Shown: piece by piece, positions 1 to 64,000 of the stretch | How the letters are laid out: each line of letters opens with the position of its first letter | Position numbering within the stretch: the first letter of the stretch is position 1 | IMG/VR virus record: IMGVR_UViG_3300045963_000147 | Coordinates: 1-64,000 of that record | DNA length: 64,000 bases | Origin: a virus | Reading direction: 5' to 3' (one strand) | Notes under the pieces: model-generated | What the model was told of the DNA's origin: nothing | Seen by the model: the letters and a program-made list of their open reading frames with translations, nothing else | The model's database searches: none | Made by a program: the position numbers and the translations under genes

Positions 1-250
1 ACTGAGACCCTGGCAGTGAGCTGACCGAGGTCTTGCTCTGCTGGATCGTGGTGCTGGGGCTGTAGCTGTCGCTGTTGACGAGCCAGCCTTCTTCGGGGCA
101 GAACACGGCGAGCAGGAAGTGGTAGCCGTAGCCGTAGCCGTAGCTGTAGGCCGCGTAGAGGCCGTTGCTGATTTCGGCGAAGACGTTGCCCGTCCTGAAG
201 GTCTTCCGCTGCCGGATGAGGTGGCCGGCTTCACGTTGAGAAATCGCCAT
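1..250 (-). CDS. Small phage protein of unknown function, C-terminus outside window
   Basis: The reading frame starts at ATG 250 and stays open to the left edge, so about 83 residues are visible and the stop lies outside the window. It begins MAISQREAGHLIRQRKTF and contains an aromatic run AAYSYGYGYGYHF followed by GWLVNSDSYS. This type of YSYG-x-H...NxDxYS pattern is seen in short phage proteins of unknown function that regulate nothing known. The start codon abuts the stop codon of the preceding gene (251), so the two are co-translated. No catalytic motif is visible. Confidence 0.7.
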   Translation of the reverse strand, partial: MAISQREAGHLIRQRKTFRTGNVFAEISNGLYAAYSYGYGYGYHFLLAVFCPEEGWLVNSDSYSPSTTIQQSKTSVSSLPGSQ

Positions 251-475
251 TTACTTCAGTCCTTGCATGACGAGTTGAATGGCCTTCTGCGCCAGGGTGT
301 CGCCGCACTTGGCGCGCTCGATCACCCAGGCCGCGGTCTTGCGTGCGCTGTCGAAGGGTTTGGCGAAAGCTACGGGGAGGATTTCAGGGCGGGTGCGCTG
401 GGTGCGTGGGTCGAAGACGTCGGCCAGCAGCCAGCCTTGGCGACGTGCGGAGAGGGCTTCGTGTTCGTCGAACAT
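251..475 (-). CDS. Small hypothetical protein
   Basis: The gene encodes about 74 residues (MFDEHEALSARRQGW...). A GTG nine bases upstream (484) is an alternative start that would add three residues. It is charged, mostly helical, without membrane segments or recognised motifs. It is the first gene after a hairpin (514-529) and a promoter-like motif, so it probably opens a new leftward unit together with the partial gene that follows. There is no convincing Shine-Dalgarno sequence because the promoter-like motif runs up to the start codon, which raises the possibility of leaderless translation. Function unknown. Confidence 0.6.
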   Translation of the reverse strand: MFDEHEALSARRQGWLLADVFDPRTQRTRPEILPVAFAKPFDSARKTAAWVIERAKCGDTLAQKAIQLVMQGLK

Positions 476-498
476 AGATCGCACGTAGATCGTAGAGA
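473..498 (-). promoter_or_regulatory. Promoter/operator-like motif upstream of small genes
   Basis: On the minus strand the sequence CTCTACGATCTACGTGCG is followed directly by ATCTATG, which contains the start codon. An almost identical string (CTCTACGATCTATCTTCG, then ATCTATG) precedes the small membrane gene at 13949. TACGAT could be a -10 hexamer, but no good -35 is present. It sits just after a hairpin that could end the upstream unit. Confidence 0.4.
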
Positions 499-509
499 TG
501 GAGGCGAAA

Positions 510-530
510 GAATGCCGACAGAAGTCGGCG
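510..530 (-). terminator. Hairpin, possible intrinsic terminator
   Basis: Arms GCCGAC (514-519) and GTCGGC (524-529) with a 4-base loop lie just after the stop of the gene ending at 537. On the minus strand the hairpin is followed by ATTCTTT, a weak T-rich tail. Confidence 0.4.
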
Positions 531-536
531 AGAGTT

Positions 537-923
537 TTACGTCGGCTTGGTCATGATGACCAGGATCAGGCTGGGCAGCTCGATCGTCAGCTTGCTGCCC
601 TCTTCGGTGATGAGCATGGACGGGCGGTCGGCCAGAATCTTGGGCGTGTACTCGATGGCGTCTTCGGCGTAGAGCTTCGGGCCTTTGGAGCCTTTCCACG
701 AGTACATCCAGCGAGAGCGGGAGTTGTCAGTCTTGGGCGCCGCGTGGCGCAGCACCTTCCCCTTGCGCCACAGACCGCCGAGATAGTCTGAGACCCGGTT
801 GACCGAGGCTGCATGTTTGCGTACTTCGGGCATGTCGTAGAGAGCCTGACAGTCGAGCGGCTCGGTCGCCGCCTTGAGGACTGTCTCCAAGACGGGAAAC
901 AACCCGTCTTCGTTGGTTCGCAT
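537..923 (-). CDS. Hypothetical protein, winged-helix-like N-terminal half
   Basis: The product has 128 residues starting MRTNEDGLFPVLETVLKAA. This ATG (923) is preceded by AGGAG at good spacing, whereas an ATG 17 codons further upstream has none. The N-terminal half (about residues 8-65) alternates helices with DMPEVRKHAASVNRVSDYLGGLWRKGKV-like spacing, which resembles a winged helix that reads several repeats of a binding site, but this is inference. The C-terminal half is beta-rich. It lies in the leftward operon just behind a nuclease-like gene. Function unknown. Confidence 0.65.
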   Translation of the reverse strand: MRTNEDGLFPVLETVLKAATEPLDCQALYDMPEVRKHAASVNRVSDYLGGLWRKGKVLRHAAPKTDNSRSRWMYSWKGSKGPKLYAEDAIEYTPKILADRPSMLITEEGSKLTIELPSLILVIMTKPT

Positions 924-936
924 GAACTTCTCCTGA

Positions 937-1347
937 TCACAGTGAGGTACAGCTCTTGGTGTTGGTGAATGCAACGATACGGTTGGCTATAACTTTGCGT
1001 GCTTGTATGAGCTGCCGGAAGGCGCCTGCGGACAGGCTCTCCCATTGGTGAGGGCAGAGGATCACTCCACCCTCTTTGCAGCCGACGATCACTGCGACGT
1101 TTCGCCCCTCTCGGGCACGGGCGGTAAGCCAGCCACTTTGCAGTTTACTCAGACCCGGCACGATGATCGTGTCATCACGCTTCGGGACTCCAACGAACTT
1201 GTACTCAACCCACAAGTCGCGGATCGCTCCGCTGTACCAGCAGTCGGCAATGCCGCCGTTGTACTGGTTGTGGTTCTTCATGCGGTAGAGGTCGTCGGGG
1301 AGATGCTTGTGCATCCCCACGATCCAGGTGTTCTCAGGGCCGCTCAC
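937..1347 (-). CDS. Putative PD-(D/E)XK-type nuclease
   Basis: The product has 136 residues. Visible features are GGIADCWYSG (Asp about residue 35), then LWVEYKF (Glu-x-Lys about residues 48-50), then LSKLQSGWL. The Asp...E-x-K...Q arrangement is the core of PD-(D/E)XK nucleases such as Holliday-junction and VRR-NUC type enzymes, so a DNA nuclease acting in replication or recombination is likely. Its start overlaps the end of the preceding gene by 14 bases. The length suits a single-domain phage endonuclease. Which substrate it cuts cannot be told from the sequence. Confidence 0.55.
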   Translation of the reverse strand: MSGPENTWIVGMHKHLPDDLYRMKNHNQYNGGIADCWYSGAIRDLWVEYKFVGVPKRDDTIIVPGLSKLQSGWLTARAREGRNVAVIVGCKEGGVILCPHQWESLSAGAFRQLIQARKVIANRIVAFTNTKSCTSL

Positions 1348-1627
1348 CCGTCGGCTCCGGGTTTAGTTGGAGCCAGCGGTCCAGGGTGTCGCGGGCTTCG
1401 CGGATGTCCTTGTGCAGACTCTTGGAGCCGGTTCGTTGGCCGGCCAGCAGCAGTTTCTTGCTGGCGTGCTGGATCGCACCAGAAGGGTCGCCGATGCAGA
1501 AAAGCTGGTGCACGGCGTACACGTCGATTTCTGCCAGATGCCGCACGTCTTTGTAGTAACGCGGGTAGGTCTGTGCGAGGGACGGCCCGTCGGGGCGCTG
1601 TCCCGGTACGCAATCGGTGACCTTCAT
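1334..1627 (-). CDS. Small DUF3310-like protein
   Basis: The product has 97 residues (MKVTDCVPGQ...). The middle, YYKDVRHLAEIDVYAVHQLF followed by a helix and ending in DIREARDTLDRWLQL, resembles the DUF3310 family of small phage proteins, whose members have this Y-x3...ID...F...A-x2-YLDRLI layout. Some DUF3310 proteins are annotated as nucleotide kinases without proof. Its ATG overlaps the stop of the exonuclease gene (ATGA, 1624-1627), so the two are translationally coupled. The longer frame extending upstream is only an out-of-phase shadow of the exonuclease gene. Confidence 0.6.
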   Translation of the reverse strand: MKVTDCVPGQRPDGPSLAQTYPRYYKDVRHLAEIDVYAVHQLFCIGDPSGAIQHASKKLLLAGQRTGSKSLHKDIREARDTLDRWLQLNPEPTGERP

Positions 1628-2181
1628 GCCTTCACCATCGTCTTCTTGCTGAACAGCGCCTTGTGGATGGCCTGGAGGTGCTGCGCCTGATAGATCGCGT
1701 CCTGCAAGGCGTTGTGGTGCGTGCCCTGGCGCGGCACCTTGATGCGCTCGGCACCGGGCAGGTTCTTGTAGGTCCGGTAGCACCGGCTGTTCCAGAACTT
1801 CCAGGGCACGTCCACGATGATCTGCCGGTAGGCGTGAGCCACCATCGGCAAGTCGAAGTCGGCACCGCAGCTCCAGACGCAGGCCTTGTCGTCGCCCAGC
1901 CAGTCGCTGAATTCGCACAGGGCGGTTTGCAGCGTCTCTTTGGGTTCGGTGAACACGGCCTTGGCTTCCGAGCTTTGGTCCAGCCACCAGATGAGTGTGT
2001 CTTCCTGAATGCGCCGCTTGTAATCGAGGTTCGACTCGACCGAGATGCTGCGGTAAAAGCCCTCGTCGTCAATGTCGTCCGACTCCAAGTCGAAGCGAAC
2101 AGCTCCGAGGGAAAGGATGACGGAATCCGCGGCGGTGCCGAGGGTCTCACAGTCAATCATGACGTGGCTGAACTTCTTCAA
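1624..2181 (-). CDS. 3'-5' exonuclease, DnaQ/RNase T-like fold
   Basis: The product has 185 residues and carries a DEDDh-type active site: MIDCETLG (Asp10, Glu12), GADFD (Asp108 or Asp110), then THHNALQDA (His156, Asp161). The compact length and the WWLDQSSEA and FWNSRCYRTY segments match the Rv2179c-like group of 3'-5' exonucleases, common in phages. It may proofread, trim ends or degrade RNA. The start appears to be TTG (2181): GGAG sits six bases before it, whereas the ATG at residue 8 has no such site and would cut into the first beta-strand. It forms an operon with the genes downstream. Confidence 0.85.
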   Translation of the reverse strand: MKKFSHVMIDCETLGTAADSVILSLGAVRFDLESDDIDDEGFYRSISVESNLDYKRRIQEDTLIWWLDQSSEAKAVFTEPKETLQTALCEFSDWLGDDKACVWSCGADFDLPMVAHAYRQIIVDVPWKFWNSRCYRTYKNLPGAERIKVPRQGTHHNALQDAIYQAQHLQAIHKALFSKKTMVKA

Positions 2182-2257
2182 TGGTGGCTCCGGGTAGGGC
2201 TGATGGGTAACAGAGTGGCCCTACCCGCCGGGCAGGGCCGGCACTTCCGGCGAGGCG

Positions 2258-2650
2258 TCAGGCCGTCGCAGCCACCTTCGGCTTCGGGCCGCGCTTGGCC
2301 GGCTCGGCGGGCGCAGCGGCCAGGGCGGCGATCTGCCCGTTCAGCTTCTCGCGGCCCTTGGCGGCGGCGTCGAAAGCCTTGGTGTGCTTCTTCGTCGCGG
2401 CTTCGAGCACCTTCTGGGCGGCGGCGATCAGCTTGCCGCCTTCCTTCAGCGCGGCGTCGTGCGCCTTCTGGGCGGTCGCGGCCAGGACGTCGGCCTGCTT
2501 CTTGGCTGCGGTCAGCGCCTTGGTGGCCGTGGTCACTTCGGCTTCGCTGGCCTTGGAGCCGGCGTCGACGATCTTCAGGGCGGACTTCAGGTTGCTTTCC
2601 GCCTGCTTCTTTTCAGCGACAGACATGATTTTCGAGGGAGCGCGTGCCAT
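2258..2650 (-). CDS. Ala/Lys-rich coiled-coil protein
   Basis: The product has 130 residues (MARAPSKIMSVAEKKQAES...). From about residue 10 to 105 it is a nearly continuous Ala/Lys/Glu heptad-like helix, followed by a flexible AAPAEPAKRGPKPKVAATA tail. The RGPKPK patch is AT-hook-like (R-G-P-K-P-K) and the protein is basic, so DNA binding is possible. It overlaps the preceding gene by 38 bases. No family was recognised. Confidence 0.6.
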   Translation of the reverse strand: MARAPSKIMSVAEKKQAESNLKSALKIVDAGSKASEAEVTTATKALTAAKKQADVLAATAQKAHDAALKEGGKLIAAAQKVLEAATKKHTKAFDAAAKGREKLNGQIAALAAAPAEPAKRGPKPKVAATA

Positions 2651-2861
2651 GGAATTTTTCCTTGAGTTGGCGGTTGTAGGTCAGCTCGTTGAGACGGACT
2701 GCCCGGGAAATCAGACGGTCCAGGATGGACTGCCTGCGGCGACTGCCGGCCTCAAGTTCGAGGCAGGCAAGCACTTCTTCCTCAGTCAGCTCGTCGAGCA
2801 TCCGAGTCAAGCCCGAGAAAGATTCCAGGGCCTGTTCTATGTAAGAGCGACGAGGTGGCAT
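2613..2861 (-). CDS. Small hypothetical helical protein
   Basis: The product has 82 residues (MPPRRSYIEQALESFSGLTR...). It has an acidic helix LDELTEEEVLACLELEAGSR followed by a basic region RRRQSILDRLISRAVRLNE. Its 3' end overlaps the coiled-coil gene. No membrane segment or catalytic motif is visible. The composition and frame use look coding. Confidence 0.55.
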   Translation of the reverse strand: MPPRRSYIEQALESFSGLTRMLDELTEEEVLACLELEAGSRRRQSILDRLISRAVRLNELTYNRQLKEKFHGTRSLENHVCR

Positions 2862-2959
2862 GAGTGTTGTCTAGGACATTTCTGAGGGATACCCCTGAAC
2901 GAGGGAGGGGCTCTACCCAAAAGAGGGTGGGGCGAATACCCACCCACCTTCAGATTTCT

Positions 2960-3736
2960 TCAGCGACGGACAGCAGGACGCTTGGGTGCGGCCTTGGTCG
3001 GCGGCTTCGGCACGCCGTAACCGGACACGTCGGGCTCGACGGCCAGCATCGCCTGGGCCTCGGCTTGACGGCCGAAGTGGTCGCCCAGGTTCGGGTTCGG
3101 CGAGGGGTTGCCGAACAGCAGCGCGGCGTACGTCTGCGCCGGGTCCAGCTCGACCGTCGTCACGACGCCGACCGGGCTGCTCTGGAACGTGCGCACGACG
3201 CCGGCCACGTAGCCGTCGAAGCCCTTGATGCCGGTGGGCGACACGTTGAGCTGCCACAGCGGCGTGTCGGCATCGGCGTCAGGCGGCAGGACCGCGAGGC
3301 TGCGCTCGTTCTTGCAGGCCTTGCCCTTGCCGTTGCTGCCGAATGCGTTCATCGGGCAGCTCGCGCAGTCCTTGGCCTGGGGCAGCGGGCTGTTGGGCGA
3401 CGGCACCAGCTTGAGCGGGTTCGTGCCGATCGCGAAGCACACCGGGGCGGCGATGTTGTTCGGGTCGTACGCGCCCTCGTAGAAGCTGTTGCGCGACACG
3501 AAGTCGACGATGACCAGTTCCAGCGGGCCGGGGGTCTTGGTGCCGTTGGGCAGCGTGAACGAGCCGGGGGCCAGCTTGATCTTGCTGCCGCCGGGCGGGG
3601 CGATGCGGTCGGCCATCGCAGCGGCTTGTGCGGCGATCTGCTCCTTGATGGAGACGATGGCGCCGGCGGAAGCCTTGCGCACGGCGACGCTGGTGGTCGC
3701 CGGGCCGGTGGCCTTGAGGGGTTTGGAGGTAGCCAT
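2960..3736 (-). CDS. Conserved-looking phage protein, possible ssDNA-binding protein
   Basis: The product has 258 residues. A beta-rich core (about residues 50-210) contains a Cys cluster KDCASCPMNAFG...KACKNE near residues 123-142, suggesting one bound metal. It contains the segment TPLWQLNVSPTGIKGFDGYVAGV and ends in a basic KPPTKAAPKRPAVRR tail. Genes of this kind are often found beside the DNA polymerase of GC-rich podoviruses. The position next to a small coiled-coil gene and replication enzymes suggests a single-strand binding or replication accessory role, but no OB-fold signature was recognised. Confidence 0.6.
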   Translation of the reverse strand: MATSKPLKATGPATTSVAVRKASAGAIVSIKEQIAAQAAAMADRIAPPGGSKIKLAPGSFTLPNGTKTPGPLELVIVDFVSRNSFYEGAYDPNNIAAPVCFAIGTNPLKLVPSPNSPLPQAKDCASCPMNAFGSNGKGKACKNERSLAVLPPDADADTPLWQLNVSPTGIKGFDGYVAGVVRTFQSSPVGVVTTVELDPAQTYAALLFGNPSPNPNLGDHFGRQAEAQAMLAVEPDVSGYGVPKPPTKAAPKRPAVRR

Positions 3737-3768
3737 GGGTGGGTATGATCTTTCTTCGAGGTGAGATG

Positions 3769-4233
3769 TCAGGACGACAGGGTGCGCAGGTTGACGCGCT
3801 TCTTGATGAACGGCATGACGCCGGGAATCTGCTTCTTGGCTTTCAGCAGATCCTGATCCGGGTTGCCGCCGTTCATGGAGACCAGCAGTTCCTTGTACGG
3901 GCCATCGGAGACGCGCCGTTGCAGGAGGAAGAACGCCTTCTTCTTGGCGATGAACTCGTAGAACTTCTCCCAGCCCTCATCGCCGACGACGTTGCCGACG
4001 ACGCTGTAGCTGAAGGAGACGGTGGCCTTGGAGCCGGTGGACTTGGCGACGCCTTCGGCGTCCATGCGCGCGACGAGTTCTTCCTCGATCGCGTCGCTCT
4101 GGGCGTTGATGGCCTTGACTTCTTCTTCGAGCTTCTTGCGCTGTTCGCGCAGAGCCCACATCTGGTCGATGAGCTTGCCCACGGAAGCCGGCAGCTTCAC
4201 GGAGGTCTTGGCGGGAGCGGTTGCGGCAACCAT
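3769..4233 (-). CDS. Hypothetical protein with N-terminal coiled coil
   Basis: The product has 154 residues. After a short Ala/Pro leader comes a coiled coil (about residues 20-60, WALREQRKKLEEEVKAINAQ), then a mixed domain with KATVSFSYSV and a C-terminal IPGVMPFIKKRVNLRTLSS. The domain order resembles small phage proteins of the Gp157 type (coiled coil plus a strand-rich end), but identity is uncertain. A TCTAAG promoter-like motif lies in the 60-base gap upstream, so this gene probably opens a leftward unit that continues into the putative ssDNA-binding protein. Confidence 0.6.
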   Translation of the reverse strand: MVAATAPAKTSVKLPASVGKLIDQMWALREQRKKLEEEVKAINAQSDAIEEELVARMDAEGVAKSTGSKATVSFSYSVVGNVVGDEGWEKFYEFIAKKKAFFLLQRRVSDGPYKELLVSMNGGNPDQDLLKAKKQIPGVMPFIKKRVNLRTLSS

Positions 4234-4254
4234 CGTTTTGTTTCCTTGGATGAG

Positions 4255-4278
4255 CGTTAGTCTATCTTAGACGTGAGA
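4255..4278 (-). promoter_or_regulatory. TCTAAG promoter/operator-like motif
   Basis: On the minus strand the gap between the genes ending at 4294 and starting at 4233 contains CACGTCTAAGATAGACTA. The block CACGTCTAAGATAGA is identical to the one at 19830 in front of the primase-helicase gene. TAAGAT could serve as a -10 element. Confidence 0.45.
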
Positions 4279-4293
4279 CGTGGACAAGAAGAT

Positions 4294-4608
4294 TTAGGTG
4301 TGAATCCCCCATTTGTGTTCGTTGCTGTGGGGCTCGACGCTGACCGTGAAGGCCGGCCCCGAGCCGTCGAGGTACTGACCCGGCCCGCTGTAGATCAGCC
4401 CGCCGACCAGACGCCGACGACCGCCGTCGGTGATGAGGAAGGCGAAGCTCAGCGGGGCGAAGTCGGCGTGCAGGTAGCACGTCTCATCGGCGCCGCACAT
4501 ATCCTTGAGGCGCGTCAGGCGGGAGTTGAGAGCGTCGAGGCAGTTGTTGTCCTCGGCGAATTTCTTGACGGCGAGGTAGTGCTCCTCGCATTCAATGTGC
4601 AGGGCCAT
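4294..4608 (-). CDS. Small hypothetical protein
   Basis: The product has 104 residues (MALHIECEEHYLAVKKFAED...). It has an N-terminal helix with His and Cys residues and a beta-rich C-terminal half (FAFLITDGGRRRLVGGLIYSG) that ends EPHSNEHKWGIHT. The ATG at 4608 has AAGGA upstream. It follows the gene ending at 4619 with a 10-base gap. No family was recognised. Confidence 0.65.
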   Translation of the reverse strand: MALHIECEEHYLAVKKFAEDNNCLDALNSRLTRLKDMCGADETCYLHADFAPLSFAFLITDGGRRRLVGGLIYSGPGQYLDGSGPAFTVSVEPHSNEHKWGIHT

Positions 4609-4618
4609 GAAGGGTTCC

Positions 4619-4852
4619 TTAGCGGGTGAGTTTCTTGGTGACGGCGTCGACGGTCTTCTGCTGATGGACGAGTTCGGCTTTGAGCCTGAACACATACTGA
4701 CGAAGAGCGGCGTAGTCGTAGTGGTGCGTCTGCACTTCAGCGAATTTCACAAGCGGCCCGTGAACTACCCGGATACTCGTCGTGCAGTCGTACAGGTCTT
4801 GATGGAGCGTGACCCAGTCCGGCCAGGAGCGGTATTCGATGGACACGCCCAT
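4619..4852 (-). CDS. Small protein with C-terminal VTKKLTR peptide
   Basis: The product has 77 residues and starts MGVSIEYRSWPDWVTLHQDL. The last 35 residues form a helix that ends AVTKKLTR. The same ending recurs in several otherwise unrelated small proteins here. It begins one base after the stop codon of the DNA polymerase gene, so it belongs to the replication operon. Function unknown. Confidence 0.65.
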   Translation of the reverse strand: MGVSIEYRSWPDWVTLHQDLYDCTTSIRVVHGPLVKFAEVQTHHYDYAALRQYVFRLKAELVHQQKTVDAVTKKLTR

Positions 4853-4853
4853 C

Positions 4854-6992
4854 TCACTTGCTGTAGTTGTGCGCGTGCCCGCCTTCAGCGGACAACGGCA
4901 GATTGGCGTACCAATCCTTGCCTGTCGTCATCACCTTCATCATCCGCTGGAAGGCGAAGTCGGCTTCGGCCTTCTTGACGCGTAGCACGATTTCATCGTG
5001 GGTGGTCAACACCACGCGATACGTCTTGCTCAGTTCGAGGAGCTGATACATGACGATGATGCGGGCGAGTGCCTGGACGATGTTCTCGCACAGCAGACCA
5101 CCATAAATCTTCTTGCGGATCGGCGTGCCGTTGAGGGTTGACCCATAGGTCCACTCCTCGTACCCATTCTGGCCCATGGCCTTCTTGAGGTCCGGGTAGT
5201 GCAGGCACATCCCGTTGGGCAACCAGATTTTGTTGGCTTCCCAACTGATCGGGCCATGGGCACCGGCGCGGCCCGCGGCCATGTCTTCGATGATGCCGTT
5301 GCAGATACCCCAGCCGGCCTCGATCTTGCGATTCTTGGCGCGGTAGATATTGACCCAGCGCTGAGCTTCGGGCCGCGTGATGAACACGGGCGGGCCACCC
5401 AGCGCACCCTTTGCCAGGGTCATCTGGAGTTTGTCCGGCCCCATCTGGAAGCCCAGGCCGAGGGTCAGCACCTTGCCGACGAAGCGCTCGATGATGTCGG
5501 CCTTCGTAATCGTGCGGCCATACGCCAGGGTGGCCATGGTGCAGTACGGGTCGCCCTTGGCGCGGAAGATGTCCAGGAGGTCGTCCTGGCCCCAGAGGAA
5601 GGCGTTGATCCGGCACTCGATCTGACCCGAGTCGCCGACGACCAGGACATGCCCGTCGCCGGCTTCGATAGATTGGCGCAGTTCGCCGGTTCCAGGTATT
5701 GGCTTTTTGTTCTCGTCGTACTTCGGGCGTCTGAGGTTTTGTAGGTTGCGCTTGTCGCCGCCACCCAGCCGGTGGGTGTGGGCGCGGCTGTAGGCGTAGT
5801 AGGCGGGCAGGCACCAGCCGTTGACTGAGGCTGTCAGCAGCCGCTCGGCCCGGGTGATGTTCGTTGTGGACTTGACGGCGAGGCGGGCGTCGACCAGGGC
5901 GCGCAGGCGTTCGGACTTCCTGGCTGCGGCCTTGACGCCACTGACCTTGCCCGTGTCGCACTTGGTCGTCCAGCGGTCCTGCACGTCAGGCAGGTTGTTG
6001 AACTCGATGTCGTCCTTGGCGTAGGCGTAGGACCACTTGTCTTCTTCGTTGGCTTCGCGTTCCTCCTTCGTCTTCTTCATCCAGGCCGGGCTGAGCTTGA
6101 CGGGCGGGTCGACGCCTTCGTCGAGCAGCAGGCCGGTGAACTTCGGGTTGCTGCCGATGATGCGGCGGGCGATCAACAGGTCGCGCTCAGTGCCGGTCAG
6201 TGCGCGCTCGGCCTTCATCTTGAGGACAGTCTTGTCCTCGTAGTAGGCCGACGGGTCTTTGATGATCGAGATGAGCAGATCGTCGCGCTCTTTGATTTCG
6301 CGGGCCAGCTCGACCTCGACGCGCGGGATGTTCACCTTCAGGACCGGATCGCAGAACATGCGCACGATGACGTCGATCAGGTCGACTTCTTGTTCCGGCA
6401 GCGCGTAGATCATCTCGGTGAAGACGCGCAGGGTCTCGTCGCCGTCGCGCAGGCAGTACGGTGTGACCTTGCCGAAAAGCGCGGGCGACCATTCGAGAAC
6501 GCCTTTCGTGGTCTCCAGGACGTCGTGAATCTTGCCGGCGCCGCCGTAGTAGAGGGATACCTCGTCTAGGCCGGCGCCAATCTCGTTGCTGTGCAGGCCG
6601 CGAGCCATGGACAGAGTGTCGTAGTAGAAACTCGGTACCACACCATAGTGGTGAGAAAGAATGAGACCGTCGAACTGGGTGTGATGACAGAGCAGGGCAT
6701 GGGTGCTCCAGTTGATCTTCTTCAGCTCGGCTGCGATCCTCTTGGGCGGCACGATCTTGGGCGCCTTGGTACCGACCTTGAGGTACATCATCTGAGCCTT
6801 GAACCGCGGGTCGCGGACATACTCAGATGTCGACAACTTGGACAGGGTGTACTGGTCGTCGTAGTATGTCTCGAAGTCGATCGTGACGAGGCGCTTCCAG
6901 TCCACGTCCTTGGACAAGAAGTGCGGGCGCTTGAATTCAGGGATGATGCGCTGGGTGACCTTGCGCAGAGCGGTTTGCCAAGCGTTGCTCAT
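4854..6992 (-). CDS. DNA polymerase, family A, with 3'-5' exonuclease domain
   Basis: The product has 712 residues and is the phage replicative polymerase. The N-terminal domain has the exonuclease motif VTIDFETYYD (Asp39, Glu41). The polymerase domain has motif A as GDSGQIECR (Asp454), a motif B region around KVLTLGLGFQMG, and motif C as HDEIVLRV (Asp666). Motif A differs from the usual DYSQIELR by Ser-Gly for Tyr-Ser and Cys for Leu, and motif B lacks the usual NFG triad (LGLGFQMG), both of which may affect nucleotide choice. The start overlaps the preceding gene (ATGA). Length matches single-subunit podovirus polymerases without a 5' nuclease domain. Confidence 0.95.
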   Translation of the reverse strand: MSNAWQTALRKVTQRIIPEFKRPHFLSKDVDWKRLVTIDFETYYDDQYTLSKLSTSEYVRDPRFKAQMMYLKVGTKAPKIVPPKRIAAELKKINWSTHALLCHHTQFDGLILSHHYGVVPSFYYDTLSMARGLHSNEIGAGLDEVSLYYGGAGKIHDVLETTKGVLEWSPALFGKVTPYCLRDGDETLRVFTEMIYALPEQEVDLIDVIVRMFCDPVLKVNIPRVEVELAREIKERDDLLISIIKDPSAYYEDKTVLKMKAERALTGTERDLLIARRIIGSNPKFTGLLLDEGVDPPVKLSPAWMKKTKEEREANEEDKWSYAYAKDDIEFNNLPDVQDRWTTKCDTGKVSGVKAAARKSERLRALVDARLAVKSTTNITRAERLLTASVNGWCLPAYYAYSRAHTHRLGGGDKRNLQNLRRPKYDENKKPIPGTGELRQSIEAGDGHVLVVGDSGQIECRINAFLWGQDDLLDIFRAKGDPYCTMATLAYGRTITKADIIERFVGKVLTLGLGFQMGPDKLQMTLAKGALGGPPVFITRPEAQRWVNIYRAKNRKIEAGWGICNGIIEDMAAGRAGAHGPISWEANKIWLPNGMCLHYPDLKKAMGQNGYEEWTYGSTLNGTPIRKKIYGGLLCENIVQALARIIVMYQLLELSKTYRVVLTTHDEIVLRVKKAEADFAFQRMMKVMTTGKDWYANLPLSAEGGHAHNYSK

Positions 6993-7348
6993 TCTAAGTA
7001 CACCAAAAAAGTGATGTTCTGACCAGGAGACAGCGTCAGTGGGTGTTGGAGATTCTCGGTCAGCAGGAGCAGACCATCCCTATAGAGCAGGATTTCTGTT
7101 CCTCTCCAACTGAAGATAGCGTTGCCTGTAAATTCCCACTCGCTGGGAGATTTCCTGTGCGCTTTGACGGGCAAAATGTCTGCCAACGTCTTGTTGGAAT
7201 TTGGCAGCTTTATATAGAACCCTCGTACTTGGCCGAGGAGTTTTGCAGTGACCGCGTGTACGGCCATCTCCTCCTTGGTGAGTTTCGCGAAGGGGTCTAT
7301 ATCGGGGTCGAAGACTTCGTTGAATACCCCCGGCGCGAAGACCGCCAT
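6989..7348 (-). CDS. Small hypothetical protein in polymerase operon
   Basis: The product has 119 residues (MAVFAPGVFNEVFDPDID...). The ATG at 7348 has GGAG six bases upstream and touches the preceding stop (TGATG); a GTG at 7351 is an alternative. The protein is mixed alpha/beta with no recognised motif. Its stop overlaps the polymerase start, so it may be a coupled polymerase partner, which is inference from position. Confidence 0.6.
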   Translation of the reverse strand: MAVFAPGVFNEVFDPDIDPFAKLTKEEMAVHAVTAKLLGQVRGFYIKLPNSNKTLADILPVKAHRKSPSEWEFTGNAIFSWRGTEILLYRDGLLLLTENLQHPLTLSPGQNITFLVYLE

Positions 7349-7542
7349 CACGTACTCCGTTGAGGCGGGAGGACGTACGACCGCTCACCGGCGTGGGTGT
7401 GGCGGTAGCAGGCGCGCTGGGCGTCGACCGGGTCTTTGAAGCGCTCGACGGAGGTCATGCCGCCGAGCTTGTCGAACACCACGGTCCAGAGCGTCTCGTG
7501 CCACAGGCGCACTGGGGCTTGTTGCTGGTGCCACGTGCTCAT
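7348..7542 (-). CDS. Small hypothetical protein between helicase and polymerase
   Basis: The product has 64 residues (MSTWHQQQAPVRLWHETLWT...). The real start is ATG 7542, which overlaps the helicase stop (ATGA). It is rich in Trp, His and Arg. It contains a GGMTSVERFKDPVDAQRACY segment, typical of small phage proteins that bind nucleic acid or a partner, but no family was recognised. Confidence 0.6.
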   Translation of the reverse strand: MSTWHQQQAPVRLWHETLWTVVFDKLGGMTSVERFKDPVDAQRACYRHTHAGERSYVLPPQRST

Positions 7543-8939
7543 GCTGTCACCTTGCCGCGCGTCTTCTTGGCCGGCGGTGGGGCGGTATTGACCGCGAACA
7601 TCTCCAACAGGTTCTTCATGCGCCCGTCCTTGTTCATGCAGTTTTCGTAGACCCACTCGTCCTTCGTGCCCTCGGCGATGACGACGATCGTCTCAGTCTT
7701 CTCGGTCTGGCCGATACGCCGTTGACGCGACGAGGCCTGGACGAACTGGGATGCGATGTGCGTCGGCGAGGCCCAGATCGTCGAGGTGCCACGGGTCAGG
7801 GTCAGGCCGTGGCCCACGGTCTTGGGGTGAGCGAACAGCACGTCGTACTGGCCGCGCTGGTAGCGCTGCACGATGTCGAACCGGTCGTCGTCGCTGGTGT
7901 CGCCGTCGAACACGGCGTAGCTCAGGCTGCGCTTGTCGGCCTCGGCCACCAGGAGGTCGCGCTGGTGCTTCCACAGGAATAGCACGAGCGGGTGCTTGCG
8001 CTGCTCGCAGAGGTCGAGGATCAGCTCATAGCGGCTGGTGTCCAGGACGACGTACTTGTCGGGTGACGTGTAGACCGCACCAGAGGCCACCTGGAGCAGT
8101 TTGGTGGCCACGGCAGCGGCGTTGACGGCCGTGAGCCCGCCGAGCTTGTTCAGCTCCAGCACGCGGGTCGTCTCCAGCTCCATGTACGCCTTCTTCTGCG
8201 TCGAGGACATCTCGTACATCAGCGGGTACTGGTGGTTCTCGGGGATGTCGGCGCAGTCGTCCAGGCGGTGTCGGACGACGATGTCGGCGAGCAGGCCGAA
8301 GACCGCTTCCTCGGCGCCGTCCTTGTCGCGCCACTGGACCATCTTGCTGTCCTTGCCGACCTGGACCGGCGTAGCCACGGACTGCCGGAACGGGAAGTAC
8401 AGCTTGCCCAGGCGCTGCCCGCCGTCGAGCAGCAGGGCCTGATGCCACACGTCGACGATCGTGTTGTCGTTGGGCGTGGCCGTCATGCACGTGCGGTACT
8501 TGAAGTGCTTGATGATCTTCAAGAGCGCCCGGCTGCGCTTGCTGTTGTAGTGCTTGAAGAACTCGGACTCGTCGATGACGATTTCGTCGAACTTCTTGAA
8601 GAAGGCCGGCGACTTCTTGCCGAGCCAGTTCACGGCGTCGTGGTTGGTGATGTAGACGTCGACGTCCTTGGCGAACGCAGCTTCACGGTTGGCCGCGGTG
8701 GCGACAGATGTGGTGATGGTCGGAGCGAACTTCTTGAAATCGCTCTCCCACACCGAGCGCAGAGTCGAGCGCAGGCCCAGAACGAGCAGCCGGCCGGCTT
8801 TCTTGGCCTTGCGTTTGGCGAAGCGGAAGATGCGCACGCCGGTCTTGCCTGTGCCTGCATCGGAGCAGTCGAAGACGATGTCAGTCGTGTCGTTGTGCTT
8901 CAGGCTGACGAGCTGGTGAGCGTAGGGTTTGAAGGTCAT
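7539..8939 (-). CDS. SF2 DNA helicase/ATPase, SNF2-like
   Basis: The product has 466 residues from ATG 8939 (MTFKPYAHQLVSLKHND). A Q-like motif precedes Walker A DAGTGKT (residues 27-33). The Walker B motif is VIDESEFF (Asp123-Glu124-Ser-Glu), then CMTATPNDN as motif III, GHGLTLTRG as motif V and QASSRQRRIGQTEKT as motif VI. The layout matches SNF2/DEAD-like helicases that phages use to open or remodel DNA. The SNF2-type RIGQ box is clear. It overlaps the genes on both sides by four bases. Confidence 0.92.
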   Translation of the reverse strand: MTFKPYAHQLVSLKHNDTTDIVFDCSDAGTGKTGVRIFRFAKRKAKKAGRLLVLGLRSTLRSVWESDFKKFAPTITTSVATAANREAAFAKDVDVYITNHDAVNWLGKKSPAFFKKFDEIVIDESEFFKHYNSKRSRALLKIIKHFKYRTCMTATPNDNTIVDVWHQALLLDGGQRLGKLYFPFRQSVATPVQVGKDSKMVQWRDKDGAEEAVFGLLADIVVRHRLDDCADIPENHQYPLMYEMSSTQKKAYMELETTRVLELNKLGGLTAVNAAAVATKLLQVASGAVYTSPDKYVVLDTSRYELILDLCEQRKHPLVLFLWKHQRDLLVAEADKRSLSYAVFDGDTSDDDRFDIVQRYQRGQYDVLFAHPKTVGHGLTLTRGTSTIWASPTHIASQFVQASSRQRRIGQTEKTETIVVIAEGTKDEWVYENCMNKDGRMKNLLEMFAVNTAPPPAKKTRGKVTA

Positions 8940-9196
8940 TGGGTTAGTTTCTCCGTGACCATGAGAACGGTGTATGCGTCGATGAGCTGACGGCACATCG
9001 ACACGATGCTGCGGGTGTTGTGGACAGTGCCGGTGGCTTGTTCAAGCCAGCGCACTTGGGACTCTTCGACCTGGATGTGGTTCTCTAGGTTTGCTTGAAT
9101 CTGTTTGGCGTATCCGCTGGCGTAGGCGATGAACTGGCTGTCGTAGGGGACCGGGACGAAGTTCTTCGACATGGCCAACTTGGACACTCCGCTCAT
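8936..9196 (-). CDS. Small protein with C-terminal VTEKLTQ peptide
   Basis: The product has 86 residues (MSGVSKLAMSKNFVPVPYDS...). ATG 9196 overlaps the stop of the nuclease gene (ATGA); a second ATG at residue 9 is possible. It is mainly helical, and its end DAYTVLMVTEKLTQ carries the recurring VTxKLT peptide. It sits between a RecB-like nuclease and an SF2 helicase. Function unknown. Confidence 0.6.
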   Translation of the reverse strand: MSGVSKLAMSKNFVPVPYDSQFIAYASGYAKQIQANLENHIQVEESQVRWLEQATGTVHNTRSIVSMCRQLIDAYTVLMVTEKLTQ

Positions 9197-9918
9197 CTCT
9201 GAACCCCGTCCTTGCACTGACCGCCGTTCCAGGGGCCGTACTGGCACCACTTGCAGGAGTGGATGTTTGGGTTGGGCGACCAGTCCTCGTTGCTGGTCAG
9301 CGCGTGGCCGCGCCGGTCCCAGTTCGCCTTGAAGCGCAGAATCTGGCTGCGCGTGAAGGTGGCCGGCGTGATCTGGTCCTGGTCGAGGTACCACAGCTCG
9401 GTCGTCACTTCCTCCAGCTCGGGGTAGCGCAGCACGGCGTTGAGCGCGTAGAGCTGAGTCTGCTCGGCGTGCTTGATTTCGTTGCCGAACTTCTTGCCCG
9501 TCTTGTAGTCAATGACGATGGCGCTGTACTCGTTGGGGAACACGATGGCGTCGACCTTGCTGCGGTGCCAGCCGGTGCGCCACTCGGTTGGCGACCACTC
9601 CTCGTCCATCGCCCACTCGCCTTCGAGGCTCACCTTGCCCAGGCTGAACAGGTGGCGAAGCTGATCGAACTCGGGTGCGAAGGCGCGCATCTCGCCGATC
9701 TGCTTGGTGACCTTCCCGTTCACGAATTCTTCGGCGTGGGTGTGGACCCGGGTACCGCGGTCGTTGGCGTGTTCCAGCTTGCCTGGAGGCAACGGACGGT
9801 CAGGCTCAGGGACACGGTCGAGGTGCTTGAGCTTGGCCAGGAAGCGGCAGCGCTCGAAGTCGCTGAGCTTGCTGTGGCTCCAGCTCGTGACACGAACGGG
9901 GAAGGGCTTGGTTGCCAT
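9193..9918 (-). CDS. RecB/Cas4-like nuclease with Cys cluster
   Basis: The product has 241 residues. It has the PD-(D/E)XK core: His59/His61 in GTRVHTHAEEF, Asp123 in KVDAIVF, Asp137-x-Lys139 in VIDYKTGK, and Gln153 in QTQLYAL. Cys24 with Cys222, Cys225 and Cys235 at the C-terminus (SCKWCQYGPWNGGQC) has the spacing of the 4Fe-4S cluster in Cas4 and AddB-type nucleases. Such phage enzymes trim DNA ends in recombination and replication. It is unlike CRISPR Cas4 in context, as no repeat array is present. It follows a small acidic gene and a promoter-like motif. Confidence 0.88.
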   Translation of the reverse strand: MATKPFPVRVTSWSHSKLSDFERCRFLAKLKHLDRVPEPDRPLPPGKLEHANDRGTRVHTHAEEFVNGKVTKQIGEMRAFAPEFDQLRHLFSLGKVSLEGEWAMDEEWSPTEWRTGWHRSKVDAIVFPNEYSAIVIDYKTGKKFGNEIKHAEQTQLYALNAVLRYPELEEVTTELWYLDQDQITPATFTRSQILRFKANWDRRGHALTSNEDWSPNPNIHSCKWCQYGPWNGGQCKDGVQR

Positions 9919-9939
9919 CGGGAGAGCCTTGAGGGTTGG

Positions 9940-9966
9940 TAGATCGAAGAAAGAGCTTAGACTAAA
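9940..9966 (-). promoter_or_regulatory. TCTAAG promoter/operator-like motif
   Basis: On the minus strand AGTCTAAGCTCTTTCTTCG is followed by ATCTACC in the gap before the nuclease start. It combines the TCTAAG core of the sites at 4265 and 19830 with the TTCGATCTA string of the site at 13955. It overlaps the stop codon of the preceding gene. Confidence 0.4.
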
Positions 9967-10163
9967 ACGCCGTCCTCGTCGAACTCATCGTCGGCCAAGC
10001 GCTCATCGACGTATTCGTCGGAGTGGAGATAGTCGTTCTCGGCTTCGAGCTGCTCATAAATCCAGTCGGCGAAGCGACACAGGAGGGCCTGGAGGTCGTT
10101 CTCCAGGTCTGCGTCGTAGTAGGCCCTGCTGCCGTCACCCTCGAACTCGATGCTGACGCTCAT
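9957..10163 (-). CDS. Small acidic protein
   Basis: The product has 68 residues and is strongly acidic (ENDYLHSDEYVDERLADDEFDEDG at the C-terminal end, broken only by few neutral residues). The first half has a helix ENDLQALLCRFADWIYEQLE. Such small acidic phage proteins often mimic DNA or bind host enzymes, but here that is only a possibility. It lies upstream of the RecB-like nuclease. Confidence 0.6.
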   Translation of the reverse strand: MSVSIEFEGDGSRAYYDADLENDLQALLCRFADWIYEQLEAENDYLHSDEYVDERLADDEFDEDGVLV

Positions 10164-10200
10164 CGTCCCTGAGTGGCTGTAGTGCCCAGAGGTTGTGATT

Positions 10201-10407
10201 TCAGCGCCGACGTGCGCTCAACGATTCGTGGCATTCGAAGGTCTCCAGGTAAGTGCGCAGCTCGATGGTGCGGGTCTGCACCAGCTCTTCGGCCTGCTGG
10301 ATCGCTGCCGCGCCGCCATTGCGGCTGTTGGCGATGAGGCGCTGACAGCGCGCGGTGGCGAGCATGCTGGCGAGGCGCATGACCTCGGTGATCTGGGTGG
10401 GGGTCAA
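10201..10407 (-). CDS. Small helical protein, TTG start
   Basis: The product has 68 residues (start residue then TPTQITEVMRLASMLATARC...). The TTG at 10407 overlaps the stop of the VWA gene as TTGA, matching the ATGA overlaps elsewhere, and AGGA lies upstream. There is no earlier ATG in phase outside the VWA gene. It is helical and carries four Arg residues near its end. Function unknown. Confidence 0.55.
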   Translation of the reverse strand: MTPTQITEVMRLASMLATARCQRLIANSRNGGAAAIQQAEELVQTRTIELRTYLETFECHESLSARRR

Positions 10408-11525
10408 AGTTCGATCCTGATGGTTTCGCCAAAGGGCGCGATGATGTCTGTCGTCATCACCCACATGACGGGATAGGGAGGAGGTTCTTTCGGGAACGTG
10501 CCCTCACCGTCGGTGAGGTAGATCATGCAGGCCGGCTTCAAATCCTTGTCCCGCACGTACTTGAACGGCGGGCGGAAGTCTGTGCCGCCGCCGCCGCACA
10601 TCTTGTAGGTCGGCTCGTCGAACTCGCCGAACTCGTCGACGCGGTTGACTCGCGCGTCGCAGTAGATGTTGATCATGCGCTGCGGCCGGCACTGGTTCTT
10701 GATGGCCGTCAGCTCAGCGCCGAACACGTTGAGGGTGTGCTGGTCGATCGAGCCGCTGGTGTCGATGTCGTTGACGATCAGGCCCATCGCCTCGCTGTAG
10801 AGGCTGGGCATGATGATGCCGAAGGCCAGCATGCGGCGGTTCGGCCGCGACCAGGAGTAGTCGTTCTTGGTGTGCTCGGTGGCGAAGCGGCGCAGGCGCT
10901 CCTGCCAGGACACTTTGTTCGTCTGGAGCTGCTCGACAAAGCGCTCCATGGACTTTGGCAACGTGCCCTGCTTTTTGCACTCGTTGGCTGCGCTGCTGAC
11001 CGCCATCTCCCAGTCGATCTTGTTCTTTTCCATGGCGTCGGCGTCACCCTCACCGGCGCGCATCTCGTCGAGCGCACCCCATCCGCCTTCACCATCAGGG
11101 CCTTTGCCGTCAGGATCGCCGTCAGGTAGCAGGGTGTAGACGTGGTCTGCACTCATGCCGTTGTAGGCTGAGTTGAAGAGCCACGTCTTGCCGATCGACA
11201 GGTTGTCGCGCTTGAGGTTTGCGTTGATCACGTAGTCGCAGGCCGCGTTCCATTTCTTCGGAATTCGGCTCTCGGTGCGGTTCATGTGATCCAGCATGCA
11301 GTGCTGGACCTCGTGCGCCCACAGAGACGGGACGAGTTCTTCGTCGAGCTTGTTGATGAAGTCGGGGTTGTAGTAGAGCGTGGTGTTGCTGACGCAGGCC
11401 GTCGGGATTGACCTGTCCTGCTGCTTCACAAGACGCAGGCTCAGGATGCCGTAGAACGGGTGCTCGATGTACAGAGCGATCCGGCCGCGGGTGAGTTTGT
11501 CTTCAGCTTCTTGGTCGTGGTTCAT
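10404..11525 (-). CDS. VWA-like protein with zincin-like metallopeptidase domain
   Basis: The product has 373 residues from ATG 11525 (MNHDQEAEDKLTRGR). An N-terminal domain contains the metallopeptidase motif AHEVQH (His71-Glu72-x-x-His75). A C-terminal von Willebrand A-like domain contains the metal-binding motif DIDTSGSI (Asp255, Ser257, Ser259) and LTDGEG. This pairing is the DUF2201 arrangement. Proteins of this type work with MoxR AAA+ ATPases, and one is encoded 2 kb upstream in the same operon. The likely role is ATP-driven insertion or remodelling of a target protein or a metal centre; the target is unknown. Confidence 0.85.
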   Translation of the reverse strand: MNHDQEAEDKLTRGRIALYIEHPFYGILSLRLVKQQDRSIPTACVSNTTLYYNPDFINKLDEELVPSLWAHEVQHCMLDHMNRTESRIPKKWNAACDYVINANLKRDNLSIGKTWLFNSAYNGMSADHVYTLLPDGDPDGKGPDGEGGWGALDEMRAGEGDADAMEKNKIDWEMAVSSAANECKKQGTLPKSMERFVEQLQTNKVSWQERLRRFATEHTKNDYSWSRPNRRMLAFGIIMPSLYSEAMGLIVNDIDTSGSIDQHTLNVFGAELTAIKNQCRPQRMINIYCDARVNRVDEFGEFDEPTYKMCGGGGTDFRPPFKYVRDKDLKPACMIYLTDGEGTFPKEPPPYPVMWVMTTDIIAPFGETIRIEL

Positions 11526-11722
11526 CGTGTGAGCTTCAAAGTGACGACCTTGGCGCGCAGTTCTTGCCAAGTCGGGATGTCGATCTTCTGCACAACGCGC
11601 CACCACCACTCCCGCCACTCGGGATCTTTCTGGAGGTACATGTAGTGCAGGTTCTTCCAGGCCTTGTTGTTGTGGCTGAGTTCGAACAGTGCCTGGGCGA
11701 TCAGGGCCTCGTCTTCAGACAT
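11522..11722 (-). CDS. Small protein with C-terminal VTLKLTR peptide
   Basis: The product has 66 residues (MSEDEALIAQALFELSHNNK...). ATG 11722 is chosen because it overlaps the preceding stop only slightly; an ATG at 11740 is possible. It has many aromatics (WKNLHYMYLQ, WREWWWRVVQ) and ends VVTLKLTR, the recurring C-terminal peptide. It lies between the VWA gene and the larger gene at 11715-12548 and overlaps the VWA start (ATGA), so it may be part of the same complex. Confidence 0.6.
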   Translation of the reverse strand: MSEDEALIAQALFELSHNNKAWKNLHYMYLQKDPEWREWWWRVVQKIDIPTWQELRAKVVTLKLTR

Positions 11723-12548
11723 ACCCCGCCATCTTGGCAACGATGGCGTCGGCGGCGTCGGCCGTGCGCTGGCGCGTGGTCGGGCTGGTGCGCAGCGCGT
11801 CGGGGTGGGGCAGCATGGCGTCCAGGTCTGCGGCCAGTTCAGTGATGAACGGGTCGTTCGTCAGGTTCAGGCCGGGCAGGCAGGCGATGAGATTCTTCGC
11901 GTTGTTCACGAGGCTGTCGAAGATGCGCGGGTCTTCCTTGTTCAGCGTCTCGCTGATGTGCTTGACCTGATCGTGAATGCGGCTGTACACGTCCTTCATC
12001 GCGAGTTCGAACTTGCGGTCGTTCTCGGCGGTGAGTTCGGCGCGGATGATGGCCGCTGCCTCGTTGCCGACGTCGACCCGGAAGTCCTTGGCGTCGGGGA
12101 TGGGCTTCATGAACATCTTGATGGCGAACTTGTCGCCGATGACCGACGGGTCCGGGAAGTCCTTGGGGTCGTACATCGAGCCCAGCCGGCCGCGCGCACC
12201 GTTCACCAAGCTGGGGTAGAGGGCGATGAACTCACGGCGCAGTTGTTCGTCGGCCAGCTTCAGCTTGCTGTGCGTCTGGGTGTACTCGGGGAACAGGGCC
12301 GAGGGCAGCAGGCGGTCGCCGTCGTCTTCCCATGGCAGAGCGAGTCGGTAGTGGTTGGCGCGCATGGCGCTCTCGGACTTCTTCAGCGCAGCCAAGTGAG
12401 CCTTGTCGACCAGGGTCTTGCGGAAGTCGCCGGCGTCGTCGGTGGCCCCATGGGCGCGCGTCACTTCACGGGTGACCTTCTTGTCGGTCTTCTTCGCTGC
12501 CCACCGGGAGATGGACAGGTTGACGAGCATGGCTTTGTTCTGGAGCAT
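11715..12548 (-). CDS. Unknown protein of the MoxR/VWA module (DUF3150-like)
   Basis: The product has 277 residues, mostly helical. It starts MLQNKAMLVNLSISRWAAKK, has a TRAHGATDDAGDFRKTLV segment, a central LPWEDDGDRLLPSALFPEY and a C-terminal helix bundle. Phage operons with a CbbQ/MoxR ATPase and a VWA protein commonly include a protein of this size and start (NLSISxWxAxKxDKK...V), annotated as DUF3150; that match is by recollection and should be checked. It probably supplies the third component or the substrate adaptor of the ATPase complex. Confidence 0.55.
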   Translation of the reverse strand: MLQNKAMLVNLSISRWAAKKTDKKVTREVTRAHGATDDAGDFRKTLVDKAHLAALKKSESAMRANHYRLALPWEDDGDRLLPSALFPEYTQTHSKLKLADEQLRREFIALYPSLVNGARGRLGSMYDPKDFPDPSVIGDKFAIKMFMKPIPDAKDFRVDVGNEAAAIIRAELTAENDRKFELAMKDVYSRIHDQVKHISETLNKEDPRIFDSLVNNAKNLIACLPGLNLTNDPFITELAADLDAMLPHPDALRTSPTTRQRTADAADAIVAKMAGYV

Positions 12549-12554
12549 GAGGGT

Positions 12555-12836
12555 TCACCTTGTGAGCTTTGCCGTTGTGATGGCGACGATGAATACGCGC
12601 ATGGCTTTGAGGGCCATCTTGTCGCCCTTGAGGGCGGCGGTGTGCGTGTCGTAGAGCGAGCCGTTGATCTGGTTGAACGGAGAGACTTTGTTGAACCAGA
12701 GGTCCACAAAAGTCTGTTGAGCCACGTTCACCGCCATCGCGTACTCAATGAACGAGTTGAACGGCTTCTTCCAAAGCCAGTCAGGCGGCTCGTACGCCTT
12801 TACACACCAAGCATCTTCTGGTTCTTCAGACACCAT
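12555..12836 (-). CDS. Small protein with C-terminal AKLTR peptide
   Basis: The product has 93 residues, starting MVSEEPEDAWCVKAYEPPDW. Its start overlaps the end of the MoxR gene by 37 bases. It contains WLWKKPFNSFIEYAMAVNVA and a basic helix that ends VAITTAKLTR. The last residues match the recurring VTxKLTR peptide. It lies inside the MoxR/VWA module. Function unknown. Confidence 0.55.
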   Translation of the reverse strand: MVSEEPEDAWCVKAYEPPDWLWKKPFNSFIEYAMAVNVAQQTFVDLWFNKVSPFNQINGSLYDTHTAALKGDKMALKAMRVFIVAITTAKLTR

Positions 12837-13798
12837 GCGACGTACTCCTTGATGCCGGTGATGTTCGCGTCCTTGATGACGACGTGGCGGTTGAACACCA
12901 TCTGAATCTCGTCAGGCAGGCGCGACACGTACAGCATCATTCGCGTGTAGTTGCTGGCCTTCGTCTTGTCGACCAGTGTCGTGATGACGGCGTGCATCAC
13001 CGGCTGCGAACCGGGCAGCTTGGCCTCCTTCGGGTTCAGCAGGATGCTGTCGATGTCGGGCATGTCCTTCAGGTCTTTGATGAACCCGTAGAACTCGACG
13101 CCAGCGCCCTCGCCGATCGTGCCCTTGATCAGCTCGATCTTCGTGGCCAGCTTGTACTTGTCGTTCTTGAAGAGCTTGTCCACGGTGTACCAAGCGCGCG
13201 GTGAGGGGAAGGCCCGCGGATTGACGGCAGGGTCGAACACGTGCAGCGCTGCGGTCTTCGTGCGCAGGTAGGCGCGGATGTACGGGTGGATGTCATCGGC
13301 GCTGGCGCGGCGCTGGAAGTCCTCGGCGTCCAGCTCGTAGTCGATGTGCAGCAGCCGGTTGTTCAGCGGCGCCGGCATGGTGTGGATCACGCCGCGGTCA
13401 CCGACCGTGTTGCCGGCAGCGACAAGGCCGCAGTTGTCGGGCAGCTCGTAGTTGCCGATGCGGCGGTCCAGGATGAGCTGGTAGGCCGTGGCCAGGACGC
13501 TGGGGTGGGCAGCGTTCATCTCGTCGAGGAACAGGATCGACGGCTTGGCGTTCGGCTTGGGCAGGAAGTCCGGCGGGTACCAGCACATCTGCTTGGTCTT
13601 CGCGTCGGGCATCGGGAAGCCGCGGAAGTCGACCTCGCTGAGCTGGCTCATGCGGACGTCGATGAACGACCTTGCCATGGACTCGGTGGTCTGCTTCACG
13701 ACCGACGACTTGCCGATGCCGGACTTGCCGTGGATGAAGACGGAGATGCCGTCGTTGATGAGTTCGGGCAGGGCAATGGCGACTTCAGAGGGTTTCAT
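12800..13798 (-). CDS. MoxR/CbbQ-type AAA+ ATPase
   Basis: The product has 332 residues. Walker A is HGKSGIGKSS (residues 23-32), Walker B is ILFLDEMN (Asp92-Glu93), sensor 1 is VAAGNTVGDRG (Asn130), and an arginine near PLNNRLLHIDY is a candidate arginine finger. The short N-terminus and lack of extra domains fit the CbbQ/NorQ/MoxR family, which works with VWA-domain partners as a chaperone-like machine. The VWA partner is downstream in the same operon. As MoxR-VWA systems are uncommon in phages of this class, the target is of interest. Confidence 0.92.
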   Translation of the reverse strand: MKPSEVAIALPELINDGISVFIHGKSGIGKSSVVKQTTESMARSFIDVRMSQLSEVDFRGFPMPDAKTKQMCWYPPDFLPKPNAKPSILFLDEMNAAHPSVLATAYQLILDRRIGNYELPDNCGLVAAGNTVGDRGVIHTMPAPLNNRLLHIDYELDAEDFQRRASADDIHPYIRAYLRTKTAALHVFDPAVNPRAFPSPRAWYTVDKLFKNDKYKLATKIELIKGTIGEGAGVEFYGFIKDLKDMPDIDSILLNPKEAKLPGSQPVMHAVITTLVDKTKASNYTRMMLYVSRLPDEIQMVFNRHVVIKDANITGIKEYVAWCLKNQKMLGV

Positions 13799-13808
13799 CG
13801 AGTGGTGC

Positions 13809-13949
13809 TCAGTTGAAGGATTCGGGGAAGGCGTAGCCGATCGTGAAGAACATGAGGGTCACGATCAGGCCGGCCAGGAGGAAGTCGAGGACGTACTGGC
13901 GGTAGCGAGCGCGTCGCGAACGGGTGCGGTTGAGGAAGATTGGGCGCAT
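13809..13949 (-). CDS. Small single-pass membrane protein
   Basis: The product has 46 residues and is easily missed. It starts MRPIFLNRTRSRRARYRQ, a basic leader, followed by the hydrophobic segment VLDFLLAGLIVTLMFFTIGY (residues 20-39) and a short tail. The basic-in rule suggests the N-terminus is inside. It starts directly at a promoter-like motif and sits just upstream of the MoxR gene. It may anchor the MoxR/VWA complex or act alone on the host membrane; neither is shown. Confidence 0.6.
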   Translation of the reverse strand: MRPIFLNRTRSRRARYRQYVLDFLLAGLIVTLMFFTIGYAFPESFN

Positions 13950-13972
13950 AGATCGAAGATAGATCGTAGAGG
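13947..13972 (-). promoter_or_regulatory. Promoter/operator-like motif before MoxR unit
   Basis: On the minus strand CTCTACGATCTATCTTCG is followed by ATCTATG with the start codon in the last three bases. It differs from the site at 473-498 at only a few positions and, like that site, follows a hairpin. It probably starts the leftward MoxR/VWA unit. Confidence 0.45.
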
Positions 13973-13985
13973 TTGAGACGCAGAG

Positions 13986-14009
13986 ATGGCCAATAGGAAT
14001 TGGCTATCA
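13986..14009 (-). terminator. Hairpin after small-gene cluster
   Basis: A ten-base stem formed by GATGGCCAAT and AATTGGCTATC-type arms (one G-T pair) overlaps the stop of the gene ending at 14007. No strong T-run follows on the minus strand, so it may attenuate rather than stop transcription. Confidence 0.35.
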
Positions 14010-14210
14010 GGTGATCGTCGGCGTGCGAATCGTTTTGGCGCACCATTCGACGGTGGAGTTCCAAGTTTGGTCGAAGGCTTCGTCGCACACCCTCGCGCAC
14101 CGCTCGCGCTCTTCAGCGACCCGCGCGTCACCGTACGCTTGGATGGCTTCGAGTTCGAGCTTCGTCCAGGTGTAGGTGTGTGGCTCGGGGTGGCCTGGAA
14201 GCGGGATCAC
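14007..14210 (-). CDS. Small hypothetical protein, paralogue of next gene
   Basis: The product has 67 residues (MIPLPGHPEPHTYTWTKLEL...). It shares with the gene at 14207-14479 the start MIPLP, a tyrosine pair, then AYGDARVAEERERCARVC. The two look like a tandem duplication. It has an EExC helix typical of small Burkholderia-type phage proteins. The start overlaps the stop of the preceding gene (ATGA). Function unknown. Confidence 0.55.
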   Translation of the reverse strand: MIPLPGHPEPHTYTWTKLELEAIQAYGDARVAEERERCARVCDEAFDQTWNSTVEWCAKTIRTPTIT

Positions 14211-14479
14211 GGCCAGTCACCTTCAGCGCAAATCGCCTCGATGCAGTCTTCGGCACCACATGCCTCGCTGTCCACAAACGCTTGCTCAAGTTCATCGGCG
14301 TTCTTTGGCTTGCCTTGGTGGTGTGCCTGCACTTTTCGGCACCACTCCAAGCACCGATCGCGCTCTTCCTCCACGCGGGCAGCGGCGTAGGCTCTGACCT
14401 GTGACTCGGTATAGACGCGCTCTGCCTTGACCAGTCCAAGGCGCACTGATAGGTATAGGGGCTCTGGCAGCGGGATCAT
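14207..14479 (-). CDS. Small hypothetical protein, paralogue of 14007-14210
   Basis: The product has 90 residues (MIPLPEPLYLSVRLGLVKAE...). The central AYAAARVEEERDRCLEWCRK matches AYGDARVAEERERCARVC in its neighbour, and an added Cys-rich end (SEACGAEDCIEAICAEGDWP) makes it longer. It is coupled to both neighbours by 4-base overlaps. Function unknown. Confidence 0.55.
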   Translation of the reverse strand: MIPLPEPLYLSVRLGLVKAERVYTESQVRAYAAARVEEERDRCLEWCRKVQAHHQGKPKNADELEQAFVDSEACGAEDCIEAICAEGDWP

Positions 14480-14694
14480 TTCCCACCCCCTGTAGCCCGT
14501 TCGATTTCCTCACGCACGATGCGGCGCACAGCATCTTCTGTCAGGCCGAAGTTGTACGGTTGGGGGCGTGGTTGGAATGGCTGCGAAGGAACCGGCCATT
14601 CTCTGCGCGGAAGATAGCCGCACTTGCACATCGGCCCGACATAGCCCGAGACGCCATCGAACTGCGGAAGGTTGCAGCGGTTGCAGTGATTCAT
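14476..14694 (-). CDS. Small putative zinc-ribbon protein
   Basis: The product has 72 residues. MNHCNRCNLPQFDG with Cys4 and Cys7, and MCKCGYLP with Cys23 and Cys25, could bind one zinc ion. A Pro-rich linker (RREWPVPSQPFQPRPQPYNF) leads to a C-terminal helix LTEDAVRRIVREEIERATGG. It is coupled to both neighbours by ATGA overlaps. It may bind DNA or a protein; unknown. Confidence 0.6.
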   Translation of the reverse strand: MNHCNRCNLPQFDGVSGYVGPMCKCGYLPRREWPVPSQPFQPRPQPYNFGLTEDAVRRIVREEIERATGGGK

Positions 14695-15341
14695 TTCTCA
14701 CCCCCAATCTGCGCCGCAGCGCCAATTCCGTGGGCGGCTTCGACGGCACGGGCGAACTCCACAAACCAAGAGTCCTCATCCTTCCGGTCGAACGGCGTGC
14801 GCCACAACTTCACAATCTCCTGCTTTGTCAGCGGCTGCGCCACCCGCTGCGGGGCGGTGATGGTTGGCGCGCTGAGGGCCTTAACGAGAATCTTTTGGCC
14901 CATCAGCATCGTGAATGGCAGAGCCTCGCGGATGGCGATTCGCAGGCGTTCAGAATCATCGGGCTGCGCTACCCGCTGCGGGGCTGCGAGATAGACGGGC
15001 ACTGAGCGATCCGGGCCGGCTCCATTCCAATGGCGCGGCGAGAATTCACGGTGCAGGCCAAACGCCGAGTGGTATTCGTAGACGTAGCAATAGGGCTCAC
15101 CCTGCGGCTGGGTGGGCTGCGCCAGGACGGCGCGGAGGGCATTCTGTGCCGCCTCGATTTTCTGAACAGCGCGAACATCGTCCCAGTACCCGATTACTTT
15201 GTCGGCTGCGGATAACCAATCGCGCTCAAGATCATGGCGTTTTGGATGGCAGCGAATGTGTTGCAGTAGCTTAAGTGCTTCGTGTGCTGGGTGCAGCGCT
15301 TCCAGTGCCGCCATGCAGGCGGCTCGCTCGTGGTCAGTCAT
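14691..15341 (-). CDS. Hypothetical phage protein, paralogue of 15334-15927
   Basis: The product has 216 residues from ATG 15341 (MTDHERAACMAALEALHPAH). It has the pattern ALEALxP...ALRAVLAQPTQP, a central PYCYVYEYHSAF region with an AAPQRVAQP repeat, and ends in VEFARAVEAAHGIGAAAQIG. The next gene upstream has the same start and the same end layout, so they are paralogues. The AAPQRVAQP and RVAQP repeats suggest linkers between modular segments. Function unknown. Confidence 0.6.
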   Translation of the reverse strand: MTDHERAACMAALEALHPAHEALKLLQHIRCHPKRHDLERDWLSAADKVIGYWDDVRAVQKIEAAQNALRAVLAQPTQPQGEPYCYVYEYHSAFGLHREFSPRHWNGAGPDRSVPVYLAAPQRVAQPDDSERLRIAIREALPFTMLMGQKILVKALSAPTITAPQRVAQPLTKQEIVKLWRTPFDRKDEDSWFVEFARAVEAAHGIGAAAQIGGEK

Positions 15342-15927
15342 GCTCGCCTCCAATTCCGTGGGCGGCTTCTGCTGCTTCAACGCCAGCTTCAAACCAGTCA
15401 AATGAGTGCCAAGTGTGGCCTTTCCTGTATGCGATACGCCACGCTGCGTCAGTCTGTTCCAACGTCAGTGGAGTCAGCGGCTGCACTGCCGGCCCATCCT
15501 GCGGCTGGGTGGGCCGATACTCCACTTCTTCCGGCCCATCGCCCAAGCGTATCCACACGCGGCCGGCAACGCCTTCAGCCGATGCGCCGCCGGAATAGCG
15601 GCTCACGACAGGCCACGGCACAGTGTCGGGCTGCGCCGGCTCAGTAGCGACGCCAAGCGACATCGACCCGATGACCTTGTCAGCGAGTTCACGCATCGCA
15701 TAATTGATGGCAACCGTTTCCCGAACGCCGCTGATCCGCTGTGCGTTTTCGATCATGCGCCAGATCAGCTTGTCGCTGGGCGCAAGCATCACGGTGGTGG
15801 GCTGCGCCAGGACGGCGCGAAGGCCAAGAATCGCAGCCTCCGTGCGTTGTATAGGCCGCGTCTGCTGAGTGTGATATTCCAGCGCTTCCAGTGCCGCCTG
15901 TGCGGCTGCTCGTTCTTGGGTGTTCAC
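15334..15927 (-). CDS. Hypothetical phage protein, paralogue of 14691-15341
   Basis: The product has 197 residues. It starts MNTQERAAAQAALEALEYHT, continues AILGLRAVLAQPTTV, and ends DWFEAGVEAAEAAHGIGGEH, mirroring its neighbour. The middle is different (VSRYSGGASAEGVAGRVWIR). It overlaps the gene upstream by ATGA. Modular shuffling of the middle part between shared ends is inferred. Confidence 0.6.
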   Translation of the reverse strand: MNTQERAAAQAALEALEYHTQQTRPIQRTEAAILGLRAVLAQPTTVMLAPSDKLIWRMIENAQRISGVRETVAINYAMRELADKVIGSMSLGVATEPAQPDTVPWPVVSRYSGGASAEGVAGRVWIRLGDGPEEVEYRPTQPQDGPAVQPLTPLTLEQTDAAWRIAYRKGHTWHSFDWFEAGVEAAEAAHGIGGEHD

Positions 15928-16118
15928 TTCGGCTCCTTGTCCAGCGAGGTGTCGCGAAATAGCCGGTAGAAGCTCATGTTGTTCTTCGAGGCGCAGAGCA
16001 CCATGAAGTCGAAGTCTTCTTTGCGGCGTCGAGCGAGGTCGGCTTTCTCAGCGGCGGTCGGCTCGCCTTTGATGGCCTTGGCCCAGGCGTTGTTGAGGCC
16101 GGTGGCGGTGTGGGTCAC
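15924..16118 (-). CDS. Small hypothetical protein, GTG start
   Basis: The product has 64 residues. The GTG at 16118 overlaps the stop of the gene upstream as GTGA. The middle TAAEKADLARRRKEDFDFMV is a charged helix and the end is YRLFRDTSLDKEPK. No family was recognised. Confidence 0.5.
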   Translation of the reverse strand: MTHTATGLNNAWAKAIKGEPTAAEKADLARRRKEDFDFMVLCASKNNMSFYRLFRDTSLDKEPK

Positions 16119-16225
16119 AGCAGCTCGGCGTCGGTCAGCAGGTTCGGGTTCAGGTGCTGCTTGGCCTCGTAGACGTACATGGCCATCACCATGGCCATCA
16201 GGAAACTGTGAGAGAGGTGGGTCAT
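16115..16225 (-). CDS. Very small Met-rich helical protein
   Basis: The product has 36 residues: MTHLSHSFLMAMVMAMYVYE, then AKQHLNPNLLTDAELL. Its ATG overlaps the upstream stop (ATGA) and its stop overlaps the next GTG start, so coupling on both sides supports it despite its size. The Met-rich hydrophobic stretch (residues 9-18) is too short to cross a membrane. Function unknown. Confidence 0.45.
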   Translation of the reverse strand: MTHLSHSFLMAMVMAMYVYEAKQHLNPNLLTDAELL

Positions 16226-16563
16226 GCTTGTGCTCCTGTGCTGAGCCCCTGGATCGCGGCGGCGTTGTGCTTGGCGCGCACCCGTGCCCAGCGCTGGCTG
16301 GACGTCTGGGGCAGTGGGCGCTTCTTGTCCTGCTTGTCGCCGGCCGCATACATGGGTATGGACCAGCGGCCCATGGCGTCTTGTGCCCAGCCGCAGATGT
16401 GGGCCATCTTGCGCCGGCGCATCACCAGGATGAGCTTGCGCACGGTGTTGAAGTGCAGCCCCGTCTCTTCGACGAGGTCAGGTACGGTGCCGCCTTCCGC
16501 GGCCATCAGCTCGAAGAACGTGACGACAGCGGCGGCGTGGGCGAGGTGGCGGTTGAGGCCCAT
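16222..16563 (-). CDS. Putative winged-helix DNA-binding protein
   Basis: The product has 113 residues from ATG 16563 (MGLNRHLAHAAAVVTFFELM). The segment GGTVPDLVEETGLHFNTVRK with LILVMRRRKMAHICGWAQDA and GRWSIPMYAAG is a classic helix-turn-helix plus wing. This suggests a transcription regulator or replication initiator-like protein. The basic C-terminal end (SSQRWARVRAKHNAAAIQG) may add DNA affinity. Its start overlaps the ParB-like gene's stop by one base (TGATG), so it may act with that protein. Confidence 0.7.
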   Translation of the reverse strand: MGLNRHLAHAAAVVTFFELMAAEGGTVPDLVEETGLHFNTVRKLILVMRRRKMAHICGWAQDAMGRWSIPMYAAGDKQDKKRPLPQTSSQRWARVRAKHNAAAIQGLSTGAQA

Positions 16564-17381
16564 CAGGGTGTGGCTTTCTTTGTGGGCTTGGTGCGTTTGG
16601 CTTTGGTCAGCGGGTACATGTCCTCGCTGACAGACTTGATCGTCATCAACTTCTTGCTGCGCATGAAGTAATGCACCGCGTTCTGGCACTTGAGGAACGT
16701 ATCCCGCCACAGGGCGGTGCTTGAGGCCACGGCGCCTTTGGTCAGCAGGTAGTTGCGCAGCGTGATGGCGGCGGTCTCGTCCTGGCCCTCATAGAACCCG
16801 GTGCCCAGCACGTCGCAGAAGCGTTGTAGCCGGGCGTGGTCGGTCTCGTGGACATAGGCCCGACCAACAGCACCCATGACGACAGCGCCGCACAAGAGCT
16901 GGCGACGGCGTACAGCACTGGCGGCGAAGCTCGCAGCTTCACGGTGTCGATTGACGACCTCTAGAGTTTCGCTGTTTGAGACTGTGCGGTTGAGGGCTAT
17001 CGTGCCGAATTCGATGGCCTTTGCGGCTGCGATCAGCGTGAACGACAGCCCGGTGTCGGTACCGCTGATACGTGCGTTGTCCACCACGCTGCGGCCCAGG
17101 CCTGTGTTGAGGTTCAGGCCGTCGATGCGCAAGAGTCCTCGTGCCACGGGGAAGGTCTGAATGGTGTTGCTGTCGACGATGGCCCACAGCCGGTGCTGGC
17201 CGTCGGCCAAGTCGCCATCCACGTAGAAGCTGATGGGCTCGGGGCACACGGTCCACCGTCCGCTGCGCATGTCGTCAGCGTATTTCTCGGCGACGCCATC
17301 GCGCATCTTGCGGTTGCTCTTGTTGGCGTTGAGCCAAGCTTCTGCGATCGTTGGTGTGATGGTCTCGACGATGATGTTCAT
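16563..17381 (-). CDS. ParB/Srx-like domain protein
   Basis: The product has 272 residues from ATG 17381 (MNIIVETITPTIAEAWLNAN). The motif ISFYVDGDLADGQHRLWAIV (residues 50-69) matches the ParB/sulfiredoxin nucleotide-binding core GxLxDGxHRL as found in many phage ParB-like proteins. The rest is helical and includes a basic C-terminus (LTKAKRTKPTKKATP). ParB cores bind CTP and can act as nucleases or DNA clamps. Its start overlaps the primase-helicase stop (ATGA), suggesting a role in replication or partition. Confidence 0.75.
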   Translation of the reverse strand: MNIIVETITPTIAEAWLNANKSNRKMRDGVAEKYADDMRSGRWTVCPEPISFYVDGDLADGQHRLWAIVDSNTIQTFPVARGLLRIDGLNLNTGLGRSVVDNARISGTDTGLSFTLIAAAKAIEFGTIALNRTVSNSETLEVVNRHREAASFAASAVRRRQLLCGAVVMGAVGRAYVHETDHARLQRFCDVLGTGFYEGQDETAAITLRNYLLTKGAVASSTALWRDTFLKCQNAVHYFMRSKKLMTIKSVSEDMYPLTKAKRTKPTKKATP

Positions 17382-19789
17382 GGCTTCGCTTTCATGGGCT
17401 TGGCGGGCACTTTCGCTGCCGGCTTGGGCGGGGCAGGGAAGTGGGTGGTGGCATAGGTGCCGAAGTCCTTGACGTCCTTGAACGTCGTCTTGATGCCGTA
17501 AACGGCCTTGGCGTCGACCCACACCCGTGAGGTGCGGATGCGGTGGTGCTTCAACAAGGACGTGAACTTGTTCGGGCTCTCGGGCATGTTGCCCACCACG
17601 TACTCAAAGATCACGTGCAGCTCGTCGCGACTGATCGTGCAGTCGCCGCTCTTGAGGTCTGTGCGCACCATGATCGTCTGCACGGCGTGCTTGTAGTCGG
17701 CGATCTTGTTGGCCTTGTTCGCGTTGCCGCTGTAGGCCATGGTGGCAGGGAGCTGGTCGAGCAGGAACTCCATGTCACCGCCCAGCACTGCGTCGGCGAC
17801 GGTGTCGACGCTTGACTGGGACACGGCGATCATGGCCGTGCGGTCTTCGTTGTCCAGAGGCGTGGCGACAGCCTGCTTGTCCACTGGGTAGGAGAGCAGG
17901 AAGTCGTGGAAGCTCTGCATCTCGGTGGCGACGAGGTCGAGCTGCTTGTCCGTCATGCCCAGCTTGTTGGGCTGGTACTTGCCCACGTTGAAGCGGCGGT
18001 CACCTGTCGGTATGACGACAGGCTCCGCGCGGTTGGAGGCAAATATCCAGTTGGTGAAGTTCTCCCACTCCACGGCGTTGGAGTACATCTGACGAATCTG
18101 GATGTCGGGCTCGACGATGAAGTTGCGCAGCTTGGCCATCACGCCTTTCTCGTTCGTGAAGGCCTTGGCCTCGACCTCGTCCACGAACACGATGAAGCAC
18201 TGCTTCATGAAGGCGTTGTAGGGCTCGTTGAACTCTTCCATGCGGCGCATGGTGGTCTGGTTGCGGCCGAACAATGGGCGCAGGATGCGGTTCATCAGCA
18301 CGCCCTTGCCTGTACCCTCGGTCCCGTGCAGCACCCAGGCCGTGAGCGTGCGTGTGCGCTCTTGCAGGATGAAGGCCAGCCAGTTGAGGAAGTGGGTGGT
18401 GCAGTCCACGTCAGAGCCGAGGACGTGGTGGATGATCTTGAAGATCGTTGTCGGGCAGCGCACGACCTTCTTGGCTGGTGTGCGCATGTACTCGGTGAGC
18501 TGGAACGTGTTGATCGTCTTGTTGTCGAAGTCCACGCGCACAGAGTCATGTGGGTCGAATGTCATGTCCCACTCGGCGATGTAGGAGCCAAGCGGCACGC
18601 CGTACTGCTCAGCGAAGTGCCTGATCTGTGTCTCGTTCTTGGCCGGGTTGAGGTCAAGGGTGTCGGTCGAGGCCTCGTAGGTGCCACGGTAATAGGCCCC
18701 AGAGCGACGATCGAGGAAGGCGAGGTAGGTGAGGCCCTGGCTCGTGGTGCGCGAGGCTTTGGAGGTCAGCGTGGCCCAGTAGGCAGGCAGCAGCTCCTTG
18801 GTCAGGTAGACCGGCTCACCCTTGAAGTTGTGGATGTAGTCCGGGTTGTCCTCGGGGTGGTAGTAGGCCCAGGAGTCACCGCCGTTCAGGTTGAAGTACA
18901 CGAAGCCACGTTCGGTGCGCGTCTCGGTGACCTCGCACGCATCGGGCTTGGGCAGAATCTCGTGGGTGCCCGACATCTTGGTGACGAGCTTGCGTGCAGG
19001 TAGGCCAGCGAGATTGCGCAGATCAGCGATGACCTTGTCGGTCAGCGTCTTGTTGACAGCCACGGTGTTGGTGGCGCTGGGGAATGAGAACGTCTCGTCG
19101 GTCTTCTTCACGTACGAGATGCGCGCAGCACGACCCAGCGGGTACTTGATGCCCTTGAGGATGGGCGGCGCGATGTAGATCAGCTTGTCGTTCTGGCACG
19201 CGGTCACGTCGAGGGGCCAGGACAGAGCGTTGCCCGTCTTGGTGAGCTTGAGGGACTCGGCCAGGAGGGGCGTGGTGTGGTTGAGCTGGATCAGCCACTG
19301 CTTGATGACGGGCGCTGCGATCGGGGCAGTCAATCGGATGAAGATATGGCAGCGCAGATAGCCAGGGGCACCGATGTTGTGGGACGCAGACCACTGAAGC
19401 ACGTACGAGCAGTTCCCCATCCCGATTGCGTCGAGGATCGTGTCAGGCGTCACCTTCACAGGTGTCGGTGGCGTGGTGCCGGTGTCGAGGTACGTGTCGG
19501 GCAAGCCGTCGATGTCGAGGCAGAGCCAGTCGGTCACGTCTGCGGTGTTCGTGGAGCCGGCACGGGATTCGTTGACCAACTTGCGGTGGATCAGGCCCTT
19601 GACCAGACAGTCGCCAGCGGCTGCGTGGGCGTCCAGCTTGAGAGCCAGCTCGGACGTCGTGTTGATGACCTTTTCGACGCTCGTGACGTTGTACACGTTG
19701 GGGTACGGCGTCTTCTCGATGGACCCGTCAGGGGCTCGGGAATAGGTCTTGGTGAGGGGCTGAGACGTTTGCAAAAAGAAAACACGCAT
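17378..19789 (-). CDS. Primase-helicase (PrimPol-like N-terminus, SF3/D5-like helicase)
   Basis: The product has 803 residues. The N-terminal part has DWLCLDIDG (Asp92, Asp94) and LRCHIFIRL (Arg146, His148), which match the hhDhD and sxH motifs of archaeo-eukaryotic primases. The helicase part has Walker A HGTEGTGKGVL (Lys495), Walker B IVFVDEVEA, and IFASNRAEPVVIPTGDRRF, like the D5/NrS-1-type (DUF5906) helicases. It would unwind and prime the phage origin. A TCTAAG motif and the first copy of the inverted element lie directly upstream, so this gene is the head of the leftward replication unit. Confidence 0.88.
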   Translation of the reverse strand: MRVFFLQTSQPLTKTYSRAPDGSIEKTPYPNVYNVTSVEKVINTTSELALKLDAHAAAGDCLVKGLIHRKLVNESRAGSTNTADVTDWLCLDIDGLPDTYLDTGTTPPTPVKVTPDTILDAIGMGNCSYVLQWSASHNIGAPGYLRCHIFIRLTAPIAAPVIKQWLIQLNHTTPLLAESLKLTKTGNALSWPLDVTACQNDKLIYIAPPILKGIKYPLGRAARISYVKKTDETFSFPSATNTVAVNKTLTDKVIADLRNLAGLPARKLVTKMSGTHEILPKPDACEVTETRTERGFVYFNLNGGDSWAYYHPEDNPDYIHNFKGEPVYLTKELLPAYWATLTSKASRTTSQGLTYLAFLDRRSGAYYRGTYEASTDTLDLNPAKNETQIRHFAEQYGVPLGSYIAEWDMTFDPHDSVRVDFDNKTINTFQLTEYMRTPAKKVVRCPTTIFKIIHHVLGSDVDCTTHFLNWLAFILQERTRTLTAWVLHGTEGTGKGVLMNRILRPLFGRNQTTMRRMEEFNEPYNAFMKQCFIVFVDEVEAKAFTNEKGVMAKLRNFIVEPDIQIRQMYSNAVEWENFTNWIFASNRAEPVVIPTGDRRFNVGKYQPNKLGMTDKQLDLVATEMQSFHDFLLSYPVDKQAVATPLDNEDRTAMIAVSQSSVDTVADAVLGGDMEFLLDQLPATMAYSGNANKANKIADYKHAVQTIMVRTDLKSGDCTISRDELHVIFEYVVGNMPESPNKFTSLLKHHRIRTSRVWVDAKAVYGIKTTFKDVKDFGTYATTHFPAPPKPAAKVPAKPMKAKP

Positions 19790-19825
19790 TTTTGGTCCGC
19801 AGCAGGGGTGGGTGGGCAGTGTAGC

Positions 19826-19846
19826 TCTATCTTAGACGTGCGACAA
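19826..19846 (-). promoter_or_regulatory. TCTAAG promoter/operator-like motif before primase-helicase
   Basis: On the minus strand the sequence CGCACGTCTAAGATAGAGCT shares CACGTCTAAGATAGA with the site at 4265. It sits about 40 bases before the start codon, between the coding region and the pyrimidine-rich element. Confidence 0.5.
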
Positions 19847-19992
19847 TGGCAGGGGTTCGGAAGGCTCTTTTTCATAGGTATTCCTTCTATTCTTCCATTC
19901 TTCCAATCTTTTCTTTTAGAAAGTAAAAGAAGAAGAGAAGAAGAGGAGTAAGAAAGAGAGAGAGTGTTTCCTATAGAAAAGGTTGGCGCCGG
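19847..19992. repeat. Copy 1 of an inverted ~140-bp element, purine/pyrimidine-biased
   Basis: The stretch begins GGCAGGGGTTCGGAAGGCTC, then TTTTTCATAGGTATTCC, then CTATTCTTCCATTCTTCC and a long AG-rich run up to CCTATAGAAAAGGTT. Its reverse complement recurs at 62531-62670: GATTGGAAGAAT, two GAAGAAT-type repeats, ACCTAT and AGCCTTCCGAACCCCTGCC are all shared in order. There is no coding capacity. The strong strand bias would favour easy melting or unusual DNA structure. Confidence 0.75.
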
Positions 19993-20052
19993 CCAGCGGA
20001 AGCGGCCAGTCATATAGATGACTTGATCCCCATGCCTTTCGCTGCGTGAAGG

Positions 20053-20084
20053 ACAAAAGGACACCGCCTTGCGGCGATGTCCTT
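20053..20084 (-). terminator. Intrinsic terminator after gene 20091-21191
   Basis: Arms GGACACCGCC (59-68 of the 20000 block) and GGCGATGTCC (73-82) form a ten-base stem with a TTGC loop. On the minus strand it is followed by TTTTGTCC. It sits directly after the stop of the gene ending at 20091, so transcription stops before the inverted element. Confidence 0.7.
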
Positions 20085-20090
20085 GCCCGA

Positions 20091-21191
20091 TCAGGGCATG
20101 TCGTTGGGCTGTTCCGCCAGGGACAGTTCAGCCTTCAGGTTCTCCTGCTTCACCACCCGGGCTTTGGGCTTGGCCTTGCTTGCCTTGGCGTCGAGCTTGG
20201 CCTCCTTCTCCACCGACTCACCGACTTGCGCTACGAACTTGCCCACCGGCGAGTTGTCCTTGCGCAGCGACGGCACAGGCTTGCCGGTGGGTTCGATCTT
20301 CGGCACCAGCTTGTCACCGATGTTCGCGTAGCGGTGGTGCGTCGTGGCCAGATGGCAGGCTTCGACGAAGGCGACGTGCAGGCGCAGCGTGGCATCGAAT
20401 TCGAACGCACTGCGCGCACGCTTCATGATGCTGGCGCGGAACTTGGCCAGACGTTCCGGCGTCGCGTAGCTGTTGAGCAGCGACAGTTGCGTTTGCACGT
20501 CGAGCTTGTCGAACTCGATAGCATCGCCACGGTCGGCCAAGTCGATGATGTTCATCACCGAGCTGACGTGCTTGCCCCAGGCTGCGTGCTGACCGGACAG
20601 TTCACGCACGTTGAGCACGTCGTACTCCTGGCGCGTCATCAGCGGCTTGTTGCCGGTTTCGCTGAGGTAGCACACCCACAGGTGGTCCAATTTCCAGTGA
20701 TCCACCGGCGCAGGCTTGGCGACAGCGTCCAGCGTGGACAGCCAGTTGGTGACAGGCGCCTTGGATTCACCCATCAGGCTGACGAGGTAGTCGTCGCACG
20801 TGCGCTTGTAATGCAGCAACTTGCTCAGGTCATCGCACATCGAGCGCCGCGTGCCGCCGGCTTCTTCGAAGGATTGGGCGGCAGCTTCGAGGGAGTCGAG
20901 GTGCGACATTGCGTCGTTGTACGTGTCGATCGAGCCGATGCCGTCGCGCTTGTTGGCCCACGAGTCGGCTTTGCCGTACGGTTCGTCGCAGTTGCGCAGG
21001 TCGGATGCGAAGCCGTTGGCAACCATGCCGGCCAGCCGTCCGATGCGGAACGCCAGACCGCCGGTGACGCTGAACATCACGGCGACGCCGGCTTCGGCCG
21101 GCAGGAACTTCTTGATCAGGTCGAGAAGGTCGGGGTGGGGGATGATGATGGATTTGGTCATGTCGCCGGTTTTCACTTGATGGGTAGCCAT
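20091..21191 (-). CDS. Hypothetical 366-residue protein
   Basis: The product has 366 residues (MATHQVKTGDMTKSIIIPHP...). ATG 21191 is used; an internal ATG (MTKSIIIPH) is possible. It is mostly helical, with a small Gly-rich hydrophobic patch FSVTGGLAFRIGRLAGMVAN, and ends in a long Lys/Ala-rich flexible tail (KAKPKARVVKQENLKAELSL). It is followed by a strong terminator, so it forms its own unit. No family was recognised. Confidence 0.65.
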   Translation of the reverse strand: MATHQVKTGDMTKSIIIPHPDLLDLIKKFLPAEAGVAVMFSVTGGLAFRIGRLAGMVANGFASDLRNCDEPYGKADSWANKRDGIGSIDTYNDAMSHLDSLEAAAQSFEEAGGTRRSMCDDLSKLLHYKRTCDDYLVSLMGESKAPVTNWLSTLDAVAKPAPVDHWKLDHLWVCYLSETGNKPLMTRQEYDVLNVRELSGQHAAWGKHVSSVMNIIDLADRGDAIEFDKLDVQTQLSLLNSYATPERLAKFRASIMKRARSAFEFDATLRLHVAFVEACHLATTHHRYANIGDKLVPKIEPTGKPVPSLRKDNSPVGKFVAQVGESVEKEAKLDAKASKAKPKARVVKQENLKAELSLAEQPNDMP

Positions 21192-21424
21192 GGTTTGCTT
21201 TCGAGAGAGTTGAGGTTTGAGACGATGTGCTGGTTACGGTGTCCAGCATGCAGTGGGTGCATCGCTTGACGGTCTGAGCTGATTCCCAAGATCAACTCGT
21301 GAGCGTTGCGTAGCTCACAGCCCCTGTGCTTCGCGCTGCGGGTAAACGTCCTGGGTTCATTTATCACTCGCTCAGGCGTGCGAGTTGTCAGAGCGCTGGA
21401 GTTGGATGTCCAGCGCTTACTGAT
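21192..21424. other. Intergenic stretch with hairpins, no gene seen
   Basis: A weak leftward frame crosses this stretch but has no ribosome site and poor composition. At 21393-21418 AGCGCTGGA and TCCAGCGCT form a perfect nine-base stem just after the stop of the next small gene, and GTGAGC/GCTCAC pair at about 21299-21318. They probably end or slow leftward transcripts. Confidence 0.4.
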
Positions 21425-21640
21425 TCAGATGCGACTCAAGATGATCTTGGTCGCTTCGGCCTCGGTGCAGTTCAGCAGCTCGGCGAGGTGTTCGACTTTC
21501 TTGTCGAACATCACGTCAGGCGAGTCCGCGGCTTCGTAGATTTCAAACGCCTTCTGGTCGGCGAGTGACAGATGGCTGAAGGGGACGACGCTGATGGCAA
21601 CGGGTTGGCGCTTCACGCGCAGGGCGGCGAGTCTGGACAT
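21425..21640 (-). CDS. Small hypothetical protein, cassette gene 1
   Basis: The product has 71 residues from ATG 21640, preceded by AGGAGA at good spacing (MSRLAALRVKRQPVAISVVP). The rest is a helical VEHLAELLNCTEAEATKIIL domain. It is flanked by a hairpin on each side. It belongs to a series of small single-gene units in which four of the hairpins share a sequence. Function unknown. Confidence 0.65.
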   Translation of the reverse strand: MSRLAALRVKRQPVAISVVPFSHLSLADQKAFEIYEAADSPDVMFDKKVEHLAELLNCTEAEATKIILSRI

Positions 21641-21667
21641 GGAATCTCCTAAGCAGCACACGCTGCA

Positions 21668-21702
21668 CAAAGCCAAAAAGAAAGGCCCGCGCAAGCGGGC
21701 CT
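21668..21702 (-). terminator. Repeated hairpin terminator, copy A
   Basis: GGCCCGC, GCAA loop, GCGGGCC, and on the minus strand a following TTTCTTTTTGGCTTTGTGC. The 35-base block is repeated exactly at 22027-22062. It ends the gene 21706-21999. Confidence 0.75.
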
Positions 21703-21705
21703 ATT

Positions 21706-21999
21706 TCAATAGCCGCGACTGGCGTAGTCCCAGCCCAGGCGTCGTACCTTGTCCATGTGCAAGTTGTCGTTGCACGTGTAGCGACGATCAGCGTTGTGGC
21801 TGCGCGCAAGCTCGATCAATTGAGCGTGCGTGCGGAAACGCCAACCGAGTGAACTCCAGCCGTTGATCGTGGATTCGCTGGGGCAACCCCACGGCGTTGA
21901 CAGTTCGACGATTGAGCCATCCGTCATTTCGGCGAGGACTTTGTAGTCGACGCATATCAGCACGTTGCTGACGATGGTTGGTTGATTGGTGTAGGTCAT
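21706..21999 (-). CDS. Small hypothetical protein, cassette gene 2
   Basis: The product has 97 residues (MTYTNQPTIVSNVLICVDYK...). It is beta-rich (VLAEMTDGSIVELSTPWGCP), then helical, and ends RRLGWDYASRGY. GGAAG lies before the start. The unit is closed by hairpin copy A and preceded by copy B, so it can be gained or lost as a block. Function unknown. Confidence 0.65.
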   Translation of the reverse strand: MTYTNQPTIVSNVLICVDYKVLAEMTDGSIVELSTPWGCPSESTINGWSSLGWRFRTHAQLIELARSHNADRRYTCNDNLHMDKVRRLGWDYASRGY

Positions 22000-22022
22000 A
22001 AGCTTCCAAGCAGCGACGACCG

Positions 22023-22064
22023 CTGCACAAAGCCAAAAAGAAAGGCCCGCGCAAGCGGGCCTAT
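22023..22064 (-). terminator. Repeated hairpin terminator, copy B
   Basis: The sequence CTGCACAAAGCCAAAAAG followed by AAAGGCCCGCGCAAGCGGGC is identical to copy A. It comes before the inverted repeat at 22074-22107. Confidence 0.7.
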
Positions 22065-22073
22065 CAGACGGTG

Positions 22074-22135
22074 CGCACAGGTCTACATCAATGTGCAGAC
22101 CTGTGCGTACACAGGAGGGAGTGCTGCACGCTCCC
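22074..22135. other. Two hairpins and a tiny reading frame between cassette genes
   Basis: CGCACAGGTCT (22074-22084) and AGACCTGTGCG (22097-22107) form a perfect eleven-base stem. GGGAG/CTCCC arms at 22117-22135 make a second hairpin. On the minus strand upstream of them lies a very short frame MTQQTDQAGWYP, ending before the hairpins. It could be a leader peptide or the stump of a lost gene. Confidence 0.45.
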
Positions 22136-22204
22136 CTACGGATACCAACCCGCTTGATCGGTCTGTTGAGTCATCGCATTTGTGTTCTCCGGTAGCCCTG
22201 GTGT

Positions 22205-22468
22205 TCACGAGCCGTTGAGCGAGCCGGTCAGCGACTGGGCCTGATCGACCGCCTTGTTCATGGCCTCGTTCAACTCCAGGATGGCGTTGAGTGCTTCGTG
22301 CTTGTTGGCGCAGTTGAAGTGCGCCTTCATCGCTTCCCAATAGAGGTCCAGGATCGACGCGCCGAGCGCGCTGCGGATGTGGATTGGGTCATCGCCCTTG
22401 TGCAGGCCGTTGGCATACAGCAGGTTGAGGGCGGTGACTTCGTCCAGGTCGGGGCGATGGATGCTCAT
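22205..22468 (-). CDS. Small hypothetical protein, cassette gene 3
   Basis: The product has 87 residues from ATG 22468 with GGAG upstream (MSIHRPDLDEVTALNLLYAN). The rest is helical (SILDLYWEAMKAHFNCANKH, LELNEAMNKAVDQAQSLTG). Its start overlaps the stop of the membrane protein gene (ATGA), so these two form a coupled pair. No family was recognised. Confidence 0.65.
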   Translation of the reverse strand: MSIHRPDLDEVTALNLLYANGLHKGDDPIHIRSALGASILDLYWEAMKAHFNCANKHEALNAILELNEAMNKAVDQAQSLTGSLNGS

Positions 22469-22779
22469 AACAGTAACTCCTCGGTTGCGTAACCAACAAT
22501 TCCACGTCTTGTTCTCACGTCGTCGACGATCGTGCCGTATATCACCTTGGCTATTTCGACGGTGATCATTGATACCACGAACGCGCCTGTCGCGCTCATG
22601 GTGCCGGTTACAGTTCCCCAGTGGATCCAGAGATTGAGCATTAACATAAATACGTGGACAGTAATACATCCACCCTTATTCCCCAGCAGCCGCAGCCTAT
22701 ATCTTGGCGGCACCATGCTGAGTATCACGAATTCAAACACGCTGAGCAGCGCGCCGAATATCAATACTGCTTCGACCAT
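22465..22779 (-). CDS. Small three-span membrane protein, AT-rich
   Basis: The product has 104 residues from ATG 22779, preceded by GAGGAG. Three hydrophobic segments are visible: VEAVLIFGALLSVFEFVILS, then VHVFMLMLNLWIHWG, then GAFVVSMITVEIAKVIYG. The C-terminus is polar and ends ATEELLL. Its base composition is clearly more AT-rich than its neighbours, a sign of recent transfer. It is outside the lysis cluster, so it may affect the host membrane or exclude other phages; this is inference. Confidence 0.6.
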   Translation of the reverse strand: MVEAVLIFGALLSVFEFVILSMVPPRYRLRLLGNKGGCITVHVFMLMLNLWIHWGTVTGTMSATGAFVVSMITVEIAKVIYGTIVDDVRTRRGIVGYATEELLL

Positions 22780-22971
22780 AATTAAATTCTCCTCGTCCCC
22801 CGTGCAGGGTACTGAGTTATTCGTGTGATGGTTGAGTTTCGCCAATCATCACGCCTCGTTTGGTTTGGCTTCGCCAAACCTCACGACCCATGAGGTGCCC
22901 CATGCAGCCTCCGGGTTTGACGTCGCGCAGCGACGAGCCGGGCCGGGCTTTCGCCCAACCCCGGCCCGCCG
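22780..22971. other. Intergenic stretch with several hairpins
   Basis: GTTTGGC and GCCAAAC (about 22865-22890) form a hairpin, GTCGC and GCGAC another (about 22923-22934), and GGCCGGGC with CCCGGCC a third. They lie after the stop of gene 22972-23238 and probably end its transcript. No gene is seen. Confidence 0.4.
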
Positions 22972-23238
22972 TCACACCGCCTTCGCCGCCTTGCGCGACG
23001 GCGCTGCGCCGATGGGCGCCGCGCGTTGCGCCTTCAGCGCCTGGGCCTCGGCCTTCAGCGCACGGCGCTGATCGACGGGCAGCGCGAGGTACGCGCTCTT
23101 CTCGTCGTAGCCCTCTTCGATGCCGGTGACGACGTTGCCGCCGAATTCACCCAGCCCCTCGAACCCTGCCACAACGCCGTGCGCGGTCAGCGCGCCGACC
23201 GTGCCAATGGCGCGGCCAAGTTTGATACCGATGGACAT
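22972..23238 (-). CDS. Small hypothetical protein, cassette gene 4
   Basis: The product has 88 residues from ATG 23238 with GGAGAG upstream. It starts MSIGIKLGRAIGTVGALTAH and continues with a Gly-rich segment (GVVAGFEGLGEFGGNVVTGI) that could associate with membranes, then a helix LPVDQRRALKAEAQALKAQR and a basic end. Hairpin copy C precedes it. Function unknown. Confidence 0.6.
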   Translation of the reverse strand: MSIGIKLGRAIGTVGALTAHGVVAGFEGLGEFGGNVVTGIEEGYDEKSAYLALPVDQRRALKAEAQALKAQRAAPIGAAPSRKAAKAV

Positions 23239-23276
23239 TTCGCTCTCCAGTAGTGACCGACGACATGCCGGTCTGC

Positions 23277-23314
23277 ACAAAGACGAGAAGAAAGGACCGC
23301 GCAAGCGGTCCTCA
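23277..23314 (-). terminator. Repeated hairpin terminator, copy C
   Basis: GGACCGC, GCAA loop, GCGGTCC with TTTCTTCTCGTC following on the minus strand. Compared with copies A and B, one base changes on each arm so that pairing is kept, which shows that the hairpin itself is under selection. It ends gene 23321-23644. Confidence 0.7.
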
Positions 23315-23320
23315 CCTAGC

Positions 23321-23644
23321 TCAACCCTGAGCCGCAGCGGCCTTAGCCGCCATGCGCTGCACCGCAGCCTTGGCGCCCTGCACCGCGCAGTCAACGCGGC
23401 GATCCAACGCCTTGGCGACGATGTCCGCAGACACGAAGCGCTCGGTGGACTCGCCGTCGTTGCCGCGCAGCTCCAACAGCGCCGCGTCGTACTCGCCGCG
23501 AGGCACGGTCGACGGCGCCTCAACGGACGTGCGGCGCAGCAGCCGTGTGACGAGCAGCGCCAGCACGTCCAGCCGACGCTCTGCGTCGGCGAGGCTGGTG
23601 GTGAGTGAGGCGACGGTGGATTCGAGTTCAGCTTTCGTGGCCAT
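23321..23644 (-). CDS. Small helical protein, cassette gene 5
   Basis: The product has 107 residues from ATG 23644 with GGAGCG upstream. The first 40 residues (MATKAELESTVASLTTSLAD and on) form a coiled coil of Ala, Leu and Ser. The last part contains KALDRRVDCAVQGAKAAVQR. Function unknown. Confidence 0.6.
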   Translation of the reverse strand: MATKAELESTVASLTTSLADAERRLDVLALLVTRLLRRTSVEAPSTVPRGEYDAALLELRGNDGESTERFVSADIVAKALDRRVDCAVQGAKAAVQRMAAKAAAAQG

Positions 23645-23680
23645 GGGGCGCTCCAGATCAAGGACAGCCAAAGCGGCTGC

Positions 23681-23718
23681 ACAAAGACGAGAAGGAAGGC
23701 CCGCGCAAGCGGACCTTG
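23681..23718 (-). terminator. Repeated hairpin terminator, copy D
   Basis: GGCCCGC, GCAA loop, GCGGACC. One mismatch weakens the stem compared with copy A. The flank ACAAAGACGAGAAG is shared with copy C. It ends the gene 23722-23895. Confidence 0.6.
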
Positions 23719-23721
23719 TTC

Positions 23722-23895
23722 TCAGCGGCGCTGCCCGGCCAACGCTGCAATGAAGCAGCCGATGCTCGCCATGAACGCGAGCAGGTACGGCACCGGCACT
23801 GTCCACGGGAAGGTGACGTAGAGCACCGGGTAGATGAACAGCGCCGTCATGACGATGAACGACAGGGCTGCGATGAGGGCGTTGTGCTTGTGCAT
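23722..23895 (-). CDS. Small two-span membrane protein, cassette gene 6
   Basis: The product has 57 residues and starts MHKHNALIAALSFIVMTALF. Two hydrophobic spans (about residues 7-28 and 33-52) are separated by TFPWTVPVP. AAGGAG precedes the start. It is the last leftward gene before the divergent control region. Its size fits holins and also small anti-host membrane proteins; neither is supported by context. Confidence 0.6.
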   Translation of the reverse strand: MHKHNALIAALSFIVMTALFIYPVLYVTFPWTVPVPYLLAFMASIGCFIAALAGQRR

Positions 23896-23937
23896 GGTGT
23901 TCTCCTTGATGAGCGAGATTGCTCACAGAGCCAGGAG

Positions 23938-23962
23938 CAAAGGGCGGCGCACGCCGTCCTTG
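23938..23962 (-). terminator. Hairpin at the end of the control region
   Basis: AGGGCGGCG and CGCCGTCCT form a nine-base stem with a two-base loop (23941-23960). On the minus strand TTTGCTCC follows. It faces the cassette gene 6 leader and may block leftward read-through from the control region. Confidence 0.4.
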
Positions 23963-23974
23963 GTGTAGCTGCAC

Positions 23975-24149
23975 TGCATGCATACGCGCTGCACGCTGTG
24001 CATGTGCATGTGTATGAGGACATGTGTATGCATGCACGCATCACTGCATCCTTGTGCTGCTGCATGAGTGCATGCGTGTGCATGCACGCAAGGGCATGTC
24101 AACGCTGCGCCTGTAGCCATGTGCATGGCTGTTCGGGCGCGGGTCCATG
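23975..24149. promoter_or_regulatory. TGCATG cluster at the divergent junction
   Basis: TGCATG occurs seven times (23975, 24005, 24029, 24061, 24069, 24079, 24122) and CATG about twelve times in about 170 bases. The core is alternating purine-pyrimidine (GTGCATGTGCATGTGTATG). TGCATG is palindromic, so a regulator or initiator could bind each copy. The cluster lies between the leftward and rightward arms. No gene is likely here: the short frames translate into runs of Met, His and Cys that arise from the repeats themselves. Confidence 0.65.
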
Positions 24150-24292
24150 AAAAGAGACTCCTTTTCGTGGCCGTGGAGCCCGAATCCGAAGTCGGTACCC
24201 CGACGAGGAGAGGGCTGGGTAGGAGGCTCCGTGCCCGTACGCGTCAAAAATTTATAGAAAATTTCCTGAGCTGATTTACACTCCGCTCTAAG
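24150..24292 (+). promoter_or_regulatory. Probable late-arm promoter region
   Basis: The stretch ends with an AT-rich patch TCAAAAATTTATAGAAAATT, then TTTACACTCCGCTCTAAGAT just ahead of the ATG at 24293. AAATTT repeats make a small inverted repeat. TCTAAGAT matches the motif found in front of the leftward units at 4265 and 19830. It probably drives the terminase operon. Confidence 0.5.
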
Positions 24293-24874
24293 ATGTCTCG
24301 CACTTCGATCTTAGATCACAAGCCCCAGCACAAGCTGCCCAAACGGGGTTCCCAAATCGCCACGCCGGTCGAGAAGTCCGTCCGCAAATACCTCGACACC
24401 AGCGACCACGCCGCAGCGGAACTGATCGACCCGAACAAGCCGCTGACCTCTCAGCAGCTTGCCTTCGCGAAAGCCAAGGCCACCGGCGAATCCACCGCGT
24501 CCGCAGCCCTCCGCGCCGGGTACTCCCAGGAGGCCATCGGCTTCCGCCTGATCCGCATGCCCAACGTCTTGCGCGCCGTCGAAGCGGAACGCCGCCTCTA
24601 CGAAGAGGCCTGCCAGATGTCCCGCAAGAAGGTCATGGACATGCTCATCGAGTCCTTCGACATGGCCAAGCTGATGGCCGAGCCTGCGTCCATGGTCAGC
24701 GCCGCCCGAGAAATCGGGAAGATGTGCGGCTACTACGAGCCGGTCAAGATCAAGATGGACATGACCGTCAATGGCGAGGTGGCCGTGCGCCAGCTCAACG
24801 CCATGAGCGACTCCGACCTCCTGAAGCTCATCACCGGCGGCGTCCAGCCGGTCCTGCCCGGCCCAGCAGCATGA
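24293..24874 (+). CDS. Terminase small subunit
   Basis: The product has 193 residues. A variable N-terminal leader is followed by KPLTSQQLAFAKAKATGEST and AALRAGYSQEA (about residues 62-93), the helix-turn-helix of Terminase_2-type small subunits, which recognise the packaging site. The middle helix AVEAERRLYEEACQMSRKKV and the end of the domain (EIGKMCGYYEPVKIKM) match that family. It is placed 0.85 kb upstream of the large subunit. The start is close to the promoter-like motif with little room for a ribosome site, so a short leader is likely. Confidence 0.85.
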   Translation: MSRTSILDHKPQHKLPKRGSQIATPVEKSVRKYLDTSDHAAAELIDPNKPLTSQQLAFAKAKATGESTASAALRAGYSQEAIGFRLIRMPNVLRAVEAERRLYEEACQMSRKKVMDMLIESFDMAKLMAEPASMVSAAREIGKMCGYYEPVKIKMDMTVNGEVAVRQLNAMSDSDLLKLITGGVQPVLPGPAA

Positions 24875-25206
24875 GCTGGATGGACATCAACAACCCAGAG
24901 TTGTGGGTCCAGGTGGTGCGCCGCCCCGCACCCATCGAGACGCGGATCGAGTGGGCTGATTACGACCAAGAATTCGGCCAGCGCAAAGTCCTGACCGGCA
25001 CCCTCCGCTTGCACTGCGGTCATGTGATCGCCGTCCAGTCGACCGTCGACCGCCGCGATTGGCGCGATGCCGGCCCGCTGCTGAAGGAGAGCCTGACCCG
25101 GCGGCTCCGCCACGCCGAGGAACACCACGACTGCGAAGCCTTCGAGCAGGCAGAGACAGTCAGGCGCGTCACCGAGAAGCTCACCCGGAGAACCCATGCG
25201 CACTGA
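24871..25206 (+). CDS. Small protein with VTEKLTR near C-terminus
   Basis: The product has 111 residues (MSWMDINNPELWVQVVRRPA...). The ATG overlaps the stop of the small terminase gene (ATGA). A strand-rich middle has RKVLTGTLRLHCGHVIAVQS and CxxH residues. It ends RRVTEKLTRRTHAH, showing the recurring VTxKLTR peptide, here followed by six extra residues. It sits inside the packaging operon. Function unknown. Confidence 0.6.
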   Translation: MSWMDINNPELWVQVVRRPAPIETRIEWADYDQEFGQRKVLTGTLRLHCGHVIAVQSTVDRRDWRDAGPLLKESLTRRLRHAEEHHDCEAFEQAETVRRVTEKLTRRTHAH

Positions 25207-25732
25207 CCGAGCCCGCCGCCAGCGCCAGCTTGACGACATCACTGCCGCGCGGCTCAAGCGCGACAAGCGCGACCAGCGCGAGAGAGCGCGCATTCGAGAG
25301 CACGCCCACAACGCCCAGGTCGTCGCCGCCGTCACTGCCAAGCTGACTGCCGCCCGGCCCAAGACCATGTTCGAAGAGGGCGGGGCGTTCGGACAGCCCC
25401 TGTCCAACTCGTTCATCGCCAAGATGTACGCGAACATAGTCGCCAACAAGATGGCCGGCAAGTCGATCTTCGCGAACGCGAACGTGAGCAGCGGTGCAGC
25501 AATTCAGGCCATGATCCACCGCCCGCGCACCCTGGTCATCGACGACCTCATCGCGGCCGACAAGCTCATCGACTACGGCACCGCGAAGAACCCCAGCTTC
25601 AGCCAGCGCCAGGGCCTGAAGCCGCTCGACGAGGCCGTCCACGACAACTGGGCGGACGCCTCGAAGTACCTCATCGGCTGGGACTTCGGCGTCAAGGGCT
25701 CCCCGGCCGTCGTCATCGCCAGTGGCAGCTAA
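25196..25732 (+). CDS. Hypothetical protein between terminase genes
   Basis: The product has 178 residues (MRTDRARRQRQLDDITAARL...). A highly basic N-terminal helix (about residues 1-45) ends AAVTAKLTAARPK, again showing VTxKLT. The rest is helical with NSFIAKMYANIVANKMAGKS and ends GWDFGVKGSPAVVIASGS. GGAG precedes ATG 25196. It may help the terminase bind DNA or the portal; unknown. Confidence 0.55.
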   Translation: MRTDRARRQRQLDDITAARLKRDKRDQRERARIREHAHNAQVVAAVTAKLTAARPKTMFEEGGAFGQPLSNSFIAKMYANIVANKMAGKSIFANANVSSGAAIQAMIHRPRTLVIDDLIAADKLIDYGTAKNPSFSQRQGLKPLDEAVHDNWADASKYLIGWDFGVKGSPAVVIASGS

Positions 25733-27443
25733 GCCCAAGCCGAAACCCGCCCCCAAAGCCAAAGCTCCGCCTCTCGAAGCCCCTGACCGCTTCGATCCCG
25801 ACCAGGAAGCGCAGCGCGCCTACGCCGCCCAGAGCCCCGAGGCCACACAAGCTCTGCCGCCGCTGACCCCGGCCCACCTCTCCGCCCAGAAGGAGATGGC
25901 CAGCCGGGTGCTGTCCCGCCGCCGGCTGCTGCCGTTCGTGCAGCGGATGAACGAGCGCTACGACGCCGGGTGGGTTCACGCCGACATCTGCCGGCGCCTG
26001 GAGAAGTTCAGCGACGACGTCGCCGCCGGCCTCAGCCCCCGCCTGATGATCCTGATGCCGCCCCGGCACGGCAAGAGCGAGCTGGCGTCTCGGATGTTCC
26101 CGCCCTGGCACCTGGGCCGGCACCCTGACCACGAGTTCATCGCCTGCTCGTACAACTTGTCCCTGGCGATGGGCTTCAGCCGCAAGGTCAAGCAGATCAT
26201 CGACGACCCGGTGTACGAGGGCGTGTTCCCGACGAAACTGGACCCGAACAACCAGTCCACCGAGGAGTGGGGCATCGCCGGCCAGCGCGGAGGCTACGTC
26301 GCAGCCGGTATCGGCGGGCCAATCACCGGCAAGGGCGCGCACGTCCTGGTCATCGACGACCCGGTGAAGAACGCCGAGGAGGCCGACAGCGCGGACGGCC
26401 GCGAGAAGGTGTGGGAGTGGTACCTGTCCACCGCCTACACCCGGCTGGCCCCTGGCGGCGGCGTGCTGGTCATCCAGACGTGGTGGCACGACGACGACCT
26501 CGCCGGCCGGCTCCAGCAGATGATGAAGAGCGGCGAGGAGGACGAGGACATCGACCAGTTCGAGGTCGTCAAGTACCCCGCCATCGCCATCACCGACGAG
26601 TTCCTGGCCCCCGACGGCTCGATCGTCGCCGTCCCCGAGGCTGCGAACTCGGCCCACTACTCCCTCCTGCGCCTGAAGGGCGAGGCGCTGCACCCCGCGC
26701 GCTACGACCTGAAGAAGCTGAACAAGATTCGCGCCCTGAACCGCAAGGACGACGGGGCGGACGGCCGGTGGTGGAGCGCCCTGTACCAGCAGAACCCGGT
26801 CCCTGACGACGGCGGCTATTTCCAGAAGGCCCAGTTCAAGCGCGCGCCGGTGCCGCACGTGTCGAAAGCCAACGTGTTCATCGCCTGGGACTTCGCCATC
26901 AGCGAGAAGAAGCAGAACGACTACACCGTGGGCGTCGTCGGGCTTCAGGACGACGACGACATGCTGCACATCGCCGAGGTCGTGAGATTCAAGTCCGGCG
27001 ATTCGTTCTTCATCGTAGAATCTATTCTGAATCTATGTTCGAGATGGCCCAGCGCCTCGTTGCAGCTCGGCTTCGAGGACGGTCAGATTTACCGCGCAAT
27101 CGAATCTCTACTTTCGAAACGGATGAGAGAACGCAGGATGTACCCGGCCATCGAGGTGCTCAAGCCCATCACCGACAAGCTCGCTCGTGCCCGCCCGCTC
27201 CAGGGCCGGATGCAGCAGGGCATGGTGAGCTTCAGCGCCAACGCCGAGTGGTACGACGACACGCGCAACGAGATGCTGCGCTTCCCGGCCGGCGTACACG
27301 ACGACCAAGTGGACGCCCTGGCCTGGATGACCAAGATGGCCGTCGGCCGCGCTGCGCCGAGGAAGCCGAAGGCCCAACAGCTCAAGTCCTGGCGCGACAA
27401 GCTCAAGGGCCTGGGCGGCGCCAACACCCACATGGCCGCATAG
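25722..27443 (+). CDS. Terminase large subunit
   Basis: The product has 573 residues. The ATPase has Walker A LMPPRHGKSE (residues 111-120) and Walker B HVLVIDDP (Asp212-Asp213). The nuclease has IAWDFAIS (Asp390), GFEDGQ (Glu452/Asp453) and VHDDQVDAL. It pumps and cuts DNA during packaging. The start is a GTG (25722) inside the end of the gene before; no ATG is available until residue 59, which would remove conserved sequence. Around 27005-27130 the gene uses AT-rich, non-preferred codons (AGA, CTA, TCT), unlike the rest. Confidence 0.93.
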   Translation: MAAKPKPKPAPKAKAPPLEAPDRFDPDQEAQRAYAAQSPEATQALPPLTPAHLSAQKEMASRVLSRRRLLPFVQRMNERYDAGWVHADICRRLEKFSDDVAAGLSPRLMILMPPRHGKSELASRMFPPWHLGRHPDHEFIACSYNLSLAMGFSRKVKQIIDDPVYEGVFPTKLDPNNQSTEEWGIAGQRGGYVAAGIGGPITGKGAHVLVIDDPVKNAEEADSADGREKVWEWYLSTAYTRLAPGGGVLVIQTWWHDDDLAGRLQQMMKSGEEDEDIDQFEVVKYPAIAITDEFLAPDGSIVAVPEAANSAHYSLLRLKGEALHPARYDLKKLNKIRALNRKDDGADGRWWSALYQQNPVPDDGGYFQKAQFKRAPVPHVSKANVFIAWDFAISEKKQNDYTVGVVGLQDDDDMLHIAEVVRFKSGDSFFIVESILNLCSRWPSASLQLGFEDGQIYRAIESLLSKRMRERRMYPAIEVLKPITDKLARARPLQGRMQQGMVSFSANAEWYDDTRNEMLRFPAGVHDDQVDALAWMTKMAVGRAAPRKPKAQQLKSWRDKLKGLGGANTHMAA

Positions 27444-27451
27444 GAGACACG

Positions 27452-27541
27452 ATGCACCCACCCTTCGCACCCACACCCGTCGCCCTGGCCGTGAGGCTGA
27501 TGCTGCGCGACATGATCTTCGCGGCGGAGAAGCTGCGGTGA
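27452..27541 (+). CDS. Tiny protein after terminase
   Basis: The product has 29 residues: MHPPFAPTPVALAVRLMLRD followed by MIFAAEKLR. GGAGACACG precedes it, and its stop overlaps the next ATG (TGATG). Such coupling supports translation. It is amphipathic and helical. Function unknown. Confidence 0.4.
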   Translation: MHPPFAPTPVALAVRLMLRDMIFAAEKLR

Positions 27542-27894
27542 TGAGGTCTTGCCCAACCTGCCACGGCGCCATCGGCGAGCCCGGCGTGGCCTATGGCTAC
27601 GCCGGCAAGTGGTGCGAATGCACCACGACGCTCCTGAACAGCCTGAAGCCCGGCCAGATGGTCGGCCCGTTCGACGCCAAGGGCCTGGAGGACTACTTCC
27701 GCGCGCAGAGGCAGAAATTCGCCGAGGAGGCCACGAAACCTGCTCCGTTCACGCTCGCGGACGTGCTGTCTCTCACGCCCGAGCAGTTTGTCTACTGGCT
27801 GCGCGGCTATTTCGCTTCGTGCGACCCCGCGAACTGCACCAGGGGTGACACCAAGACCATCGCGGCGCAACTCACCCGGGTGGTGACAAAGTGA
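27541..27894 (+). CDS. Hypothetical protein with zinc-ribbon-like start
   Basis: The product has 117 residues. It begins MRSCPTCHGAIG and has KWCECTTT at about residue 24, giving a Cys-x2-Cys...Cys-x-Cys set that could bind zinc. The rest is helical (LEDYFRAQRQKFAEEATKPA) and ends AAQLTRVVTK, a relative of the VTxKLTR peptide in a different order. It lies between terminase and portal. Function unknown. Confidence 0.55.
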   Translation: MRSCPTCHGAIGEPGVAYGYAGKWCECTTTLLNSLKPGQMVGPFDAKGLEDYFRAQRQKFAEEATKPAPFTLADVLSLTPEQFVYWLRGYFASCDPANCTRGDTKTIAAQLTRVVTK

Positions 27895-28304
27895 CCTACC
27901 CATGCGCCGAACTGGTAGCCCGATGTTTTGCCGCACGCACCAGCGCGCACTTTGCACATCTCAGTACCAAGAGCTATGCGCAGCACATCGCACTCGGCGA
28001 TTTCTACGACGCTATCGCTTCCGCTGCCGATGAGTACATCGAGTGCTACATGGGCATATTCGGCCAGCTCGACGTGGCCGATTTCCCGGTAATTCGCCCC
28101 AGCCAGGGCGGACCAATTCAACAACTGACCGATTTGCGCACCTGGGTCGCGGACAACCGCGAGGAGTGCAGCGAAGCCGGTGACGACAAGGACGGTGAAC
28201 AAGCCGAGAGCAACGACGTTGACTGCACGGAGCTGTCGAATCTCATCGACAACATCCTGGCCGTCATCGACCGAGCCCTCTACAAGCTGAAATTTTTGAA
28301 ATGA
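27891..28304 (+). CDS. DUF5856-like helical protein
   Basis: The product has 137 residues. The GTG start overlaps the preceding stop (GTGA). FAHLSTKSYAQHIALGDFYD and the following AAADEYIECYMG match the pattern of phage proteins of the DUF5856 type, which look like small ferritin-like helical bundles (AHxxHLxTxSYxxHxALxxFYD...E). A polar acidic loop (SEAGDDKDGEQAESNDVDC) precedes the C-terminal helix. Their function in phages is not known. Confidence 0.6.
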   Translation: MTYPCAELVARCFAARTSAHFAHLSTKSYAQHIALGDFYDAIASAADEYIECYMGIFGQLDVADFPVIRPSQGGPIQQLTDLRTWVADNREECSEAGDDKDGEQAESNDVDCTELSNLIDNILAVIDRALYKLKFLK

Positions 28305-28311
28305 GGGCGCC

Positions 28312-30468
28312 ATGCCCATAAATACCGCCCTCTGCTCGAAAACCTGGAACCGCTACTGCTGGGCTCGTGACAACGGGCACCAGCGCTTCGTCGAGAAGGC
28401 CGATTTGTGCGAGCGGTTCTTCGCGGGCGACCAGTGGGAGCCGGCCGACGTCGCCCGACTCAAATTAGCCCGCCGCCCGGCGCTGACGATCAACAAAATC
28501 ATCAGCACGGTGAGTAATGTGCTCGGCGAGCAGATTTACAACCGCTCCGAGACGAGTTTCCGGCCGCGCGGCGGTGCGCCGAGTGAGGTGGCCGAGGCGC
28601 TGACGAAGGTCTACAAGCACATCAGCGACAACAACCAGCTCGATTGGAAGCGCAGCGATATGTTCGCTGACGGGATCATCACGAGCCGCGGTTTCCTCGA
28701 CGTCCGGTTGAATTTCACCGACAACATGCAGGGCGAAGTCGTCATCGACAACGTCAACCCGAAGAACGTCATCGTCGACCCTGACGGTGAGGAGTACGAC
28801 CCCGACACCTGGAACGACGTTTTCGTCACGAAGTGGGTCACCGCCGACGACATCTGCATTCTGTTCAACAAGGAAGACGGCGAACTGCTGCGCAACCGCG
28901 AGCAGAGCTATTTCCCCTACGGCTACGACTCAATCTCGGCCAAGCGTGACCGCTTCGGCGACCGGCTAAACCCGCAATACGCCGGCGACTACGACCAGTC
29001 GTCCGTGCTGCGCAATATCCGCCTGATTGAGCGCCAGCATCGCGTGCTGGACCGCCAGAAGCACTTCGTCAGTCCCGAGACCGGCGACATGCGCGCCATT
29101 CCGGCCGAATTCGACCGCAACAAGATCGCCTTCTTCGTCGACAAGTTCGGCTTCCAGGTCACGTCGAAGCTGGTCCACCGCATCCGCTGGACCGCCATCG
29201 CCGACAACGTCGAGCTGCACGACGACTGGAGCCCGTACAAGCACTTCACGATCGTCCCGTTCTTCCCGTACTTCCGGCGCGGCAACACGATCGGCATGGT
29301 CGAGAACCTGCTGGGCTCGCAGGAGCTGCTGAACAAGGTCAGCAGCCAGGAGCTGCACGTCGTCAACACCACCGCGAACAGCGGCTGGAAAGTGAAGACC
29401 GGCGCGCTGACGAACATGACGCCCGAGGAGCTGGAGCAGCGCGGCGCCGAGACAGGCCTCGTCGTCGAGGTGAACGGCGACCCAGACACGGACCTCGTCA
29501 AGATTCAGCCGAATCAGGTGCCGTCCGGCCTGGACCGCATCAGCTACAAGGCCGAAGAGCACATCAAGACAATCTCGGGCGTGTCCGACTACATGACCGG
29601 GCAGGCGCGCGAGGACGTCGCCGCCAAGGCCATCGACAAGAACAAGCAGAGCGGCGCCACTGGCCTCGCGAAGCCCCTGGACAGCTTGGTTCGCTCGGAC
29701 TTCATCCTGGCGCGCAACATCGTCGACCTCGTGCAGGAGTACTACACCGAGGAGCGCCTCATCACGATCACGCACAACCGCGCGACGGGTGAGTCCGAGA
29801 CGTTCAAGGTCAACGAGGCGACGCCCGAGGGCACGATCGCGTGCGACTTGACGCTGGGCGAGTACGACATCGTCACCACCTCCGTCCCGCACCGCGAGAC
29901 GATGGAGGACAGCCAGTTCGATCAGGCCGTCGCCATGAAGGAGATGGGCGTGGCCATCCCGGACAGCGTCATCATCGACGCCAGCCGCCTGTTGAACAAG
30001 AAGGACATCATCAAGCAGATGGAGGGCGACAAGACGTCACCCGAGGCCCAGGCCGCTGCCCAGCTCCAGCAGCGCGGCCAAGCCGCCGAGGTCAGCAAGC
30101 TCGAAGGCGAAGCCGCCCAGAAGCACGCCGACGCCGGCCTGCGCCAAGCCAAGACGGAAGAGACCCAGGTCAAGACCCAGGTGCTGGCCCACACGCCCAT
30201 CGAAGACCCGAACGCAGGCAAGGGCGGGAACCCTGAGCTGGAGATGGCCCAGGCCCAGCACGAGGCCGGCCTGGAGGAGCAGAAGTTCGCCCACGAGCAG
30301 CAGATGGACTTCATGAAGCTCGGCATGGAGCGCGAGAAGCAGGGCAGCGAGCTGCAACTGAAGGCTCAGGACATGGCCATCAAGCGCACTGAGGCGCGCG
30401 CCGCCAAGGACGCGCAGATGGCCGCTGCCGCACAGAAACCCCAACCCCAACGACAAGGTCTGCGATGA
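28312..30468 (+). CDS. Portal protein, P22 type
   Basis: The product has 718 residues, close to the 725 of phage P22. It shows the family's layout: ERFFAGDQWEPADVARLK near the start, PALTINKIISTVSNVLGEQI, then VNPKNVIVDPDGEEYDP and WRGNTIG-like FFPYFRRGNTIGMVENLLGS, and a long C-terminal coiled coil (about residues 575-690) typical of P22-like barrels. It forms the dodecameric DNA entry ring at one vertex. It precedes scaffold and capsid genes, as expected. Confidence 0.9.
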   Translation: MPINTALCSKTWNRYCWARDNGHQRFVEKADLCERFFAGDQWEPADVARLKLARRPALTINKIISTVSNVLGEQIYNRSETSFRPRGGAPSEVAEALTKVYKHISDNNQLDWKRSDMFADGIITSRGFLDVRLNFTDNMQGEVVIDNVNPKNVIVDPDGEEYDPDTWNDVFVTKWVTADDICILFNKEDGELLRNREQSYFPYGYDSISAKRDRFGDRLNPQYAGDYDQSSVLRNIRLIERQHRVLDRQKHFVSPETGDMRAIPAEFDRNKIAFFVDKFGFQVTSKLVHRIRWTAIADNVELHDDWSPYKHFTIVPFFPYFRRGNTIGMVENLLGSQELLNKVSSQELHVVNTTANSGWKVKTGALTNMTPEELEQRGAETGLVVEVNGDPDTDLVKIQPNQVPSGLDRISYKAEEHIKTISGVSDYMTGQAREDVAAKAIDKNKQSGATGLAKPLDSLVRSDFILARNIVDLVQEYYTEERLITITHNRATGESETFKVNEATPEGTIACDLTLGEYDIVTTSVPHRETMEDSQFDQAVAMKEMGVAIPDSVIIDASRLLNKKDIIKQMEGDKTSPEAQAAAQLQQRGQAAEVSKLEGEAAQKHADAGLRQAKTEETQVKTQVLAHTPIEDPNAGKGGNPELEMAQAQHEAGLEEQKFAHEQQMDFMKLGMEREKQGSELQLKAQDMAIKRTEARAAKDAQMAAAAQKPQPQRQGLR

Positions 30469-31451
30469 AACTGCACTGGATATTCAACCGCTACATGGCC
30501 CCCGCCGGCGACGGCGACAGCGGCGGTGCCGTTGACCGCGGCGACGACTTCACGCCCACCGACGACGCTGACGACGCCGACGAGCCGAAGGTCGAGGACA
30601 AGGTCGTCGAGAAGGACGAGCCGAAGGCCGAGGACAAGGACGACGAGGACAAGGCTGAGGACGACGACAAGGACGAGGACAAGAAGGACGACAAGAAGAA
30701 GGCCCCGAAGCGCATCCCGCTCGACCGCCACGAGGCGATCCTGAACAAGGAGCGCGAGGCGCGCAAGGAGGCCGAGCGCCAGCTCGCCCAGTACCAGAAC
30801 GGCAAGGCCGTCGCCGACATCTCCGCCGACCTGACTGCGGCGGAGACGAAGGTTCTCGCCATGGAGAAGGAGTACACGAAGCTCCTGGCCGACGGCGAGG
30901 TCGAGAAGGCCTCGGAGCTGATGCGCGACATCCGCCGGGCCGAGCGCCAGATGAACGAGCAGCGCAGCGACTTCAAGATCGCTGAGGCGGAAGCCCGCGC
31001 TACCGAGCGCGCCCGCTACAACATCAGCCTGGAGCGCGTCGAGCAGGCGTACCCGGCGCTGAACCCCGACCACGACGACTTCGACGCCGAGCTGCTCGGC
31101 GACGTGGCCGACCTGAAGGTCACCTACGAGCGCAAGGGCATGACGCCCACCGACGCGCTCCAGAAGGCGGTCAAGAAGCTGGCCGGCACCGAGACGACGA
31201 AGCAGGAGGCTGCGACGACCGTGACGCCGAAGGTGGCCGCGAAGGACGTGGCCGCTGAGCGGAAGAAGGACGCCGTCGGCAAGGCCCTGGACGCCAACAA
31301 GAAGACCCCGGCCAACTCGTCGAAGGTCGGCATGGACAGCGACAAGGACGGCGGCACCGTCAGCGCCAAGGACGTGATGAAGATGTCCTACAAAGACTTC
31401 AGCGCCCTGAACGAGGAACAGCTCGCGCGCATGCGCGGCGACTTGCTCTGA
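30465..31451 (+). CDS. Scaffolding protein, acidic
   Basis: The product has 328 residues. Residues 35-75 are a run of Asp, Glu and Lys (KVEDKVVEKDEPKAEDKDDE and on), followed by a long coiled coil with LDRHEAILNKEREARKEAER and a C-terminal basic patch. This acidic-then-coiled composition, plus its place between portal and capsid, fits a capsid scaffold. Start overlaps the portal stop (ATGA). Confidence 0.75.
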   Translation: MKLHWIFNRYMAPAGDGDSGGAVDRGDDFTPTDDADDADEPKVEDKVVEKDEPKAEDKDDEDKAEDDDKDEDKKDDKKKAPKRIPLDRHEAILNKEREARKEAERQLAQYQNGKAVADISADLTAAETKVLAMEKEYTKLLADGEVEKASELMRDIRRAERQMNEQRSDFKIAEAEARATERARYNISLERVEQAYPALNPDHDDFDAELLGDVADLKVTYERKGMTPTDALQKAVKKLAGTETTKQEAATTVTPKVAAKDVAAERKKDAVGKALDANKKTPANSSKVGMDSDKDGGTVSAKDVMKMSYKDFSALNEEQLARMRGDLL

Positions 31452-31477
31452 ACCACCACCCCAACCAAGGAACCACG

Positions 31478-31852
31478 ATGCACCACATCCAATCACCGCG
31501 CACCGACGACGCAGCCATCGAGCAGCAGATCCAGTCGAAGGGCCTGACCGCGCCGCGCGTCACGCCGGCCGACATCGAGGCGAACATCCTGATCGCCTAC
31601 TACTTCACGGGCGAAGAAGCATTGCAGTACGCCGGTCAGAACGGGTCGCCGTTCGTGCCGCACATCGCTCTCGGACTGCTGACCTTCTGCGTCCTGGTGC
31701 TGCGCAACGGCTTCACCGTCACCGGCGAGTCGGCCTGCGCCAGCCCCGAGAACTTCGACGCCGACGTGGGCCGCAAGATCGCCCGCGAGAACGCCAAGAA
31801 CAAAATCTGGCCGCTGATGGGCTACGAGCTGCGCAGCAAGCTGGTCGCGTAA
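31478..31852 (+). CDS. N4 gp49 / Sf6 gp66-family protein
   Basis: The product has 124 residues. The segment LTFCVLVLRNGFTVTGESAC with ASPENFDADVGRKIARENAK and KIWPLMGYELRSKL is characteristic of the N4 gp49/Sf6 gp66 family, widespread in phages but of unknown function. A conserved VTPADIEANI helix precedes it. It sits between scaffold and capsid genes. Confidence 0.85.
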   Translation: MHHIQSPRTDDAAIEQQIQSKGLTAPRVTPADIEANILIAYYFTGEEALQYAGQNGSPFVPHIALGLLTFCVLVLRNGFTVTGESACASPENFDADVGRKIARENAKNKIWPLMGYELRSKLVA

Positions 31853-31861
31853 TTTCTTTCG

Positions 31862-31897
31862 CCGGCTCTTGATCTAAGCTCGAACTTAGACTAGAGT
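31862..31897 (+). promoter_or_regulatory. Palindromic TCTAAG...CTTAGA element before capsid gene
   Basis: GATCTAAGCTCGAACTTAGACTAGAG carries a perfect inverted repeat TCTAAG-CTCGAA-CTTAGA. It lies in the 160-base gap before the capsid gene, and a weak GCCCCGC/ACGGGC hairpin follows. It probably gives the capsid gene its own transcript, needed for its high yield. Confidence 0.5.
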
Positions 31898-32013
31898 CGG
31901 CACCATTCGATCAGGCAGGTCTCGACAGCACCTCCACTCGTTCGTCGTGACGACACACGGCAAAGGCGCCCCGCAACGGGCATTCGTCTTTGTTCATCGT
32001 GTGGAGGCCCGTC

Positions 32014-33159
32014 ATGGCCGTTACCAATTTCTCGCTGCTCACGTCCGAGCAGAAGACCGTGTGGTCCATGGACCTGTGGAAGCAGGCCCGCAACATGAGC
32101 TTCGTCAACAAGTTCCTGGGCAAAGGCCCGAACTCGCTGATCCAGCACATCACCGAATTGAAGAAGTCCGAGAAGGGCGCCCGCGCTGTCATCACGCTGC
32201 TGGCCGACCTGACCGGTGACGGCGTCGCCGGGGACCGCACCCTGGAAGGCAACGAAGAAGCGATGCAGACCTTCGATCAGGTCATCCGCATCGACCAGTT
32301 GCGCCACGCCAACCGCCACGAAGGCAAGATGGCCGACCAGAAGTCGGTGGTCGAATTCCGCGGCAACAGCCGCGACGTGCTGGCCTACTGGCTGGCCGAC
32401 CGCATCGACCAGATGGCCTTCAGCACCCTCGGTGGCCGCAGCTTCGCCACCCGCCCGAACGGCTCGACCCGCGTCGGCAGCGACCTGGGCAACCTGGAGT
32501 TCGCCGCCGATGTGACCGCGCCGTCCACCAAGCGCATGCTGCGCTGGGACAACGTGAACAAGGTGCTGAAGGACAGCTCGTCGGGCAGCAACACCAGCTC
32601 GGCGATCGTCAACACCGGTGCCGTCGCCGGCAGCGACTTCCCGGCGTGGCAGACCTTCGTTCAGCTCAAGGCCTACGCCAAGGACCGCTACATCCGTGGC
32701 GTGACGGGTGAGGGCGGCGAAGAGACGTACCACGCCTTCCTGACCCCGCAGGCGTTCGCCAAGCTGAAGGCCGACAACGACTACAACCTGAACCTGCGCC
32801 ACTCGATCCAGACCGACAAGAACAGCAGCCTGTTCACCGGTTCGAGCGTCAAGATCGACGGCATCTACCTGCACGAGTTCCGGCACGTGCCGAACGTGTC
32901 GGCCGGCATCAGCGGCACGAATATGTACGGCTCGGGCCTGAACCTGCCGGGCTCGCAGATTCTGTTCTGCGGCGCCCAGTCACTCGGCATGGCCGACATC
33001 GGCGCACCGGACTGGAACGAGAAGGGCTTCGACTACGAGAACAGCCAGGGCATCGCCATCGGCAAGATTCTCGGTTTCCTGAAGCCCAAGTTCGGGACCA
33101 TCTACGAAGCGAACACCGTCGAAGACTTCGGCGTGCTGTCCTGCTACGTCGCTCAATAA
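32014..33159 (+). CDS. Major capsid protein, N4 gp56 family
   Basis: The product has 381 residues from ATG 32014, preceded by GGAGG. The N-terminal part, VWSMDLWKQARNMSFVNKFL, then IQHITELKKSEKGARAVITL and GDGVAGDRTLEGNEEAM, then QVIRIDQLRHANRHEGKMAD, matches the N4-gp56 family of HK97-fold capsid proteins. It ends near LGMADIGAPDWNEKGFDY. It forms the head shell. It has its own promoter-like element and a terminator two genes on. Confidence 0.93.
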   Translation: MAVTNFSLLTSEQKTVWSMDLWKQARNMSFVNKFLGKGPNSLIQHITELKKSEKGARAVITLLADLTGDGVAGDRTLEGNEEAMQTFDQVIRIDQLRHANRHEGKMADQKSVVEFRGNSRDVLAYWLADRIDQMAFSTLGGRSFATRPNGSTRVGSDLGNLEFAADVTAPSTKRMLRWDNVNKVLKDSSSGSNTSSAIVNTGAVAGSDFPAWQTFVQLKAYAKDRYIRGVTGEGGEETYHAFLTPQAFAKLKADNDYNLNLRHSIQTDKNSSLFTGSSVKIDGIYLHEFRHVPNVSAGISGTNMYGSGLNLPGSQILFCGAQSLGMADIGAPDWNEKGFDYENSQGIAIGKILGFLKPKFGTIYEANTVEDFGVLSCYVAQ

Positions 33160-33171
33160 GGAGAGCACGCC

Positions 33172-33669
33172 ATGACCAAGCTCACTGCCGCTCGCGGCTC
33201 GCAATACCTCCTGGAGCAGGAGTTCACCTTCAACTGGAACAACTGGGTCGTCGACTCGGCGGACCTGACGAAGAAGACTCTCGGCTCGACGGTGGCTCTG
33301 GCCACCGACCCGAACGAGACGGGCCTGCTCGGCCCGGTCGCCAACACGATCACCTTCGACGGCCTGAACCTGCCGCCCGGCGCGGTCATCATGGGCGGCG
33401 CGGTGATCGTCGAGACGGCCTACGCCGGCTCGACCGCAGCGACGGTCTCGGTGGGCATCACCGGCTCGCTGACCACGCTGGCCAACGCGGTGGACATGAA
33501 GACCGTGGCCCGTACCGCGTTGACGCTGACGTCGCCGCTCCTGTGCAACACGGGGACCAACGTGCGCTTGACCATCGCCTACACGGTCGCCAACGCGACC
33601 GCCGGCAAGGTGCGCGTGCGCGTCGACTACACGATCGACGGTCGCGTCAACGAAGTCCAGGCCTCCTGA
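33172..33669 (+). CDS. Probable head decoration or minor structural protein
   Basis: The product has 165 residues, rich in Thr, Val, Ala and Gly. It starts MTKLTAARGSQYLLEQEFTF. Beta-strand-rich segments (AVIMGGAVIVETAYAGSTAA, ATVSVGITGSLTTLANAVDM, then RVRVDYTIDGRV) suit a capsid decoration protein or head fibre. It is directly after the capsid gene, and a strong terminator follows. Both suggest high expression with the capsid. Confidence 0.6.
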   Translation: MTKLTAARGSQYLLEQEFTFNWNNWVVDSADLTKKTLGSTVALATDPNETGLLGPVANTITFDGLNLPPGAVIMGGAVIVETAYAGSTAATVSVGITGSLTTLANAVDMKTVARTALTLTSPLLCNTGTNVRLTIAYTVANATAGKVRVRVDYTIDGRVNEVQAS

Positions 33670-33690
33670 TCGCAGGGTGCCCTGACCGCA

Positions 33691-33720
33691 AAGAACGGGG
33701 CCTGACGGCCCCGTTCTTCC
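33691..33720 (+). terminator. Intrinsic terminator after capsid unit
   Basis: AGAACGGGGCC and GGCCCCGTTCT pair around a TGAC loop in a near-perfect eleven-base stem, followed by TTCC. It ends the capsid transcript before the connector genes. Confidence 0.75.
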
Positions 33721-33753
33721 ATCCCCTCCACCACAACCCTCAAGGACAACACG

Positions 33754-34125
33754 ATGCGCTTCATGCTCCACCGCAACCGGACGATCGCCTCCACCTGTGG
33801 CATCTCCATCGAATTCACCAAGGGCGAGTTCCACCTCGTCCCGCCGGCCATGTACGCCGAGGTCATCGCCGCAGGCGGTGTGCCCGAGTCCGAGCTGGCC
33901 GACGACGAGCAGCCGTTGAAGCCTGCCACGCCCGAAGCCGCCGCCGAGCGCGAGAAGGCGCTCTTCACCGCCTTCACGACCATCGCCAAGCGCAACGCCC
34001 GCAACGACTTCACCGCCGGCGGCATGCCGCACCTGAGCGTGCTGTCGAAGCTGATCACCTTCGAAATCGAGGCGAAGGAACGCGACGCTGCCTGGACGAA
34101 GTTTCAGTCCGCCGCCAACGAGTAA
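33754..34125 (+). CDS. Hypothetical structural protein
   Basis: The product has 123 residues (MRFMLHRNRTIASTCGISIE...). The middle is a flexible acidic stretch (PESELADDEQPLKPATPEAA) and the C-terminus is a long charged helix. It lies between the capsid unit and the connector. Similar-sized genes in this position often encode head completion factors, which is inference. Confidence 0.55.
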   Translation: MRFMLHRNRTIASTCGISIEFTKGEFHLVPPAMYAEVIAAGGVPESELADDEQPLKPATPEAAAEREKALFTAFTTIAKRNARNDFTAGGMPHLSVLSKLITFEIEAKERDAAWTKFQSAANE

Positions 34126-34128
34126 GCC

Positions 34129-34785
34129 ATGACGTCGTCCGACCTCCTCGCCCTGTTCCGCTCGGAGATAGCCGATACGGCTGAGCCGTACCTGTGGAGC
34201 GACGAGGACGTGTTCGGCTACATGGACGACGCGCAGACGATGTTCTGCCGCAAGACCGACGGCATCCTCGACGCCAGCACCGACGCGGTGACGAAGATCG
34301 CCGTCGTGCCCGGCAGCGACCGCATCGCGCTGCACCAGAAGATCAAGCGCATCCGCGCCATCACCCGCGAAGACACGGGGCGCGGCATCGACATCATCAA
34401 CCGCGACGACATGGTGCTGCGCAAGTGGTACTTCGACGGCACGGTCGGCATCGTCAAGGCCCTGGTGATCGGCGTCGAGGCGCACAAGGCGCGCGTCTTC
34501 CCCGTGTCGAGCGAGACGGTGAACCTCCGCCTGGAGGTGCAGCGCCTGCCGCTCATCACCATCACCTCGGACGGCGATCAGGCCTTCGAGATTGACGACG
34601 AACACCACCGCCATCTGCTGCACTGGATGAAGAGCTTGGCCTACATGAAGCAGGACTCCGAGACCTTCAACCGCACGAAGGCCGAGGAGTTCGAGACGAA
34701 GGCCCTGGCGTACTTCGCTCAGGTCAAGGAAGAAGAGCGCCGCAAGGCTTTCAAGGTCCGAACCGTCGCCTACGGCGGCATCTGA
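34129..34785 (+). CDS. Probable head-tail connector (adaptor) protein
   Basis: The product has 218 residues (MTSSDLLALFRSEIADTAEP...). The start has the acidic DLLALFRSEIADTAEPYLWS followed by DEDVFGYMDDAQTMFCRKTD, then a strand-rich centre and a C-terminal helix (DSETFNRTKAEEFETKALAY). This helical-ends-with-strands layout is typical of the adaptor proteins that bind below the portal (gp4/gp6/DUF6682-like). It follows portal and capsid genes as expected. Confidence 0.65.
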   Translation: MTSSDLLALFRSEIADTAEPYLWSDEDVFGYMDDAQTMFCRKTDGILDASTDAVTKIAVVPGSDRIALHQKIKRIRAITREDTGRGIDIINRDDMVLRKWYFDGTVGIVKALVIGVEAHKARVFPVSSETVNLRLEVQRLPLITITSDGDQAFEIDDEHHRHLLHWMKSLAYMKQDSETFNRTKAEEFETKALAYFAQVKEEERRKAFKVRTVAYGGI

Positions 34786-34815
34786 AATCGAAGATCGAAG
34801 AACGATCGAACTTAG
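34786..34815 (+). promoter_or_regulatory. Promoter/operator-like motif before tail-type gene
   Basis: AATCGAAGATCGAAGAACGA leads into TCGAACTTAGGAG, the last part of which also serves as ribosome site for the ATG at 34825. Eighteen bases (TCGAAGATCGAAGAACGA) recur inside the giant protein gene at 54292-54309. Confidence 0.4.
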
Positions 34816-34824
34816 GAGCCCACC

Positions 34825-35304
34825 ATGGCCGCTTTTACCGACTTTGCCGAAAACAAGCTGATCGACTGGTTCTTCCGAGCCCAGGCCATCGGCATCACGG
34901 GCGCCACAGCGGCTGCGGCCACCGGCCCCGCCACGCTGTACGTCGCGCTGTTCACCGCGAACCCGACCGACACCGGCGGCGGTACCGAAGTGACCGGCGG
35001 CAGCTACGCCCGCGTGGCCGTGACGTCGAGCTTGACGGCCTGGGCCGCGACGCAGTCGACGAACCCGACCCCGACGAACACGGCCAGCACCGGTACCAGC
35101 GGCACGACGTTCAACAGCGCCGTGGTCACGTTCCCGGCGCCGACCGCCAACTGGGGAACGATCACCGGCTTCGCGGTGTTCGACGCCACCACGGCCGGCA
35201 ACCCGCTGTTCTACAGCGCGCTGACGACCAGCAAGACCGTGAACAACGGCGACGCGGCACCGAGCTTCGCAGTCGGCGCGCTCACCTTCCAGATCGACAA
35301 CTGA
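34825..35304 (+). CDS. Tail fibre-like structural protein
   Basis: The product has 159 residues (MAAFTDFAENKLIDWFFRAQ...). The pattern TLYVALFTANPTDTGGGTEV then SYARVAVTSSLTAW, and later ITGFAVFDATTAGNPLFYSA, matches a widespread family of small phage tail-associated beta-sandwich proteins. The N-terminal helix FTDFAENKLIDWFF is also typical. It probably decorates the tail or fibres. It has its own promoter-like motif. Confidence 0.7.
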   Translation: MAAFTDFAENKLIDWFFRAQAIGITGATAAAATGPATLYVALFTANPTDTGGGTEVTGGSYARVAVTSSLTAWAATQSTNPTPTNTASTGTSGTTFNSAVVTFPAPTANWGTITGFAVFDATTAGNPLFYSALTTSKTVNNGDAAPSFAVGALTFQIDN

Positions 35305-35306
35305 TC

Positions 35307-35516
35307 GTGACGGGTGGCCGCGTACCACTTGACCACCCGCTGCTCGAAGCCATGGCCCAAAAGCGCGACAACTACTTGGAGAGGCACCTGCACCGCGAGG
35401 CACACGGCGTCGCTACATCCATGAGCATCACCCTGGCATGGCTGAAGAAGCAGAGCAGGGCGCCGAATCTGCACTCGGGATTCGCGCCGCTCTCTGACCC
35501 TGAACTGAAGGACTGA
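35307..35516 (+). CDS. Small hypothetical protein, GTG start
   Basis: The product has 69 residues with GTG start three bases after the preceding stop. It begins MTGGRVPLDHPLLEAMAQKR and continues as a helix with many Arg and His residues. It ends two bases before the next ATG. Function unknown. Confidence 0.5.
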   Translation: MTGGRVPLDHPLLEAMAQKRDNYLERHLHREAHGVATSMSITLAWLKKQSRAPNLHSGFAPLSDPELKD

Positions 35517-35517
35517 A

Positions 35518-36060
35518 ATGCTCACCACCGCCCAACTCTCGGTCATCAAGGCCGCGATCCTGGCCGAGACGAATGCCGCCGTCGTCGCCGCCCGCGCAGC
35601 CGGCGACATGGGCATCCTGGCCACGTTCTACAACGCAGCCAGCGCCGTCACAGTCTGGCGGACCTACACCAGCGGCGACGTGATCCGCAATGCAATCGTG
35701 TGGGCCAACATGACGCCAAACATGGCGCCCGACGGGACGACGCTCTGGACCCAGCGGTCCTACTACTCAGCCGCCAAGCAGCTTAGCTTGCAAACGCTCG
35801 TTCAGGGCCAGTCGCAGATCGCGTCTGGCATGGTGAACGTCCGCGTCGGCCTGCAGGATTGCCTGACCGCGCTGCCGACAGGAAGCACGGGCCAGAACAT
35901 CGCGGCAGGTTGGACGGCCGTGCAGACGGCAATGCAGCGTCAGGCCACAGTCGGGGAAGCCCTCTTCATCAACACCGGCACTGGCGCTGCCCCGTGGGAT
36001 CTGGTGTGGGAGGGCGTGCTCGGCGTGAATGACCTGTCAAACGCGCTGAACGGGGCCTGA
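35518..36060 (+). CDS. Hypothetical structural protein
   Basis: The product has 180 residues (MLTTAQLSVIKAAILAETNA...). It has helical ends and a central YTSGDVIRNAIVWANMTPNM plus LSLQTLVQGQSQIASGMVNV, both seen in similarly placed proteins of GC-rich phages. A role in the tail is likely from position. No enzymatic motif is visible. Confidence 0.6.
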   Translation: MLTTAQLSVIKAAILAETNAAVVAARAAGDMGILATFYNAASAVTVWRTYTSGDVIRNAIVWANMTPNMAPDGTTLWTQRSYYSAAKQLSLQTLVQGQSQIASGMVNVRVGLQDCLTALPTGSTGQNIAAGWTAVQTAMQRQATVGEALFINTGTGAAPWDLVWEGVLGVNDLSNALNGA

Positions 36061-36061
36061 T

Positions 36062-36490
36062 ATGCCGACGCCCATCTACCGCCAAGCGGCAACAGCCGTC
36101 ACCAGCGGGTCGCTCTCGGCGACCAACAACGCATGGTCTGGAGCCCTGCGCGTGCAGCAGTCTACGCTGTCCATCGCTGGCGCGCTGCTGGGCGACTTTC
36201 GCATCACGGGCGGCACATGGTCGGGTGCGCCCACTGGCGGCAGCATTCAACTGGTGGCCGTGGACCGAGACTTTGCTGGGACGGCAGGCGGCACGCCGGG
36301 CAGCACCATTCCGCCGCGCTTCGTCGGGACGTTTACGCCGGCAGGGCAGACAACAGCTACCTTCGGTGCGCTCGCCCTCAACAGCGTGGCCCTGTCGCCC
36401 GACTGCGACTATTACGTCTACAACAACGGCACGGGGGTATCGCTCAGCACGTTCACCCTGACCTGCACGCCGTGGACGCCGGGCACCTAA
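36062..36490 (+). CDS. Hypothetical tail-associated protein
   Basis: The product has 142 residues of beta-sandwich type with Gly and Thr-rich strands (GGTWSGAPTGGSIQLVAVDR, FGALALNSVALSPDCDYYVY, YVYNNGTGVSL). This looks like a lectin or fibre-type domain, possibly assembling with the following gene. It starts one base after the preceding stop. Confidence 0.55.
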   Translation: MPTPIYRQAATAVTSGSLSATNNAWSGALRVQQSTLSIAGALLGDFRITGGTWSGAPTGGSIQLVAVDRDFAGTAGGTPGSTIPPRFVGTFTPAGQTTATFGALALNSVALSPDCDYYVYNNGTGVSLSTFTLTCTPWTPGT

Positions 36491-37621
36491 ATGCCGGCTG
36501 ACCTGGGTCAATTCATCTGGCCGGATGTGGCGCAGGGGCGTCAGCCACAGGGTTCGGTCCAGCTGAAACCAGACTTCCCGTGGGCGCATCTGTGGTTGCC
36601 GTCGCTTGGCTATAGCGACTTGATCACGGGATACACGGCAACGCAAGGGTTTGGTGGCCAAGGTCTTTCACCCTCGCAGAATGGAGTCGCCTACGGCAAA
36701 GGGACCGGCCAGGGCGACGTGTACTTTCTGACAGACGGGGGGCCTGGAGCGGCGATACCCCAGGGGCCAATGACGCTGGTGATCCAGGGATATTCGCTGG
36801 ATACGGCGCAACAGGCGACGTTCAACTACACCACCACCGTACCGGTGAGACTGTTCGGTGTTTATTTCCCTGCCAATGACGGCAAGGCGTACATCCAGTA
36901 CGGAGGGGGCACTGAGGGGTCCACGCAGATCTCATTGACGCCACCGGCCTTAAGCCCCAACGATGTGTGGGTCTACACGGTCGGCGCACGCGGAATGGAG
37001 ATTTGGCAAAACAGCATCTTGCTCGGGTCCAACGGCGGGAACCCGACGCGCACGAATAGTGGCATCGACAGTTGGGGCCTGACGCTGAACGTCGGCGGAT
37101 TGATAACGGCGGCGAGTCGCGTGTCCTTCATCGGCCTCGTCAATTCGCAGCTTTCCGCGAAAGAGATCGCCGCCCTCGGCGCGAGTCCTGCGGAACTGTA
37201 CCGAGCCGTATTCGCCACCCCCGTCCTGCTCTTCGCAGCAGGCATCACCGGCACCATCAGCCGCCCCGGCAGCGATGTCTCGGTGAGCGGCTGGACGTTC
37301 ACGGGTGCGAGCCTGAGCGCCAGCATCAACGAGGCGACCTTCAGCGACGCCAGTTACGCCCAGGCGGCATACGGCGTGGCCGGCGGCATCACCGATCTGG
37401 ACATCCCCCGCGCACCGGGCAACCACGTCATCAACTTCCGCGGCGAGTATCTGACCGGCTTCGCAACGAGCGGCCAATTCAGATTCACGCTGATGGACAG
37501 CAGCAATACCAGCCTGGGCGTGAGCGCGTGGCAATCCGTCAGCAGCAGCGTCGTGCAATACGACGTGCCCATCACGATCAGTGGCACTGCCACCCGAATC
37601 AAGATTGAGATCCAAGCATGA
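36491..37621 (+). CDS. Tail protein with LamG/concanavalin-like domain
   Basis: The product has 376 residues. The middle (about residues 75-245) shows FNYTTTVPVRLFGVYFPAND, VWVYTVGARGMEIWQNSILL, VSFIGLVNSQLSAKEIAALG and ELYRAVFATPVLL, the pattern of concanavalin-like jelly-roll domains with the usual 'LSAxEIAALxASPxEL' loop. A fibronectin-like C-terminal half follows. It probably binds surface sugars. It is coupled to the next gene (ATGA). Confidence 0.7.
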   Translation: MPADLGQFIWPDVAQGRQPQGSVQLKPDFPWAHLWLPSLGYSDLITGYTATQGFGGQGLSPSQNGVAYGKGTGQGDVYFLTDGGPGAAIPQGPMTLVIQGYSLDTAQQATFNYTTTVPVRLFGVYFPANDGKAYIQYGGGTEGSTQISLTPPALSPNDVWVYTVGARGMEIWQNSILLGSNGGNPTRTNSGIDSWGLTLNVGGLITAASRVSFIGLVNSQLSAKEIAALGASPAELYRAVFATPVLLFAAGITGTISRPGSDVSVSGWTFTGASLSASINEATFSDASYAQAAYGVAGGITDLDIPRAPGNHVINFRGEYLTGFATSGQFRFTLMDSSNTSLGVSAWQSVSSSVVQYDVPITISGTATRIKIEIQA

Positions 37622-39249
37622 CCGCAACCGTCACCACACTCAATGCTGGCTCGGGCGGCGCGTCCGTTCTGGTCGATTCCCTCTCCACTGTCGATGGCGG
37701 TGCTGCACCGGGCAGTTCCATTGCGCAGATGGTGAAAATCGGCTTCGGCGCAGCCAGCGACTTCAAGACCCCAAGCACCGCCACGCCGCTGCCCACGTCA
37801 GCGGGGTCAATGCTCACCACAGTACCGGCCGCTGCGGAGCCCGCTAACCCGGTGCGTGCGGTCGGCGGCGACCAGTGGGTGTGCTCGTTTGCTGGCTCGG
37901 GTTCGTCGGTTCTATCGACTGACCTCACAACGCCCATCGTCGGCACGGGAGTCACGTACAACCAGACGTCTGGCTCGCTGAACATCCTGACGGGCACGAC
38001 CGTCAATGCCGAGTGGCTGAGCCGGTCCACCGTGAGCTTCAAGGCCACGATGCGGTTGCGCGCGTCCATCGTGGCATCGCAGCGTATCGCCAACCAGAAC
38101 TTGCAGATCGTGCTGGCCGACCTGATCGGCGAGGGTCTGGCCTTCACGATGGTCAGTGCGACCCAGGTCAACGTGACGAAGACGGCTCACGGTTTCACGA
38201 CACAGAACGTCGGCCAGTTCATGAACCTCGCCGGCATCACGACTGTCGCCGGGGTTCCGGGGCGTTACGCGATTGCCTCGATCATCGACGTGAACACCAT
38301 TCAGTTCACTGTTGCTGCGTGGCCGGCGACGGGCAGCGGCACCCTGACCCTGTTCGGCTGGAACAGCGTCCGCAATCTGTTCAACGGCACCACAGCCACT
38401 GCCATGGCGTGGGACTCGCAACGCAAGGGCTGGGCCACTGGCGACACCACCGCGACGATCAACACCACCGCGACGCCCGGCACGATCATCGAATGCGACC
38501 TCAACGGCCGCGACGCATTCTTGCAAGACTCGCTGCGGGCGACGAACACGAGTTCGAACTTCACGACCCGCGCCAGCCGATACGAGAATCTGCCCGACGA
38601 AGACACGTCGCTGTACCTGTGGGTCTGGTCCTACAACGGCTCCACAGCGCCGGCCAGCACGACGACCTGGACCCTTGGCTTTGTTGCTGTCGAGACGTTC
38701 GCAAACACTGACGTGTACCTGCGTGGCATCCGCACCCAAGGCACTGCAAACACACTGACCATCAACGCGCTGATCGCTGCGGCACAGACTTTGGCAACGG
38801 TGACGACGGTCAACACAGTCAATACGCTGACCACGATCACCACGGCGCCCGCATTGGTCGCCAGCACTGCGGCCATCGGTGACGTCGGCATCCAGATTCG
38901 GGCCAACGCGACGGGTGCGGCAACCGTCTTCAAGTTCACCGCCGCCGCGACAGCCAACCCTGCATCGGTCAAGGCAACGGCGGGCCGTGTGGTGGGCTGG
39001 AACCTCTACAACACCACCGCCGCGATCAAAGTGTTCAGGTTCTACAACCTTGCCGTCGCACCAACCGTGGGTACCTCGGTGCCAACTTTCGTCGTCCCCA
39101 TCGCTCCCAACTCGGCGTCGAATGTTTCGATCCCCGTCGGTATTAGCTTTGCCACGGGCATCGCAATCGCCTGCACGGGCGCCATTGCCGACCTTGACAC
39201 AACGGTAACCGCAGCCAACGACGTGCTCGGCGAGATCTTCTACGCCTGA
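37618..39249 (+). CDS. Large tail or baseplate-type structural protein
   Basis: The product has 543 residues rich in Thr, Ala, Asn and Val, with repeated beta-strands. It starts with GGASVLVDSLSTVDGGAAPG and VKIGFGAASDFKTP, which are motifs found in many phage tail proteins (D-G-G...V-K-x-G). The centre has FTMVSATQVNVTKTAHGFTT and RYAIASIIDVNTIQFTVAAW, like a repeated beta-domain. Start is coupled to the preceding gene. Confidence 0.6.
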   Translation: MTATVTTLNAGSGGASVLVDSLSTVDGGAAPGSSIAQMVKIGFGAASDFKTPSTATPLPTSAGSMLTTVPAAAEPANPVRAVGGDQWVCSFAGSGSSVLSTDLTTPIVGTGVTYNQTSGSLNILTGTTVNAEWLSRSTVSFKATMRLRASIVASQRIANQNLQIVLADLIGEGLAFTMVSATQVNVTKTAHGFTTQNVGQFMNLAGITTVAGVPGRYAIASIIDVNTIQFTVAAWPATGSGTLTLFGWNSVRNLFNGTTATAMAWDSQRKGWATGDTTATINTTATPGTIIECDLNGRDAFLQDSLRATNTSSNFTTRASRYENLPDEDTSLYLWVWSYNGSTAPASTTTWTLGFVAVETFANTDVYLRGIRTQGTANTLTINALIAAAQTLATVTTVNTVNTLTTITTAPALVASTAAIGDVGIQIRANATGAATVFKFTAAATANPASVKATAGRVVGWNLYNTTAAIKVFRFYNLAVAPTVGTSVPTFVVPIAPNSASNVSIPVGISFATGIAIACTGAIADLDTTVTAANDVLGEIFYA

Positions 39250-39255
39250 CGCGCC

Positions 39256-41445
39256 ATGCTGCTGACGCTACTTCAGCTAGATCTTGCGACAGCCGGCGGT
39301 GGCGCTGCCGCCCTGGCCGCTACGCCCGCAGCCGTCGCCACGGCCACGTCAGCCCTGTCGACGTCGATCACCCTTGTCGCCGCGCCCGCAGCCGTCGCCA
39401 CGGCCACGTCAGCCCTGTCGACGTCGATCACCCTTGTCGCCGCGCCTACCGCCGCAGCGACTGCCACCGCAGCGCTGACGACGAGCATCAAGCTCGCCGC
39501 GACTCCAGCAGCCGTCGCCACGGCCACGACGGCGCTGTCGACTGCCATCAAACTCGCCGCTGCGCCCGCAGCCGCAGCGTCCGCCACCTCGGCACTGACG
39601 ACGGCCATCAAGCTCGCCGCAGCACCTGCTGCTGTCGCAACCGCCACCTCGGACCTCACGGCGAGCGGTGCGGCTGCGCAGGCGCGCATCACGTGGCTTC
39701 AGATCGCGCCGTCCGCACCCGCAGCGGCGCTGGCAGCTACCCCGTCTTCATCGGCGACGGCCACAGCGGCACTGACGACAAGCATTACTCTCGCCGCCGC
39801 ACCCGCAGCCGTTGCGACTGCCACCTCGGCCCTGACCGCGTCGATCCAGCTCGCCGCCGCACCCGCAGCCGTTGCGACTGCCACCTCGGCCCTGACCGCG
39901 TCGATCCAGCTCGCCGCCGCACCCGCAGCCGTTGCGACTGCCACCTCGGCCCTGACCGCGTCGATCCAGCTCGCCGCCGCGCCCGCAGCCGTGGCCACGG
40001 CAACATCGGCTCTGTCGACGGCCATCACCATGGCGGCTGCGCCCGCAGCCGTTGCGACATCGACCGCAGCCATCACCACCGCGATCCAGCTCGCGACCAG
40101 CCCGGCAGCAGTCGCTACGGCCACTGCTGCGTTCGCTGGCGGTGCTGCGGCTCTCGCTGCCGATGCCGCTGCTGCCGCGACGGCCGCCGCTGCACTCAGC
40201 ACGACGATCACCCTGGCTGCGGCCCCAGCGGCTGCGGCTACGGCCACGGCCACGCTGACCAGCACCTCGGCCGCGCTGGCGAGTGCCGCCCAGGCTCAGG
40301 CCTCGGCGACCTCAGCCCTCACCACGGCGATCACCCTCGCCGCGAATGCCCAGGCCCAGGCAACTGCCGTCGCAGCGATGGCCGGCAACGCGGCAGCGCT
40401 GGCCTCGGACGCCGCTGCCACGGCAACAGGCGCTGCCGCCCTGACGACGGCGATCAGGCTCGCTGCCGCGCCCGCAGCCACCTCGACGGCCGCGGGCACG
40501 ATCATCGGCTCTGCCGCAGCCCTGGCCGCTGCACCCGCAGCCCAGGCGACGGGCACTGCCGCGCTGACGACAGCGATCCAGCTCGCAGCCACTGCTGCTG
40601 CCCAGGCGACCGCCACCCCGACGCTGACCTCGACGAGCGCCGCCCTGGCAGCGGCAGCAGCGGGGCAGGGCACGGCCACGGGTGCCCTGACGACGGTCAT
40701 CGCCCTGGTGGCTGCGCCTGCTGCCGTAGCGACCTCGACCGCAGCCCTGACCGCGCCGGTAGGCTTCAACGCAGCGCCTGCTGCCTCGGCCACCGCCACC
40801 GCTGCGCTGACGGCCAGCATCCGCCTCGCAGCCGCGCCTGCGGCTGTGGCGACGGTCACGGTCGACCTCACGGCTCTGCGCCCGATCAACGCCACACCAG
40901 CGGCGAGCGCAACGGCCACCGCTGCGCTGACGACGAGCATCCGGGTCGTTGCCGCGCCGGCAGCGTCGTCGTCTGCCACTGGCGCCCTGACGACGAGCAT
41001 CCGCTTCGTTGCCCAGGCCCAGGCCCAGGCGACAACCACTGGGACCGTTTCCGGTCTGGCAGCGAGCTTCGCTGCCTCGGCCATCGCCCAGGCCCAGGCC
41101 ACGGCAGCGCTGACGACGAACATCACGATGCGCGCGGCGGCAGCGAGCGCAGTCGCAGCCACGGCCACGCTGTTGACCCAACTGCGCTTCAACGCCGCTG
41201 CCACCGCCCAGGCGACCGTGCTGAACGCCTACCTCGGCACCGGCAGCGCGACGCAGACCGACCGCATCTACACGGTCATTCCGGAGCTGCGCAGCTACCT
41301 GCTGCCCGCCGAGAACCGCATCAGCACAGTCGAGCCCGAGCAGCGCAGCCTACTGCTCGCCGCAGAGGACCGGACCGAACACATCGTCGCGGAGGACCGC
41401 GTCTTTGATGCGCCCATCGTGCTGCGCACCCTGACACCCCACTGA
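39256..41445 (+). CDS. Ala/Thr-rich repeat protein, probable tail fibre or stalk
   Basis: The product has 729 residues. Some 30 tandem units of about 20 residues (consensus SALTTSIxLAAAPAAVATAT) run from about residue 15 to 640. Each unit has alternating polar and small hydrophobic residues, as in beta-helical or extended helical fibres. The C-terminal part (about 650-729) is different: it has TDRIYTVIPELRSYLLPAEN and two further acidic copies (STVEPEQRSLLLAAEDRTEH). At DNA level the repeat is partly exact. It probably forms a long stalk whose length can vary. Confidence 0.7.
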   Translation: MLLTLLQLDLATAGGGAAALAATPAAVATATSALSTSITLVAAPAAVATATSALSTSITLVAAPTAAATATAALTTSIKLAATPAAVATATTALSTAIKLAAAPAAAASATSALTTAIKLAAAPAAVATATSDLTASGAAAQARITWLQIAPSAPAAALAATPSSSATATAALTTSITLAAAPAAVATATSALTASIQLAAAPAAVATATSALTASIQLAAAPAAVATATSALTASIQLAAAPAAVATATSALSTAITMAAAPAAVATSTAAITTAIQLATSPAAVATATAAFAGGAAALAADAAAAATAAAALSTTITLAAAPAAAATATATLTSTSAALASAAQAQASATSALTTAITLAANAQAQATAVAAMAGNAAALASDAAATATGAAALTTAIRLAAAPAATSTAAGTIIGSAAALAAAPAAQATGTAALTTAIQLAATAAAQATATPTLTSTSAALAAAAAGQGTATGALTTVIALVAAPAAVATSTAALTAPVGFNAAPAASATATAALTASIRLAAAPAAVATVTVDLTALRPINATPAASATATAALTTSIRVVAAPAASSSATGALTTSIRFVAQAQAQATTTGTVSGLAASFAASAIAQAQATAALTTNITMRAAAASAVAATATLLTQLRFNAAATAQATVLNAYLGTGSATQTDRIYTVIPELRSYLLPAENRISTVEPEQRSLLLAAEDRTEHIVAEDRVFDAPIVLRTLTPH
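39791..39990 (+). repeat. Exact 60-bp tandem repeats inside the Ala-rich gene
   Basis: The 60-base unit starting TCGCCGCCGCACCCGCAGCC occurs in three identical copies plus partial ones. A second pair of exact 60-base units lies at about 39323-39442. The identity despite freedom at third codon positions shows very recent duplication. Confidence 0.85.
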
Positions 41446-41452
41446 GGACGCC

Positions 41453-41758
41453 ATGACCGAAACCTACGTCACCGTCGCTGGCAAGCCGACGATCATCAAA
41501 GACCCGAACGCGGTCCTCGACTACACGTTCAACTTCACGGACTGGCTCGCCACGGTGGGCGACACGATCACCTCCGTGACGTTCCCGAACACCGTCGGCG
41601 TCACCGTCGCGGGGAGCGGCATCGTGGCTGGAGCAAAGGTCGCTGTCTGGGTCTCAGGCGGCACGGCCGGCTCACCGGCCTCAGTCACCGCCCGCATCGT
41701 GACCGTCGGTGGCCGCACCGACGACCGCACCATCTACTTCAAGATCAAGGAGCGATGA
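41453..41758 (+). CDS. Phage fibre-tail adaptor-like protein
   Basis: The product has 101 residues (MTETYVTVAGKPTIIKDPNA...). The segment KDPNAVLDYTFNFTDWLATV with GDTITSVTF and later GGTAGSPASVTARIVTVGG is characteristic of small adaptor proteins linking fibres to tails. It starts 7 bases after the repeat protein, which supports that role. Confidence 0.65.
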   Translation: MTETYVTVAGKPTIIKDPNAVLDYTFNFTDWLATVGDTITSVTFPNTVGVTVAGSGIVAGAKVAVWVSGGTAGSPASVTARIVTVGGRTDDRTIYFKIKER

Positions 41759-41759
41759 A

Positions 41760-42038
41760 ATGACTCTCGACCACGAAGACGGTTGGCACCTCGATAAAAA
41801 GGTACCGATCAGCATCATCGCAGCCATGCTCGTTCAGCTTGCCGCTGCGCTGTGGTTTGTCTCCAAGCTCGACGCCCGCGTCATCGCACTGGAGACAGCA
41901 CTGATCGCACAGCACGAGCGCGACGCGCTCCAGGACAAGGCAAGCAACGATTCCGACACGCTGATACGGATGCAGCTCACGCGCATCGACGACAAGCTGG
42001 ACCGATTGCTTGCCGGCGCACAGAGGAACAAGCCATGA
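41760..42038 (+). CDS. Single-span membrane protein of lysis cluster
   Basis: The product has 92 residues from ATG 41760 (MTLDHEDGWHLDKKVPISII). One membrane segment (about residues 16-35, ISIIAAMLVQLAAALWFVS) is followed by a coiled coil with HERDALQDKASNDSDTLIRM and IDDKLDRLLAGAQR. This layout fits an inner-membrane spanin-like or holin accessory protein. Its stop overlaps the lysozyme start (ATGA). Confidence 0.7.
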   Translation: MTLDHEDGWHLDKKVPISIIAAMLVQLAAALWFVSKLDARVIALETALIAQHERDALQDKASNDSDTLIRMQLTRIDDKLDRLLAGAQRNKP

Positions 42039-42466
42039 GCCTCGCCAAGATGCTCGAAGACGAAGAAGGGCGCAAGGGCAGCGCCTATCAGGACAGCCTC
42101 GGGTTCTGGACCATCGGCATCGGCCGGCTGATCGACGCACGCAAAGGCGGGCGTTTGACCGATGACGAAATCGACTATCTACTTGCGAACGACATCAGAG
42201 AGAAGACCGCGGAGTGCCGTGCAGCTATCGACTGGTTCGACGAGCTGGATGCACCGCGCCAGGAGGTCCTCGTCGGCATGGCCTTCCAGATGGGCGTCGC
42301 CGGGCTGATGCAGTTTCACCAGACGCTGGCCTACATGCGCGATCAGCGCTGGGCTCAGGCCGCTGGTCAGATGCTTGCGAGCACGTGGGCAAAGCAGACA
42401 CCCGCCCGTGCTCAGCGGATGGCCCACCAGATCGAAACAGGAGAACGTCAATGGCCTTCGACATAA
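42035..42466 (+). CDS. Endolysin, T4 lysozyme type (GH24)
   Basis: The product has 143 residues. The catalytic triad occupies the same numbers as in T4 lysozyme: Glu11 (EDEEGRKGS), Asp20 (AYQDSLGFW) and Thr26 (WTIGIG). The rest follows the family (QEVLVGMAFQMGVAGLMQFH, AQRMAHQIETGERQW). It hydrolyses peptidoglycan at lysis. No signal peptide is seen, so it should depend on a holin from its neighbours. Confidence 0.93.
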   Translation: MSLAKMLEDEEGRKGSAYQDSLGFWTIGIGRLIDARKGGRLTDDEIDYLLANDIREKTAECRAAIDWFDELDAPRQEVLVGMAFQMGVAGLMQFHQTLAYMRDQRWAQAAGQMLASTWAKQTPARAQRMAHQIETGERQWPST

Positions 42467-43014
42467 AGACAGCCCTCGCGGGCATTGCTCCGACCATCGC
42501 CACCATGCTCGGCGGGCCGCTGGCCGGCACTGCCGTGGCTGCGCTGGAGAGCGCCCTCGGGCTGAGCCCTGGCGCCGGCGCCGACGAGGTGACGAAGGCT
42601 GTGTCCGCCGGCATGACGCCCGACGCCATCGCGGCTGTACGCAAGGCCGACCAGGAGCATGCCGAGAAGCTCAAGCAGCAGGACATCGACGTCCTGAAGC
42701 TCAACCAGGACTACTCGAAGGCGATGGTGGAAGCCGCCAACGCCAACCAGGACAGCGCCCGCAAAGCCAACGTGGCTGGGGGAGTGCAGATGCCGTTGTT
42801 CTGGTTGTCCTTGTTCCTCCTGGCCATCGGCTTGGGCGCCGAAGGGTTCGTGCTGTTCCATGGCGTGCCAGACAACGTCCACGACATTGTCATCGGCCGG
42901 ATACTCGGTCTGCTCGATGCTGTCGTGATGATGGTGCTGGGCTACTGGTACGGCACCACGAACGGCAGCGCGCAAAAGACGGACCTCCTGGCCGCAAGCT
43001 CGCCACCGAAATGA
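42451..43014 (+). CDS. Probable holin-type membrane protein
   Basis: The product has 187 residues from ATG 42451 with AGGAG upstream, overlapping the lysozyme by 16 bases. It starts MAFDIKTALAGIAPTIATML and has a helical middle. Two membrane segments lie near residues 113-133 (PLFWLSLFLLAIGLGAEGFV) and 145-165 (RILGLLDAVVMMVLGYWYG), then a polar tail. It is the best holin candidate in the cluster. Similar two-span proteins follow endolysin genes in many phages. Confidence 0.7.
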   Translation: MAFDIKTALAGIAPTIATMLGGPLAGTAVAALESALGLSPGAGADEVTKAVSAGMTPDAIAAVRKADQEHAEKLKQQDIDVLKLNQDYSKAMVEAANANQDSARKANVAGGVQMPLFWLSLFLLAIGLGAEGFVLFHGVPDNVHDIVIGRILGLLDAVVMMVLGYWYGTTNGSAQKTDLLAASSPPK

Positions 43015-43172
43015 AGAACATGCGGCATCGGCCATGGCAGGGATGCCGCCGCTGTACGGAACCATCGACCGTTACCCAATCCCTGCCACTGTGGGCGGGG
43101 CTGTTCCCTTGTCAGCTTCGCCCACACCCACGGTTCTAACCTCTACAATCGACCGAACTTAGAAAGACCGCC
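43015..43172 (+). promoter_or_regulatory. Hairpin and promoter-like motif after lysis genes
   Basis: GCGGCATC and GATGCCGC pair (43022-43049) just after the holin stop. CTACAATCGACCGAACTTAG (43144-43163) then precedes the next ATG (43173). TACAAT is a fair -10 hexamer, and the GAACTTAG end matches the sites at 31875 and 34805. This suggests that the tail genes downstream have their own promoter. Confidence 0.5.
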
Positions 43173-43601
43173 ATGGCAAACGCACTCTATGGGCTCGGCA
43201 AGCAGAAGCTGCTCAGTAGCACCTCTGCCATCAGCCTGGACACCGACACCATCAAGGCCTGCTTAGTCACCACCAGCTACATCCCGAATCTGGCCACGGA
43301 CGAGTTCTACACGTCCATCTCAGCGTACTTGGCTGGCGGGGCCAGCGCGACGATGAACACACAGACAATGGGCACCAAGACCATCACGCTGGGCGTCTTC
43401 GATGCGGCCGACCTGACGTTTCCGGCGGTGACTGCCGCGGTGGTGGCCAAGTACGTCGTGATCTGGAAAGACACCGGCACCGCCGGCACGTCGCCGCTGC
43501 TTGCGTGCATTGACACGATCACGGGCTTTCCGCTGACCACGAATGGCGGCGACGTGACCGTACAGTGGGACAACGGCGCATACAAAATCTTTAGCCTGTA
43601 A
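43173..43601 (+). CDS. Hypothetical structural protein
   Basis: The product has 142 residues (MANALYGLGKQKLLSSTSAI...). LDTDTIKACLVTTSYIPNLA, then ISAYLAGGASATM and AAVVAKYVVIWKDTGTAGTS, mark it as a member of a widespread family of small phage tail or fibre-related proteins. It has its own promoter-like element. Function is inferred from position. Confidence 0.65.
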   Translation: MANALYGLGKQKLLSSTSAISLDTDTIKACLVTTSYIPNLATDEFYTSISAYLAGGASATMNTQTMGTKTITLGVFDAADLTFPAVTAAVVAKYVVIWKDTGTAGTSPLLACIDTITGFPLTTNGGDVTVQWDNGAYKIFSL

Positions 43602-43610
43602 GCCGGTGAC

Positions 43611-44360
43611 ATGGCCCTCATAGCGTCGGGGTGGGCTGGCACAAACTTCGGCACGGCGGCGATCTTGCCGATCGCCGTCGGGTTTGTTTCAAGCGCTTTC
43701 GGCACTCCGAAGTTCGGCACGACAGGCATCGCCACTGCGATCCACGCAACGACATTCGGCGCCGCCACCGCGCCACCCTACGCTACACCGATCAACAGCA
43801 CGGTGTTCGGCCTGCCGAATTCGCCGTACTTGCAGACCGGCACCGTTTCTGGGATCGCCAGCACCGCGCTCGGCTCACCCCGACTCAACACGCGCTGCTA
43901 CGCCGCCACGATCACGCCTAACACGGTCGTGTCGCGGGCCTACACCGCGACGAATCGGACGGCAATGGCATCGGGGGCGACAAGCACGCTCTTCAGTACG
44001 CCGACCGCCACCGGGCGGCGCTCCGGGGGCTTGGGCACCCTGACCGCAACAGGCGGCTTCAGCGCCAGCGCGTTCGGCACTCCCGTTGCCGCAGTGGCGC
44101 AGAGCGCGAGCGTGAACGCGATCTACAGCACGAGTTTCGGTGCGCCAACGTCGCGCGGCGGGCGGGTGGCTACCGGTTTCAACAGGACGCGGATGGGGAC
44201 CCAACACAGAGCGGTATCGGTCATCGGTGCGAAGTACGCCAGCGGGTTCATTGTCGGCAACTTCGGGACGCCGGCCGGCGCGATCAGGGACCGCGCAACC
44301 GCGATGGAGCCGACGGTCAGGTTCGGGACGCCGCTGCTGACAAGGAGCACCACATGCTGA
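43611..44360 (+). CDS. Fibre-like protein with FG(T/S)P repeats
   Basis: The product has 249 residues. A short FGTP-like sequence occurs repeatedly (SSAFGTPKFGTT, STVFGLPNS, TALGSPR, LFSTPTATG, SAFGTPVAA, SFGAPTS, GNFGTPAGA, RFGTPLLTR), spaced by 15-25 residues, with Thr/Ala-rich spacers. Each repeat probably forms a turn in an extended beta structure. It is likely a tail fibre or tip component. Confidence 0.6.
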   Translation: MALIASGWAGTNFGTAAILPIAVGFVSSAFGTPKFGTTGIATAIHATTFGAATAPPYATPINSTVFGLPNSPYLQTGTVSGIASTALGSPRLNTRCYAATITPNTVVSRAYTATNRTAMASGATSTLFSTPTATGRRSGGLGTLTATGGFSASAFGTPVAAVAQSASVNAIYSTSFGAPTSRGGRVATGFNRTRMGTQHRAVSVIGAKYASGFIVGNFGTPAGAIRDRATAMEPTVRFGTPLLTRSTTC

Positions 44361-45526
44361 CTTTCAAGGCCTTCACGGGCATCAACAACGCACAGCCCAC
44401 ACACCGGTTGGGCACCAGCGAGCTGACGGCGGCGCTCAACGTGGACGTGGGGCTGTCGGGCGAGGTGTCGCGACGTGCGGGCTACTCGCAGCTCTACGGG
44501 ACGTGTCACAAGAATCTCTGGCAGGCCAACGGGTTCAAGCTGGCCACCATCGCTGGCAACGACCTATACGCCATCAGCCCGTCGTGGGCCTACACCCTGG
44601 TGTCAGCGTCGTTGGGCACTTCGCGGGTCTGGTACTGCAACCTGCCCGACGGGCGTACCACCTTCAGCAACGGTGCCATCAACGGCATCACGAGTGGCGG
44701 CGCATCCGTTGGCTGGGGCGTCCCGATCCCCACCAGCTTGGGCGCGATTGCCGACGTGTCCGGTTCGCTGTTTGCCGGCGACTACCAGTACCAGTTGACC
44801 TACCGGCGCACGGCGGACGGCCTGGAGAGCGGGCCGCTGTACTCCAACCCGAACACGATCACGGCTGGTGGCATCGCGCTGACCGGCCTCCCTACCCTGA
44901 CCGGGCACACGATCAACGTCTACATCACCGGGCACAACGGTGGCACGGCCTACTACGCGGGCAACACCGCGACGAGCACGTTCAGCTACACCGGCACCAA
45001 TGCCACGCTCGTGAAACCCTGCCGCACCGAGATGCTGTCCCCTGCACCCGTCGGCACAGTGACGGCTTTCTGGCGCGGCCGTGTGCTGGTCGCGCAGGGC
45101 TCGGTCTTGCGGGCGTCGATGGCGGGCCGCTGGCAGCACTTCAACATGCGCCGCGACTTCAAGCAGTTCAGCGCGCCGATCACGTTGATTCAGCCCGTCG
45201 ACGGCGGCATCTTCGTTGGCACGACCAAGGAGCTGTGCTTCTTGGCCGGAACCGAGTTCGACAAGCTCACCTACGTTCAGGTTATCAACGGCTCGACGGT
45301 GTTGGGCAGTGGGGTCACTGTGCGCGGCGAGCTGCTTAAACAGGGCGAGGGCGCTGGCCTGGGCAGCGCGATGGTCTGCATCGCCGACAGCGTGGTGGTG
45401 GCCGGCTTTAGCGACGGCCAGATCGTGCGGCTGACAGAGGGGCGCTACAGCACGGCGGTTACCGAAGTTGCCGCGACCTTCCGTATGAACGGCCGTATCC
45501 CGCAGTACATCGCTGTTCCGCAATGA
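44354..45526 (+). CDS. Structural protein, beta-propeller-like
   Basis: The product has 390 residues, strand-rich. It has AAL-NVDVGLSGEVSRRAGYS near the start, then repeats such as GNDLYAISPSWAYTLVSASL, DYQYQLTYRRTADGLESGPL and VDGGIFVGTTKELCFLAGTE. The last resemble blades of a propeller in tail tubular proteins of podoviruses. It overlaps the previous gene slightly and is coupled to the next (ATGA). Confidence 0.6.
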   Translation: MLTFKAFTGINNAQPTHRLGTSELTAALNVDVGLSGEVSRRAGYSQLYGTCHKNLWQANGFKLATIAGNDLYAISPSWAYTLVSASLGTSRVWYCNLPDGRTTFSNGAINGITSGGASVGWGVPIPTSLGAIADVSGSLFAGDYQYQLTYRRTADGLESGPLYSNPNTITAGGIALTGLPTLTGHTINVYITGHNGGTAYYAGNTATSTFSYTGTNATLVKPCRTEMLSPAPVGTVTAFWRGRVLVAQGSVLRASMAGRWQHFNMRRDFKQFSAPITLIQPVDGGIFVGTTKELCFLAGTEFDKLTYVQVINGSTVLGSGVTVRGELLKQGEGAGLGSAMVCIADSVVVAGFSDGQIVRLTEGRYSTAVTEVAATFRMNGRIPQYIAVPQ

Positions 45527-47868
45527 CGCTGTTCAACCAGAACTGGGCCTCCTTCGACGGCGTGCCGATCACCGGTCGCACCCCGACGAACTTGCGCATC
45601 CACTCCGAAACGGGCCAACCGCTGACGCCCGAGCAGCAGGGCGCGGTGGCGCACGCTTTCAAACTGTTCTGCGACGCAGTCAAACTCTCGTCGGCCCCGG
45701 ACGCTTTCCACGTCCAGCACCGCATCCTGGCCGACGGCTCGCGCGTGCAGATGAACGCAAACACCGGCATCTTCACCGTGGACGTGTGGCCGAACACCGG
45801 CGGCCCGAAGCAGGGCGTGTTTCGCGGATTCGTCATCAAACCAAAATCAGTTGGGGGCGTACCGTTCACCTGGGCGCCTGTTTCTACGTTACTGAAGGTA
45901 GTTGGCTTCTGGAAGAAGTGGATAAACAACTACAGGCCCGATAAACTGCCGGTCGGCCCGACGTACTGGGTCGATACGACTAAATACACAAAAGAGGCTG
46001 TGCCGGTCTCAGAAGATTACCCGTATTGCGACGTCTACACATTGAGCAAAGGCACGGTGTACCGCAACGACATTCCACGATTTACAGTGGCTGGTGGTAC
46101 GTCGGGTGTTCCGATCTATTTCAGTTCGCTTGCGGACAATCGCGCGCTGTTCGATGCCAGCGATAGCGGGCTGAAACATTTCGCTACCGTTTCCGGGGTA
46201 CCGACAGCCGTACCGTTGTGGGCCAGAGATACTGCACTAGCACCGCACGTAGTCGGTTATCTCTACTTAGCCGGCGCGCGCTACACACTCCTGTCGCAAG
46301 TCCTTTCATACTTAAATATCCTGGTAACGCCAGCAGGCGCGTGTCAGTTTTATCGAGCCGACCTCGTCCTCCAGGAGACGAGCCCATGGTACACAGTTTC
46401 GCCGACGTACTTTTACCAGATCAACGTACCGGGCGATCTGTCTGGCACCGGCGGATATACATCCTCAACAACGGCGGTGCCCGACGCGCCGTGGGTTCCG
46501 ATCGCCGACCCAGAAGCCAATGTTACTTGGTGGCAGTATGACAATAGTCCGGCCAGCGGATTCCTGAGAAAAATATACGGAACGAGGGTGTCTACTTCAG
46601 ACCTCTTAGGCACCTACGTCTATAACAAGTCACCTTTCAGCCCAGACGAGACCTTCGATATTTATGCGGACATGAGTGCGGTTATCCAGAGGGGATTGAC
46701 GATCCAGTCCAAGCTCGTTCAGGGAACGGCGAACTGGTATAACTTATGGGACGGACCGTTAGGTATTTGGGGCACGTACGGAAATTTATTTTCTACTTTC
46801 GCCGACTCCCTCTCTTACCAAGCGCACGAGGTTCCACCCGGAGGGGGTGTGATTTCTCCTGGCGCCACCGTCACTCTTGCGGCCCAGCAGGTCGGCGGTA
46901 AACTTGTGAACTTCGACTGGTCGATGTCCGCGGCACAAATAACGGACGTCGGTGAAATATTTCGCACAGAGACTCAGCATGACTACACCTATGTTGAGTC
47001 TACCTCGTACGAGCTTTATTCTAATGCCCCACCAGCAACATATAGCGCCGGTAACGGGTCTGGATATTACGTCCCGCCGACCTACTATTTCGCGGTCATC
47101 CCATTAGACAACCTCGTGCATATCACGCAGTCCTACCGAACCCCGTATACCAGGGTGGACAGGACCGAGAAGTACAGTGCCGCTGGCAGTGCCAAGGATT
47201 ACATTTACTACGACAGTAAAAATCGCGTCAGTGTATTCTTCGAAAGTATCCTCACTGCATCGTCGTCCGCAGCTACCACTACCATCGACAGCGTGACGAC
47301 GTCAGACTCGCTGACCATGAGTTTTAGGCTGGACGTGAAAGTCCGTCTCGAAAGCCCACAGCTCAGCGCTCATTCAAACACTCTGAGCTTCAGATTCACT
47401 AATTTAGCGCTGTCGCCCAGGACTATCGCGCCGGCTGACCTCAGTTTCGGCTCCAGTAATTTCGCTTGGAAGCACGTCACCCCAATTAAGGTATTTCCGA
47501 TTTTCACACCGAAGTGGTTTGAGCAAGGCCTTTGCCCCTACCTCGCGTACACCACAGCCGCTGAAAACGAGTACGCATACTCGCACGGTATTCCAACAAT
47601 GCCTCGCCTCACAGCGTCTTTCCGGCTGCAAGCGTTGTTTATCGCCCGTTCCGATTTCGCCCCCATACCCGATCTTGGCGGCGCCACCCAAGTGCAGCTT
47701 CCCATGATGGAGCAAATGCTGGGACAATACGTCCCTATCTACCGGGGTATTTTTGCCGCCCTCGAATCGACGCCGTTCATCCTCAACGCATCAACGCCCG
47801 ACAACCTGCTGCACGAACACATCGGCATTACCGACCCTGACCCGCACTCGGAGTTCTACCGCACATGA
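45523..47868 (+). CDS. Large tail protein with AT-rich inner segment
   Basis: The product has 781 residues. The first ~100 residues and the last ~30 are encoded by GC-rich DNA, but the inner part (about 45840-47750) is AT-richer with rare codons (ATA, TTA, AGA) and more Tyr, Lys, Asn and Phe. The inner part has strand-rich segments (YQINVPGDLSGTGGYTSSTT). It is probably an exchangeable receptor-contact or tail domain acquired by recombination. No family was recognised. Confidence 0.65.
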   Translation: MTLFNQNWASFDGVPITGRTPTNLRIHSETGQPLTPEQQGAVAHAFKLFCDAVKLSSAPDAFHVQHRILADGSRVQMNANTGIFTVDVWPNTGGPKQGVFRGFVIKPKSVGGVPFTWAPVSTLLKVVGFWKKWINNYRPDKLPVGPTYWVDTTKYTKEAVPVSEDYPYCDVYTLSKGTVYRNDIPRFTVAGGTSGVPIYFSSLADNRALFDASDSGLKHFATVSGVPTAVPLWARDTALAPHVVGYLYLAGARYTLLSQVLSYLNILVTPAGACQFYRADLVLQETSPWYTVSPTYFYQINVPGDLSGTGGYTSSTTAVPDAPWVPIADPEANVTWWQYDNSPASGFLRKIYGTRVSTSDLLGTYVYNKSPFSPDETFDIYADMSAVIQRGLTIQSKLVQGTANWYNLWDGPLGIWGTYGNLFSTFADSLSYQAHEVPPGGGVISPGATVTLAAQQVGGKLVNFDWSMSAAQITDVGEIFRTETQHDYTYVESTSYELYSNAPPATYSAGNGSGYYVPPTYYFAVIPLDNLVHITQSYRTPYTRVDRTEKYSAAGSAKDYIYYDSKNRVSVFFESILTASSSAATTTIDSVTTSDSLTMSFRLDVKVRLESPQLSAHSNTLSFRFTNLALSPRTIAPADLSFGSSNFAWKHVTPIKVFPIFTPKWFEQGLCPYLAYTTAAENEYAYSHGIPTMPRLTASFRLQALFIARSDFAPIPDLGGATQVQLPMMEQMLGQYVPIYRGIFAALESTPFILNASTPDNLLHEHIGITDPDPHSEFYRT

Positions 47869-48302
47869 ACACCATCGTCGTCAACACGCTTACTGGCGCT
47901 GTGTCGGAGTACGACTTCAGTTTCCAGTCCATCACCGATACGCACGCCGGCTCGGCGCTGGGTCTGTATGCGTTGGGTGGCGACCTTGACGTGTTGGCAC
48001 CGGTCATCGCCAACGTGGTGACAGGCCGCACGCTGCTGGACGAGTCGGCCAAGAAAACCCTGGACATGTTGTACTTCTCGATGACCGGCAGCGGGGTCAG
48101 TACAGCCGGCGTCTACACTGAGTCGACGAGCTACAGCTACCAATTCGCGGTGCGCGCAGCCGGTGAGTCGCGCTGCAAACCGGGCCGCGGTATCCGTGAG
48201 AACTATTTTGGCTTCGGCTACAGCAATACCGATGGTGCAGCTTTCAGCATTGACCGGATCGAAGTGCTCGTAAACGTATCGCCCAAACGAAAGGTCGCAT
48301 AA
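47865..48302 (+). CDS. Hypothetical structural protein
   Basis: The product has 145 residues (MNTIVVNTLTGAVSEYDFSF...), strand-rich. It has QSITDTHAGSALGLYALGGD in the first third and a basic end (NVSPKRKVA). It overlaps the preceding stop (ATGA), and its 3' end touches the next ATG. It may be a tail accessory subunit of the large protein before it. Confidence 0.55.
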   Translation: MNTIVVNTLTGAVSEYDFSFQSITDTHAGSALGLYALGGDLDVLAPVIANVVTGRTLLDESAKKTLDMLYFSMTGSGVSTAGVYTESTSYSYQFAVRAAGESRCKPGRGIRENYFGFGYSNTDGAAFSIDRIEVLVNVSPKRKVA

Positions 48303-49463
48303 ATGGCCACGCCATCAGAACTTGTCACGACATCGTTCGCTCAGGCGCAAGACTACGCAGCCATCGCGCAGTCCAGCCTGACCGGGTTTACCGCTGCGCT
48401 GAACGCGGCCATCTACAGCCCGCCCACGATCAGCGTGGTGTGGAACTCCATCGCCACGCCCAGCCTGCCGTCGCTGCCCAGCGTGCCGACGATGCCGACG
48501 ATCACCTACAACGCGCCAACGGCGGTGGCCGACTTCATTGACGTCGCGCCGACGGCCCAAGCGCTCGACTCGTTTGACCTCAACCCGCCGCTTGTCTCCG
48601 ACCTGATTACCGGCCTGTCGGCCGATTTGAAAAGCATGGTCAGCTACCGCATGGCGCACAGCACAGGGCTTTCTGTGGACGTCGAAGCAGCGATCTGGGC
48701 TCGCGCACGAGACCGCGCGACGGCACTGGCTCTGGCCAACGAGGACGACATCGCCCGCACGTCCGAGGCGATGGGGTTCATGATGCCGGCCGGCGTGATG
48801 GTGGACCAGTTGCGCATGGCTCAGCAGCACTACTACGATGAGGTTTCAGAACTGTCACGCGACATCGCAATCAAGCAGGCCGAACTGGAACAAAAGAACA
48901 ACACTGACACTCTGACGGTCGGGAACGCCCTGAACGGTGAACTCATCAACGTCTACAAAACAACCGCCGACGCGTACGGCATACTCACCTCGGCCAAGGC
49001 TGAATACTCCAAGCTGGGCATGTCCCGCTACGAGAGCCTGATCCGTGCCTACGAGGCCAGCGTGAGCGCGTACAAGACCAAGGTGGACGCGGAGCGCAGC
49101 CGCATCGAGGCCTTGACGGCGCAGTCGACGACGATGCTCGACGGCTACAAGGCCGGCGCGCAGGCGTTGGAGGCCACGGCCAGCATGTACTCGCGGCTGT
49201 ACGAGACGCAGATCAAGGACTATGAGGCCGGGCAGCAAATTGTGATCCAGGCCGCGAAGATCAACGCCGACAACGTGAACTTCGCCAACAGCACGCGCAC
49301 CGATGCAGCCAAGGCCGGCGCCCAGGTCTACGCGCAATTGGTCAGCAGCGCCTACAGCATGATCCACGCGAGCGCTGGTGTGTCGGCCGGCGCCCAGATG
49401 GGCGTGAACTACAGCTACAGCAACGACACGACGTCGACGGTGTCGCCGATCACTTCAGTCTGA
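48303..49463 (+). CDS. Helical structural protein
   Basis: The product has 386 residues. After a Ser/Pro-rich start (TPSLPSLPSVPTMPTITYNA) it is nearly all helix, with long heptads (QQHYYDEVSELSRDIAIKQA, RYESLIRAYEASVSAYKTKV). It is encoded just before small membrane and large virion protein genes. Such long helical proteins often form internal or tail-channel parts. This is inferred. Confidence 0.6.
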   Translation: MATPSELVTTSFAQAQDYAAIAQSSLTGFTAALNAAIYSPPTISVVWNSIATPSLPSLPSVPTMPTITYNAPTAVADFIDVAPTAQALDSFDLNPPLVSDLITGLSADLKSMVSYRMAHSTGLSVDVEAAIWARARDRATALALANEDDIARTSEAMGFMMPAGVMVDQLRMAQQHYYDEVSELSRDIAIKQAELEQKNNTDTLTVGNALNGELINVYKTTADAYGILTSAKAEYSKLGMSRYESLIRAYEASVSAYKTKVDAERSRIEALTAQSTTMLDGYKAGAQALEATASMYSRLYETQIKDYEAGQQIVIQAAKINADNVNFANSTRTDAAKAGAQVYAQLVSSAYSMIHASAGVSAGAQMGVNYSYSNDTTSTVSPITSV

Positions 49464-49502
49464 GCCCGAGGCATACTGGCGCCCGGGTAACAGGAGAAGC
49501 TC

Positions 49503-49703
49503 ATGATGTGGTCTTTTTTGTGGCGGGCGGCGTTGTATGCGCCGGTGTTCGCTTTCGCTGCGACCGCGATCTACGGCTTTGCCATGGGGCTGTTCGGCAA
49601 CACGTATGCCGACATCCGCACGTCAGCGATGGTGGTGCAGGTACTCGCCGGCCTGTGGGGTCTGAGCGGGGCCTACGAAGGCGCACGTCGAGCGCAGCCG
49701 TAA
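49503..49703 (+). CDS. Small two-span membrane protein
   Basis: The product has 66 residues (MMWSFLWRAALYAPVFAFAA...). Two hydrophobic segments (about residues 3-31 and 41-60) are visible, and it ends GAYEGARRAQP. AGGAGAAGC precedes the ATG. The second ATG at 49506 is an alternative start. It may be a lysis or particle membrane component; not known. Confidence 0.6.
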   Translation: MMWSFLWRAALYAPVFAFAATAIYGFAMGLFGNTYADIRTSAMVVQVLAGLWGLSGAYEGARRAQP

Positions 49704-49737
49704 GGCGGGTGGGCGCTATGCCTGCCCGCTGTCGCGA

Positions 49738-49774
49738 CCTACAATCGAAGCTCTAACACAGATCGGACGAAGAT
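49738..49774 (+). promoter_or_regulatory. Promoter-like motif before the internal protein genes
   Basis: CTACAATCGAAGCTCTAACA lies 35 bases upstream of ATG 49775. It shares CTACAATCGA with the site at 43144. It probably starts transcription of the two large proteins that follow. Confidence 0.45.
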
Positions 49775-52339
49775 ATGGCAACCCCATCGCAACGGCTACG
49801 GCAAGGGGCTTTCGGCGACATGGCCGATCAACTGACGCCTGAGCTGGGCGGTCCGACGATGGGGCCGAACGAGGGTCCGCAAACTCCCCGCGTGTGGAAC
49901 CCACCGAAACCGACGCTTTACGGCGCCCCTGAAGGCGTCGCCACTGACCAGGGTGCTGCTGAAGGACTGCGGCGCAGCCGGCTTGCCATGCCGCCGAACG
50001 CCGGCCCTCAAACCCCGCGCGTGTGGAACCAGCCCGGCCCCACGTTGTTCGGGACGCCGGCCGGACCGACTGCGGACCTTGGCGCTGCCCAGGCAGTGTT
50101 GAGGGAAGGCGCCCGTATGGGGCCGAACGCCGGCCCGTCGCTCCCCGGCGGGATGGGGCCGAACACTGGCCCGACAGCTCCGTTGCCAATGGGGCCGAAC
50201 TCTGGCCCTTCGATTCCAGGCGGGATGGGGCCAAACTCTGGTCCGTCGGTTCCTGGTGGAATGGGGCCGAACACAGGTCCGGTGCCGCAGGCCCCGTCGT
50301 CCGGTTGGTTCCGCAAGAACGCGCCCAGGACGGCGGCTTTCGGTGACGCCGCTGCCGGCTTTGCCGGCGACAAGCTGCGCATGGTGGCCAAGGGTGCTTC
50401 TGCCCTCGCCCCTGCCGTGCTGCCTCTCGTTGGCGGCTACGGCGCCTCGAAGTTCATCGACGCCGCCACCGACCGCGCCAACGCGAACACGCCCGACGCG
50501 CCCGCGCCTCAAGGCCCCGGGCAGATCCCCATCGACCCGAACGGCCCCAAGGCGCCGCAGGCCCAGCCGAGCAACTGGCTGCGCGACACCGAAACCGGCC
50601 GCAACATCGCCGCCGCCACGAACGCGCTCGGCCCGGTCGCTCCTGTCGCCAGCGAAGCGCTGCGCACAGGCACGGCCCTGGCCAACACATTCAGCGGCGT
50701 GTCGAAAGTGAGCGCACCGGCGCTGTCTGCGGCCACGCGCGCCGCGCCGATGGTCGGAGCCGCAGCGGTGGGCGCCGGCATGGCGTCGCCTGAGCCGCAG
50801 TCGTTTGGTGGCGCCCCTGGCAAACCAAATCCGAACACCTACCTGCCGAACTGGCGCGCCCTTGAATCCGGTGCGCGCGGCGACAACGATCTGCGCCGCA
50901 GTGACCGCGTCGGCGGCTACGTTCCGACGAACTTCGACGAGAACGGCAAGCCTGCGGGCAACCTGTCCAGCTACCTCGCTGGCGGCGGCGACGGCACGCC
51001 GTTCGACCCGATGGGTGGGCGCGGAGGTGGCAAAGATGGGCGCCTGCCCACTGACCTCTTTCAGCTCCAGCAGGGTAGCGTCTACAAGACCGTGGACCCG
51101 AAGACCGGCCGCACCGTCTACAGCGGCGTCAACGTCAAAGAGAACGCCGACATCCGCAACGGCAGCGGCGCCATGACCGGCCGGCTGCGCAACGGTCCCG
51201 ACCAGAACGTAATTGACGGCGTCCCAATGGCCGCAGCAGGGATGGGTTTCAACCCGGGTGGTGCGGCGGCGACGCAGAAGGAACTCGCCGGGCTGGTGGC
51301 TGAGCGCAAGCTCCGCGAAGCCGATCAGGCCGCGCACATGCAGACCGAGCCCATCGGCTTCAGCGGCGAGACGATCTTCGACCGCCCCAACAAGAACAGC
51401 GGCAGTGGCTCGATGCCCAAGGGCATGTCCGGCCGGCAGCAGGTCGCGTGGCAGACACAGCAGGAAGCTCACGCTATCCAGCGCGAGCAGATGGGCCAGC
51501 AGCTACGCCTGGGCGTGATGGGCAACAACACCCAGATGCAAGTCGCGGGGATGAACAACGCCACGTCCCGGTCGAACAACACCGTCAACAACGACACCGC
51601 TCTGCGCGCGCAGGACATCCACCAGCAGACGGCGTTGGCGCCGCTCATGTTGGCTGCGCAGCAGCGCGCTGCTGCCGCACAGATTTACCAGAAGCTCGGC
51701 GCCGGCGGCAAAGACGGCAAGGCGGCGATCACCCCTGACCAGCACCGACAGGCCGGCGACATGATGCACGCCTACGGCCTAACCGACCTCGGCGACAAGG
51801 CCTACGCCGCCGCTACCTCGGGGCAGGCGATCAAGGGCACCCAGTCGAAGCAGGCGCGCGACGACCACGACGACCTTGTCGGAGCCTTCCAGGACGATCC
51901 GCGCTTCAACACGCCGGACCCGAAAGACCCGAACAAGACCGTGTTCGACAAAGCCGGTGCAGAGCGCGCGGCGACGGCGATGCAGAACGCCTACGGCCCG
52001 AAGCTCGACAACCTGTCACAGGACGAGAAGAAGGCAGCGAAGGGCGACATCGTGGCTGAACAGCAGCTCACCGACCGGCTGCGCCAGCCTGAGATGGGGT
52101 TCGGCGACCACATTGCGAGCGTCTTCGGCCAGTACCGCAAGCCGCAGGACAACACCGTGCTGCCGAACCTGCGCGACCTGACGCCGCGCCGACGGGGATT
52201 TAGCGTCATCCCGGGCCACGACCAGAACGACATCCTGCTGGAGAAACCAAACGGCCCGACCTACAACGCCGGCAACCTGACCGACGCGCAGATCAAAGCG
52301 CTCGAAACACGCGGTCTGAACGCGAAAGGCCTCCGCTGA
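49775..52339 (+). CDS. Large virion-type protein with GPNxGP repeats
   Basis: The product has 854 residues. The N-terminal ~170 residues hold repeated Pro/Gly-rich units (GPNAGPQTPRVWNQP, GPNTGPTAPLPMGPNSGP), then a hydrophobic Ala-rich region around residues 190-330 (GASALAPAVLPLVGGYGASK) and a charged C-terminal half. It is coupled to the giant protein by one base (TGATG), so both probably assemble together. It may be an internal virion or injected protein of the tail; this is inferred. Confidence 0.6.
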   Translation: MATPSQRLRQGAFGDMADQLTPELGGPTMGPNEGPQTPRVWNPPKPTLYGAPEGVATDQGAAEGLRRSRLAMPPNAGPQTPRVWNQPGPTLFGTPAGPTADLGAAQAVLREGARMGPNAGPSLPGGMGPNTGPTAPLPMGPNSGPSIPGGMGPNSGPSVPGGMGPNTGPVPQAPSSGWFRKNAPRTAAFGDAAAGFAGDKLRMVAKGASALAPAVLPLVGGYGASKFIDAATDRANANTPDAPAPQGPGQIPIDPNGPKAPQAQPSNWLRDTETGRNIAAATNALGPVAPVASEALRTGTALANTFSGVSKVSAPALSAATRAAPMVGAAAVGAGMASPEPQSFGGAPGKPNPNTYLPNWRALESGARGDNDLRRSDRVGGYVPTNFDENGKPAGNLSSYLAGGGDGTPFDPMGGRGGGKDGRLPTDLFQLQQGSVYKTVDPKTGRTVYSGVNVKENADIRNGSGAMTGRLRNGPDQNVIDGVPMAAAGMGFNPGGAAATQKELAGLVAERKLREADQAAHMQTEPIGFSGETIFDRPNKNSGSGSMPKGMSGRQQVAWQTQQEAHAIQREQMGQQLRLGVMGNNTQMQVAGMNNATSRSNNTVNNDTALRAQDIHQQTALAPLMLAAQQRAAAAQIYQKLGAGGKDGKAAITPDQHRQAGDMMHAYGLTDLGDKAYAAATSGQAIKGTQSKQARDDHDDLVGAFQDDPRFNTPDPKDPNKTVFDKAGAERAATAMQNAYGPKLDNLSQDEKKAAKGDIVAEQQLTDRLRQPEMGFGDHIASVFGQYRKPQDNTVLPNLRDLTPRRRGFSVIPGHDQNDILLEKPNGPTYNAGNLTDAQIKALETRGLNAKGLR

Positions 52340-55300
52340 TGGCCACGCTGCGCGACCTGGGCGTTACCCCCACCAGCCCGCAGGGGCCTACGACTCTGCG
52401 CGACCTGGGCGTCGTGGCTAACGCTCCGATGGATGCCGCCAGCCAGCAGTTCATGGACCAGTCCGCCGCCAACGGGATGGGCCAGCTCCGCAAGGGCTTC
52501 ACCTCTGGCCTCTACGGCGGCGACGCCAACGCCCTGGCGTCTCAGGTCTCGTCGCTGCGCGCGTCGGGCCGCACCGCTGAGGCCGACGCCCTGATGCCGC
52601 AGATCGAAGCGGCGAATCAGCGCGCAGCCACGTTCGCGCCGGCCGAGCCCAGCCTCTACAACATCGGCCTGGACGGCGCACTGCGCAACCCGGGCCGGGT
52701 GCTGGACTGGGGCCTGGGCGCCGCAGGGCAGGGCACGGCCAGCATGGTCGAGCCGATCGGCGCTGAACTCGTCGTCGCTGGCGCCGGCAAGGTGCTGGGT
52801 GCGCTGCCGTGGGCGCCGGCCAAGATGCTGGGCAAGGGCCTCCAGTACGCTGCGCCGCTCGCCGCCGGGGCGCTGAACTACCGCCAGAACAAGGGCGAGT
52901 TCGTGCAGGACGCCTGGAAAGACCCGGCGATCATGGCGAAGACGCCGCAGGAGATTGAGAACGCCGCCATGGTCCACGGCGCCCTGGCTGGCTCGCTGGA
53001 CACGGCCCTGCCGCACATGGTCTCGAACCGGCTGCTGGGTAAGGGCGGCATCAAGGCCCTGGAGGGCCTCTCCAAGCCCGCGAAGGTGGGTCTGGACCTG
53101 TTGGGTGAGGGTACGACCGAAACGATGCAGGAGGGCATCAAGAAGGGCGCGCTGAGCTACCTGAACCCCAACCGGGACAAGAGCGGCGACCTGGGCGACT
53201 ACGTGGACTCGTTCGCGGGTGGCGTGGCCGGCGCCGGCCCGGTCAGCGGGCTGAGTCACCTCGCCGCTTCCGGCCACGCCCGGGTGGCCACGCCCGACGG
53301 CGCGAGCAACGACGTGAGCGGCAAGCCCGCTGCGCCAGCACCCGAGGACAAGAGCCTCAAGGGCACGATCCTGAAGCGCGCCAAGGAGCAGAAGGTCGAC
53401 GGGAAAGAGCTGGACGACTGGCACAACCTGATGAGCGGGCAGGACGCCGAGGGGAACGTCTCTGGCGCGACCATCCTGGCACAGGAGGACGCGGTCAAGA
53501 AGGAGCTGGAGGCCCGCGCGGGTCGCGGCGACCAGGAAGCAGCGAAGCACCTGGACACCATCAACAACGACCCGGGCGACGGGTCTGCGGACGGCGCGGT
53601 CCACAACGCCGCGACCTACATCAAGGGCGACGGCTCGCCGGCCGCACGCGCCAAGCTCATCGAGGCTTTCAACGGCCGCAAGAAGAACGAGCAGGGCGCG
53701 AAGTCCTCGCCCGAGGAAGAGCTGGCCGCGCGCCTCGCCGAGGACGCTGTTCCTGAGCGAATGAAGTACGAGTCGGACGACAAGGGCTACTTCACGAACC
53801 TGCGGGCGAAGGCACGCGACATCGGCGAGAACATCGCTGTGCTGGCGCGCAGCTACAAGACCGAGAAGGTCGACTCGTTCTCCGACGGCCTGCTCGACTC
53901 CGTGGCCCATGAGGCGGTGGACCTGTGGGGCGGCAAGAACGCCCAGGCCACCGTTGCCAGGATCGCCACGGCGCTGGGCGTCGAGAAGACCCCGGCGATG
54001 CAGCAGCTCCAGCAGGCGCTGGCCGGGTCTGAGCAGCGCAAGCAGTGGAACGAGACGCGCACCACGAACCGCACCAACGCGGCGGAGCGCATCGTCAAGC
54101 TCATCCCGACTGAGCAGAAGCTCAAGCTCCACAAGGCCGGCATCGACCTGACGGACCCGGGCGTGGCCGACTCGATGCTCCACGCGACGCAGAAGTTCCT
54201 GGCGAAGGACAGCCCGCACGCGCGCATCGAGTTCAACAAGTTGATGGGCGGCGCGAAGGTCGCCGACGCGGTGCTGAACTTCGTCAAGACTTCGAAGATC
54301 GAAGAACGAGACCCGGCAGAACACAAGCCGGGAGACTCCCGGGAAAAGGACGGGAAAGAGGACACGACCCCCGCCGAGAGCGACGACGTGACCCAGCCCG
54401 GGGCTTCGCCGTCAGACGACTTGTCGAACGAGAACGAAGACGACAAGTGGGTGCTGGACGGCGCCAACAAGAACATGGCGAAGGCCCCTGGTGCCAAGCT
54501 GTACGGTCTGCGCGGTGAGACCCACCTTCGCGACGGCCTGGAGTCCCACCCCTTCACCGAGAACGCCAACAAGCGCCTGCCATCGCTCGTCACCGAGGAC
54601 CAGACCGACGAAGGCGACGGCAAGAACTCACTGCTCGGCATGCAGGAGCGGGCGCACAAGTCGCTGGGTGGCGTGCTGGACGACGAGGTCAAGCAGAGCG
54701 GCACGTTCGGCGTGGGCTCGTACCGGGTCCGCGCCGTCTCTGCGAAGGAGGTCATGGACAACCACCGCGTCTCGATCCCCCAGCGGATCAACCTGCTGCG
54801 CCGGTACCTCGCCCAAGAGCCTGCCTCGAAGCTCGCTACCGAAGCCGCGAAGAAAGCCAAGGCTGCGGGCGCTCCCGACAAGGAGGTGCGTAAAGTACGT
54901 GAGGCGGCGTACAACAAGGCCTACGACGAGGCGTTCAACAGTGAACACTTCGACGCCGTGCGCAGGCTCGGCCTGGAGATTTACAAGGGCCACGTCGCCC
55001 CGACGATCGGCGAAGACCGTGGCACCTCCGACGACATCAAGCGCGCGGGTGACAGCAAGATCACTGCTGCCAAGCGTGAGCGGCTCCGCCAGGAGCTGAC
55101 ACGCATGGCGACGCAGGTAGGCGTCGAAGAATTCGGCGGCGAGAACGCCGACCTCTCGACCCTGGCAAACGGTTTCTTCAGCAACCGCTTCCTCGTCACG
55201 GCCGAGCAGATGGCTGAGAAGGATCAGCTCCGTCTGAACGTGGCTGAAGTCGTGAGCATGATCCGCCACGGTGCTGAGTTGGAGAACTACACCGACCAGT

Positions 55301-58300
55301 TCGGGGACACGAAGGCCGACGTCCTGGCCGGCATGAACCTGATTCGCTTTCCGTCCCCCTACGCCACGGCCAAGGACGGCATTGCGGTGGTGCCAGCAGG
55401 CGACCTCGTGTCGTGGGCGAACCGCAATCGCACTGAGTTCGAAGACGACGACAGCGGCTCGAAGAAGCCGTATGCCTACCGCGACTCGTTGATGGAAGCC
55501 ATCGGGGCGCTGGTGGTTGACGACTTTGCCACTGCGCTGCCGCACGTCATCAACGCCAAAGGGAAAGAGGAACACTTCGGCAACAAGAAGCACCCGTTCC
55601 CGCCGTCGATGAAGCTGGGCCGCTCCGAGCAGTGGCGCCTGGACTACAGGGATGAGATGCGGCAGGCCGAAGCTGCCGAGCGGTCCGCCGCCGAAGCCCG
55701 TGACGGTCGCCCGATGAAGGCCGGCGAGAACACACGTGATGCACGCAGCGGGCTGCTGCACCAGGAGCGGATGGCGAAGGAGCAGGGGCCTGACCCGGCA
55801 GTCGACAAAGACAGTGGTGTCCCCGACGAGTTCCGACACCCTGGTGCTGAACGCGGTGCAGCGGAACGTCGCGCCACGCCGCCTGAAGCCGGCGCACAGG
55901 GTGAGATGTTCGAGGGCGGCACGAAGTCGAACAATGGCGCTCTGAAGAGCTACCGAAGCGGCAGCGAGATTCGCCAAGAGCATGCCGGCGTCCCAGAGAC
56001 CGCAACTCACGAGCCTCGCGGCTCAGCCGAGCGCTTCTGGGACGCACCCGAGCTGGACGACAAGCGCACCGATCGCGCCGACGCTGTGCCGTCCGAGCGA
56101 GTGCGCAAGCAGAAGAAGGGTGTGCCGACGGAGTTCACCGATCAGCAGCAACAGTCTTCTGTCGCCCGCTCGGCTCAAGACAAGGTCGAGACCTTGACGG
56201 CCACCAACGCGATGAGTCGTGCGGCAGTGATCGCCGGGCACGTGCTGCGCATGTTCGACATGCTCCAGCCGACGCCGATGAAAGTCGGCAAGGAAGACCG
56301 CGTCATCAAGAGCGACGTGCAGGCGGACCCGGCTCGTGCGTACGAGATGCTGAAGCAGTTGGGCCGTGCGCTCGACCGCCCGAGCTACATCGACGAGAAA
56401 AGCTCGAAGGGGTTGGAGGGCAAGGACCAGCTCGCCGGTGGCAAGTTCTACGCTGCCCCGCTCGCGCACATCTTGACGCCGAAGAACTCGAACGTCCTGG
56501 TGAGCATAGCGCGCGACCCAGCGAAGGCGAAGGCCACGCTGCGGGCAATGCGCGGCAAGGTCGCCCAGGCTCTGCTGGACGCTAAGCAGAGCGAGATTGC
56601 TGCGCACGACCGGCTGACGCTGGCGAAGTTGTTGACCGGCCAGGAAGACCTGAAGTTCGGCAAGCCGATGAAGGAGGCGCTGGAGAAGCTGCTGCCGGCG
56701 CCGAAGGTCGAGGTGAAGACTGAGTCCGCTGCTGCGTCGGCGCCGCGCACCCAGGCTGAGTCGGCTGCACATCAGGCGAAGGTGAACGACCCAGCGAACA
56801 TCGCCAGGACCAAGGCGGCGCGCGTCGACGATGAGCCGGCGTTTGCGCCCTCCCTTGCGAAGCAGACATCCTGGGTCGCCGACAAACTGAACCAGTCCCT
56901 CGGCGCGCTCACCGCCGCCATCAAAGGCTTCACGGGCGAGCAACTGCTGGCCCTGGGCGACGTGATGCAGCAGGACGTGCCGGCGGGCGCCAGCAAGGTG
57001 CGCTGGGGCAACGCCCGGCAGCACATCGAGGACCGCATCTACGACACGGTGACTGCTGAGCAGGTGCTTGCGCACGAGGCGAAGACGGCCGAGCCCGCCC
57101 CTTCAAAGGGCGACGTCTCCGAACAAGCCCGCGCGCTTATGGCCGAGAAGAAACACCTGTGGAGCCCTGAAGCATTCGACGACCAGGGACACAGCGCCTA
57201 CAACACGGGCGTCGATTCCCTCCTGCAAGACGCTGAGGATGACACCTTCGCGTTCGACCGCAAGACCGGCGCCCCAAACATGACCGTCTACAAGAAGTTC
57301 ATGGTCGCTGTCGAGAAGCGCAAGCCTGAACTGAAGGCTTTTGCCCAGGCCGTCTGGGACCGCTCGGCCGCTCAAGCAGCACACGTCGCCAAGGCAGATG
57401 CGTTCTTCCTGAAGAACCGCGAAGCGCTCGCCAACCACCCCGACGCGATGAAGAACTTCGCCGGGGACATCAAGCGCGTCGGGCAAGCACAAGCGCGCGG
57501 GAACGAAGGGAAGGTGTGGGGCATCCACGCCGACCTGATGCAGCAGATGTTCGAGCGCCGTGGAGATGAGGCGTGGCGCAAGGCTCAGATCGCGGACAAG
57601 GAAAAGCGCCTCGCGAAGTACATGGCCGAGAGCGGCAAGGCGACCAGCGCGACCGGGTTCATGAGCATCATCCAGAAGGAAATTGACCTGTTGAAGGCCA
57701 ACGACCTCCAGGGGATGATTACTTCTGCGGCTAAGTTCCGGGAGCCGAACGATTTCCGCCGCAGCAATTACCCAGGTTTCCCCGAGCCGAACCTCAAGGC
57801 CGAACCGACGACGAAGCCCGCCCCTCTCTCCGAGATGGAGCGCGACGCGAGTGCGCGCAAGCTGAACGAGATGGGCGCCCACCCGCTGCTGACCGGCGTC
57901 ACTGCCACGGTCGCTGACACCCAGTCGATCATGCGCATGCTGGGCTTCAAGGCTGCGCCGCCGAAGTTCGCAGACGTGGCCGGCAAGCTCCTGGCCGACC
58001 CGAACATCAACATCGCCAAGTTCGTCAAGGACAGCGCCGAGGCGTTGAGCCACATCCTGACGAAGGGGCCGCAGGCCAAAGAACTGCGCGAGGCTCTGTC
58101 CAGCGACACGTGGTTCGCGCAGCGCGCCAAGATTACTGCCAACCTCGTGAAGGGCGGGATGATGCGCGGCGATGCACTCGTCGAGTCCTACCGCGTCCTG
58201 ACCGAACAGGCGCTGATGGGCGAGTTGGCCGCACGCACGAAAGCAGACCAGAGCGTCATCGCCCGCCTGATGCAGGCGGTGCAGGACTTCGTCTCGCGCT

Positions 58301-61300
58301 TCAAGGAGATGACGGGCTCAGCCGAGTTCGCCGACCTCGTGCGCAACCACCTGAACAAGGCCGTCGAAGCTGCCAACACGCCGGCGCAGTTGAAGGAGGG
58401 CTACAAGAAGGTCTCGTTCCAGGAGGCGATTGACGCTGACAAGCAGTCGGCCCGGGTGCTGGCGCACATGAGCCTGAACCCGAATGTCGCCATCACCGGC
58501 AGCATCGTCCTGGCCGAGAGCGGCTCGATCTACCGCGACGCGAAGAACATGCTGCACGACCTGGACTTCCTGGTCACGGGCACGAAGGACGCAGCCGAAG
58601 CGTGGCTGCGCAAGGGCTTCCCCGACGCCACCCAGGTCTACGACTTCAACACCAGCAACGGCAAGGTGGACAGCTTCCTCGTGCCGCCGGCCGGCGCGAC
58701 GATCGAGAACATCAAGCGCGAGTTCGGAGAGAAGGGCCGGGTGCTGGGCTTCGAGGTCCACAAGGACGGCAAGGTGATCGGCCGCACGTGGAACGACGAG
58801 AAGGGCGAGCACAAGGAGGGCGATGCCGGCACGTTCGTTGACCTGTTCACGAACAGCGGCACCGAAGTTGCCTCGACCATCCCCTTCACGGTCGGCGGCA
58901 AGCAGTTGTCGATCAAGGCTGCGAACCCGGCGGCGATCTTCAACGCGAAGCTCAACATGGGCCGCGAGAAGGACATGAACGACTACGGCCGCTACGTGCC
59001 GAATGTCGGGCGCCAGCTCAACGAGCAAGCTGCGCCGACCGCAGCCGACATTCAGTCCTCAGCCAACGCCGCCCCCAAAGACGAGGCCATCGCCAAAGTC
59101 AAGGCCTACGTCGCCAAGGTGCTTGGCCCGAAAGTCCGTGTCGCCTTCGAGGAAGTCTTCGACGCCGCTGGCGAGTGGATCGACGCCGAGAACCTGATGA
59201 AGATCGCCCTCAACGGCGGGCCGGGCATGGAGACCGTCGCCCACCACGAGGCGATGCACGCCTTCTTCAGCCGGCTGATGAAGCACAACCCCGAAGCCGC
59301 CGAGAAGCTCAAGCGCGTGCTGGGTGAGGGTGAGACCTACGAGCGCCTGAAGGCCCTGCTCCACGGCGAGACGAAGGCCCTGGAAGCCATGGCCCGTGAC
59401 CCTGAGGAGCGCGTCGCCTACGCATTCCAGTTCTGGGCTGCTGGCCGGCTCGAAGTGGACAAGCCGGCGACGACGATGTTCGCCAAGTTTCGCCGGCTGC
59501 TGCGCAAGGTGTTCGGCATGGTGCGCGAAAGCGAGACCGCGCTGGACATCATGACCGCCTTCCACGACGGCAAGCTGGCCGACGAGAACGCCGCCGGCAA
59601 GGCCATCAAGAAGATCATGGACCGCGAGACGTGGAACGAGGACCAGAAGCGCAAAGCCGACCGTCTGTTCCAGCGCATGCACTACGAGCTGGACCCGTCG
59701 ATCGACATCTTCCGCAAGGAAGACCTCAGCTCGATCATCCGTGACCTGGGCAACTCGTTCTTCACCAACCCGGGCGAAGAGGCTGACGGCCAGCACGAGC
59801 CGGGCTTCATCAATGCGCGCGGCACGATGATGCGCAAGTTCTCGAACTGGCTCGACCGGGCCGTCGGCACGCGCACGACGCTGAACGACTCGGACCGCTT
59901 GGCGGTGATCGAGGCGCTGCAAGGTGAGAACGGCCCGAAGAACCTTCACCTCGCCGCGCAGAAGCAGGCCTACGCCGACGTCCACGCGCTGCTGGAGCGC
60001 TTCCACAAGTACGCCACGAGCCGCGGCATGAAGCTGGAGTACATCAGCGACTACTTCCCGCGCGTCTGGGACTTGTCGAAGCTCATCGAAGGTGGCGGCA
60101 AGGAGAAGTTCGCCGCGATGGTGAACCAGAGCAAGTACGACAAGATCGTCGCCGACATGCTGGCCGGCATCAACCAGAAGCTGCCTGCTGCACAGCACAA
60201 GACGAAGGAGCAGTTGATCGAGGCCATGCACCGGCAGTTGATCGACCGCAACGGCGTGGACGAGAACGACATGCTGGCCGAGTCCGACATGGGCGACCTG
60301 ATCTTCAAGCCGTTCTTCGCGTCAGGCAAGGAGCGCAACTTCAAGTGGCTCGACAAGAACGATGTCCGGGATTTCCTGGAGAAAGACCTCATCGGTGCCA
60401 TGTCGCGCTACCTCCAGCAGGGCGTGCGCGCCGCTGAGTTCTCGCACAAGTTCGGCGAGGGTGGCCAGAAGCTGAAGAAGGCGCTCGTGATGAAGGGCGA
60501 CCTGGAGATGGACCCCTCGACCGGCAAGCTGGAGCCGCGCCCCACGTACGGCCCGGCCGAGAACCAGATGTACAGCGCCCTGGCCGAGAAGGGCATCAAG
60601 GGCGACGAGGCGAAGGCCATGGTGGACCGCCGCATGCGCAACGCGCGCAACGCCGCTGCGGCCATGGAGGGCTCGCTGGGCGGTGACATCAGCGACAGCT
60701 TCCGCAAGGCCTCCAGCGCCATGATCGCCTACCAGAACCTGCGCCTGCTGCCGCTGAGCCTGTTCGCTGCCTTCGGCGACATCGCCGGCATTGCAGCGCG
60801 CAACGACAAGGACGGCTGGACGGGCGCCTACGAGGCCTTCATCGGCGGCATGAAGGACGTGTTCGCCAACTGGAAGCGCAACGCCAGCGACATGCCCGGC
60901 CCGCGCAAGGTGAGCGTCATGGAGAACATCGCTGAGGCCATCGGCGCGGTGGACAGCCATATGTTCCTCGAACAGGTCGGCAAGGCCCACACCAGCGAGT
61001 TCATGACCGACACGGCGCGCAACATCGGCCGCAAGCTGTTCATGGTCAACGGCTTGACCGCCTGGGACCGCAGCATGCGCGTGACGGCCACGAAGTTCGC
61101 CATGCAGTTCCTGGAGCGCCACAAGAGCCTGCCCGACAAGCAGCACAGCGCCCGGTGGTTGGCCGAGGTCGGCCTGAAGCCCGAGGACATCACCCTGAAT
61201 GCCGACGGGAAGCTGGTCTGGGACCGCCGAGAGTTGGCCGCGATGCGCATGAAGCCCGGCATGAACGAGAAGCAGCAGAGCGCGGTCATGGAGCAGGCCA

Positions 61301-61836
61301 CAGCAGATACTGAGAAGGTCCACAACGCCCTGGTGCGGTGGGTCGAGGGTGCTGTGCTGTCGCCCAATGCCGGCCTGCGCCCGAGCCGCGCCAGCGACCC
61401 GCACTTCGCGGTGCTGTACCACCTCAAGCAGTTCACCTACGCGATGCACCACGTCGTCCTGAAGCGCGCCTGGAACGAGGCACGTCAGGGGAACTCGAAC
61501 CCGATCGGCGCCCTGGCCGGCGTCATCCCCGTGATGATCGTGTCGGACATCACCAAGGGCCTGCTCACCGGCGGCGGCTCGTTGCCGGACTACATGAAGT
61601 CGTGGAACGCAGCCGACTGGATCGAGCACGGCGCGAACCGTGGCGGGCTGGCCGGCAAGTACCAGCTCGCGCTCGACGCGGTGCGCGACCCGGTGAGCAT
61701 CATGGGGCCGACGGTGGAGCAGTTCAGCAAGCTGGTGATGAACCCGGGCGACATCGGCAAGAACCTGCTCGACGCGGTGCCGGGTGTGCGCATGGTTAGC
61801 GGCGCTGCCAGCCACATCAGAGAAGTGGCGGACTGA
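52339..61836 (+). CDS. Giant multi-domain virion-type protein (3165 residues)
   Basis: The gene covers 9.5 kb. It starts with two TLRDLGV repeats, then an Ala/Gly-rich hydrophobic zone (about residues 130-190). A polymerase-beta-like nucleotidyltransferase motif is visible: GS at 2062-2063, then Asp2074-x-Asp2076, then KVDSFLV. A zincin-like motif HHEAMH (His2303, Glu2304, His2307) follows with DPEERVAYAFQ. The C-terminal 500 residues are helical (MIAYQNLRLLPLSLFAAFGD, KQFTYAMHHVVLKRAWNEAR). This fits the large polyvalent proteins thought to be packed in phage heads and injected. No T7/N4-type RNA polymerase motif was seen. Confidence 0.85.
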   Translation: MATLRDLGVTPTSPQGPTTLRDLGVVANAPMDAASQQFMDQSAANGMGQLRKGFTSGLYGGDANALASQVSSLRASGRTAEADALMPQIEAANQRAATFAPAEPSLYNIGLDGALRNPGRVLDWGLGAAGQGTASMVEPIGAELVVAGAGKVLGALPWAPAKMLGKGLQYAAPLAAGALNYRQNKGEFVQDAWKDPAIMAKTPQEIENAAMVHGALAGSLDTALPHMVSNRLLGKGGIKALEGLSKPAKVGLDLLGEGTTETMQEGIKKGALSYLNPNRDKSGDLGDYVDSFAGGVAGAGPVSGLSHLAASGHARVATPDGASNDVSGKPAAPAPEDKSLKGTILKRAKEQKVDGKELDDWHNLMSGQDAEGNVSGATILAQEDAVKKELEARAGRGDQEAAKHLDTINNDPGDGSADGAVHNAATYIKGDGSPAARAKLIEAFNGRKKNEQGAKSSPEEELAARLAEDAVPERMKYESDDKGYFTNLRAKARDIGENIAVLARSYKTEKVDSFSDGLLDSVAHEAVDLWGGKNAQATVARIATALGVEKTPAMQQLQQALAGSEQRKQWNETRTTNRTNAAERIVKLIPTEQKLKLHKAGIDLTDPGVADSMLHATQKFLAKDSPHARIEFNKLMGGAKVADAVLNFVKTSKIEERDPAEHKPGDSREKDGKEDTTPAESDDVTQPGASPSDDLSNENEDDKWVLDGANKNMAKAPGAKLYGLRGETHLRDGLESHPFTENANKRLPSLVTEDQTDEGDGKNSLLGMQERAHKSLGGVLDDEVKQSGTFGVGSYRVRAVSAKEVMDNHRVSIPQRINLLRRYLAQEPASKLATEAAKKAKAAGAPDKEVRKVREAAYNKAYDEAFNSEHFDAVRRLGLEIYKGHVAPTIGEDRGTSDDIKRAGDSKITAAKRERLRQELTRMATQVGVEEFGGENADLSTLANGFFSNRFLVTAEQMAEKDQLRLNVAEVVSMIRHGAELENYTDQFGDTKADVLAGMNLIRFPSPYATAKDGIAVVPAGDLVSWANRNRTEFEDDDSGSKKPYAYRDSLMEAIGALVVDDFATALPHVINAKGKEEHFGNKKHPFPPSMKLGRSEQWRLDYRDEMRQAEAAERSAAEARDGRPMKAGENTRDARSGLLHQERMAKEQGPDPAVDKDSGVPDEFRHPGAERGAAERRATPPEAGAQGEMFEGGTKSNNGALKSYRSGSEIRQEHAGVPETATHEPRGSAERFWDAPELDDKRTDRADAVPSERVRKQKKGVPTEFTDQQQQSSVARSAQDKVETLTATNAMSRAAVIAGHVLRMFDMLQPTPMKVGKEDRVIKSDVQADPARAYEMLKQLGRALDRPSYIDEKSSKGLEGKDQLAGGKFYAAPLAHILTPKNSNVLVSIARDPAKAKATLRAMRGKVAQALLDAKQSEIAAHDRLTLAKLLTGQEDLKFGKPMKEALEKLLPAPKVEVKTESAAASAPRTQAESAAHQAKVNDPANIARTKAARVDDEPAFAPSLAKQTSWVADKLNQSLGALTAAIKGFTGEQLLALGDVMQQDVPAGASKVRWGNARQHIEDRIYDTVTAEQVLAHEAKTAEPAPSKGDVSEQARALMAEKKHLWSPEAFDDQGHSAYNTGVDSLLQDAEDDTFAFDRKTGAPNMTVYKKFMVAVEKRKPELKAFAQAVWDRSAAQAAHVAKADAFFLKNREALANHPDAMKNFAGDIKRVGQAQARGNEGKVWGIHADLMQQMFERRGDEAWRKAQIADKEKRLAKYMAESGKATSATGFMSIIQKEIDLLKANDLQGMITSAAKFREPNDFRRSNYPGFPEPNLKAEPTTKPAPLSEMERDASARKLNEMGAHPLLTGVTATVADTQSIMRMLGFKAAPPKFADVAGKLLADPNINIAKFVKDSAEALSHILTKGPQAKELREALSSDTWFAQRAKITANLVKGGMMRGDALVESYRVLTEQALMGELAARTKADQSVIARLMQAVQDFVSRFKEMTGSAEFADLVRNHLNKAVEAANTPAQLKEGYKKVSFQEAIDADKQSARVLAHMSLNPNVAITGSIVLAESGSIYRDAKNMLHDLDFLVTGTKDAAEAWLRKGFPDATQVYDFNTSNGKVDSFLVPPAGATIENIKREFGEKGRVLGFEVHKDGKVIGRTWNDEKGEHKEGDAGTFVDLFTNSGTEVASTIPFTVGGKQLSIKAANPAAIFNAKLNMGREKDMNDYGRYVPNVGRQLNEQAAPTAADIQSSANAAPKDEAIAKVKAYVAKVLGPKVRVAFEEVFDAAGEWIDAENLMKIALNGGPGMETVAHHEAMHAFFSRLMKHNPEAAEKLKRVLGEGETYERLKALLHGETKALEAMARDPEERVAYAFQFWAAGRLEVDKPATTMFAKFRRLLRKVFGMVRESETALDIMTAFHDGKLADENAAGKAIKKIMDRETWNEDQKRKADRLFQRMHYELDPSIDIFRKEDLSSIIRDLGNSFFTNPGEEADGQHEPGFINARGTMMRKFSNWLDRAVGTRTTLNDSDRLAVIEALQGENGPKNLHLAAQKQAYADVHALLERFHKYATSRGMKLEYISDYFPRVWDLSKLIEGGGKEKFAAMVNQSKYDKIVADMLAGINQKLPAAQHKTKEQLIEAMHRQLIDRNGVDENDMLAESDMGDLIFKPFFASGKERNFKWLDKNDVRDFLEKDLIGAMSRYLQQGVRAAEFSHKFGEGGQKLKKALVMKGDLEMDPSTGKLEPRPTYGPAENQMYSALAEKGIKGDEAKAMVDRRMRNARNAAAAMEGSLGGDISDSFRKASSAMIAYQNLRLLPLSLFAAFGDIAGIAARNDKDGWTGAYEAFIGGMKDVFANWKRNASDMPGPRKVSVMENIAEAIGAVDSHMFLEQVGKAHTSEFMTDTARNIGRKLFMVNGLTAWDRSMRVTATKFAMQFLERHKSLPDKQHSARWLAEVGLKPEDITLNADGKLVWDRRELAAMRMKPGMNEKQQSAVMEQATADTEKVHNALVRWVEGAVLSPNAGLRPSRASDPHFAVLYHLKQFTYAMHHVVLKRAWNEARQGNSNPIGALAGVIPVMIVSDITKGLLTGGGSLPDYMKSWNAADWIEHGANRGGLAGKYQLALDAVRDPVSIMGPTVEQFSKLVMNPGDIGKNLLDAVPGVRMVSGAASHIREVAD

Positions 61837-61880
61837 TCGCCCACAAGCGATAAAGCCTCGCCGCAGGGCCTGTGCGCTCA

Positions 61881-61923
61881 ATCGCCTCTGGCCGATAAAG
61901 TGCGTTTATCGGCCAGAGGCGAT
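61881..61923. terminator. Perfect 19-bp hairpin between convergent arms
   Basis: ATCGCCTCTGGCCGATAAA (61881-61899), loop GTGCG, then TTTATCGGCCAGAGGCGAT. It lies 45 bases after the giant gene, before the leftward genes. There is no long T-run on either strand, so it may act as a bidirectional stop, an RNA-processing site or a DNA recognition site. Confidence 0.65.
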
Positions 61924-61991
61924 ACCCTTTCCCCGCGCCCCATTCCCAGAGAGTACGAAGAAAAGAGAACCGGCGCTGAGGCCGGCGTGGA

Positions 61992-62234
61992 TCAGAGGAA
62001 GGCTTCGGTGATGGCAATCTCGACGATGATGCGGGGAAGCCAGGACCGTGGATACAGAGCGAAGCAGTGCGAGCCCGGCCCCATGGTCTTCGGGCGATTC
62101 TCCTTGGGCGGCTGGCGACCGCTCTCAAGGAAATAGATTTCCTGCATGCGGTTGCCGACGGCCCATGACAATCTCTTGCTGGGGACTCGCTTCAGCATAG
62201 AGAACACTTCAGGGACGGTGATGCGAGTGTCCAT
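61992..62234 (-). CDS. Small hypothetical protein
   Basis: The product has 80 residues (MDTRITVPEVFSMLKRVPSK...). It has a basic middle (SGRQPPKENRPKTMGPGSHC) and a hydrophobic end (PRSWLPRIIVEIAITEAFL). It follows the gene at 62238 with a 3-base gap. No family was recognised. Confidence 0.6.
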   Translation of the reverse strand: MDTRITVPEVFSMLKRVPSKRLSWAVGNRMQEIYFLESGRQPPKENRPKTMGPGSHCFALYPRSWLPRIIVEIAITEAFL

Positions 62235-62237
62235 GAG

Positions 62238-62507
62238 TTATTCCAGGTCGATGGTGGTGGACTCCCAAGTCTCGTCGGTCTGAACGACGACGTACTTGGT
62301 GCGAGGGTTGGTGGGGTCAGCCTTGTAGCGCGACTTGATCGGCCCGATGGTCTTCATGCTCATCTCGTTGATCGCGAGCTGGCGCTTTGAAATCTCGCCG
62401 TGGTCATTGATCGCGTGCCGACAGACAAGGTCGTAGGGCACACGCTTGAGCGCCATGCGGGCCTCTGGCGTCATGCGCAAGGTGCCGAGGAGGAAGTTCG
62501 TCTGCAT
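62238..62507 (-). CDS. Small hypothetical protein
   Basis: The product has 89 residues (MQTNFLLGTLRMTPEARMAL...). A helix LKRVPYDLVCRHAINDHGEI is followed by a strand-rich end (TKYVVVQTDETWESTTIDLE). It lies directly downstream of the second copy of the inverted element, as does the primase-helicase for the first copy. No family was recognised. Confidence 0.6.
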   Translation of the reverse strand: MQTNFLLGTLRMTPEARMALKRVPYDLVCRHAINDHGEISKRQLAINEMSMKTIGPIKSRYKADPTNPRTKYVVVQTDETWESTTIDLE

Positions 62508-62530
62508 GCCTAAGTTGCTTCCCTTTTTGG

Positions 62531-62670
62531 CGCGGGAACCTTTTCTACAGGAATACTACTACCCTCTCTCCTTCTACTCTTCTTCTTTCTCTTGACTCAG
62601 AGTTTAGATTGGAAGAATAGAAGAATGGAAGAATACCTATAAAAAAGAGCCTTCCGAACCCCTGCCGAAA
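62531..62670. repeat. Copy 2 of the inverted ~140-bp element
   Basis: It runs from AACCTTTTCTACAGGAA through a pyrimidine-rich CTCTCTCCTTCTACTCTTC stretch to GATTGGAAGAATAGAAGAAT, ACCTATAAAAAAG and AGCCTTCCGAACCCCTGCC. The reverse complement of 19847-19992 carries the same blocks in the same order. No gene is encoded. A TTGACT sequence at 62592 could be a -35 element. Confidence 0.75.
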
Positions 62671-62683
62671 GGGAGGCAAGACC

Positions 62684-62899
62684 TTAGCCGATGAGCCCGT
62701 TCAGGAACTGCAAAAGTCCGTCCTTTTTTGCAAACACTTCCACGGCAATTGTGGCCGGCTTGGAGTCCTTGTCCGCGGCCTTCAGCGCCGACCGTGTCTT
62801 GCTCGCCGCGGTGGCTGAGCCGTCGAACTTGATGCCGGTGGCGACGGTGCCGTCATGGAGGATGTGCTGCTTGAAGTACGTTGTCTTGTAGAGCTTCAT
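62684..62899 (-). CDS. Small hypothetical protein
   Basis: The product has 71 residues (MKLYKTTYFKQHILHDGTVA...). It is Lys, Ala and Thr-rich with a strand-turn-helix appearance (AATIAVEVFAKKDGLLQFLN type). Its ATG overlaps the stop of the other-frame end of the gene before it (TGA 62896-62898), showing operon coupling. No family was recognised. Confidence 0.65.
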   Translation of the reverse strand: MKLYKTTYFKQHILHDGTVATGIKFDGSATAASKTRSALKAADKDSKPATIAVEVFAKKDGLLQFLNGLIG

Positions 62900-63130
62900 G
62901 GTTGCCTTTCAGGCGGTTGGTCTGAGGAGATGAGCTGCGCAACTTCTCGGGTGATGGCGCGTAGAGCGAATTCTTTGATGCGCGGGCTGCTGGCGCACGT
63001 CAGCTTTCTTTTCGCGCCCTGAAGGCAGCGCCAGCAGGAAGCGCAAGTGGCCATCGGCCTTGAGCCGCTCGATGACTTTGCAGCCGCCCTGAGCGATGGC
63101 TTGCTGGACTTGCCGCTCCCACTTCTTCAC
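62896..63130 (-). pseudogene. Small phage protein gene with apparent frameshift
   Basis: GTG 63130 (overlapping the previous stop as GTGA) starts MKKWERQVQQAIAQGG and continues HLRFLLALPSGREKK, which looks like a good small protein. After the A-rich run AAAAGAAAG (around 63005-63012) the frame gives low-quality sequence, while the +1 frame gives LTCASSPRIKEFALRAITRE and VAQLISS, and its stop overlaps the next ATG. Joining both gives one coherent product. It is a frameshift mutation, a sequence error, or programmed shifting. A short nested frame (MATCASCWRCLQGAKRKLTC) is a second possibility. Confidence 0.55.
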
Positions 63131-63486
63131 GGGTCGAGTTCCGTGAAGTCGGTGTCAGCCTCCTCGGGGGAGTAGACCCAGACCCAGGCCATGACGTAGT
63201 CGCCAGGGCCGTCGCTGCCCGAGCGCACCGTGATGTCGTCGATTTCAATCTCGCCATCACGGTGGTACTGAAGCCGAGCTGCTTCGATGATCGGATCGTC
63301 TTCGACTCCGAAGGCTTCGACGCAGTCGCCGAAGGTCACGCCTGCGTCGTCGAAGACCGAGCGCAGCTCGGCCGGTGACATCTTGGCCGGCGGTGGTGCG
63401 GTGACGTCCTTGAAGATGTCATCGGGCTCAGTCAGGATGCCGGCCATCGCCATGCCGGCAGCTTCAATCTCTTGGGTGGTGGGCAT
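63127..63486 (-). CDS. Small acidic hypothetical protein
   Basis: The product has 119 residues from ATG 63486 (MPTTQEIEAAGMAMAGILTE...). It is acidic. The middle, PAELRSVFDDAGVTFGDCVE, is helical; the end has YVMAWVWVYSPEEADTDFTE with strands. It overlaps the next gene (GTGA). No family was recognised. Confidence 0.6.
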   Translation of the reverse strand: MPTTQEIEAAGMAMAGILTEPDDIFKDVTAPPPAKMSPAELRSVFDDAGVTFGDCVEAFGVEDDPIIEAARLQYHRDGEIEIDDITVRSGSDGPGDYVMAWVWVYSPEEADTDFTELDP

Positions 63487-63488
63487 GG

Positions 63489-63704
63489 TCAGACCTCGCT
63501 GTACTTGCCGTCTTCCAGGCGGTCGACGAGCGGGCCGATGTCTTCCCACAAGGCGTCGGGCATGGCCTTGGCGTGCAGCCTGAGCAATTGCCTTTCGGTC
63601 TTGGTTCTGCGCTCACGGACGACTTGGATGAGTGCGTTGAGCACGCAGCCGTTTTCAGGGTGCAGCTTGATGGGAGCAGTGCAGTTCGGGCATTGGCGGG
63701 CCAT
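63489..63704 (-). CDS. Small putative zinc-ribbon protein
   Basis: The product has 71 residues from ATG 63704. MARQCPNCTAPIKLHPENGC has a Cys-x2-Cys pair and a third Cys, then a basic helix VVRERRTKTERQLLRLHAKA. It is the first gene of this leftward group. Its leader lies next to the att-like region. It may be a regulator; unknown. Confidence 0.6.
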   Translation of the reverse strand: MARQCPNCTAPIKLHPENGCVLNALIQVVRERRTKTERQLLRLHAKAMPDALWEDIGPLVDRLEDGKYSEV

Positions 63705-63714
63705 GGGCAAATCT

Positions 63715-63960
63715 CACGGTCACAGTTTTGGGCACAGTGCCCAGGAAACCCGCGCCGTTCCTAGCGTTTGGACCCAGCCCGCAACCTTGACATGGTGGGG
63801 GTCGATGGTTCGAGTCCATTCGCGCCTACCAGTTTTCATAGGTAAGCAGGGCAACCTGCTCGAAGTGAAATCTGGCGTAGAACAGTCATGGGGACGTTAG
63901 ATCAGGGGTGGTGTGTCACAGACGGTGGCACAGTGGGCGTTTCGGTGCCCAGGAAGGCCT
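63715..63960. other. Noncoding att-like region with repeats
   Basis: The palindrome TGGGCACAGTGCCCA (63735-63749) is followed by AGGAA. A related string recurs at about 63930-63955 as TGGCACAGTGGGC and GGTGCCCAGGAAGG. The tRNA-like fragment lies between them. Such flanking repeats resemble integrase arm-type sites around an attachment core. No gene is seen between 63705 and 63901. Confidence 0.45.
63794..63831 (+). other. 3'-end fragment of a tRNA gene, possible att core
   Basis: GATGG, TTCGAGT, CCATT make a T-arm (63804-63820), followed by CGCGCCT, A and CCA as the 3' acceptor strand and tail. The matching 5' acceptor strand (AGGCGCG) is not found within 100 bases upstream, so the tRNA is not complete. 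Phages carry such 3'-end copies when they integrate into tRNA genes. Confidence 0.6.
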
Positions 63961-64000
63961 CCGCCTTGTTCTCCGCCCTGAAGGTTTCGACGACGGTCTT
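63902..64000 (-). CDS. C-terminal end of a gene entering from the right, possibly integrase
   Basis: The last 32 residues read KTVVETFRAENKAEAFLGTE followed by TPTVPPSVTHHP and a stop at 63904. The frame is open to the right edge. The sequence alone does not show a domain. Because its end lies directly next to a tRNA-like att fragment, it might be the tyrosine integrase of the phage, but this is inference. Confidence 0.35.
   Translation of the reverse strand, partial: KTVVETFRAENKAEAFLGTETPTVPPSVTHHP

Follow-up and report, generated by a model that had tools for sequence, protein, structure and literature searches.

Gene context of the two elements

The window analyzed here, a stretch of 64,000 nucleotides (positions 1 to 64,000 of the IMG/VR virus record IMGVR_UViG_3300045963_000147), contains two copies of an element of about 140 bp. 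Copy 1 (19848..19986, plus strand) lies between a leftward gene (20091-21191) and the minus-strand gene for an NrS-1-like primase-helicase (17378..19789), referred to here as PrimPol, a putative initiator with archaeo-eukaryotic primase (AEP) motifs, an SF3/AAA+ helicase and a C-terminal winged-helix-like domain. Copy 2 (62535..62668, minus strand) is far from copy 1, between leftward ORFs at 62684-62899 and 62238-62507, about 0.7 kb past the giant virion gene, where the rightward late operon ends and meets leftward genes. The copies align in opposite orientation with 79% identity (E 6.8e-26), and copy 2 was the sole other match when copy 1 was used as a query against the whole genome. Their local alignment score was 81, compared with a mean of 12.6 and a maximum of 23 in 500 dinucleotide shuffles. 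This confirms the sequence-only reading, which placed paired copies at 19847-19992 and 62531-62670, each just upstream of a leftward gene; the ORFs in question start at 19789 and 62507. As to strand, the strings quoted in that reading, taken in its order, belong to the minus strand for 19847-19992 and to the plus strand for 62531-62670. Aligned inverted, the copies have in common GGCAGGGGTTCGGAAGGCTCTTTTT(C/T)ATAGGTATT, TTCTTCC-type repeats, AGAAGAAGAG and TTCCT(A/G)TAGAAAAGGTT, while their centre has diverged.

The two copies are the most AT-rich 120-bp spots in the 68,749-bp record (z = 5.5 and 4.6; next 3.1). The proposal that AT-richness or strand bias might ease melting would fit an origin. 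About 250 bp at one end of this record recur at the other, and its relatives show circular permutation, so the copies flank the 26-kb replication arm as much as the 43-kb structural arm; the proposal that they bracket the structural arm is correct but holds equally for the other arm. The terminase genes are at 24293-27443 and neither copy adjoins them, which leaves the proposal of packaging sites without support. Tandem repeats at two places would also suit pac-like sites or centromere-like, parS-like partition sites, but there was no ParA/ParB match among the conserved replication-side proteins scanned (a subset of ORFs), and the spelling of the repeats couples with the primase-helicase, as described below. 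We regard a partition or packaging role as very unlikely. A switch in GC skew lies close to copy 1, in the region of divergent promoters, but its sign is opposite to that of a usual origin; origin mapping by GC skew was dropped, as it is confounded by divergent transcription.

Anatomy of the two copies

Each copy combines tandem 8-bp units ((C/G)TT(A/C)...) with an AT-rich core and carries single sites in inverted orientation on both flanks, and thus has the tandem short direct repeats beside an AT-rich stretch that characterize iteron origins. The tandem iterons of copy 1, CTTCTATT CTTCCATT CTTCCAAT (19884..19907, plus strand), are followed by a degenerate fourth unit, CTTTTCTT (19908-19915). 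The right half holds degenerate, oppositely oriented iterons, CTTCTCTTCTTCTTTT (19925..19940, minus strand), which gives the element an imperfect dyad symmetry. Two minus-strand outer sites are found at 19858..19863 on the left (CGGAAG on the plus strand, CTTCCG on the minus strand) and 19997..20002 on the right (CGGAAG on the plus strand). Copy 2 has the tandem iterons CTTCCATT CTTCTATT CTTCCAAT (62608..62631, minus strand), with plus-strand outer inverted sites at 62651..62656 (CGGAAG on the minus strand) and 62518..62522 (GGAAG on the minus strand). Hardly any iteron words lie outside the two copies; CTTCCATT and CTTCTATT both occur twice in the whole genome. Across 36 elements of relatives, the repeats gave a period-8 signal of z = 17.7. 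In the window phage, L021, L022 and L030 the core has strong strict inverted-array symmetry, but the average over elements is weak (mean z 0.66 vs 0.16), so our claim is restricted to the flanking inverted sites.

The window copies fold well on one strand (z of -2.2 and -3.6), as might a structured RNA, a terminator or an RNase III site encoded twice. Over 47 elements, however, the better-folding strand was random (26/47) and folding was only modestly above that of control windows, while iteron changes alter the spelling; no Rfam or tRNA match of the element was found. RNA structure was rejected on the inconsistency of the strand, and we consider such a role highly improbable.

A promoter-like sequence (TTGTCG-17-TACACT; 19818..19846, minus strand) precedes the PrimPol gene and adjoins copy 1. 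It was read by eye and the same stretch occurs in the relative L005; a consensus promoter scan called no promoter at this stretch and none within either element. On the other side of copy 1, an intrinsic-terminator-like hairpin (20057..20084, minus strand) would shield the element from transcription of the upstream leftward gene. Because copy 1 stands beside this promoter-like sequence, a regulatory role was kept as a reading, in which the elements are operators that bind a phage regulator, possibly PrimPol itself, controlling the PrimPol gene and the operon end by copy 2. Initiators often autoregulate, which would fit this arrangement. Copy 2, however, has no recognisable promoter, and the 89-aa ORF that it precedes is poorly conserved; the AT core, which an operator would not require, is conserved, and the orientation of the copies relative to genes varies among relatives. 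Operators therefore seem an improbable explanation.

Occurrence and orientation in relatives

In all 11 well-assembled, near-complete relatives, one copy is found just upstream of the primase gene and the other just beyond the giant virion gene, so the expectation that close relatives would carry the element was borne out. Two copies were also found in G015, G032, G033 and G034 and in a contig of Herminiimonas sp. CN. In the cultured Pseudomonas phage KPP25, 13 of 15 GTTACGA sites fall in two intergenic regions, with copy 1 placed elsewhere than beside the primase gene. No clear second copy was found in the most distant relatives (G019, G020, G022 and phiA008) or in a contig of Variovorax sp. 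J22R133. A DNA search found no near match to the element or its surroundings among cultured phages, and an exact search for the left box in viral and genome contigs was empty because relatives spell the box differently. The window phage infects soil or water bacteria; phages of its type form a widespread, KPP25-like and Burkholderiales-associated group.

The two copies are inverted relative to each other in 5 of 11 genomes and direct in 6, so the inverted arrangement is not a conserved trait. It had been suggested that the elements are recombination sites; these could be inverted repeats by which a recombinase flips the 42-kb arm, or att/resolution sites. The inverted orientation in the window genome and the presence of a tyrosine integrase gene 1.4 kb beyond copy 2 (G000 64024-65061) are consistent with this, but the varying relative orientation disfavors any inversion or recombination role. 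In addition, the integrase is present in only 7 of the 17 other genomes compared while the elements are in all near relatives, and the elements lack a core-site plus arm-site layout. Recombination sites are scarcely credible on this evidence.

The spelling of the 8-bp unit varies between phages, yet is common to both copies of one genome and to their flanking sites. In each of 11 genomes the two copies resemble each other far more closely than shuffled sequence does (0 of 500 shuffles), and the match within a genome exceeds that between lineages (trace 654.5, against at most 546 in 20,000 permutations). Searching both flanks for the iteron core in a genome's own spelling gave 65 inverted sites vs 9 on the same strand; with swapped spellings the count was 26.5, with a maximum of 49 in 5000 permutations. 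L005, which is 86% identical to the window phage, has a different iteron spelling.

The adjoining primase-helicase

In the window, about 60 bp separate copy 1 from the start of the PrimPol gene, which holds the same place in relatives other than KPP25. The AEP primase domain was called on motifs and primase-family matches, with D92, D94 and H148 (AEP DxD and H motifs) invariant in 41 sequences. The SF3/AAA+ helicase, with a DUF5906 match and the motif GxxGTGKG, is similar to that of NrS-1 (6k9c, E 1.2e-26, Foldseek TM 0.79), and the fold search also matched the structure of the SaPI5 initiator PriRep1 (7pds). The C-terminal domain was modelled with a pLDDT of 93 and a winged-helix-like H-S-H-H-S-S topology that places residue 755 in the first wing strand. 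A Foldseek search with the isolated domain returned mostly winged-helix PDB matches, none of them significant by itself (the best at E 0.1 and none below 0.05). No other recognised initiator family was found among the replication-side proteins scanned.

Residue 755 is statistically coupled to base 4 of the iteron: a basic residue accompanies (C/G)TTC iterons, and a non-basic one (C/G)TTA iterons, in 40 of 42 phages with 7 class changes, where some of the iteron classes were assigned by eye. None of 1000 phylogeny-aware simulated label histories reached 40/42 with any of 2439 column/property splits. Exceptions are L040, which has CTTAC iterons with R755, and the distant L039 and L243. In held-out rows, one per clade, the rule gave 4/1 vs 2/6 (Fisher p = 0.10).

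Among the functions first listed for the elements, a pair of replication origins is favored by the 8-bp iterons, the AT-rich core, the adjoining primase-helicase gene and a spelling coupled to that protein, although we infer rather than observe that replication starts at these sites. Both elements are probably iteron-type origins, or else sites bound by the initiator with at least one of the two serving as an origin, and would be recognized by the phage's own PrimPol (17378-19789).

Comparison with known replicons

SaPI Rep and Cch2 bind iterons via their C-terminal domain (PMC7581432). SaPI Rep and SCCmec Cch2 resemble the window system in having a D5/primase-helicase-type initiator, whose C-terminal domain there binds short repeats near its own gene. 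The SaPI/SCC origin is downstream of the initiator gene, whereas in the window phage it would be upstream. The window phage also differs in its 8-bp unit, its ~68-kb genome and its two copies tens of kb apart, and the sequence similarity between SaPI5 Rep and PrimPol is remote.

In pRN1, a primase, SF3 and winged-helix initiator lies beside a stem-loop origin of ~100 nt (PMC4234260). Replicons of this type (Sulfolobus plasmids, phage BIP-1) share with the window phage a protein with primase and SF3 helicase parts and a winged-helix domain (winged-helix-like in the window phage), and an inverted-repeat origin, putative in the window phage, beside its gene. pRN1 has one stem-loop and no iterons, whereas in the window phage 8-bp iterons dominate, in two copies, with an imperfect stem-loop without strand bias; a conserved long stem-loop of the pRN1 type was not found, as 47 elements had no consistent fold or strand preference. 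Among solved structures, that of NrS-1 (6k9c) is nearest to the helicase part. The NrS-1 PrimPol requires two occurrences of an 8-nt recognition sequence, one per strand (PMC7102993). Likened by description, both NrS-1 sites lie together mid-genome with no described iteron array, whereas the window phage has two separate arrays of ~140 bp. Unlike NrS-1, it also encodes its own family-A polymerase (4854-6992).

In Bacillus phage SPP1, one protein binds two iteron/AT-rich origins (PMC6316719). Its oriL and oriR, like the window elements, are separated and similarly built, with direct repeats and an AT-rich unwinding element. SPP1 gp38 loads a DnaB-type helicase and is not a primase-helicase, as the putative initiator of the window phage is, and the coevolution of spelling seen across the window phage family is not reported for SPP1 in the literature searched. 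The SPP1 precedent of two similarly built sites bound by one protein, together with the position of copy 2 far from copy 1 at the junction of leftward genes and rightward late operon, would also be consistent with a variant of the origin reading in which only copy 1 is an origin and copy 2 is a fork barrier formed by bound initiator, or a switch to late replication. Against this, both copies retain iterons, AT core and flanking sites, and the sequence gives copy 2 no barrier-only mark. We consider this variant unlikely, if a serious contender.

Proposed mechanism and implications

If both elements are origins, the C-terminal winged-helix-like domain of PrimPol would bind the 8-bp tandem array together with the inverted sites flanking it, as the tracking of base 4 by residue 755 suggests. 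By analogy to SaPI Rep, SV40 T antigen and papillomavirus E1, the oppositely oriented sites may allow SF3-helicase rings to assemble and the AT-rich core to open. The N-terminal primase domain would then prime the exposed strand, which the family-A polymerase could extend. The second copy, 26 kb off across the replication module, would be bound by the same initiator and may act as another origin or a late one, or as a barrier to forks that sets off the change to concatemers, a role proposed for SPP1 oriR. We tentatively extend this proposal, with confidence a little short of even, to the family as a whole, which is large and mostly uncultured: these phages may use two dispersed origins and one PrimPol, with the 8-bp word rewritten at least 7 times at base 4, on each occasion at both origins and the flanking sites, largely via one wing residue (basic for C, non-basic for A), so that related phages would be set apart by a fast-evolving, decodable lock and key of origin specificity.

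Replication of KPP25-like, Burkholderiales-associated phages is unmapped in the literature searched. If true, the proposal would give these widespread phages their origins, the number and place of these, and a testable recognition rule. The window phage and L005 would be among a natural set of cognate initiator-iteron pairs in which to study how the specificity of an origin-binding protein can shift while two distant origins stay matched. Self-sufficient primase-helicase initiators of the pRN1, NrS-1 and SaPI type would then extend to larger phages with two origins.

Paired iteron elements

The sequence-only reading had described two inverted copies of a noncoding element, and alignment bore this out: copy 1 (19848-19986, +) lines up with copy 2 (62535-62668, -) read in the opposite orientation, their ends being nearly identical and the middle diverged. 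When copy 1 was searched across the 68,749-bp record, the sole other match was copy 2 (79% identity, E 6.8e-26), and their score of 81 compares with a maximum of 23 among 500 shuffles. The copies are also the top two AT-rich spots of the genome. Because the record ends overlap by ~250 bp and relatives of the phage are circularly permuted, the copies split a circle into two arcs. The 43-kb arc does hold the structural genes, as had been proposed, but the other 26-kb arc, with the replication genes, is equally bounded.

The core of the element is an array of tandem 8-bp units, or iterons, ordered CTTCTATT CTTCCATT CTTCCAAT in copy 1 and CTTCCATT CTTCTATT CTTCCAAT in copy 2. Identity at lag 8 stood out among 36 elements (z 17.7 vs ≤9.6 at other lags). 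The unit follows the pattern (C/G)TT(A/C)..., and its spellings per phage include CTTCC, CTTAC, CTTAT, GTTCT and GTTAC. Cores of the phage's own spelling lie in the flanks in opposite orientation (65 inverted vs 9 same-strand; inverted cores at 31 of 35 loci), compared with an average of 26.5 and a maximum of 49 inverted cores when spellings were swapped. Neither a constant strand preference in folding nor a conserved pRN1-type stem-loop was seen across the elements. Iterons, an AT core and a neighbouring putative initiator gene, as expected of an iteron origin, are all present.

Genes around the copies

Copy 1 lies between the end of a gene at 20091-21191 (-), where there is a terminator-like hairpin (20057-20084), and the start (19789, -) of an 803-aa gene. 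Copy 2, flanked on both sides by small leftward ORFs, is 0.7 kb past the end of the gene for a 3165-aa virion protein (52339-61836, +), whose known-family match is limited to the C-terminus (virion family phrog_30152). Four copies of a 44-bp repeat containing a GC hairpin (CTGCACAAAGCCAAAAAGAAAGGCCCGCGCAAGCGGGCCTAT) lie at 21661-21704, 22021-22064, 23271-23314 and 23675-23718; two of them are identical, and they look like repeated terminators separating small early genes. Close together in the replication arm, 10404-11618 and 12800-13798 (-) encode a DUF2201 metallopeptidase/VWA-like protein and an AAA ATPase, a MoxR/VWA-type pair.

The phage encodes a family-A polymerase, SNF2-type helicase, nucleases, ligase and integrase. 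The last is a tyrosine integrase (64024-65061 of the full record, L003:4024-5061, -), and the phage is therefore probably temperate. Long Variovorax, Herminiimonas and Janthinobacterium contigs contain relatives, which may be prophages.

Judged from its sequence, the 803-aa protein (PrimPol) is a primase-helicase, matching phrog_24712, primase families, DUF5906 and the C-terminal region of NrS-1 primase in the PDB (E 1.2e-26). D92, D94, H148 and the GxxGTGKG Walker motif are invariant among 41 relatives. The predicted structure (pLDDT 88) resembles this NrS-1 region by Foldseek (TM 0.79) and has a helix-strand-helix-helix-strand-strand C-terminal domain; modelled separately (pLDDT 93), this domain gave weak PDB matches, the majority to winged-helix proteins. 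No other recognised initiator family was found among the replication-side proteins scanned. Three relatives (L040, L041, L169) have a longer primase frame of ~1065-1080 aa: compared with the others it carries ~270 extra in-frame residues, possibly an intein.

Occurrence in relatives

Among relatives collected via the primase, an AT-rich intergenic element occupies the equivalent place, and 11 well-assembled records carry a second directly past the giant gene. The element is thus present in related phages; its inverted arrangement is not constant (five inverted, six direct). In each of the 11 genomes no shuffle of 500 matched the likeness of the two copies, and copies of one genome are more alike than copies across lineages (trace 654.5 vs best 546 in 20,000 permutations). 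Further second copies occur in G015, G032, G033, G034 and a Herminiimonas contig, the latter with the GTTCT spelling in common. No clear second copy was found in G019, G020, G022, phiA008 (more distant), G028 (incomplete) or the Variovorax contig. In KPP25 (NC_024123), a cultured Pseudomonas aeruginosa phage, 13 of 15 GTTACGA sites fall in two intergenic regions; these iteron-rich, unannotated regions (26219-26894 and 58070-58633) are candidate replication origins.

Residue 755 and iteron spelling

Iteron base 4 changed between C and A at least seven times on the primase tree. With discovery-set classes set before residues were looked at, residue 755 was the best separator among 803 positions: basic with C (16/16) and non-basic with A (13/13). 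It lies on the first strand of the putative wing. The rule holds in 40 of 42 rows when added rows are included; exceptions are L040 and the distant rows L039 and L243. None of 1000 simulations preserving tree, change number and class balance matched this coupling, the best being taken over 2439 column/property splits. Rows outside the discovery set show the same direction and alone are not significant (p = 0.10). Bacterial-contig rows L236, L237, L238, L239, L241 and L242 obey the rule, and L243 breaks it. A basic residue facing C (G on the opposite strand), the contact we infer, would be chemically sensible.

Proposed function

We conclude that the elements are putative initiator-binding iteron origins of PrimPol, which as initiator would bind the iterons of both copies. 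SaPI and SCCmec initiators share its primase-helicase build and bind repeats via their C-terminal domain (PMC7581432). The pRN1 replication protein has the domain order predicted for PrimPol, and its origin is beside its gene (PMC4234260). NrS-1 requires an 8-nt site, one on each strand (PMC7102993). In SPP1 one protein binds two like-built sites, and a fork-barrier role has been proposed for the second (PMC6316719, PMC3485210). Each ingredient is already known; for the combination of two dispersed PrimPol-type origins, a word changing jointly at both sites and a tracking residue, no report was found in the open-licence papers searched. The elements are most likely two putative origins, of which copy 2 may fire, block, or do both.

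What the first reader, a model, noticed from the sequence alone, without database searches (positions are those of the whole stretch)
52339..61836. Giant protein carries nucleotidyltransferase-like and zincin-like active sites
The 3165-residue product holds a GS...DxD...D pattern (2062-2076, KVDSFLV) of the polymerase-beta nucleotidyltransferase fold and a HHEAMH metallopeptidase motif (2303-2307). These are enzymes, not plain structure. If the protein is packed and injected, it could modify or cut host targets at the first minute of infection. The combination in one virion protein is unusual.
Basis: partly seen in the sequence, partly recalled or inferred. Interest (0 to 1): 0.7.

Follow-up and report, generated by a model that had tools for sequence, protein, structure and literature searches.

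The report
Phage giant protein with swappable enzyme
A virus of bacteria carries a giant, probably virion-borne protein in which a fixed protein-cutting domain sits next to an exchangeable cargo, here a nucleotide-attaching enzyme shaped like bacterial toxins that disable tRNA; the general design is known, this cargo in a phage particle protein seems not to be.

Summary
The ORF (52339-61836, 3165 aa) and both motifs exist and are real active sites, with corrections. Zincin: H2303-E2304-H2307 plus E2357 are the only invariant residues in 42 aligned relatives. A 38-sequence model (pLDDT 91.5) matches NTases, led by MenT3/TglT (Z 11.1). The zincin is in 65 of 68 relatives found through the C-terminal or zincin regions (the other 3 are fragments); the NTase is in 0 of 68. 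It lies in a 765-residue insertion that the sister protein L035 lacks, in a slot where relatives carry ART-PolyVal, cpYpsA-SLOG or LPD23 matches. A separate pattern scan found the NTase in large proteins of other uncultivated phages, followed by HExxH in 11 of 18 testable cases (0.1 expected). Best reading: a polyvalent-type ejected protein whose zincin frees cargo, here a MenT-like NTase. Packaging, cleavage and substrate are inferred. [quoted passage not shown] this is a new variant.

The parts
52339..61836 (+). Giant ORF, 3165 aa, last large gene of the structural run; its start overlaps the stop of the 854-aa ORF 49775-52339
   Evidence: PHROG 30152 'virion structural protein' E 2.3e-90, best stretch 2767-3149
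52339..56712 (+). N-terminal frame, residues 1-1458, homologous to relatives (50% to L035, 29% to L036)
56713..59007 (+). Cargo slot, residues 1459-2223: 765 aa absent from L035 (16 aa there), replaced by other sequence in L037 and L038; bounded by the two linker-like stretches 1458-1495 and 2221-2253
57853..59007 (+). NTase module, residues 1839-2223: helical companion (about 1839-2020) plus NTase core; shared with L094
58396..58998 (+). Pol-beta-type nucleotidyltransferase core, residues 2020-2220; pLDDT 91.5, pTM 0.87
58495..58566 (+). NTase signature T2053-G-S2055 ... G2062 ... R2066 ... H2073-D2074-L-D2076
58840..58842 (+).
58948..58983 (+). C-terminal NTase motif K2204-L-N-M-G-R2209-E-K2211-D2212-M-N-D2215
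57856..57873 (+). RKLNEM (1840-1845), start of the NTase module; one of two RxLNEx repeats flanking it (candidate processing or recombination site, inferred)
59011..59028 (+). RQLNEQ (2225-2230), between NTase and zincin; same place in L035, L036 and L094
59077..59619 (+). Zincin-like metallopeptidase domain, about residues 2247-2427; pLDDT 89.2, pTM 0.83
59245..59259 (+). HExxH: H2303 E2304 A M H2307
59407..59409 (+). Third zinc ligand E2357 in EERVAY, invariant in 42 of 42 rows
59626..61833 (+). C-terminal frame, residues 2430-3165, conserved in KPP25-like and other phages
49775..52339 (+). Upstream 854-aa ORF, syntenic in L035 and L036
44354..45526 (+). Head closure Hc3; with portal (28312-30468) and terminase (25722-27443) it marks the virion module

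Best explanation
The ORF encodes a modular, probably virion-borne and ejected protein of the polyvalent kind. A conserved N-terminal frame (1-1458) and a conserved zincin plus C-terminal frame (about 2247-3165) hold between them an exchangeable cargo slot (1459-2223). In this phage the slot carries a MenT/AbiEii-like Pol-beta nucleotidyltransferase. I infer that the zincin cuts the linkers around the cargo during or after DNA ejection, possibly at the RxLNEx repeats at 1840 and 2225, and frees the NTase. I infer that the NTase then transfers nucleotides to a host target early in infection; the tRNA 3' end is the best single guess. Shown: ORF, both catalytic signatures, both predicted folds, constancy of the zincin, cargo exchange, recurrent NTase-zincin pairing. 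Inferred: packaging, ejection, cleavage, catalysis, target.
For: Zincin: H2303, E2304, H2307 and E2357 are the only invariant columns in 42 sequences; model pLDDT 89.2; the leading structural rows are metallopeptidases or metallopeptidase-like proteins. HExxH is in 65 of 68 relatives, the 3 without being 279-480 aa fragments. NTase: model pLDDT 91.5; the top 22 VIA-align rows are NTases or a poly(A) synthase, MenT3/TglT Z 11.1 over 156 residues, ANT(2'') 10.8, MenT1 10.7, TM1012 10.2; D2168 38/38, K2204 32/32. Slot: L035 (75% identical in the C-terminal part, sister with 100/100 support) lacks residues 1459-2223. Relatives carry there ART-PolyVal (L047, L049; E 3e-16, 2e-15), cpYpsA (L038; 4e-9), LPD23 (L058; 2e-6), DUF7831 (L044; 1e-42) and weak NADAR (L094; 4e-5, below cut-off). 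Pairing: 11 of 18 distinct NTase ORFs have HExxH 150-450 aa downstream, 0.1 expected. The NTase core of L094 is 66% identical to the window against 43% for the zincin and 40% for the C-terminus. Virion link: KPP25 ortholog annotated 'virion structural protein', structural synteny, hhalign P 81%, E 1.2e-5 to a protein of an SP6-like phage.
Against: No mass-spectrometry record of this protein was seen; the KPP25 paper was not available. The zincin gave no Foldseek match at E <= 0.001, and its best Z of 8.1 is at the level the tool calls common. The NTase has no significant sequence match to any Pfam, PHROG, PADLOC or PDB family. A fold does not give a substrate: Pol-beta NTases modify RNA, proteins and small molecules. 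The RxLNEx sites were noticed after the fact and are not general: a looser form was in 8 of 41 relatives against 2.8 expected. N4 virion RNA polymerase is packaged unprocessed despite its zincin (PMC5512222).
Confidence: 0.6

Rival explanations
1. The zincin is an effector that cuts host proteins after injection, and the NTase acts in parallel inside the uncut giant protein.
For: The structural neighbours include peptidases that act on other proteins; Iyer et al. list this option; some relatives carry a second HExxH further upstream (L053, L058, L061, L062, L064, L076).
Against: The zincin adjoining the C-terminal frame stays while the cargo changes, which fits a role in handling the protein itself.
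Confidence: 0.2
2. The NTase repairs or protects tRNA, for example restoring 3' ends damaged by host defence, instead of poisoning the host.
For: CCA-adding and RlaP-type Pol-beta NTases are described in jumbo phages as RNA repair enzymes (PMC7824862 passages).
Against: The closest structural rows are the MenT tRNA toxins and the antibiotic-modifying ANT(2''), ahead of other NTases by a small margin only.
Confidence: 0.2
3. The NTase modifies a host protein (NMPylation) or a small molecule such as a defence signal.
For: Iyer et al. predict protein NMP transfer for polyvalent NTases; other cargoes in the slot belong to NAD/ADP-ribose chemistry (SLOG, weak NADAR, ART).
Against: No sequence link to those NTase families was found.
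Confidence: 0.25
4. Both domains are remnants without catalytic role in a structural or tape-measure-like protein.
For: The ortholog is annotated only as a structural protein; the NTase is missing from 68 relatives.
Against: Strict invariance of catalytic residues in 42 zincins and 38 NTases.
Confidence: 0.05

Closest known systems
Polyvalent proteins of phages (Iyer et al. 2017, PMC5512222)
   Same: Large multidomain protein, zincin-like peptidase as hub, cargo of unrelated enzymes, predicted injection with DNA; ART-PolyVal and LPD23 occur in relatives
   Different: [quoted passage not shown] here one sits in a phage structural-module protein, and the NTase-zincin pair recurs
MenT/AbiEii nucleotidyltransferase toxins (MenT3/TglT, MenT1)
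   Same: Best structural match (Z 11.1, 156 residues, rmsd 4.3 A); similar motif order: DxD, third acid, C-terminal K then D (MenT residues from PMC10435456 passages; the residue-by-residue match is inferred from order, not from a superposition)
   Different: No PF08843 match, 12-16% identity, no toxin-antitoxin operon looked for, a domain inside a 3165-aa protein
Pseudomonas phage KPP25 and relatives, ORF088 (Kochitakasuvirus)
   Same: Homologous zincin and C-terminal frame (28.7% identity, E 1e-86), in the structural region, HESMH with a downstream EERIAY
   Different: No NTase motif; 2107-aa protein in CRPAP1904; other cargo
Protein of SP6-like phages annotated as internal virion protein (L006, ZHS-TASP18 and similar)
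   Same: Zincin followed by helical C-terminus; hhalign P 81%, E 1.2e-5 over 107 columns
   Different: BLAST match not significant (E 7); no NTase
TM1012 nucleotidyltransferase (2ewr, 2fcl, 4hx0)
   Same: Top row in a PDB profile search, sharing TGS...HD(I/L)D; Z 10.2
   Different: Sequence E-value 0.35, not significant

Membership tests
Pol-beta nucleotidyltransferase superfamily | G-[GS] ... DhD plus third acidic residue | tested here: met
   T2053-G-S2055, D2074xD2076, D2168 in 38 of 38 rows; the first ones were asked for by the search pattern, D2168 was not
Pol-beta nucleotidyltransferase superfamily | NTase fold | tested here: met
   AlphaFold2 pLDDT 91.5; VIA-align Z up to 11.1, top rows NTases; Foldseek E 1.1e-4
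MenT/AbiEii toxins (PF08843) | match to the family profile | tested here: not met
   0 of 11 records at E <= 10; 6 of 14 control genomes ring
MenT/AbiEii toxins (PF08843) | nucleotide transfer to tRNA acceptor ends | not testable with these tools
   needs biochemistry
MenT/AbiEii toxins (PF08843) | partner antitoxin gene | not tested
   no MenA/AbiEi search was made
Zincin-like metallopeptidases | HExxH plus downstream glutamate on a following helix | tested here: met
   H2303, E2304, H2307, E2357 invariant in 42 of 42 rows; they lie on predicted helices 62-81 and 120-132 of the model
Zincin-like metallopeptidases | fold match | tested here: inconclusive
   VIA-align rows led by metallopeptidase folds, Z 8.1; no Foldseek match at E <= 0.001
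Pfam MPTase-PolyVal (PF18818) | profile match | tested here: not met
   0 of 10 records at E <= 10; not filed there
Polyvalent proteins (Iyer 2017) | several unrelated enzymatic domains in one large polypeptide of a mobile element | tested here: met
   NTase plus zincin in 3165 aa
Polyvalent proteins (Iyer 2017) | delivered into the host with the DNA | not testable with these tools
   only annotation and synteny
LPD38 (PF18857) | profile match of the C-terminus | tested here: inconclusive
   0 of 10 records, but the controls rang nowhere either
N4-type virion RNA polymerase | single-subunit RNA polymerase domain | tested here: inconclusive
   no such Pfam or PHROG match in P0001

The most novel reading that the evidence does not exclude
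Phages load a MenT-like tRNA nucleotidyltransferase into the virion as releasable cargo of a giant protein: the adjoining zincin cuts it out on entry at flanking RxLNEx sites, and the freed enzyme tails host tRNA ends to stop host translation before any phage gene is expressed. The NTase-zincin cassette is a mobile unit passed between giant proteins of unrelated phages.
Probability: 0.25. Interest if true: 0.85.

Novelty: new variant of a known kind. Interest (0 to 1): 0.62.

Why it matters
It names a conserved NTase family that the profile libraries and named phage records searched here do not hold, and places it in probable virion proteins next to a peptidase. It gives exact residues (D2074, D2076, D2168, K2204; H2303, E2304, H2307, E2357) and a direct test of the 2017 proposal that zincins release the domains of polyvalent proteins: close relatives with an empty (L035), NTase (window, L094) or ART (L047, L049) slot are natural controls. 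If the target is tRNA, phages would use a bacterial toxin chemistry as an entry weapon.

Tried and rejected
Direct Pfam, NCBIfam, PADLOC and PDB sequence searches with the whole protein or its pieces gave nothing useful; weak VIT1, APH and S_100 rows were dismissed as below cut-off. tblastn of the NTase against 50,697 phage records gave only chance-level rows (E >= 2), and three NTase homologues from other phages gave none. Plasmids: 3 chance rows. NTase against 369 genomes of the class of G013: 7 rows at E 0.006-0.08; the alignments inspected lacked the signature and were rejected. The profile A3 matched 0 of 369, while a positive control matched 10 of 10 records. Two exact-peptide scans of viral contigs found no relative; an IUPAC pattern built from the window plus a remembered resemblance found 43 stretches, one of them with a stop in the motif (L091). 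AbiEii, LPD38 and MPTase-PolyVal profiles did not match. Families absent from the VIA lists are not excluded by that. A search of BFVD gave distant NTase-like rows, none recognisable as a phage giant protein. A general RxLN processing motif was considered and not supported beyond the close clade. Papers: PMC5512222 sections 8, 29 and 33 and passages read; PMC7824862, PMC9503650, PMC10435456, PMC13340246 and PMC4482731 passages only; PMC11541572 abstract and outline; the KPP25 paper (Miyata 2014) not seen. 'Not in print' for a phage virion NTase-zincin protein rests only.

Full report
WHAT IS THERE. The window is bases 1-64000 of a 68,749-base virus record. A minus-strand run holds DNA polymerase, helicase, ATPase and primase-like genes; a plus-strand run holds terminase (25722-27443), portal (28312-30468), head closure Hc3 (44354-45526) and other virion families. 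The giant ORF 52339-61836 (3165 aa) is the last large gene of that run. Its C-terminus matches PHROG 30152, 'virion structural protein' (E 2.3e-90), and Pseudomonas phage KPP25 ORF088 and its relatives (28.7% identity, E 1e-86), annotated as a virion structural protein. I could not read the KPP25 paper, so whether that label rests on mass spectrometry is unknown to me.

THE ZINCIN. Two scans of IMG/VR contigs and one of genome contigs, seeded by the C-terminal region and by the zincin region, gave 68 loci, 60 of them distinct. HExxH is present in 65 of 68; the three without are ORFs of 279-480 aa that do not reach the region. partly used a pattern containing HE..H, but a locus could also enter by a second pattern, and searches did not use HExxH at all (18 of their 21 ORFs carry it, the other 3 being those fragments). 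In an alignment of 42 sequences the only invariant columns are H2303, E2304, H2307 and E2357, the zinc ligands and general base of an HExxH...E zincin. The AlphaFold2 model (pLDDT 89.2, pTM 0.83) has an N-terminal helix, three strands, the HExxH helix and helices after it, the arrangement that Iyer et al. give for polyvalent peptidases (PMC5512222 section 8). VIA-align rows are led by zincin folds (anthrax lethal factor chains Z 8.1 over 148 residues, PPEP-3 6.8, IrrE 6.8, ArdC 6.1). Foldseek alone gave nothing at E <= 0.001, so the fold match is supportive, not conclusive.

THE NUCLEOTIDYLTRANSFERASE. No library matched it. An IUPAC pattern for TGSx6G[ST]h[YF]Rx6HDhD, scanned over viral contigs, gave 43 stretches, 42 of them open through the motif (43 ORF instances, L104 having two). 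Positions outside the pattern show kinship: D2168 and F2170 in 38 of 38 rows, K2204 in 32 of 32 rows that reach it, R2209 30 of 30, K2211 and D2212 29 of 29, D2215 25 of 25. The 38-row model is confident (pLDDT 91.5, pTM 0.87). The 22 best VIA-align rows are NTases or a poly(A) synthase: MenT3/TglT Z 11.1 (156 aligned, rmsd 4.3), ANT(2'') 10.8, MenT1 10.7, TM1012 10.2; rows within 1 of each other are tied. Foldseek agrees (Rv1045, E 1.1e-4). In a PDB profile search the top, non-significant row is TM1012 (E 0.35). PF08843 does not match although its controls ring. So it has the Pol-beta NTase fold and resembles MenT by geometry at most; it is not a member of PF08843.

A CARGO SLOT. The sister protein L035 (100/100 support) aligns with window residues 1-1458 at 50% and 2224-3165 at 75%, with 16 residues where the window has 765. 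L036 has 62 residues there between its aligned blocks; L037 and L038 carry some 780 and 655 other residues. The window stretch is bounded by the linker-like peaks 1458-1495 and 2221-2253. Ten plus ten slot stretches of relatives were scanned against Pfam: ART-PolyVal in L047 and L049 (E 3e-16, 2e-15), cpYpsA SLOG in L038 (4e-9), LPD23 in L058 (2e-6), DUF7831 in L044 (1e-42), NADAR in L094 (4e-5, below the family cut-off), nothing clear in the other 14. None of the 68 relatives has the NTase motif.

THE PAIR RECURS. Of 18 distinct NTase ORFs with enough sequence downstream, 11 have HExxH 150-450 residues after the NTase; shuffled sequence gives 0.1 (13 of 20 before removal of duplicates). L094 carries NTase, zincin and C-terminal frame in the same order in a 3175-aa ORF. 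On a tree of 24 C-terminal regions the window and L094 do not group: at least two changes are needed (L042, sister of L094, is cut short and its state unknown). The NTase core is 66% identical between them, the zincin 43%, the C-terminus 40%. This suggests, without proving, that the module moved between phages. In the ten records searched whole, the open frames around the NTase range from 734 to 5489 aa, nine of ten above 2600.

MECHANISM. The zincin stays while the cargo changes, which I read as a processing role: it frees the cargo. Iyer et al. proposed this for polyvalent proteins generally; they also note that N4 virion RNA polymerase is packaged uncut despite such a domain. In the window [RK]xLN[AEQ][MQ] occurs exactly twice, at 1840 and 2225, on both sides of the NTase module, and likewise in L094 at 1889 and 2268; cargo-less L035 and L036 keep the second site. 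It occurs 7 times in 102,476 aa of the 47 ORFs. I found it after looking, and it is not general, so it is a lead. For the NTase the MenT chemistry, adding nucleotides to tRNA acceptor ends and blocking translation (PMC10435456 passages, PMC11541572 abstract), is the best single guess; protein or small-molecule transfer and tRNA repair remain open.

AGAINST WHAT IS KNOWN. Polyvalent proteins with zincins are described since 2017. [quoted passage not shown] The present family is a counter-example in phages, with no match in 50,697 phage records for four queries (only chance-level rows). Five literature searches showed no description of it, within an open-licence library.

Noticed in passing
L104 (ORF of 3096 aa): Two copies of the NTase motif in one protein, at 342 and 1009, followed by HExxH at 1295.
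   Followed up: partly
window 57853-58395 (residues 1839-2019): Helical companion conserved in front of the NTase in several phages; by eye its pattern resembles a zincin that has lost its histidines. Not folded.
   Followed up: partly
L053, L058, L061, L062, L064, L076: A second HExxH some 200-570 residues before the conserved zincin: perhaps peptidase cargo.
   Followed up: no
L005:7030-13182 (Aeromonas phage phiA008): Homologous giant protein whose N-terminus looks by eye like a staphylococcal-nuclease domain; not tested.
   Followed up: no
L037, L038, L041, L060, L064, L080 just before the zincin: Shared stretch like NYVIYDDSKI, by eye like phage ADP-ribosyltransferase-type domains; Pfam gave no ART match for L037, L038, L041, L060 or L064 in the stretches scanned.
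   Followed up: partly
L025 and L027 (Acidovorax sp. MR-S7, Paenacidovorax caeni contigs): C-terminal fragments (480 and 279 aa) of the same family in these bacterial genomes: a hint to the host group.
   Followed up: no
L125:3772-4944 (KPP25 ORF002): Annotated 'photosystem II D1' in a Pseudomonas phage structural run; probably a mislabel.
   Followed up: no
window 61837-64000 and the record to 68749: Only open frames under 360 aa after the giant gene; no tRNA gene in the window.
   Followed up: no
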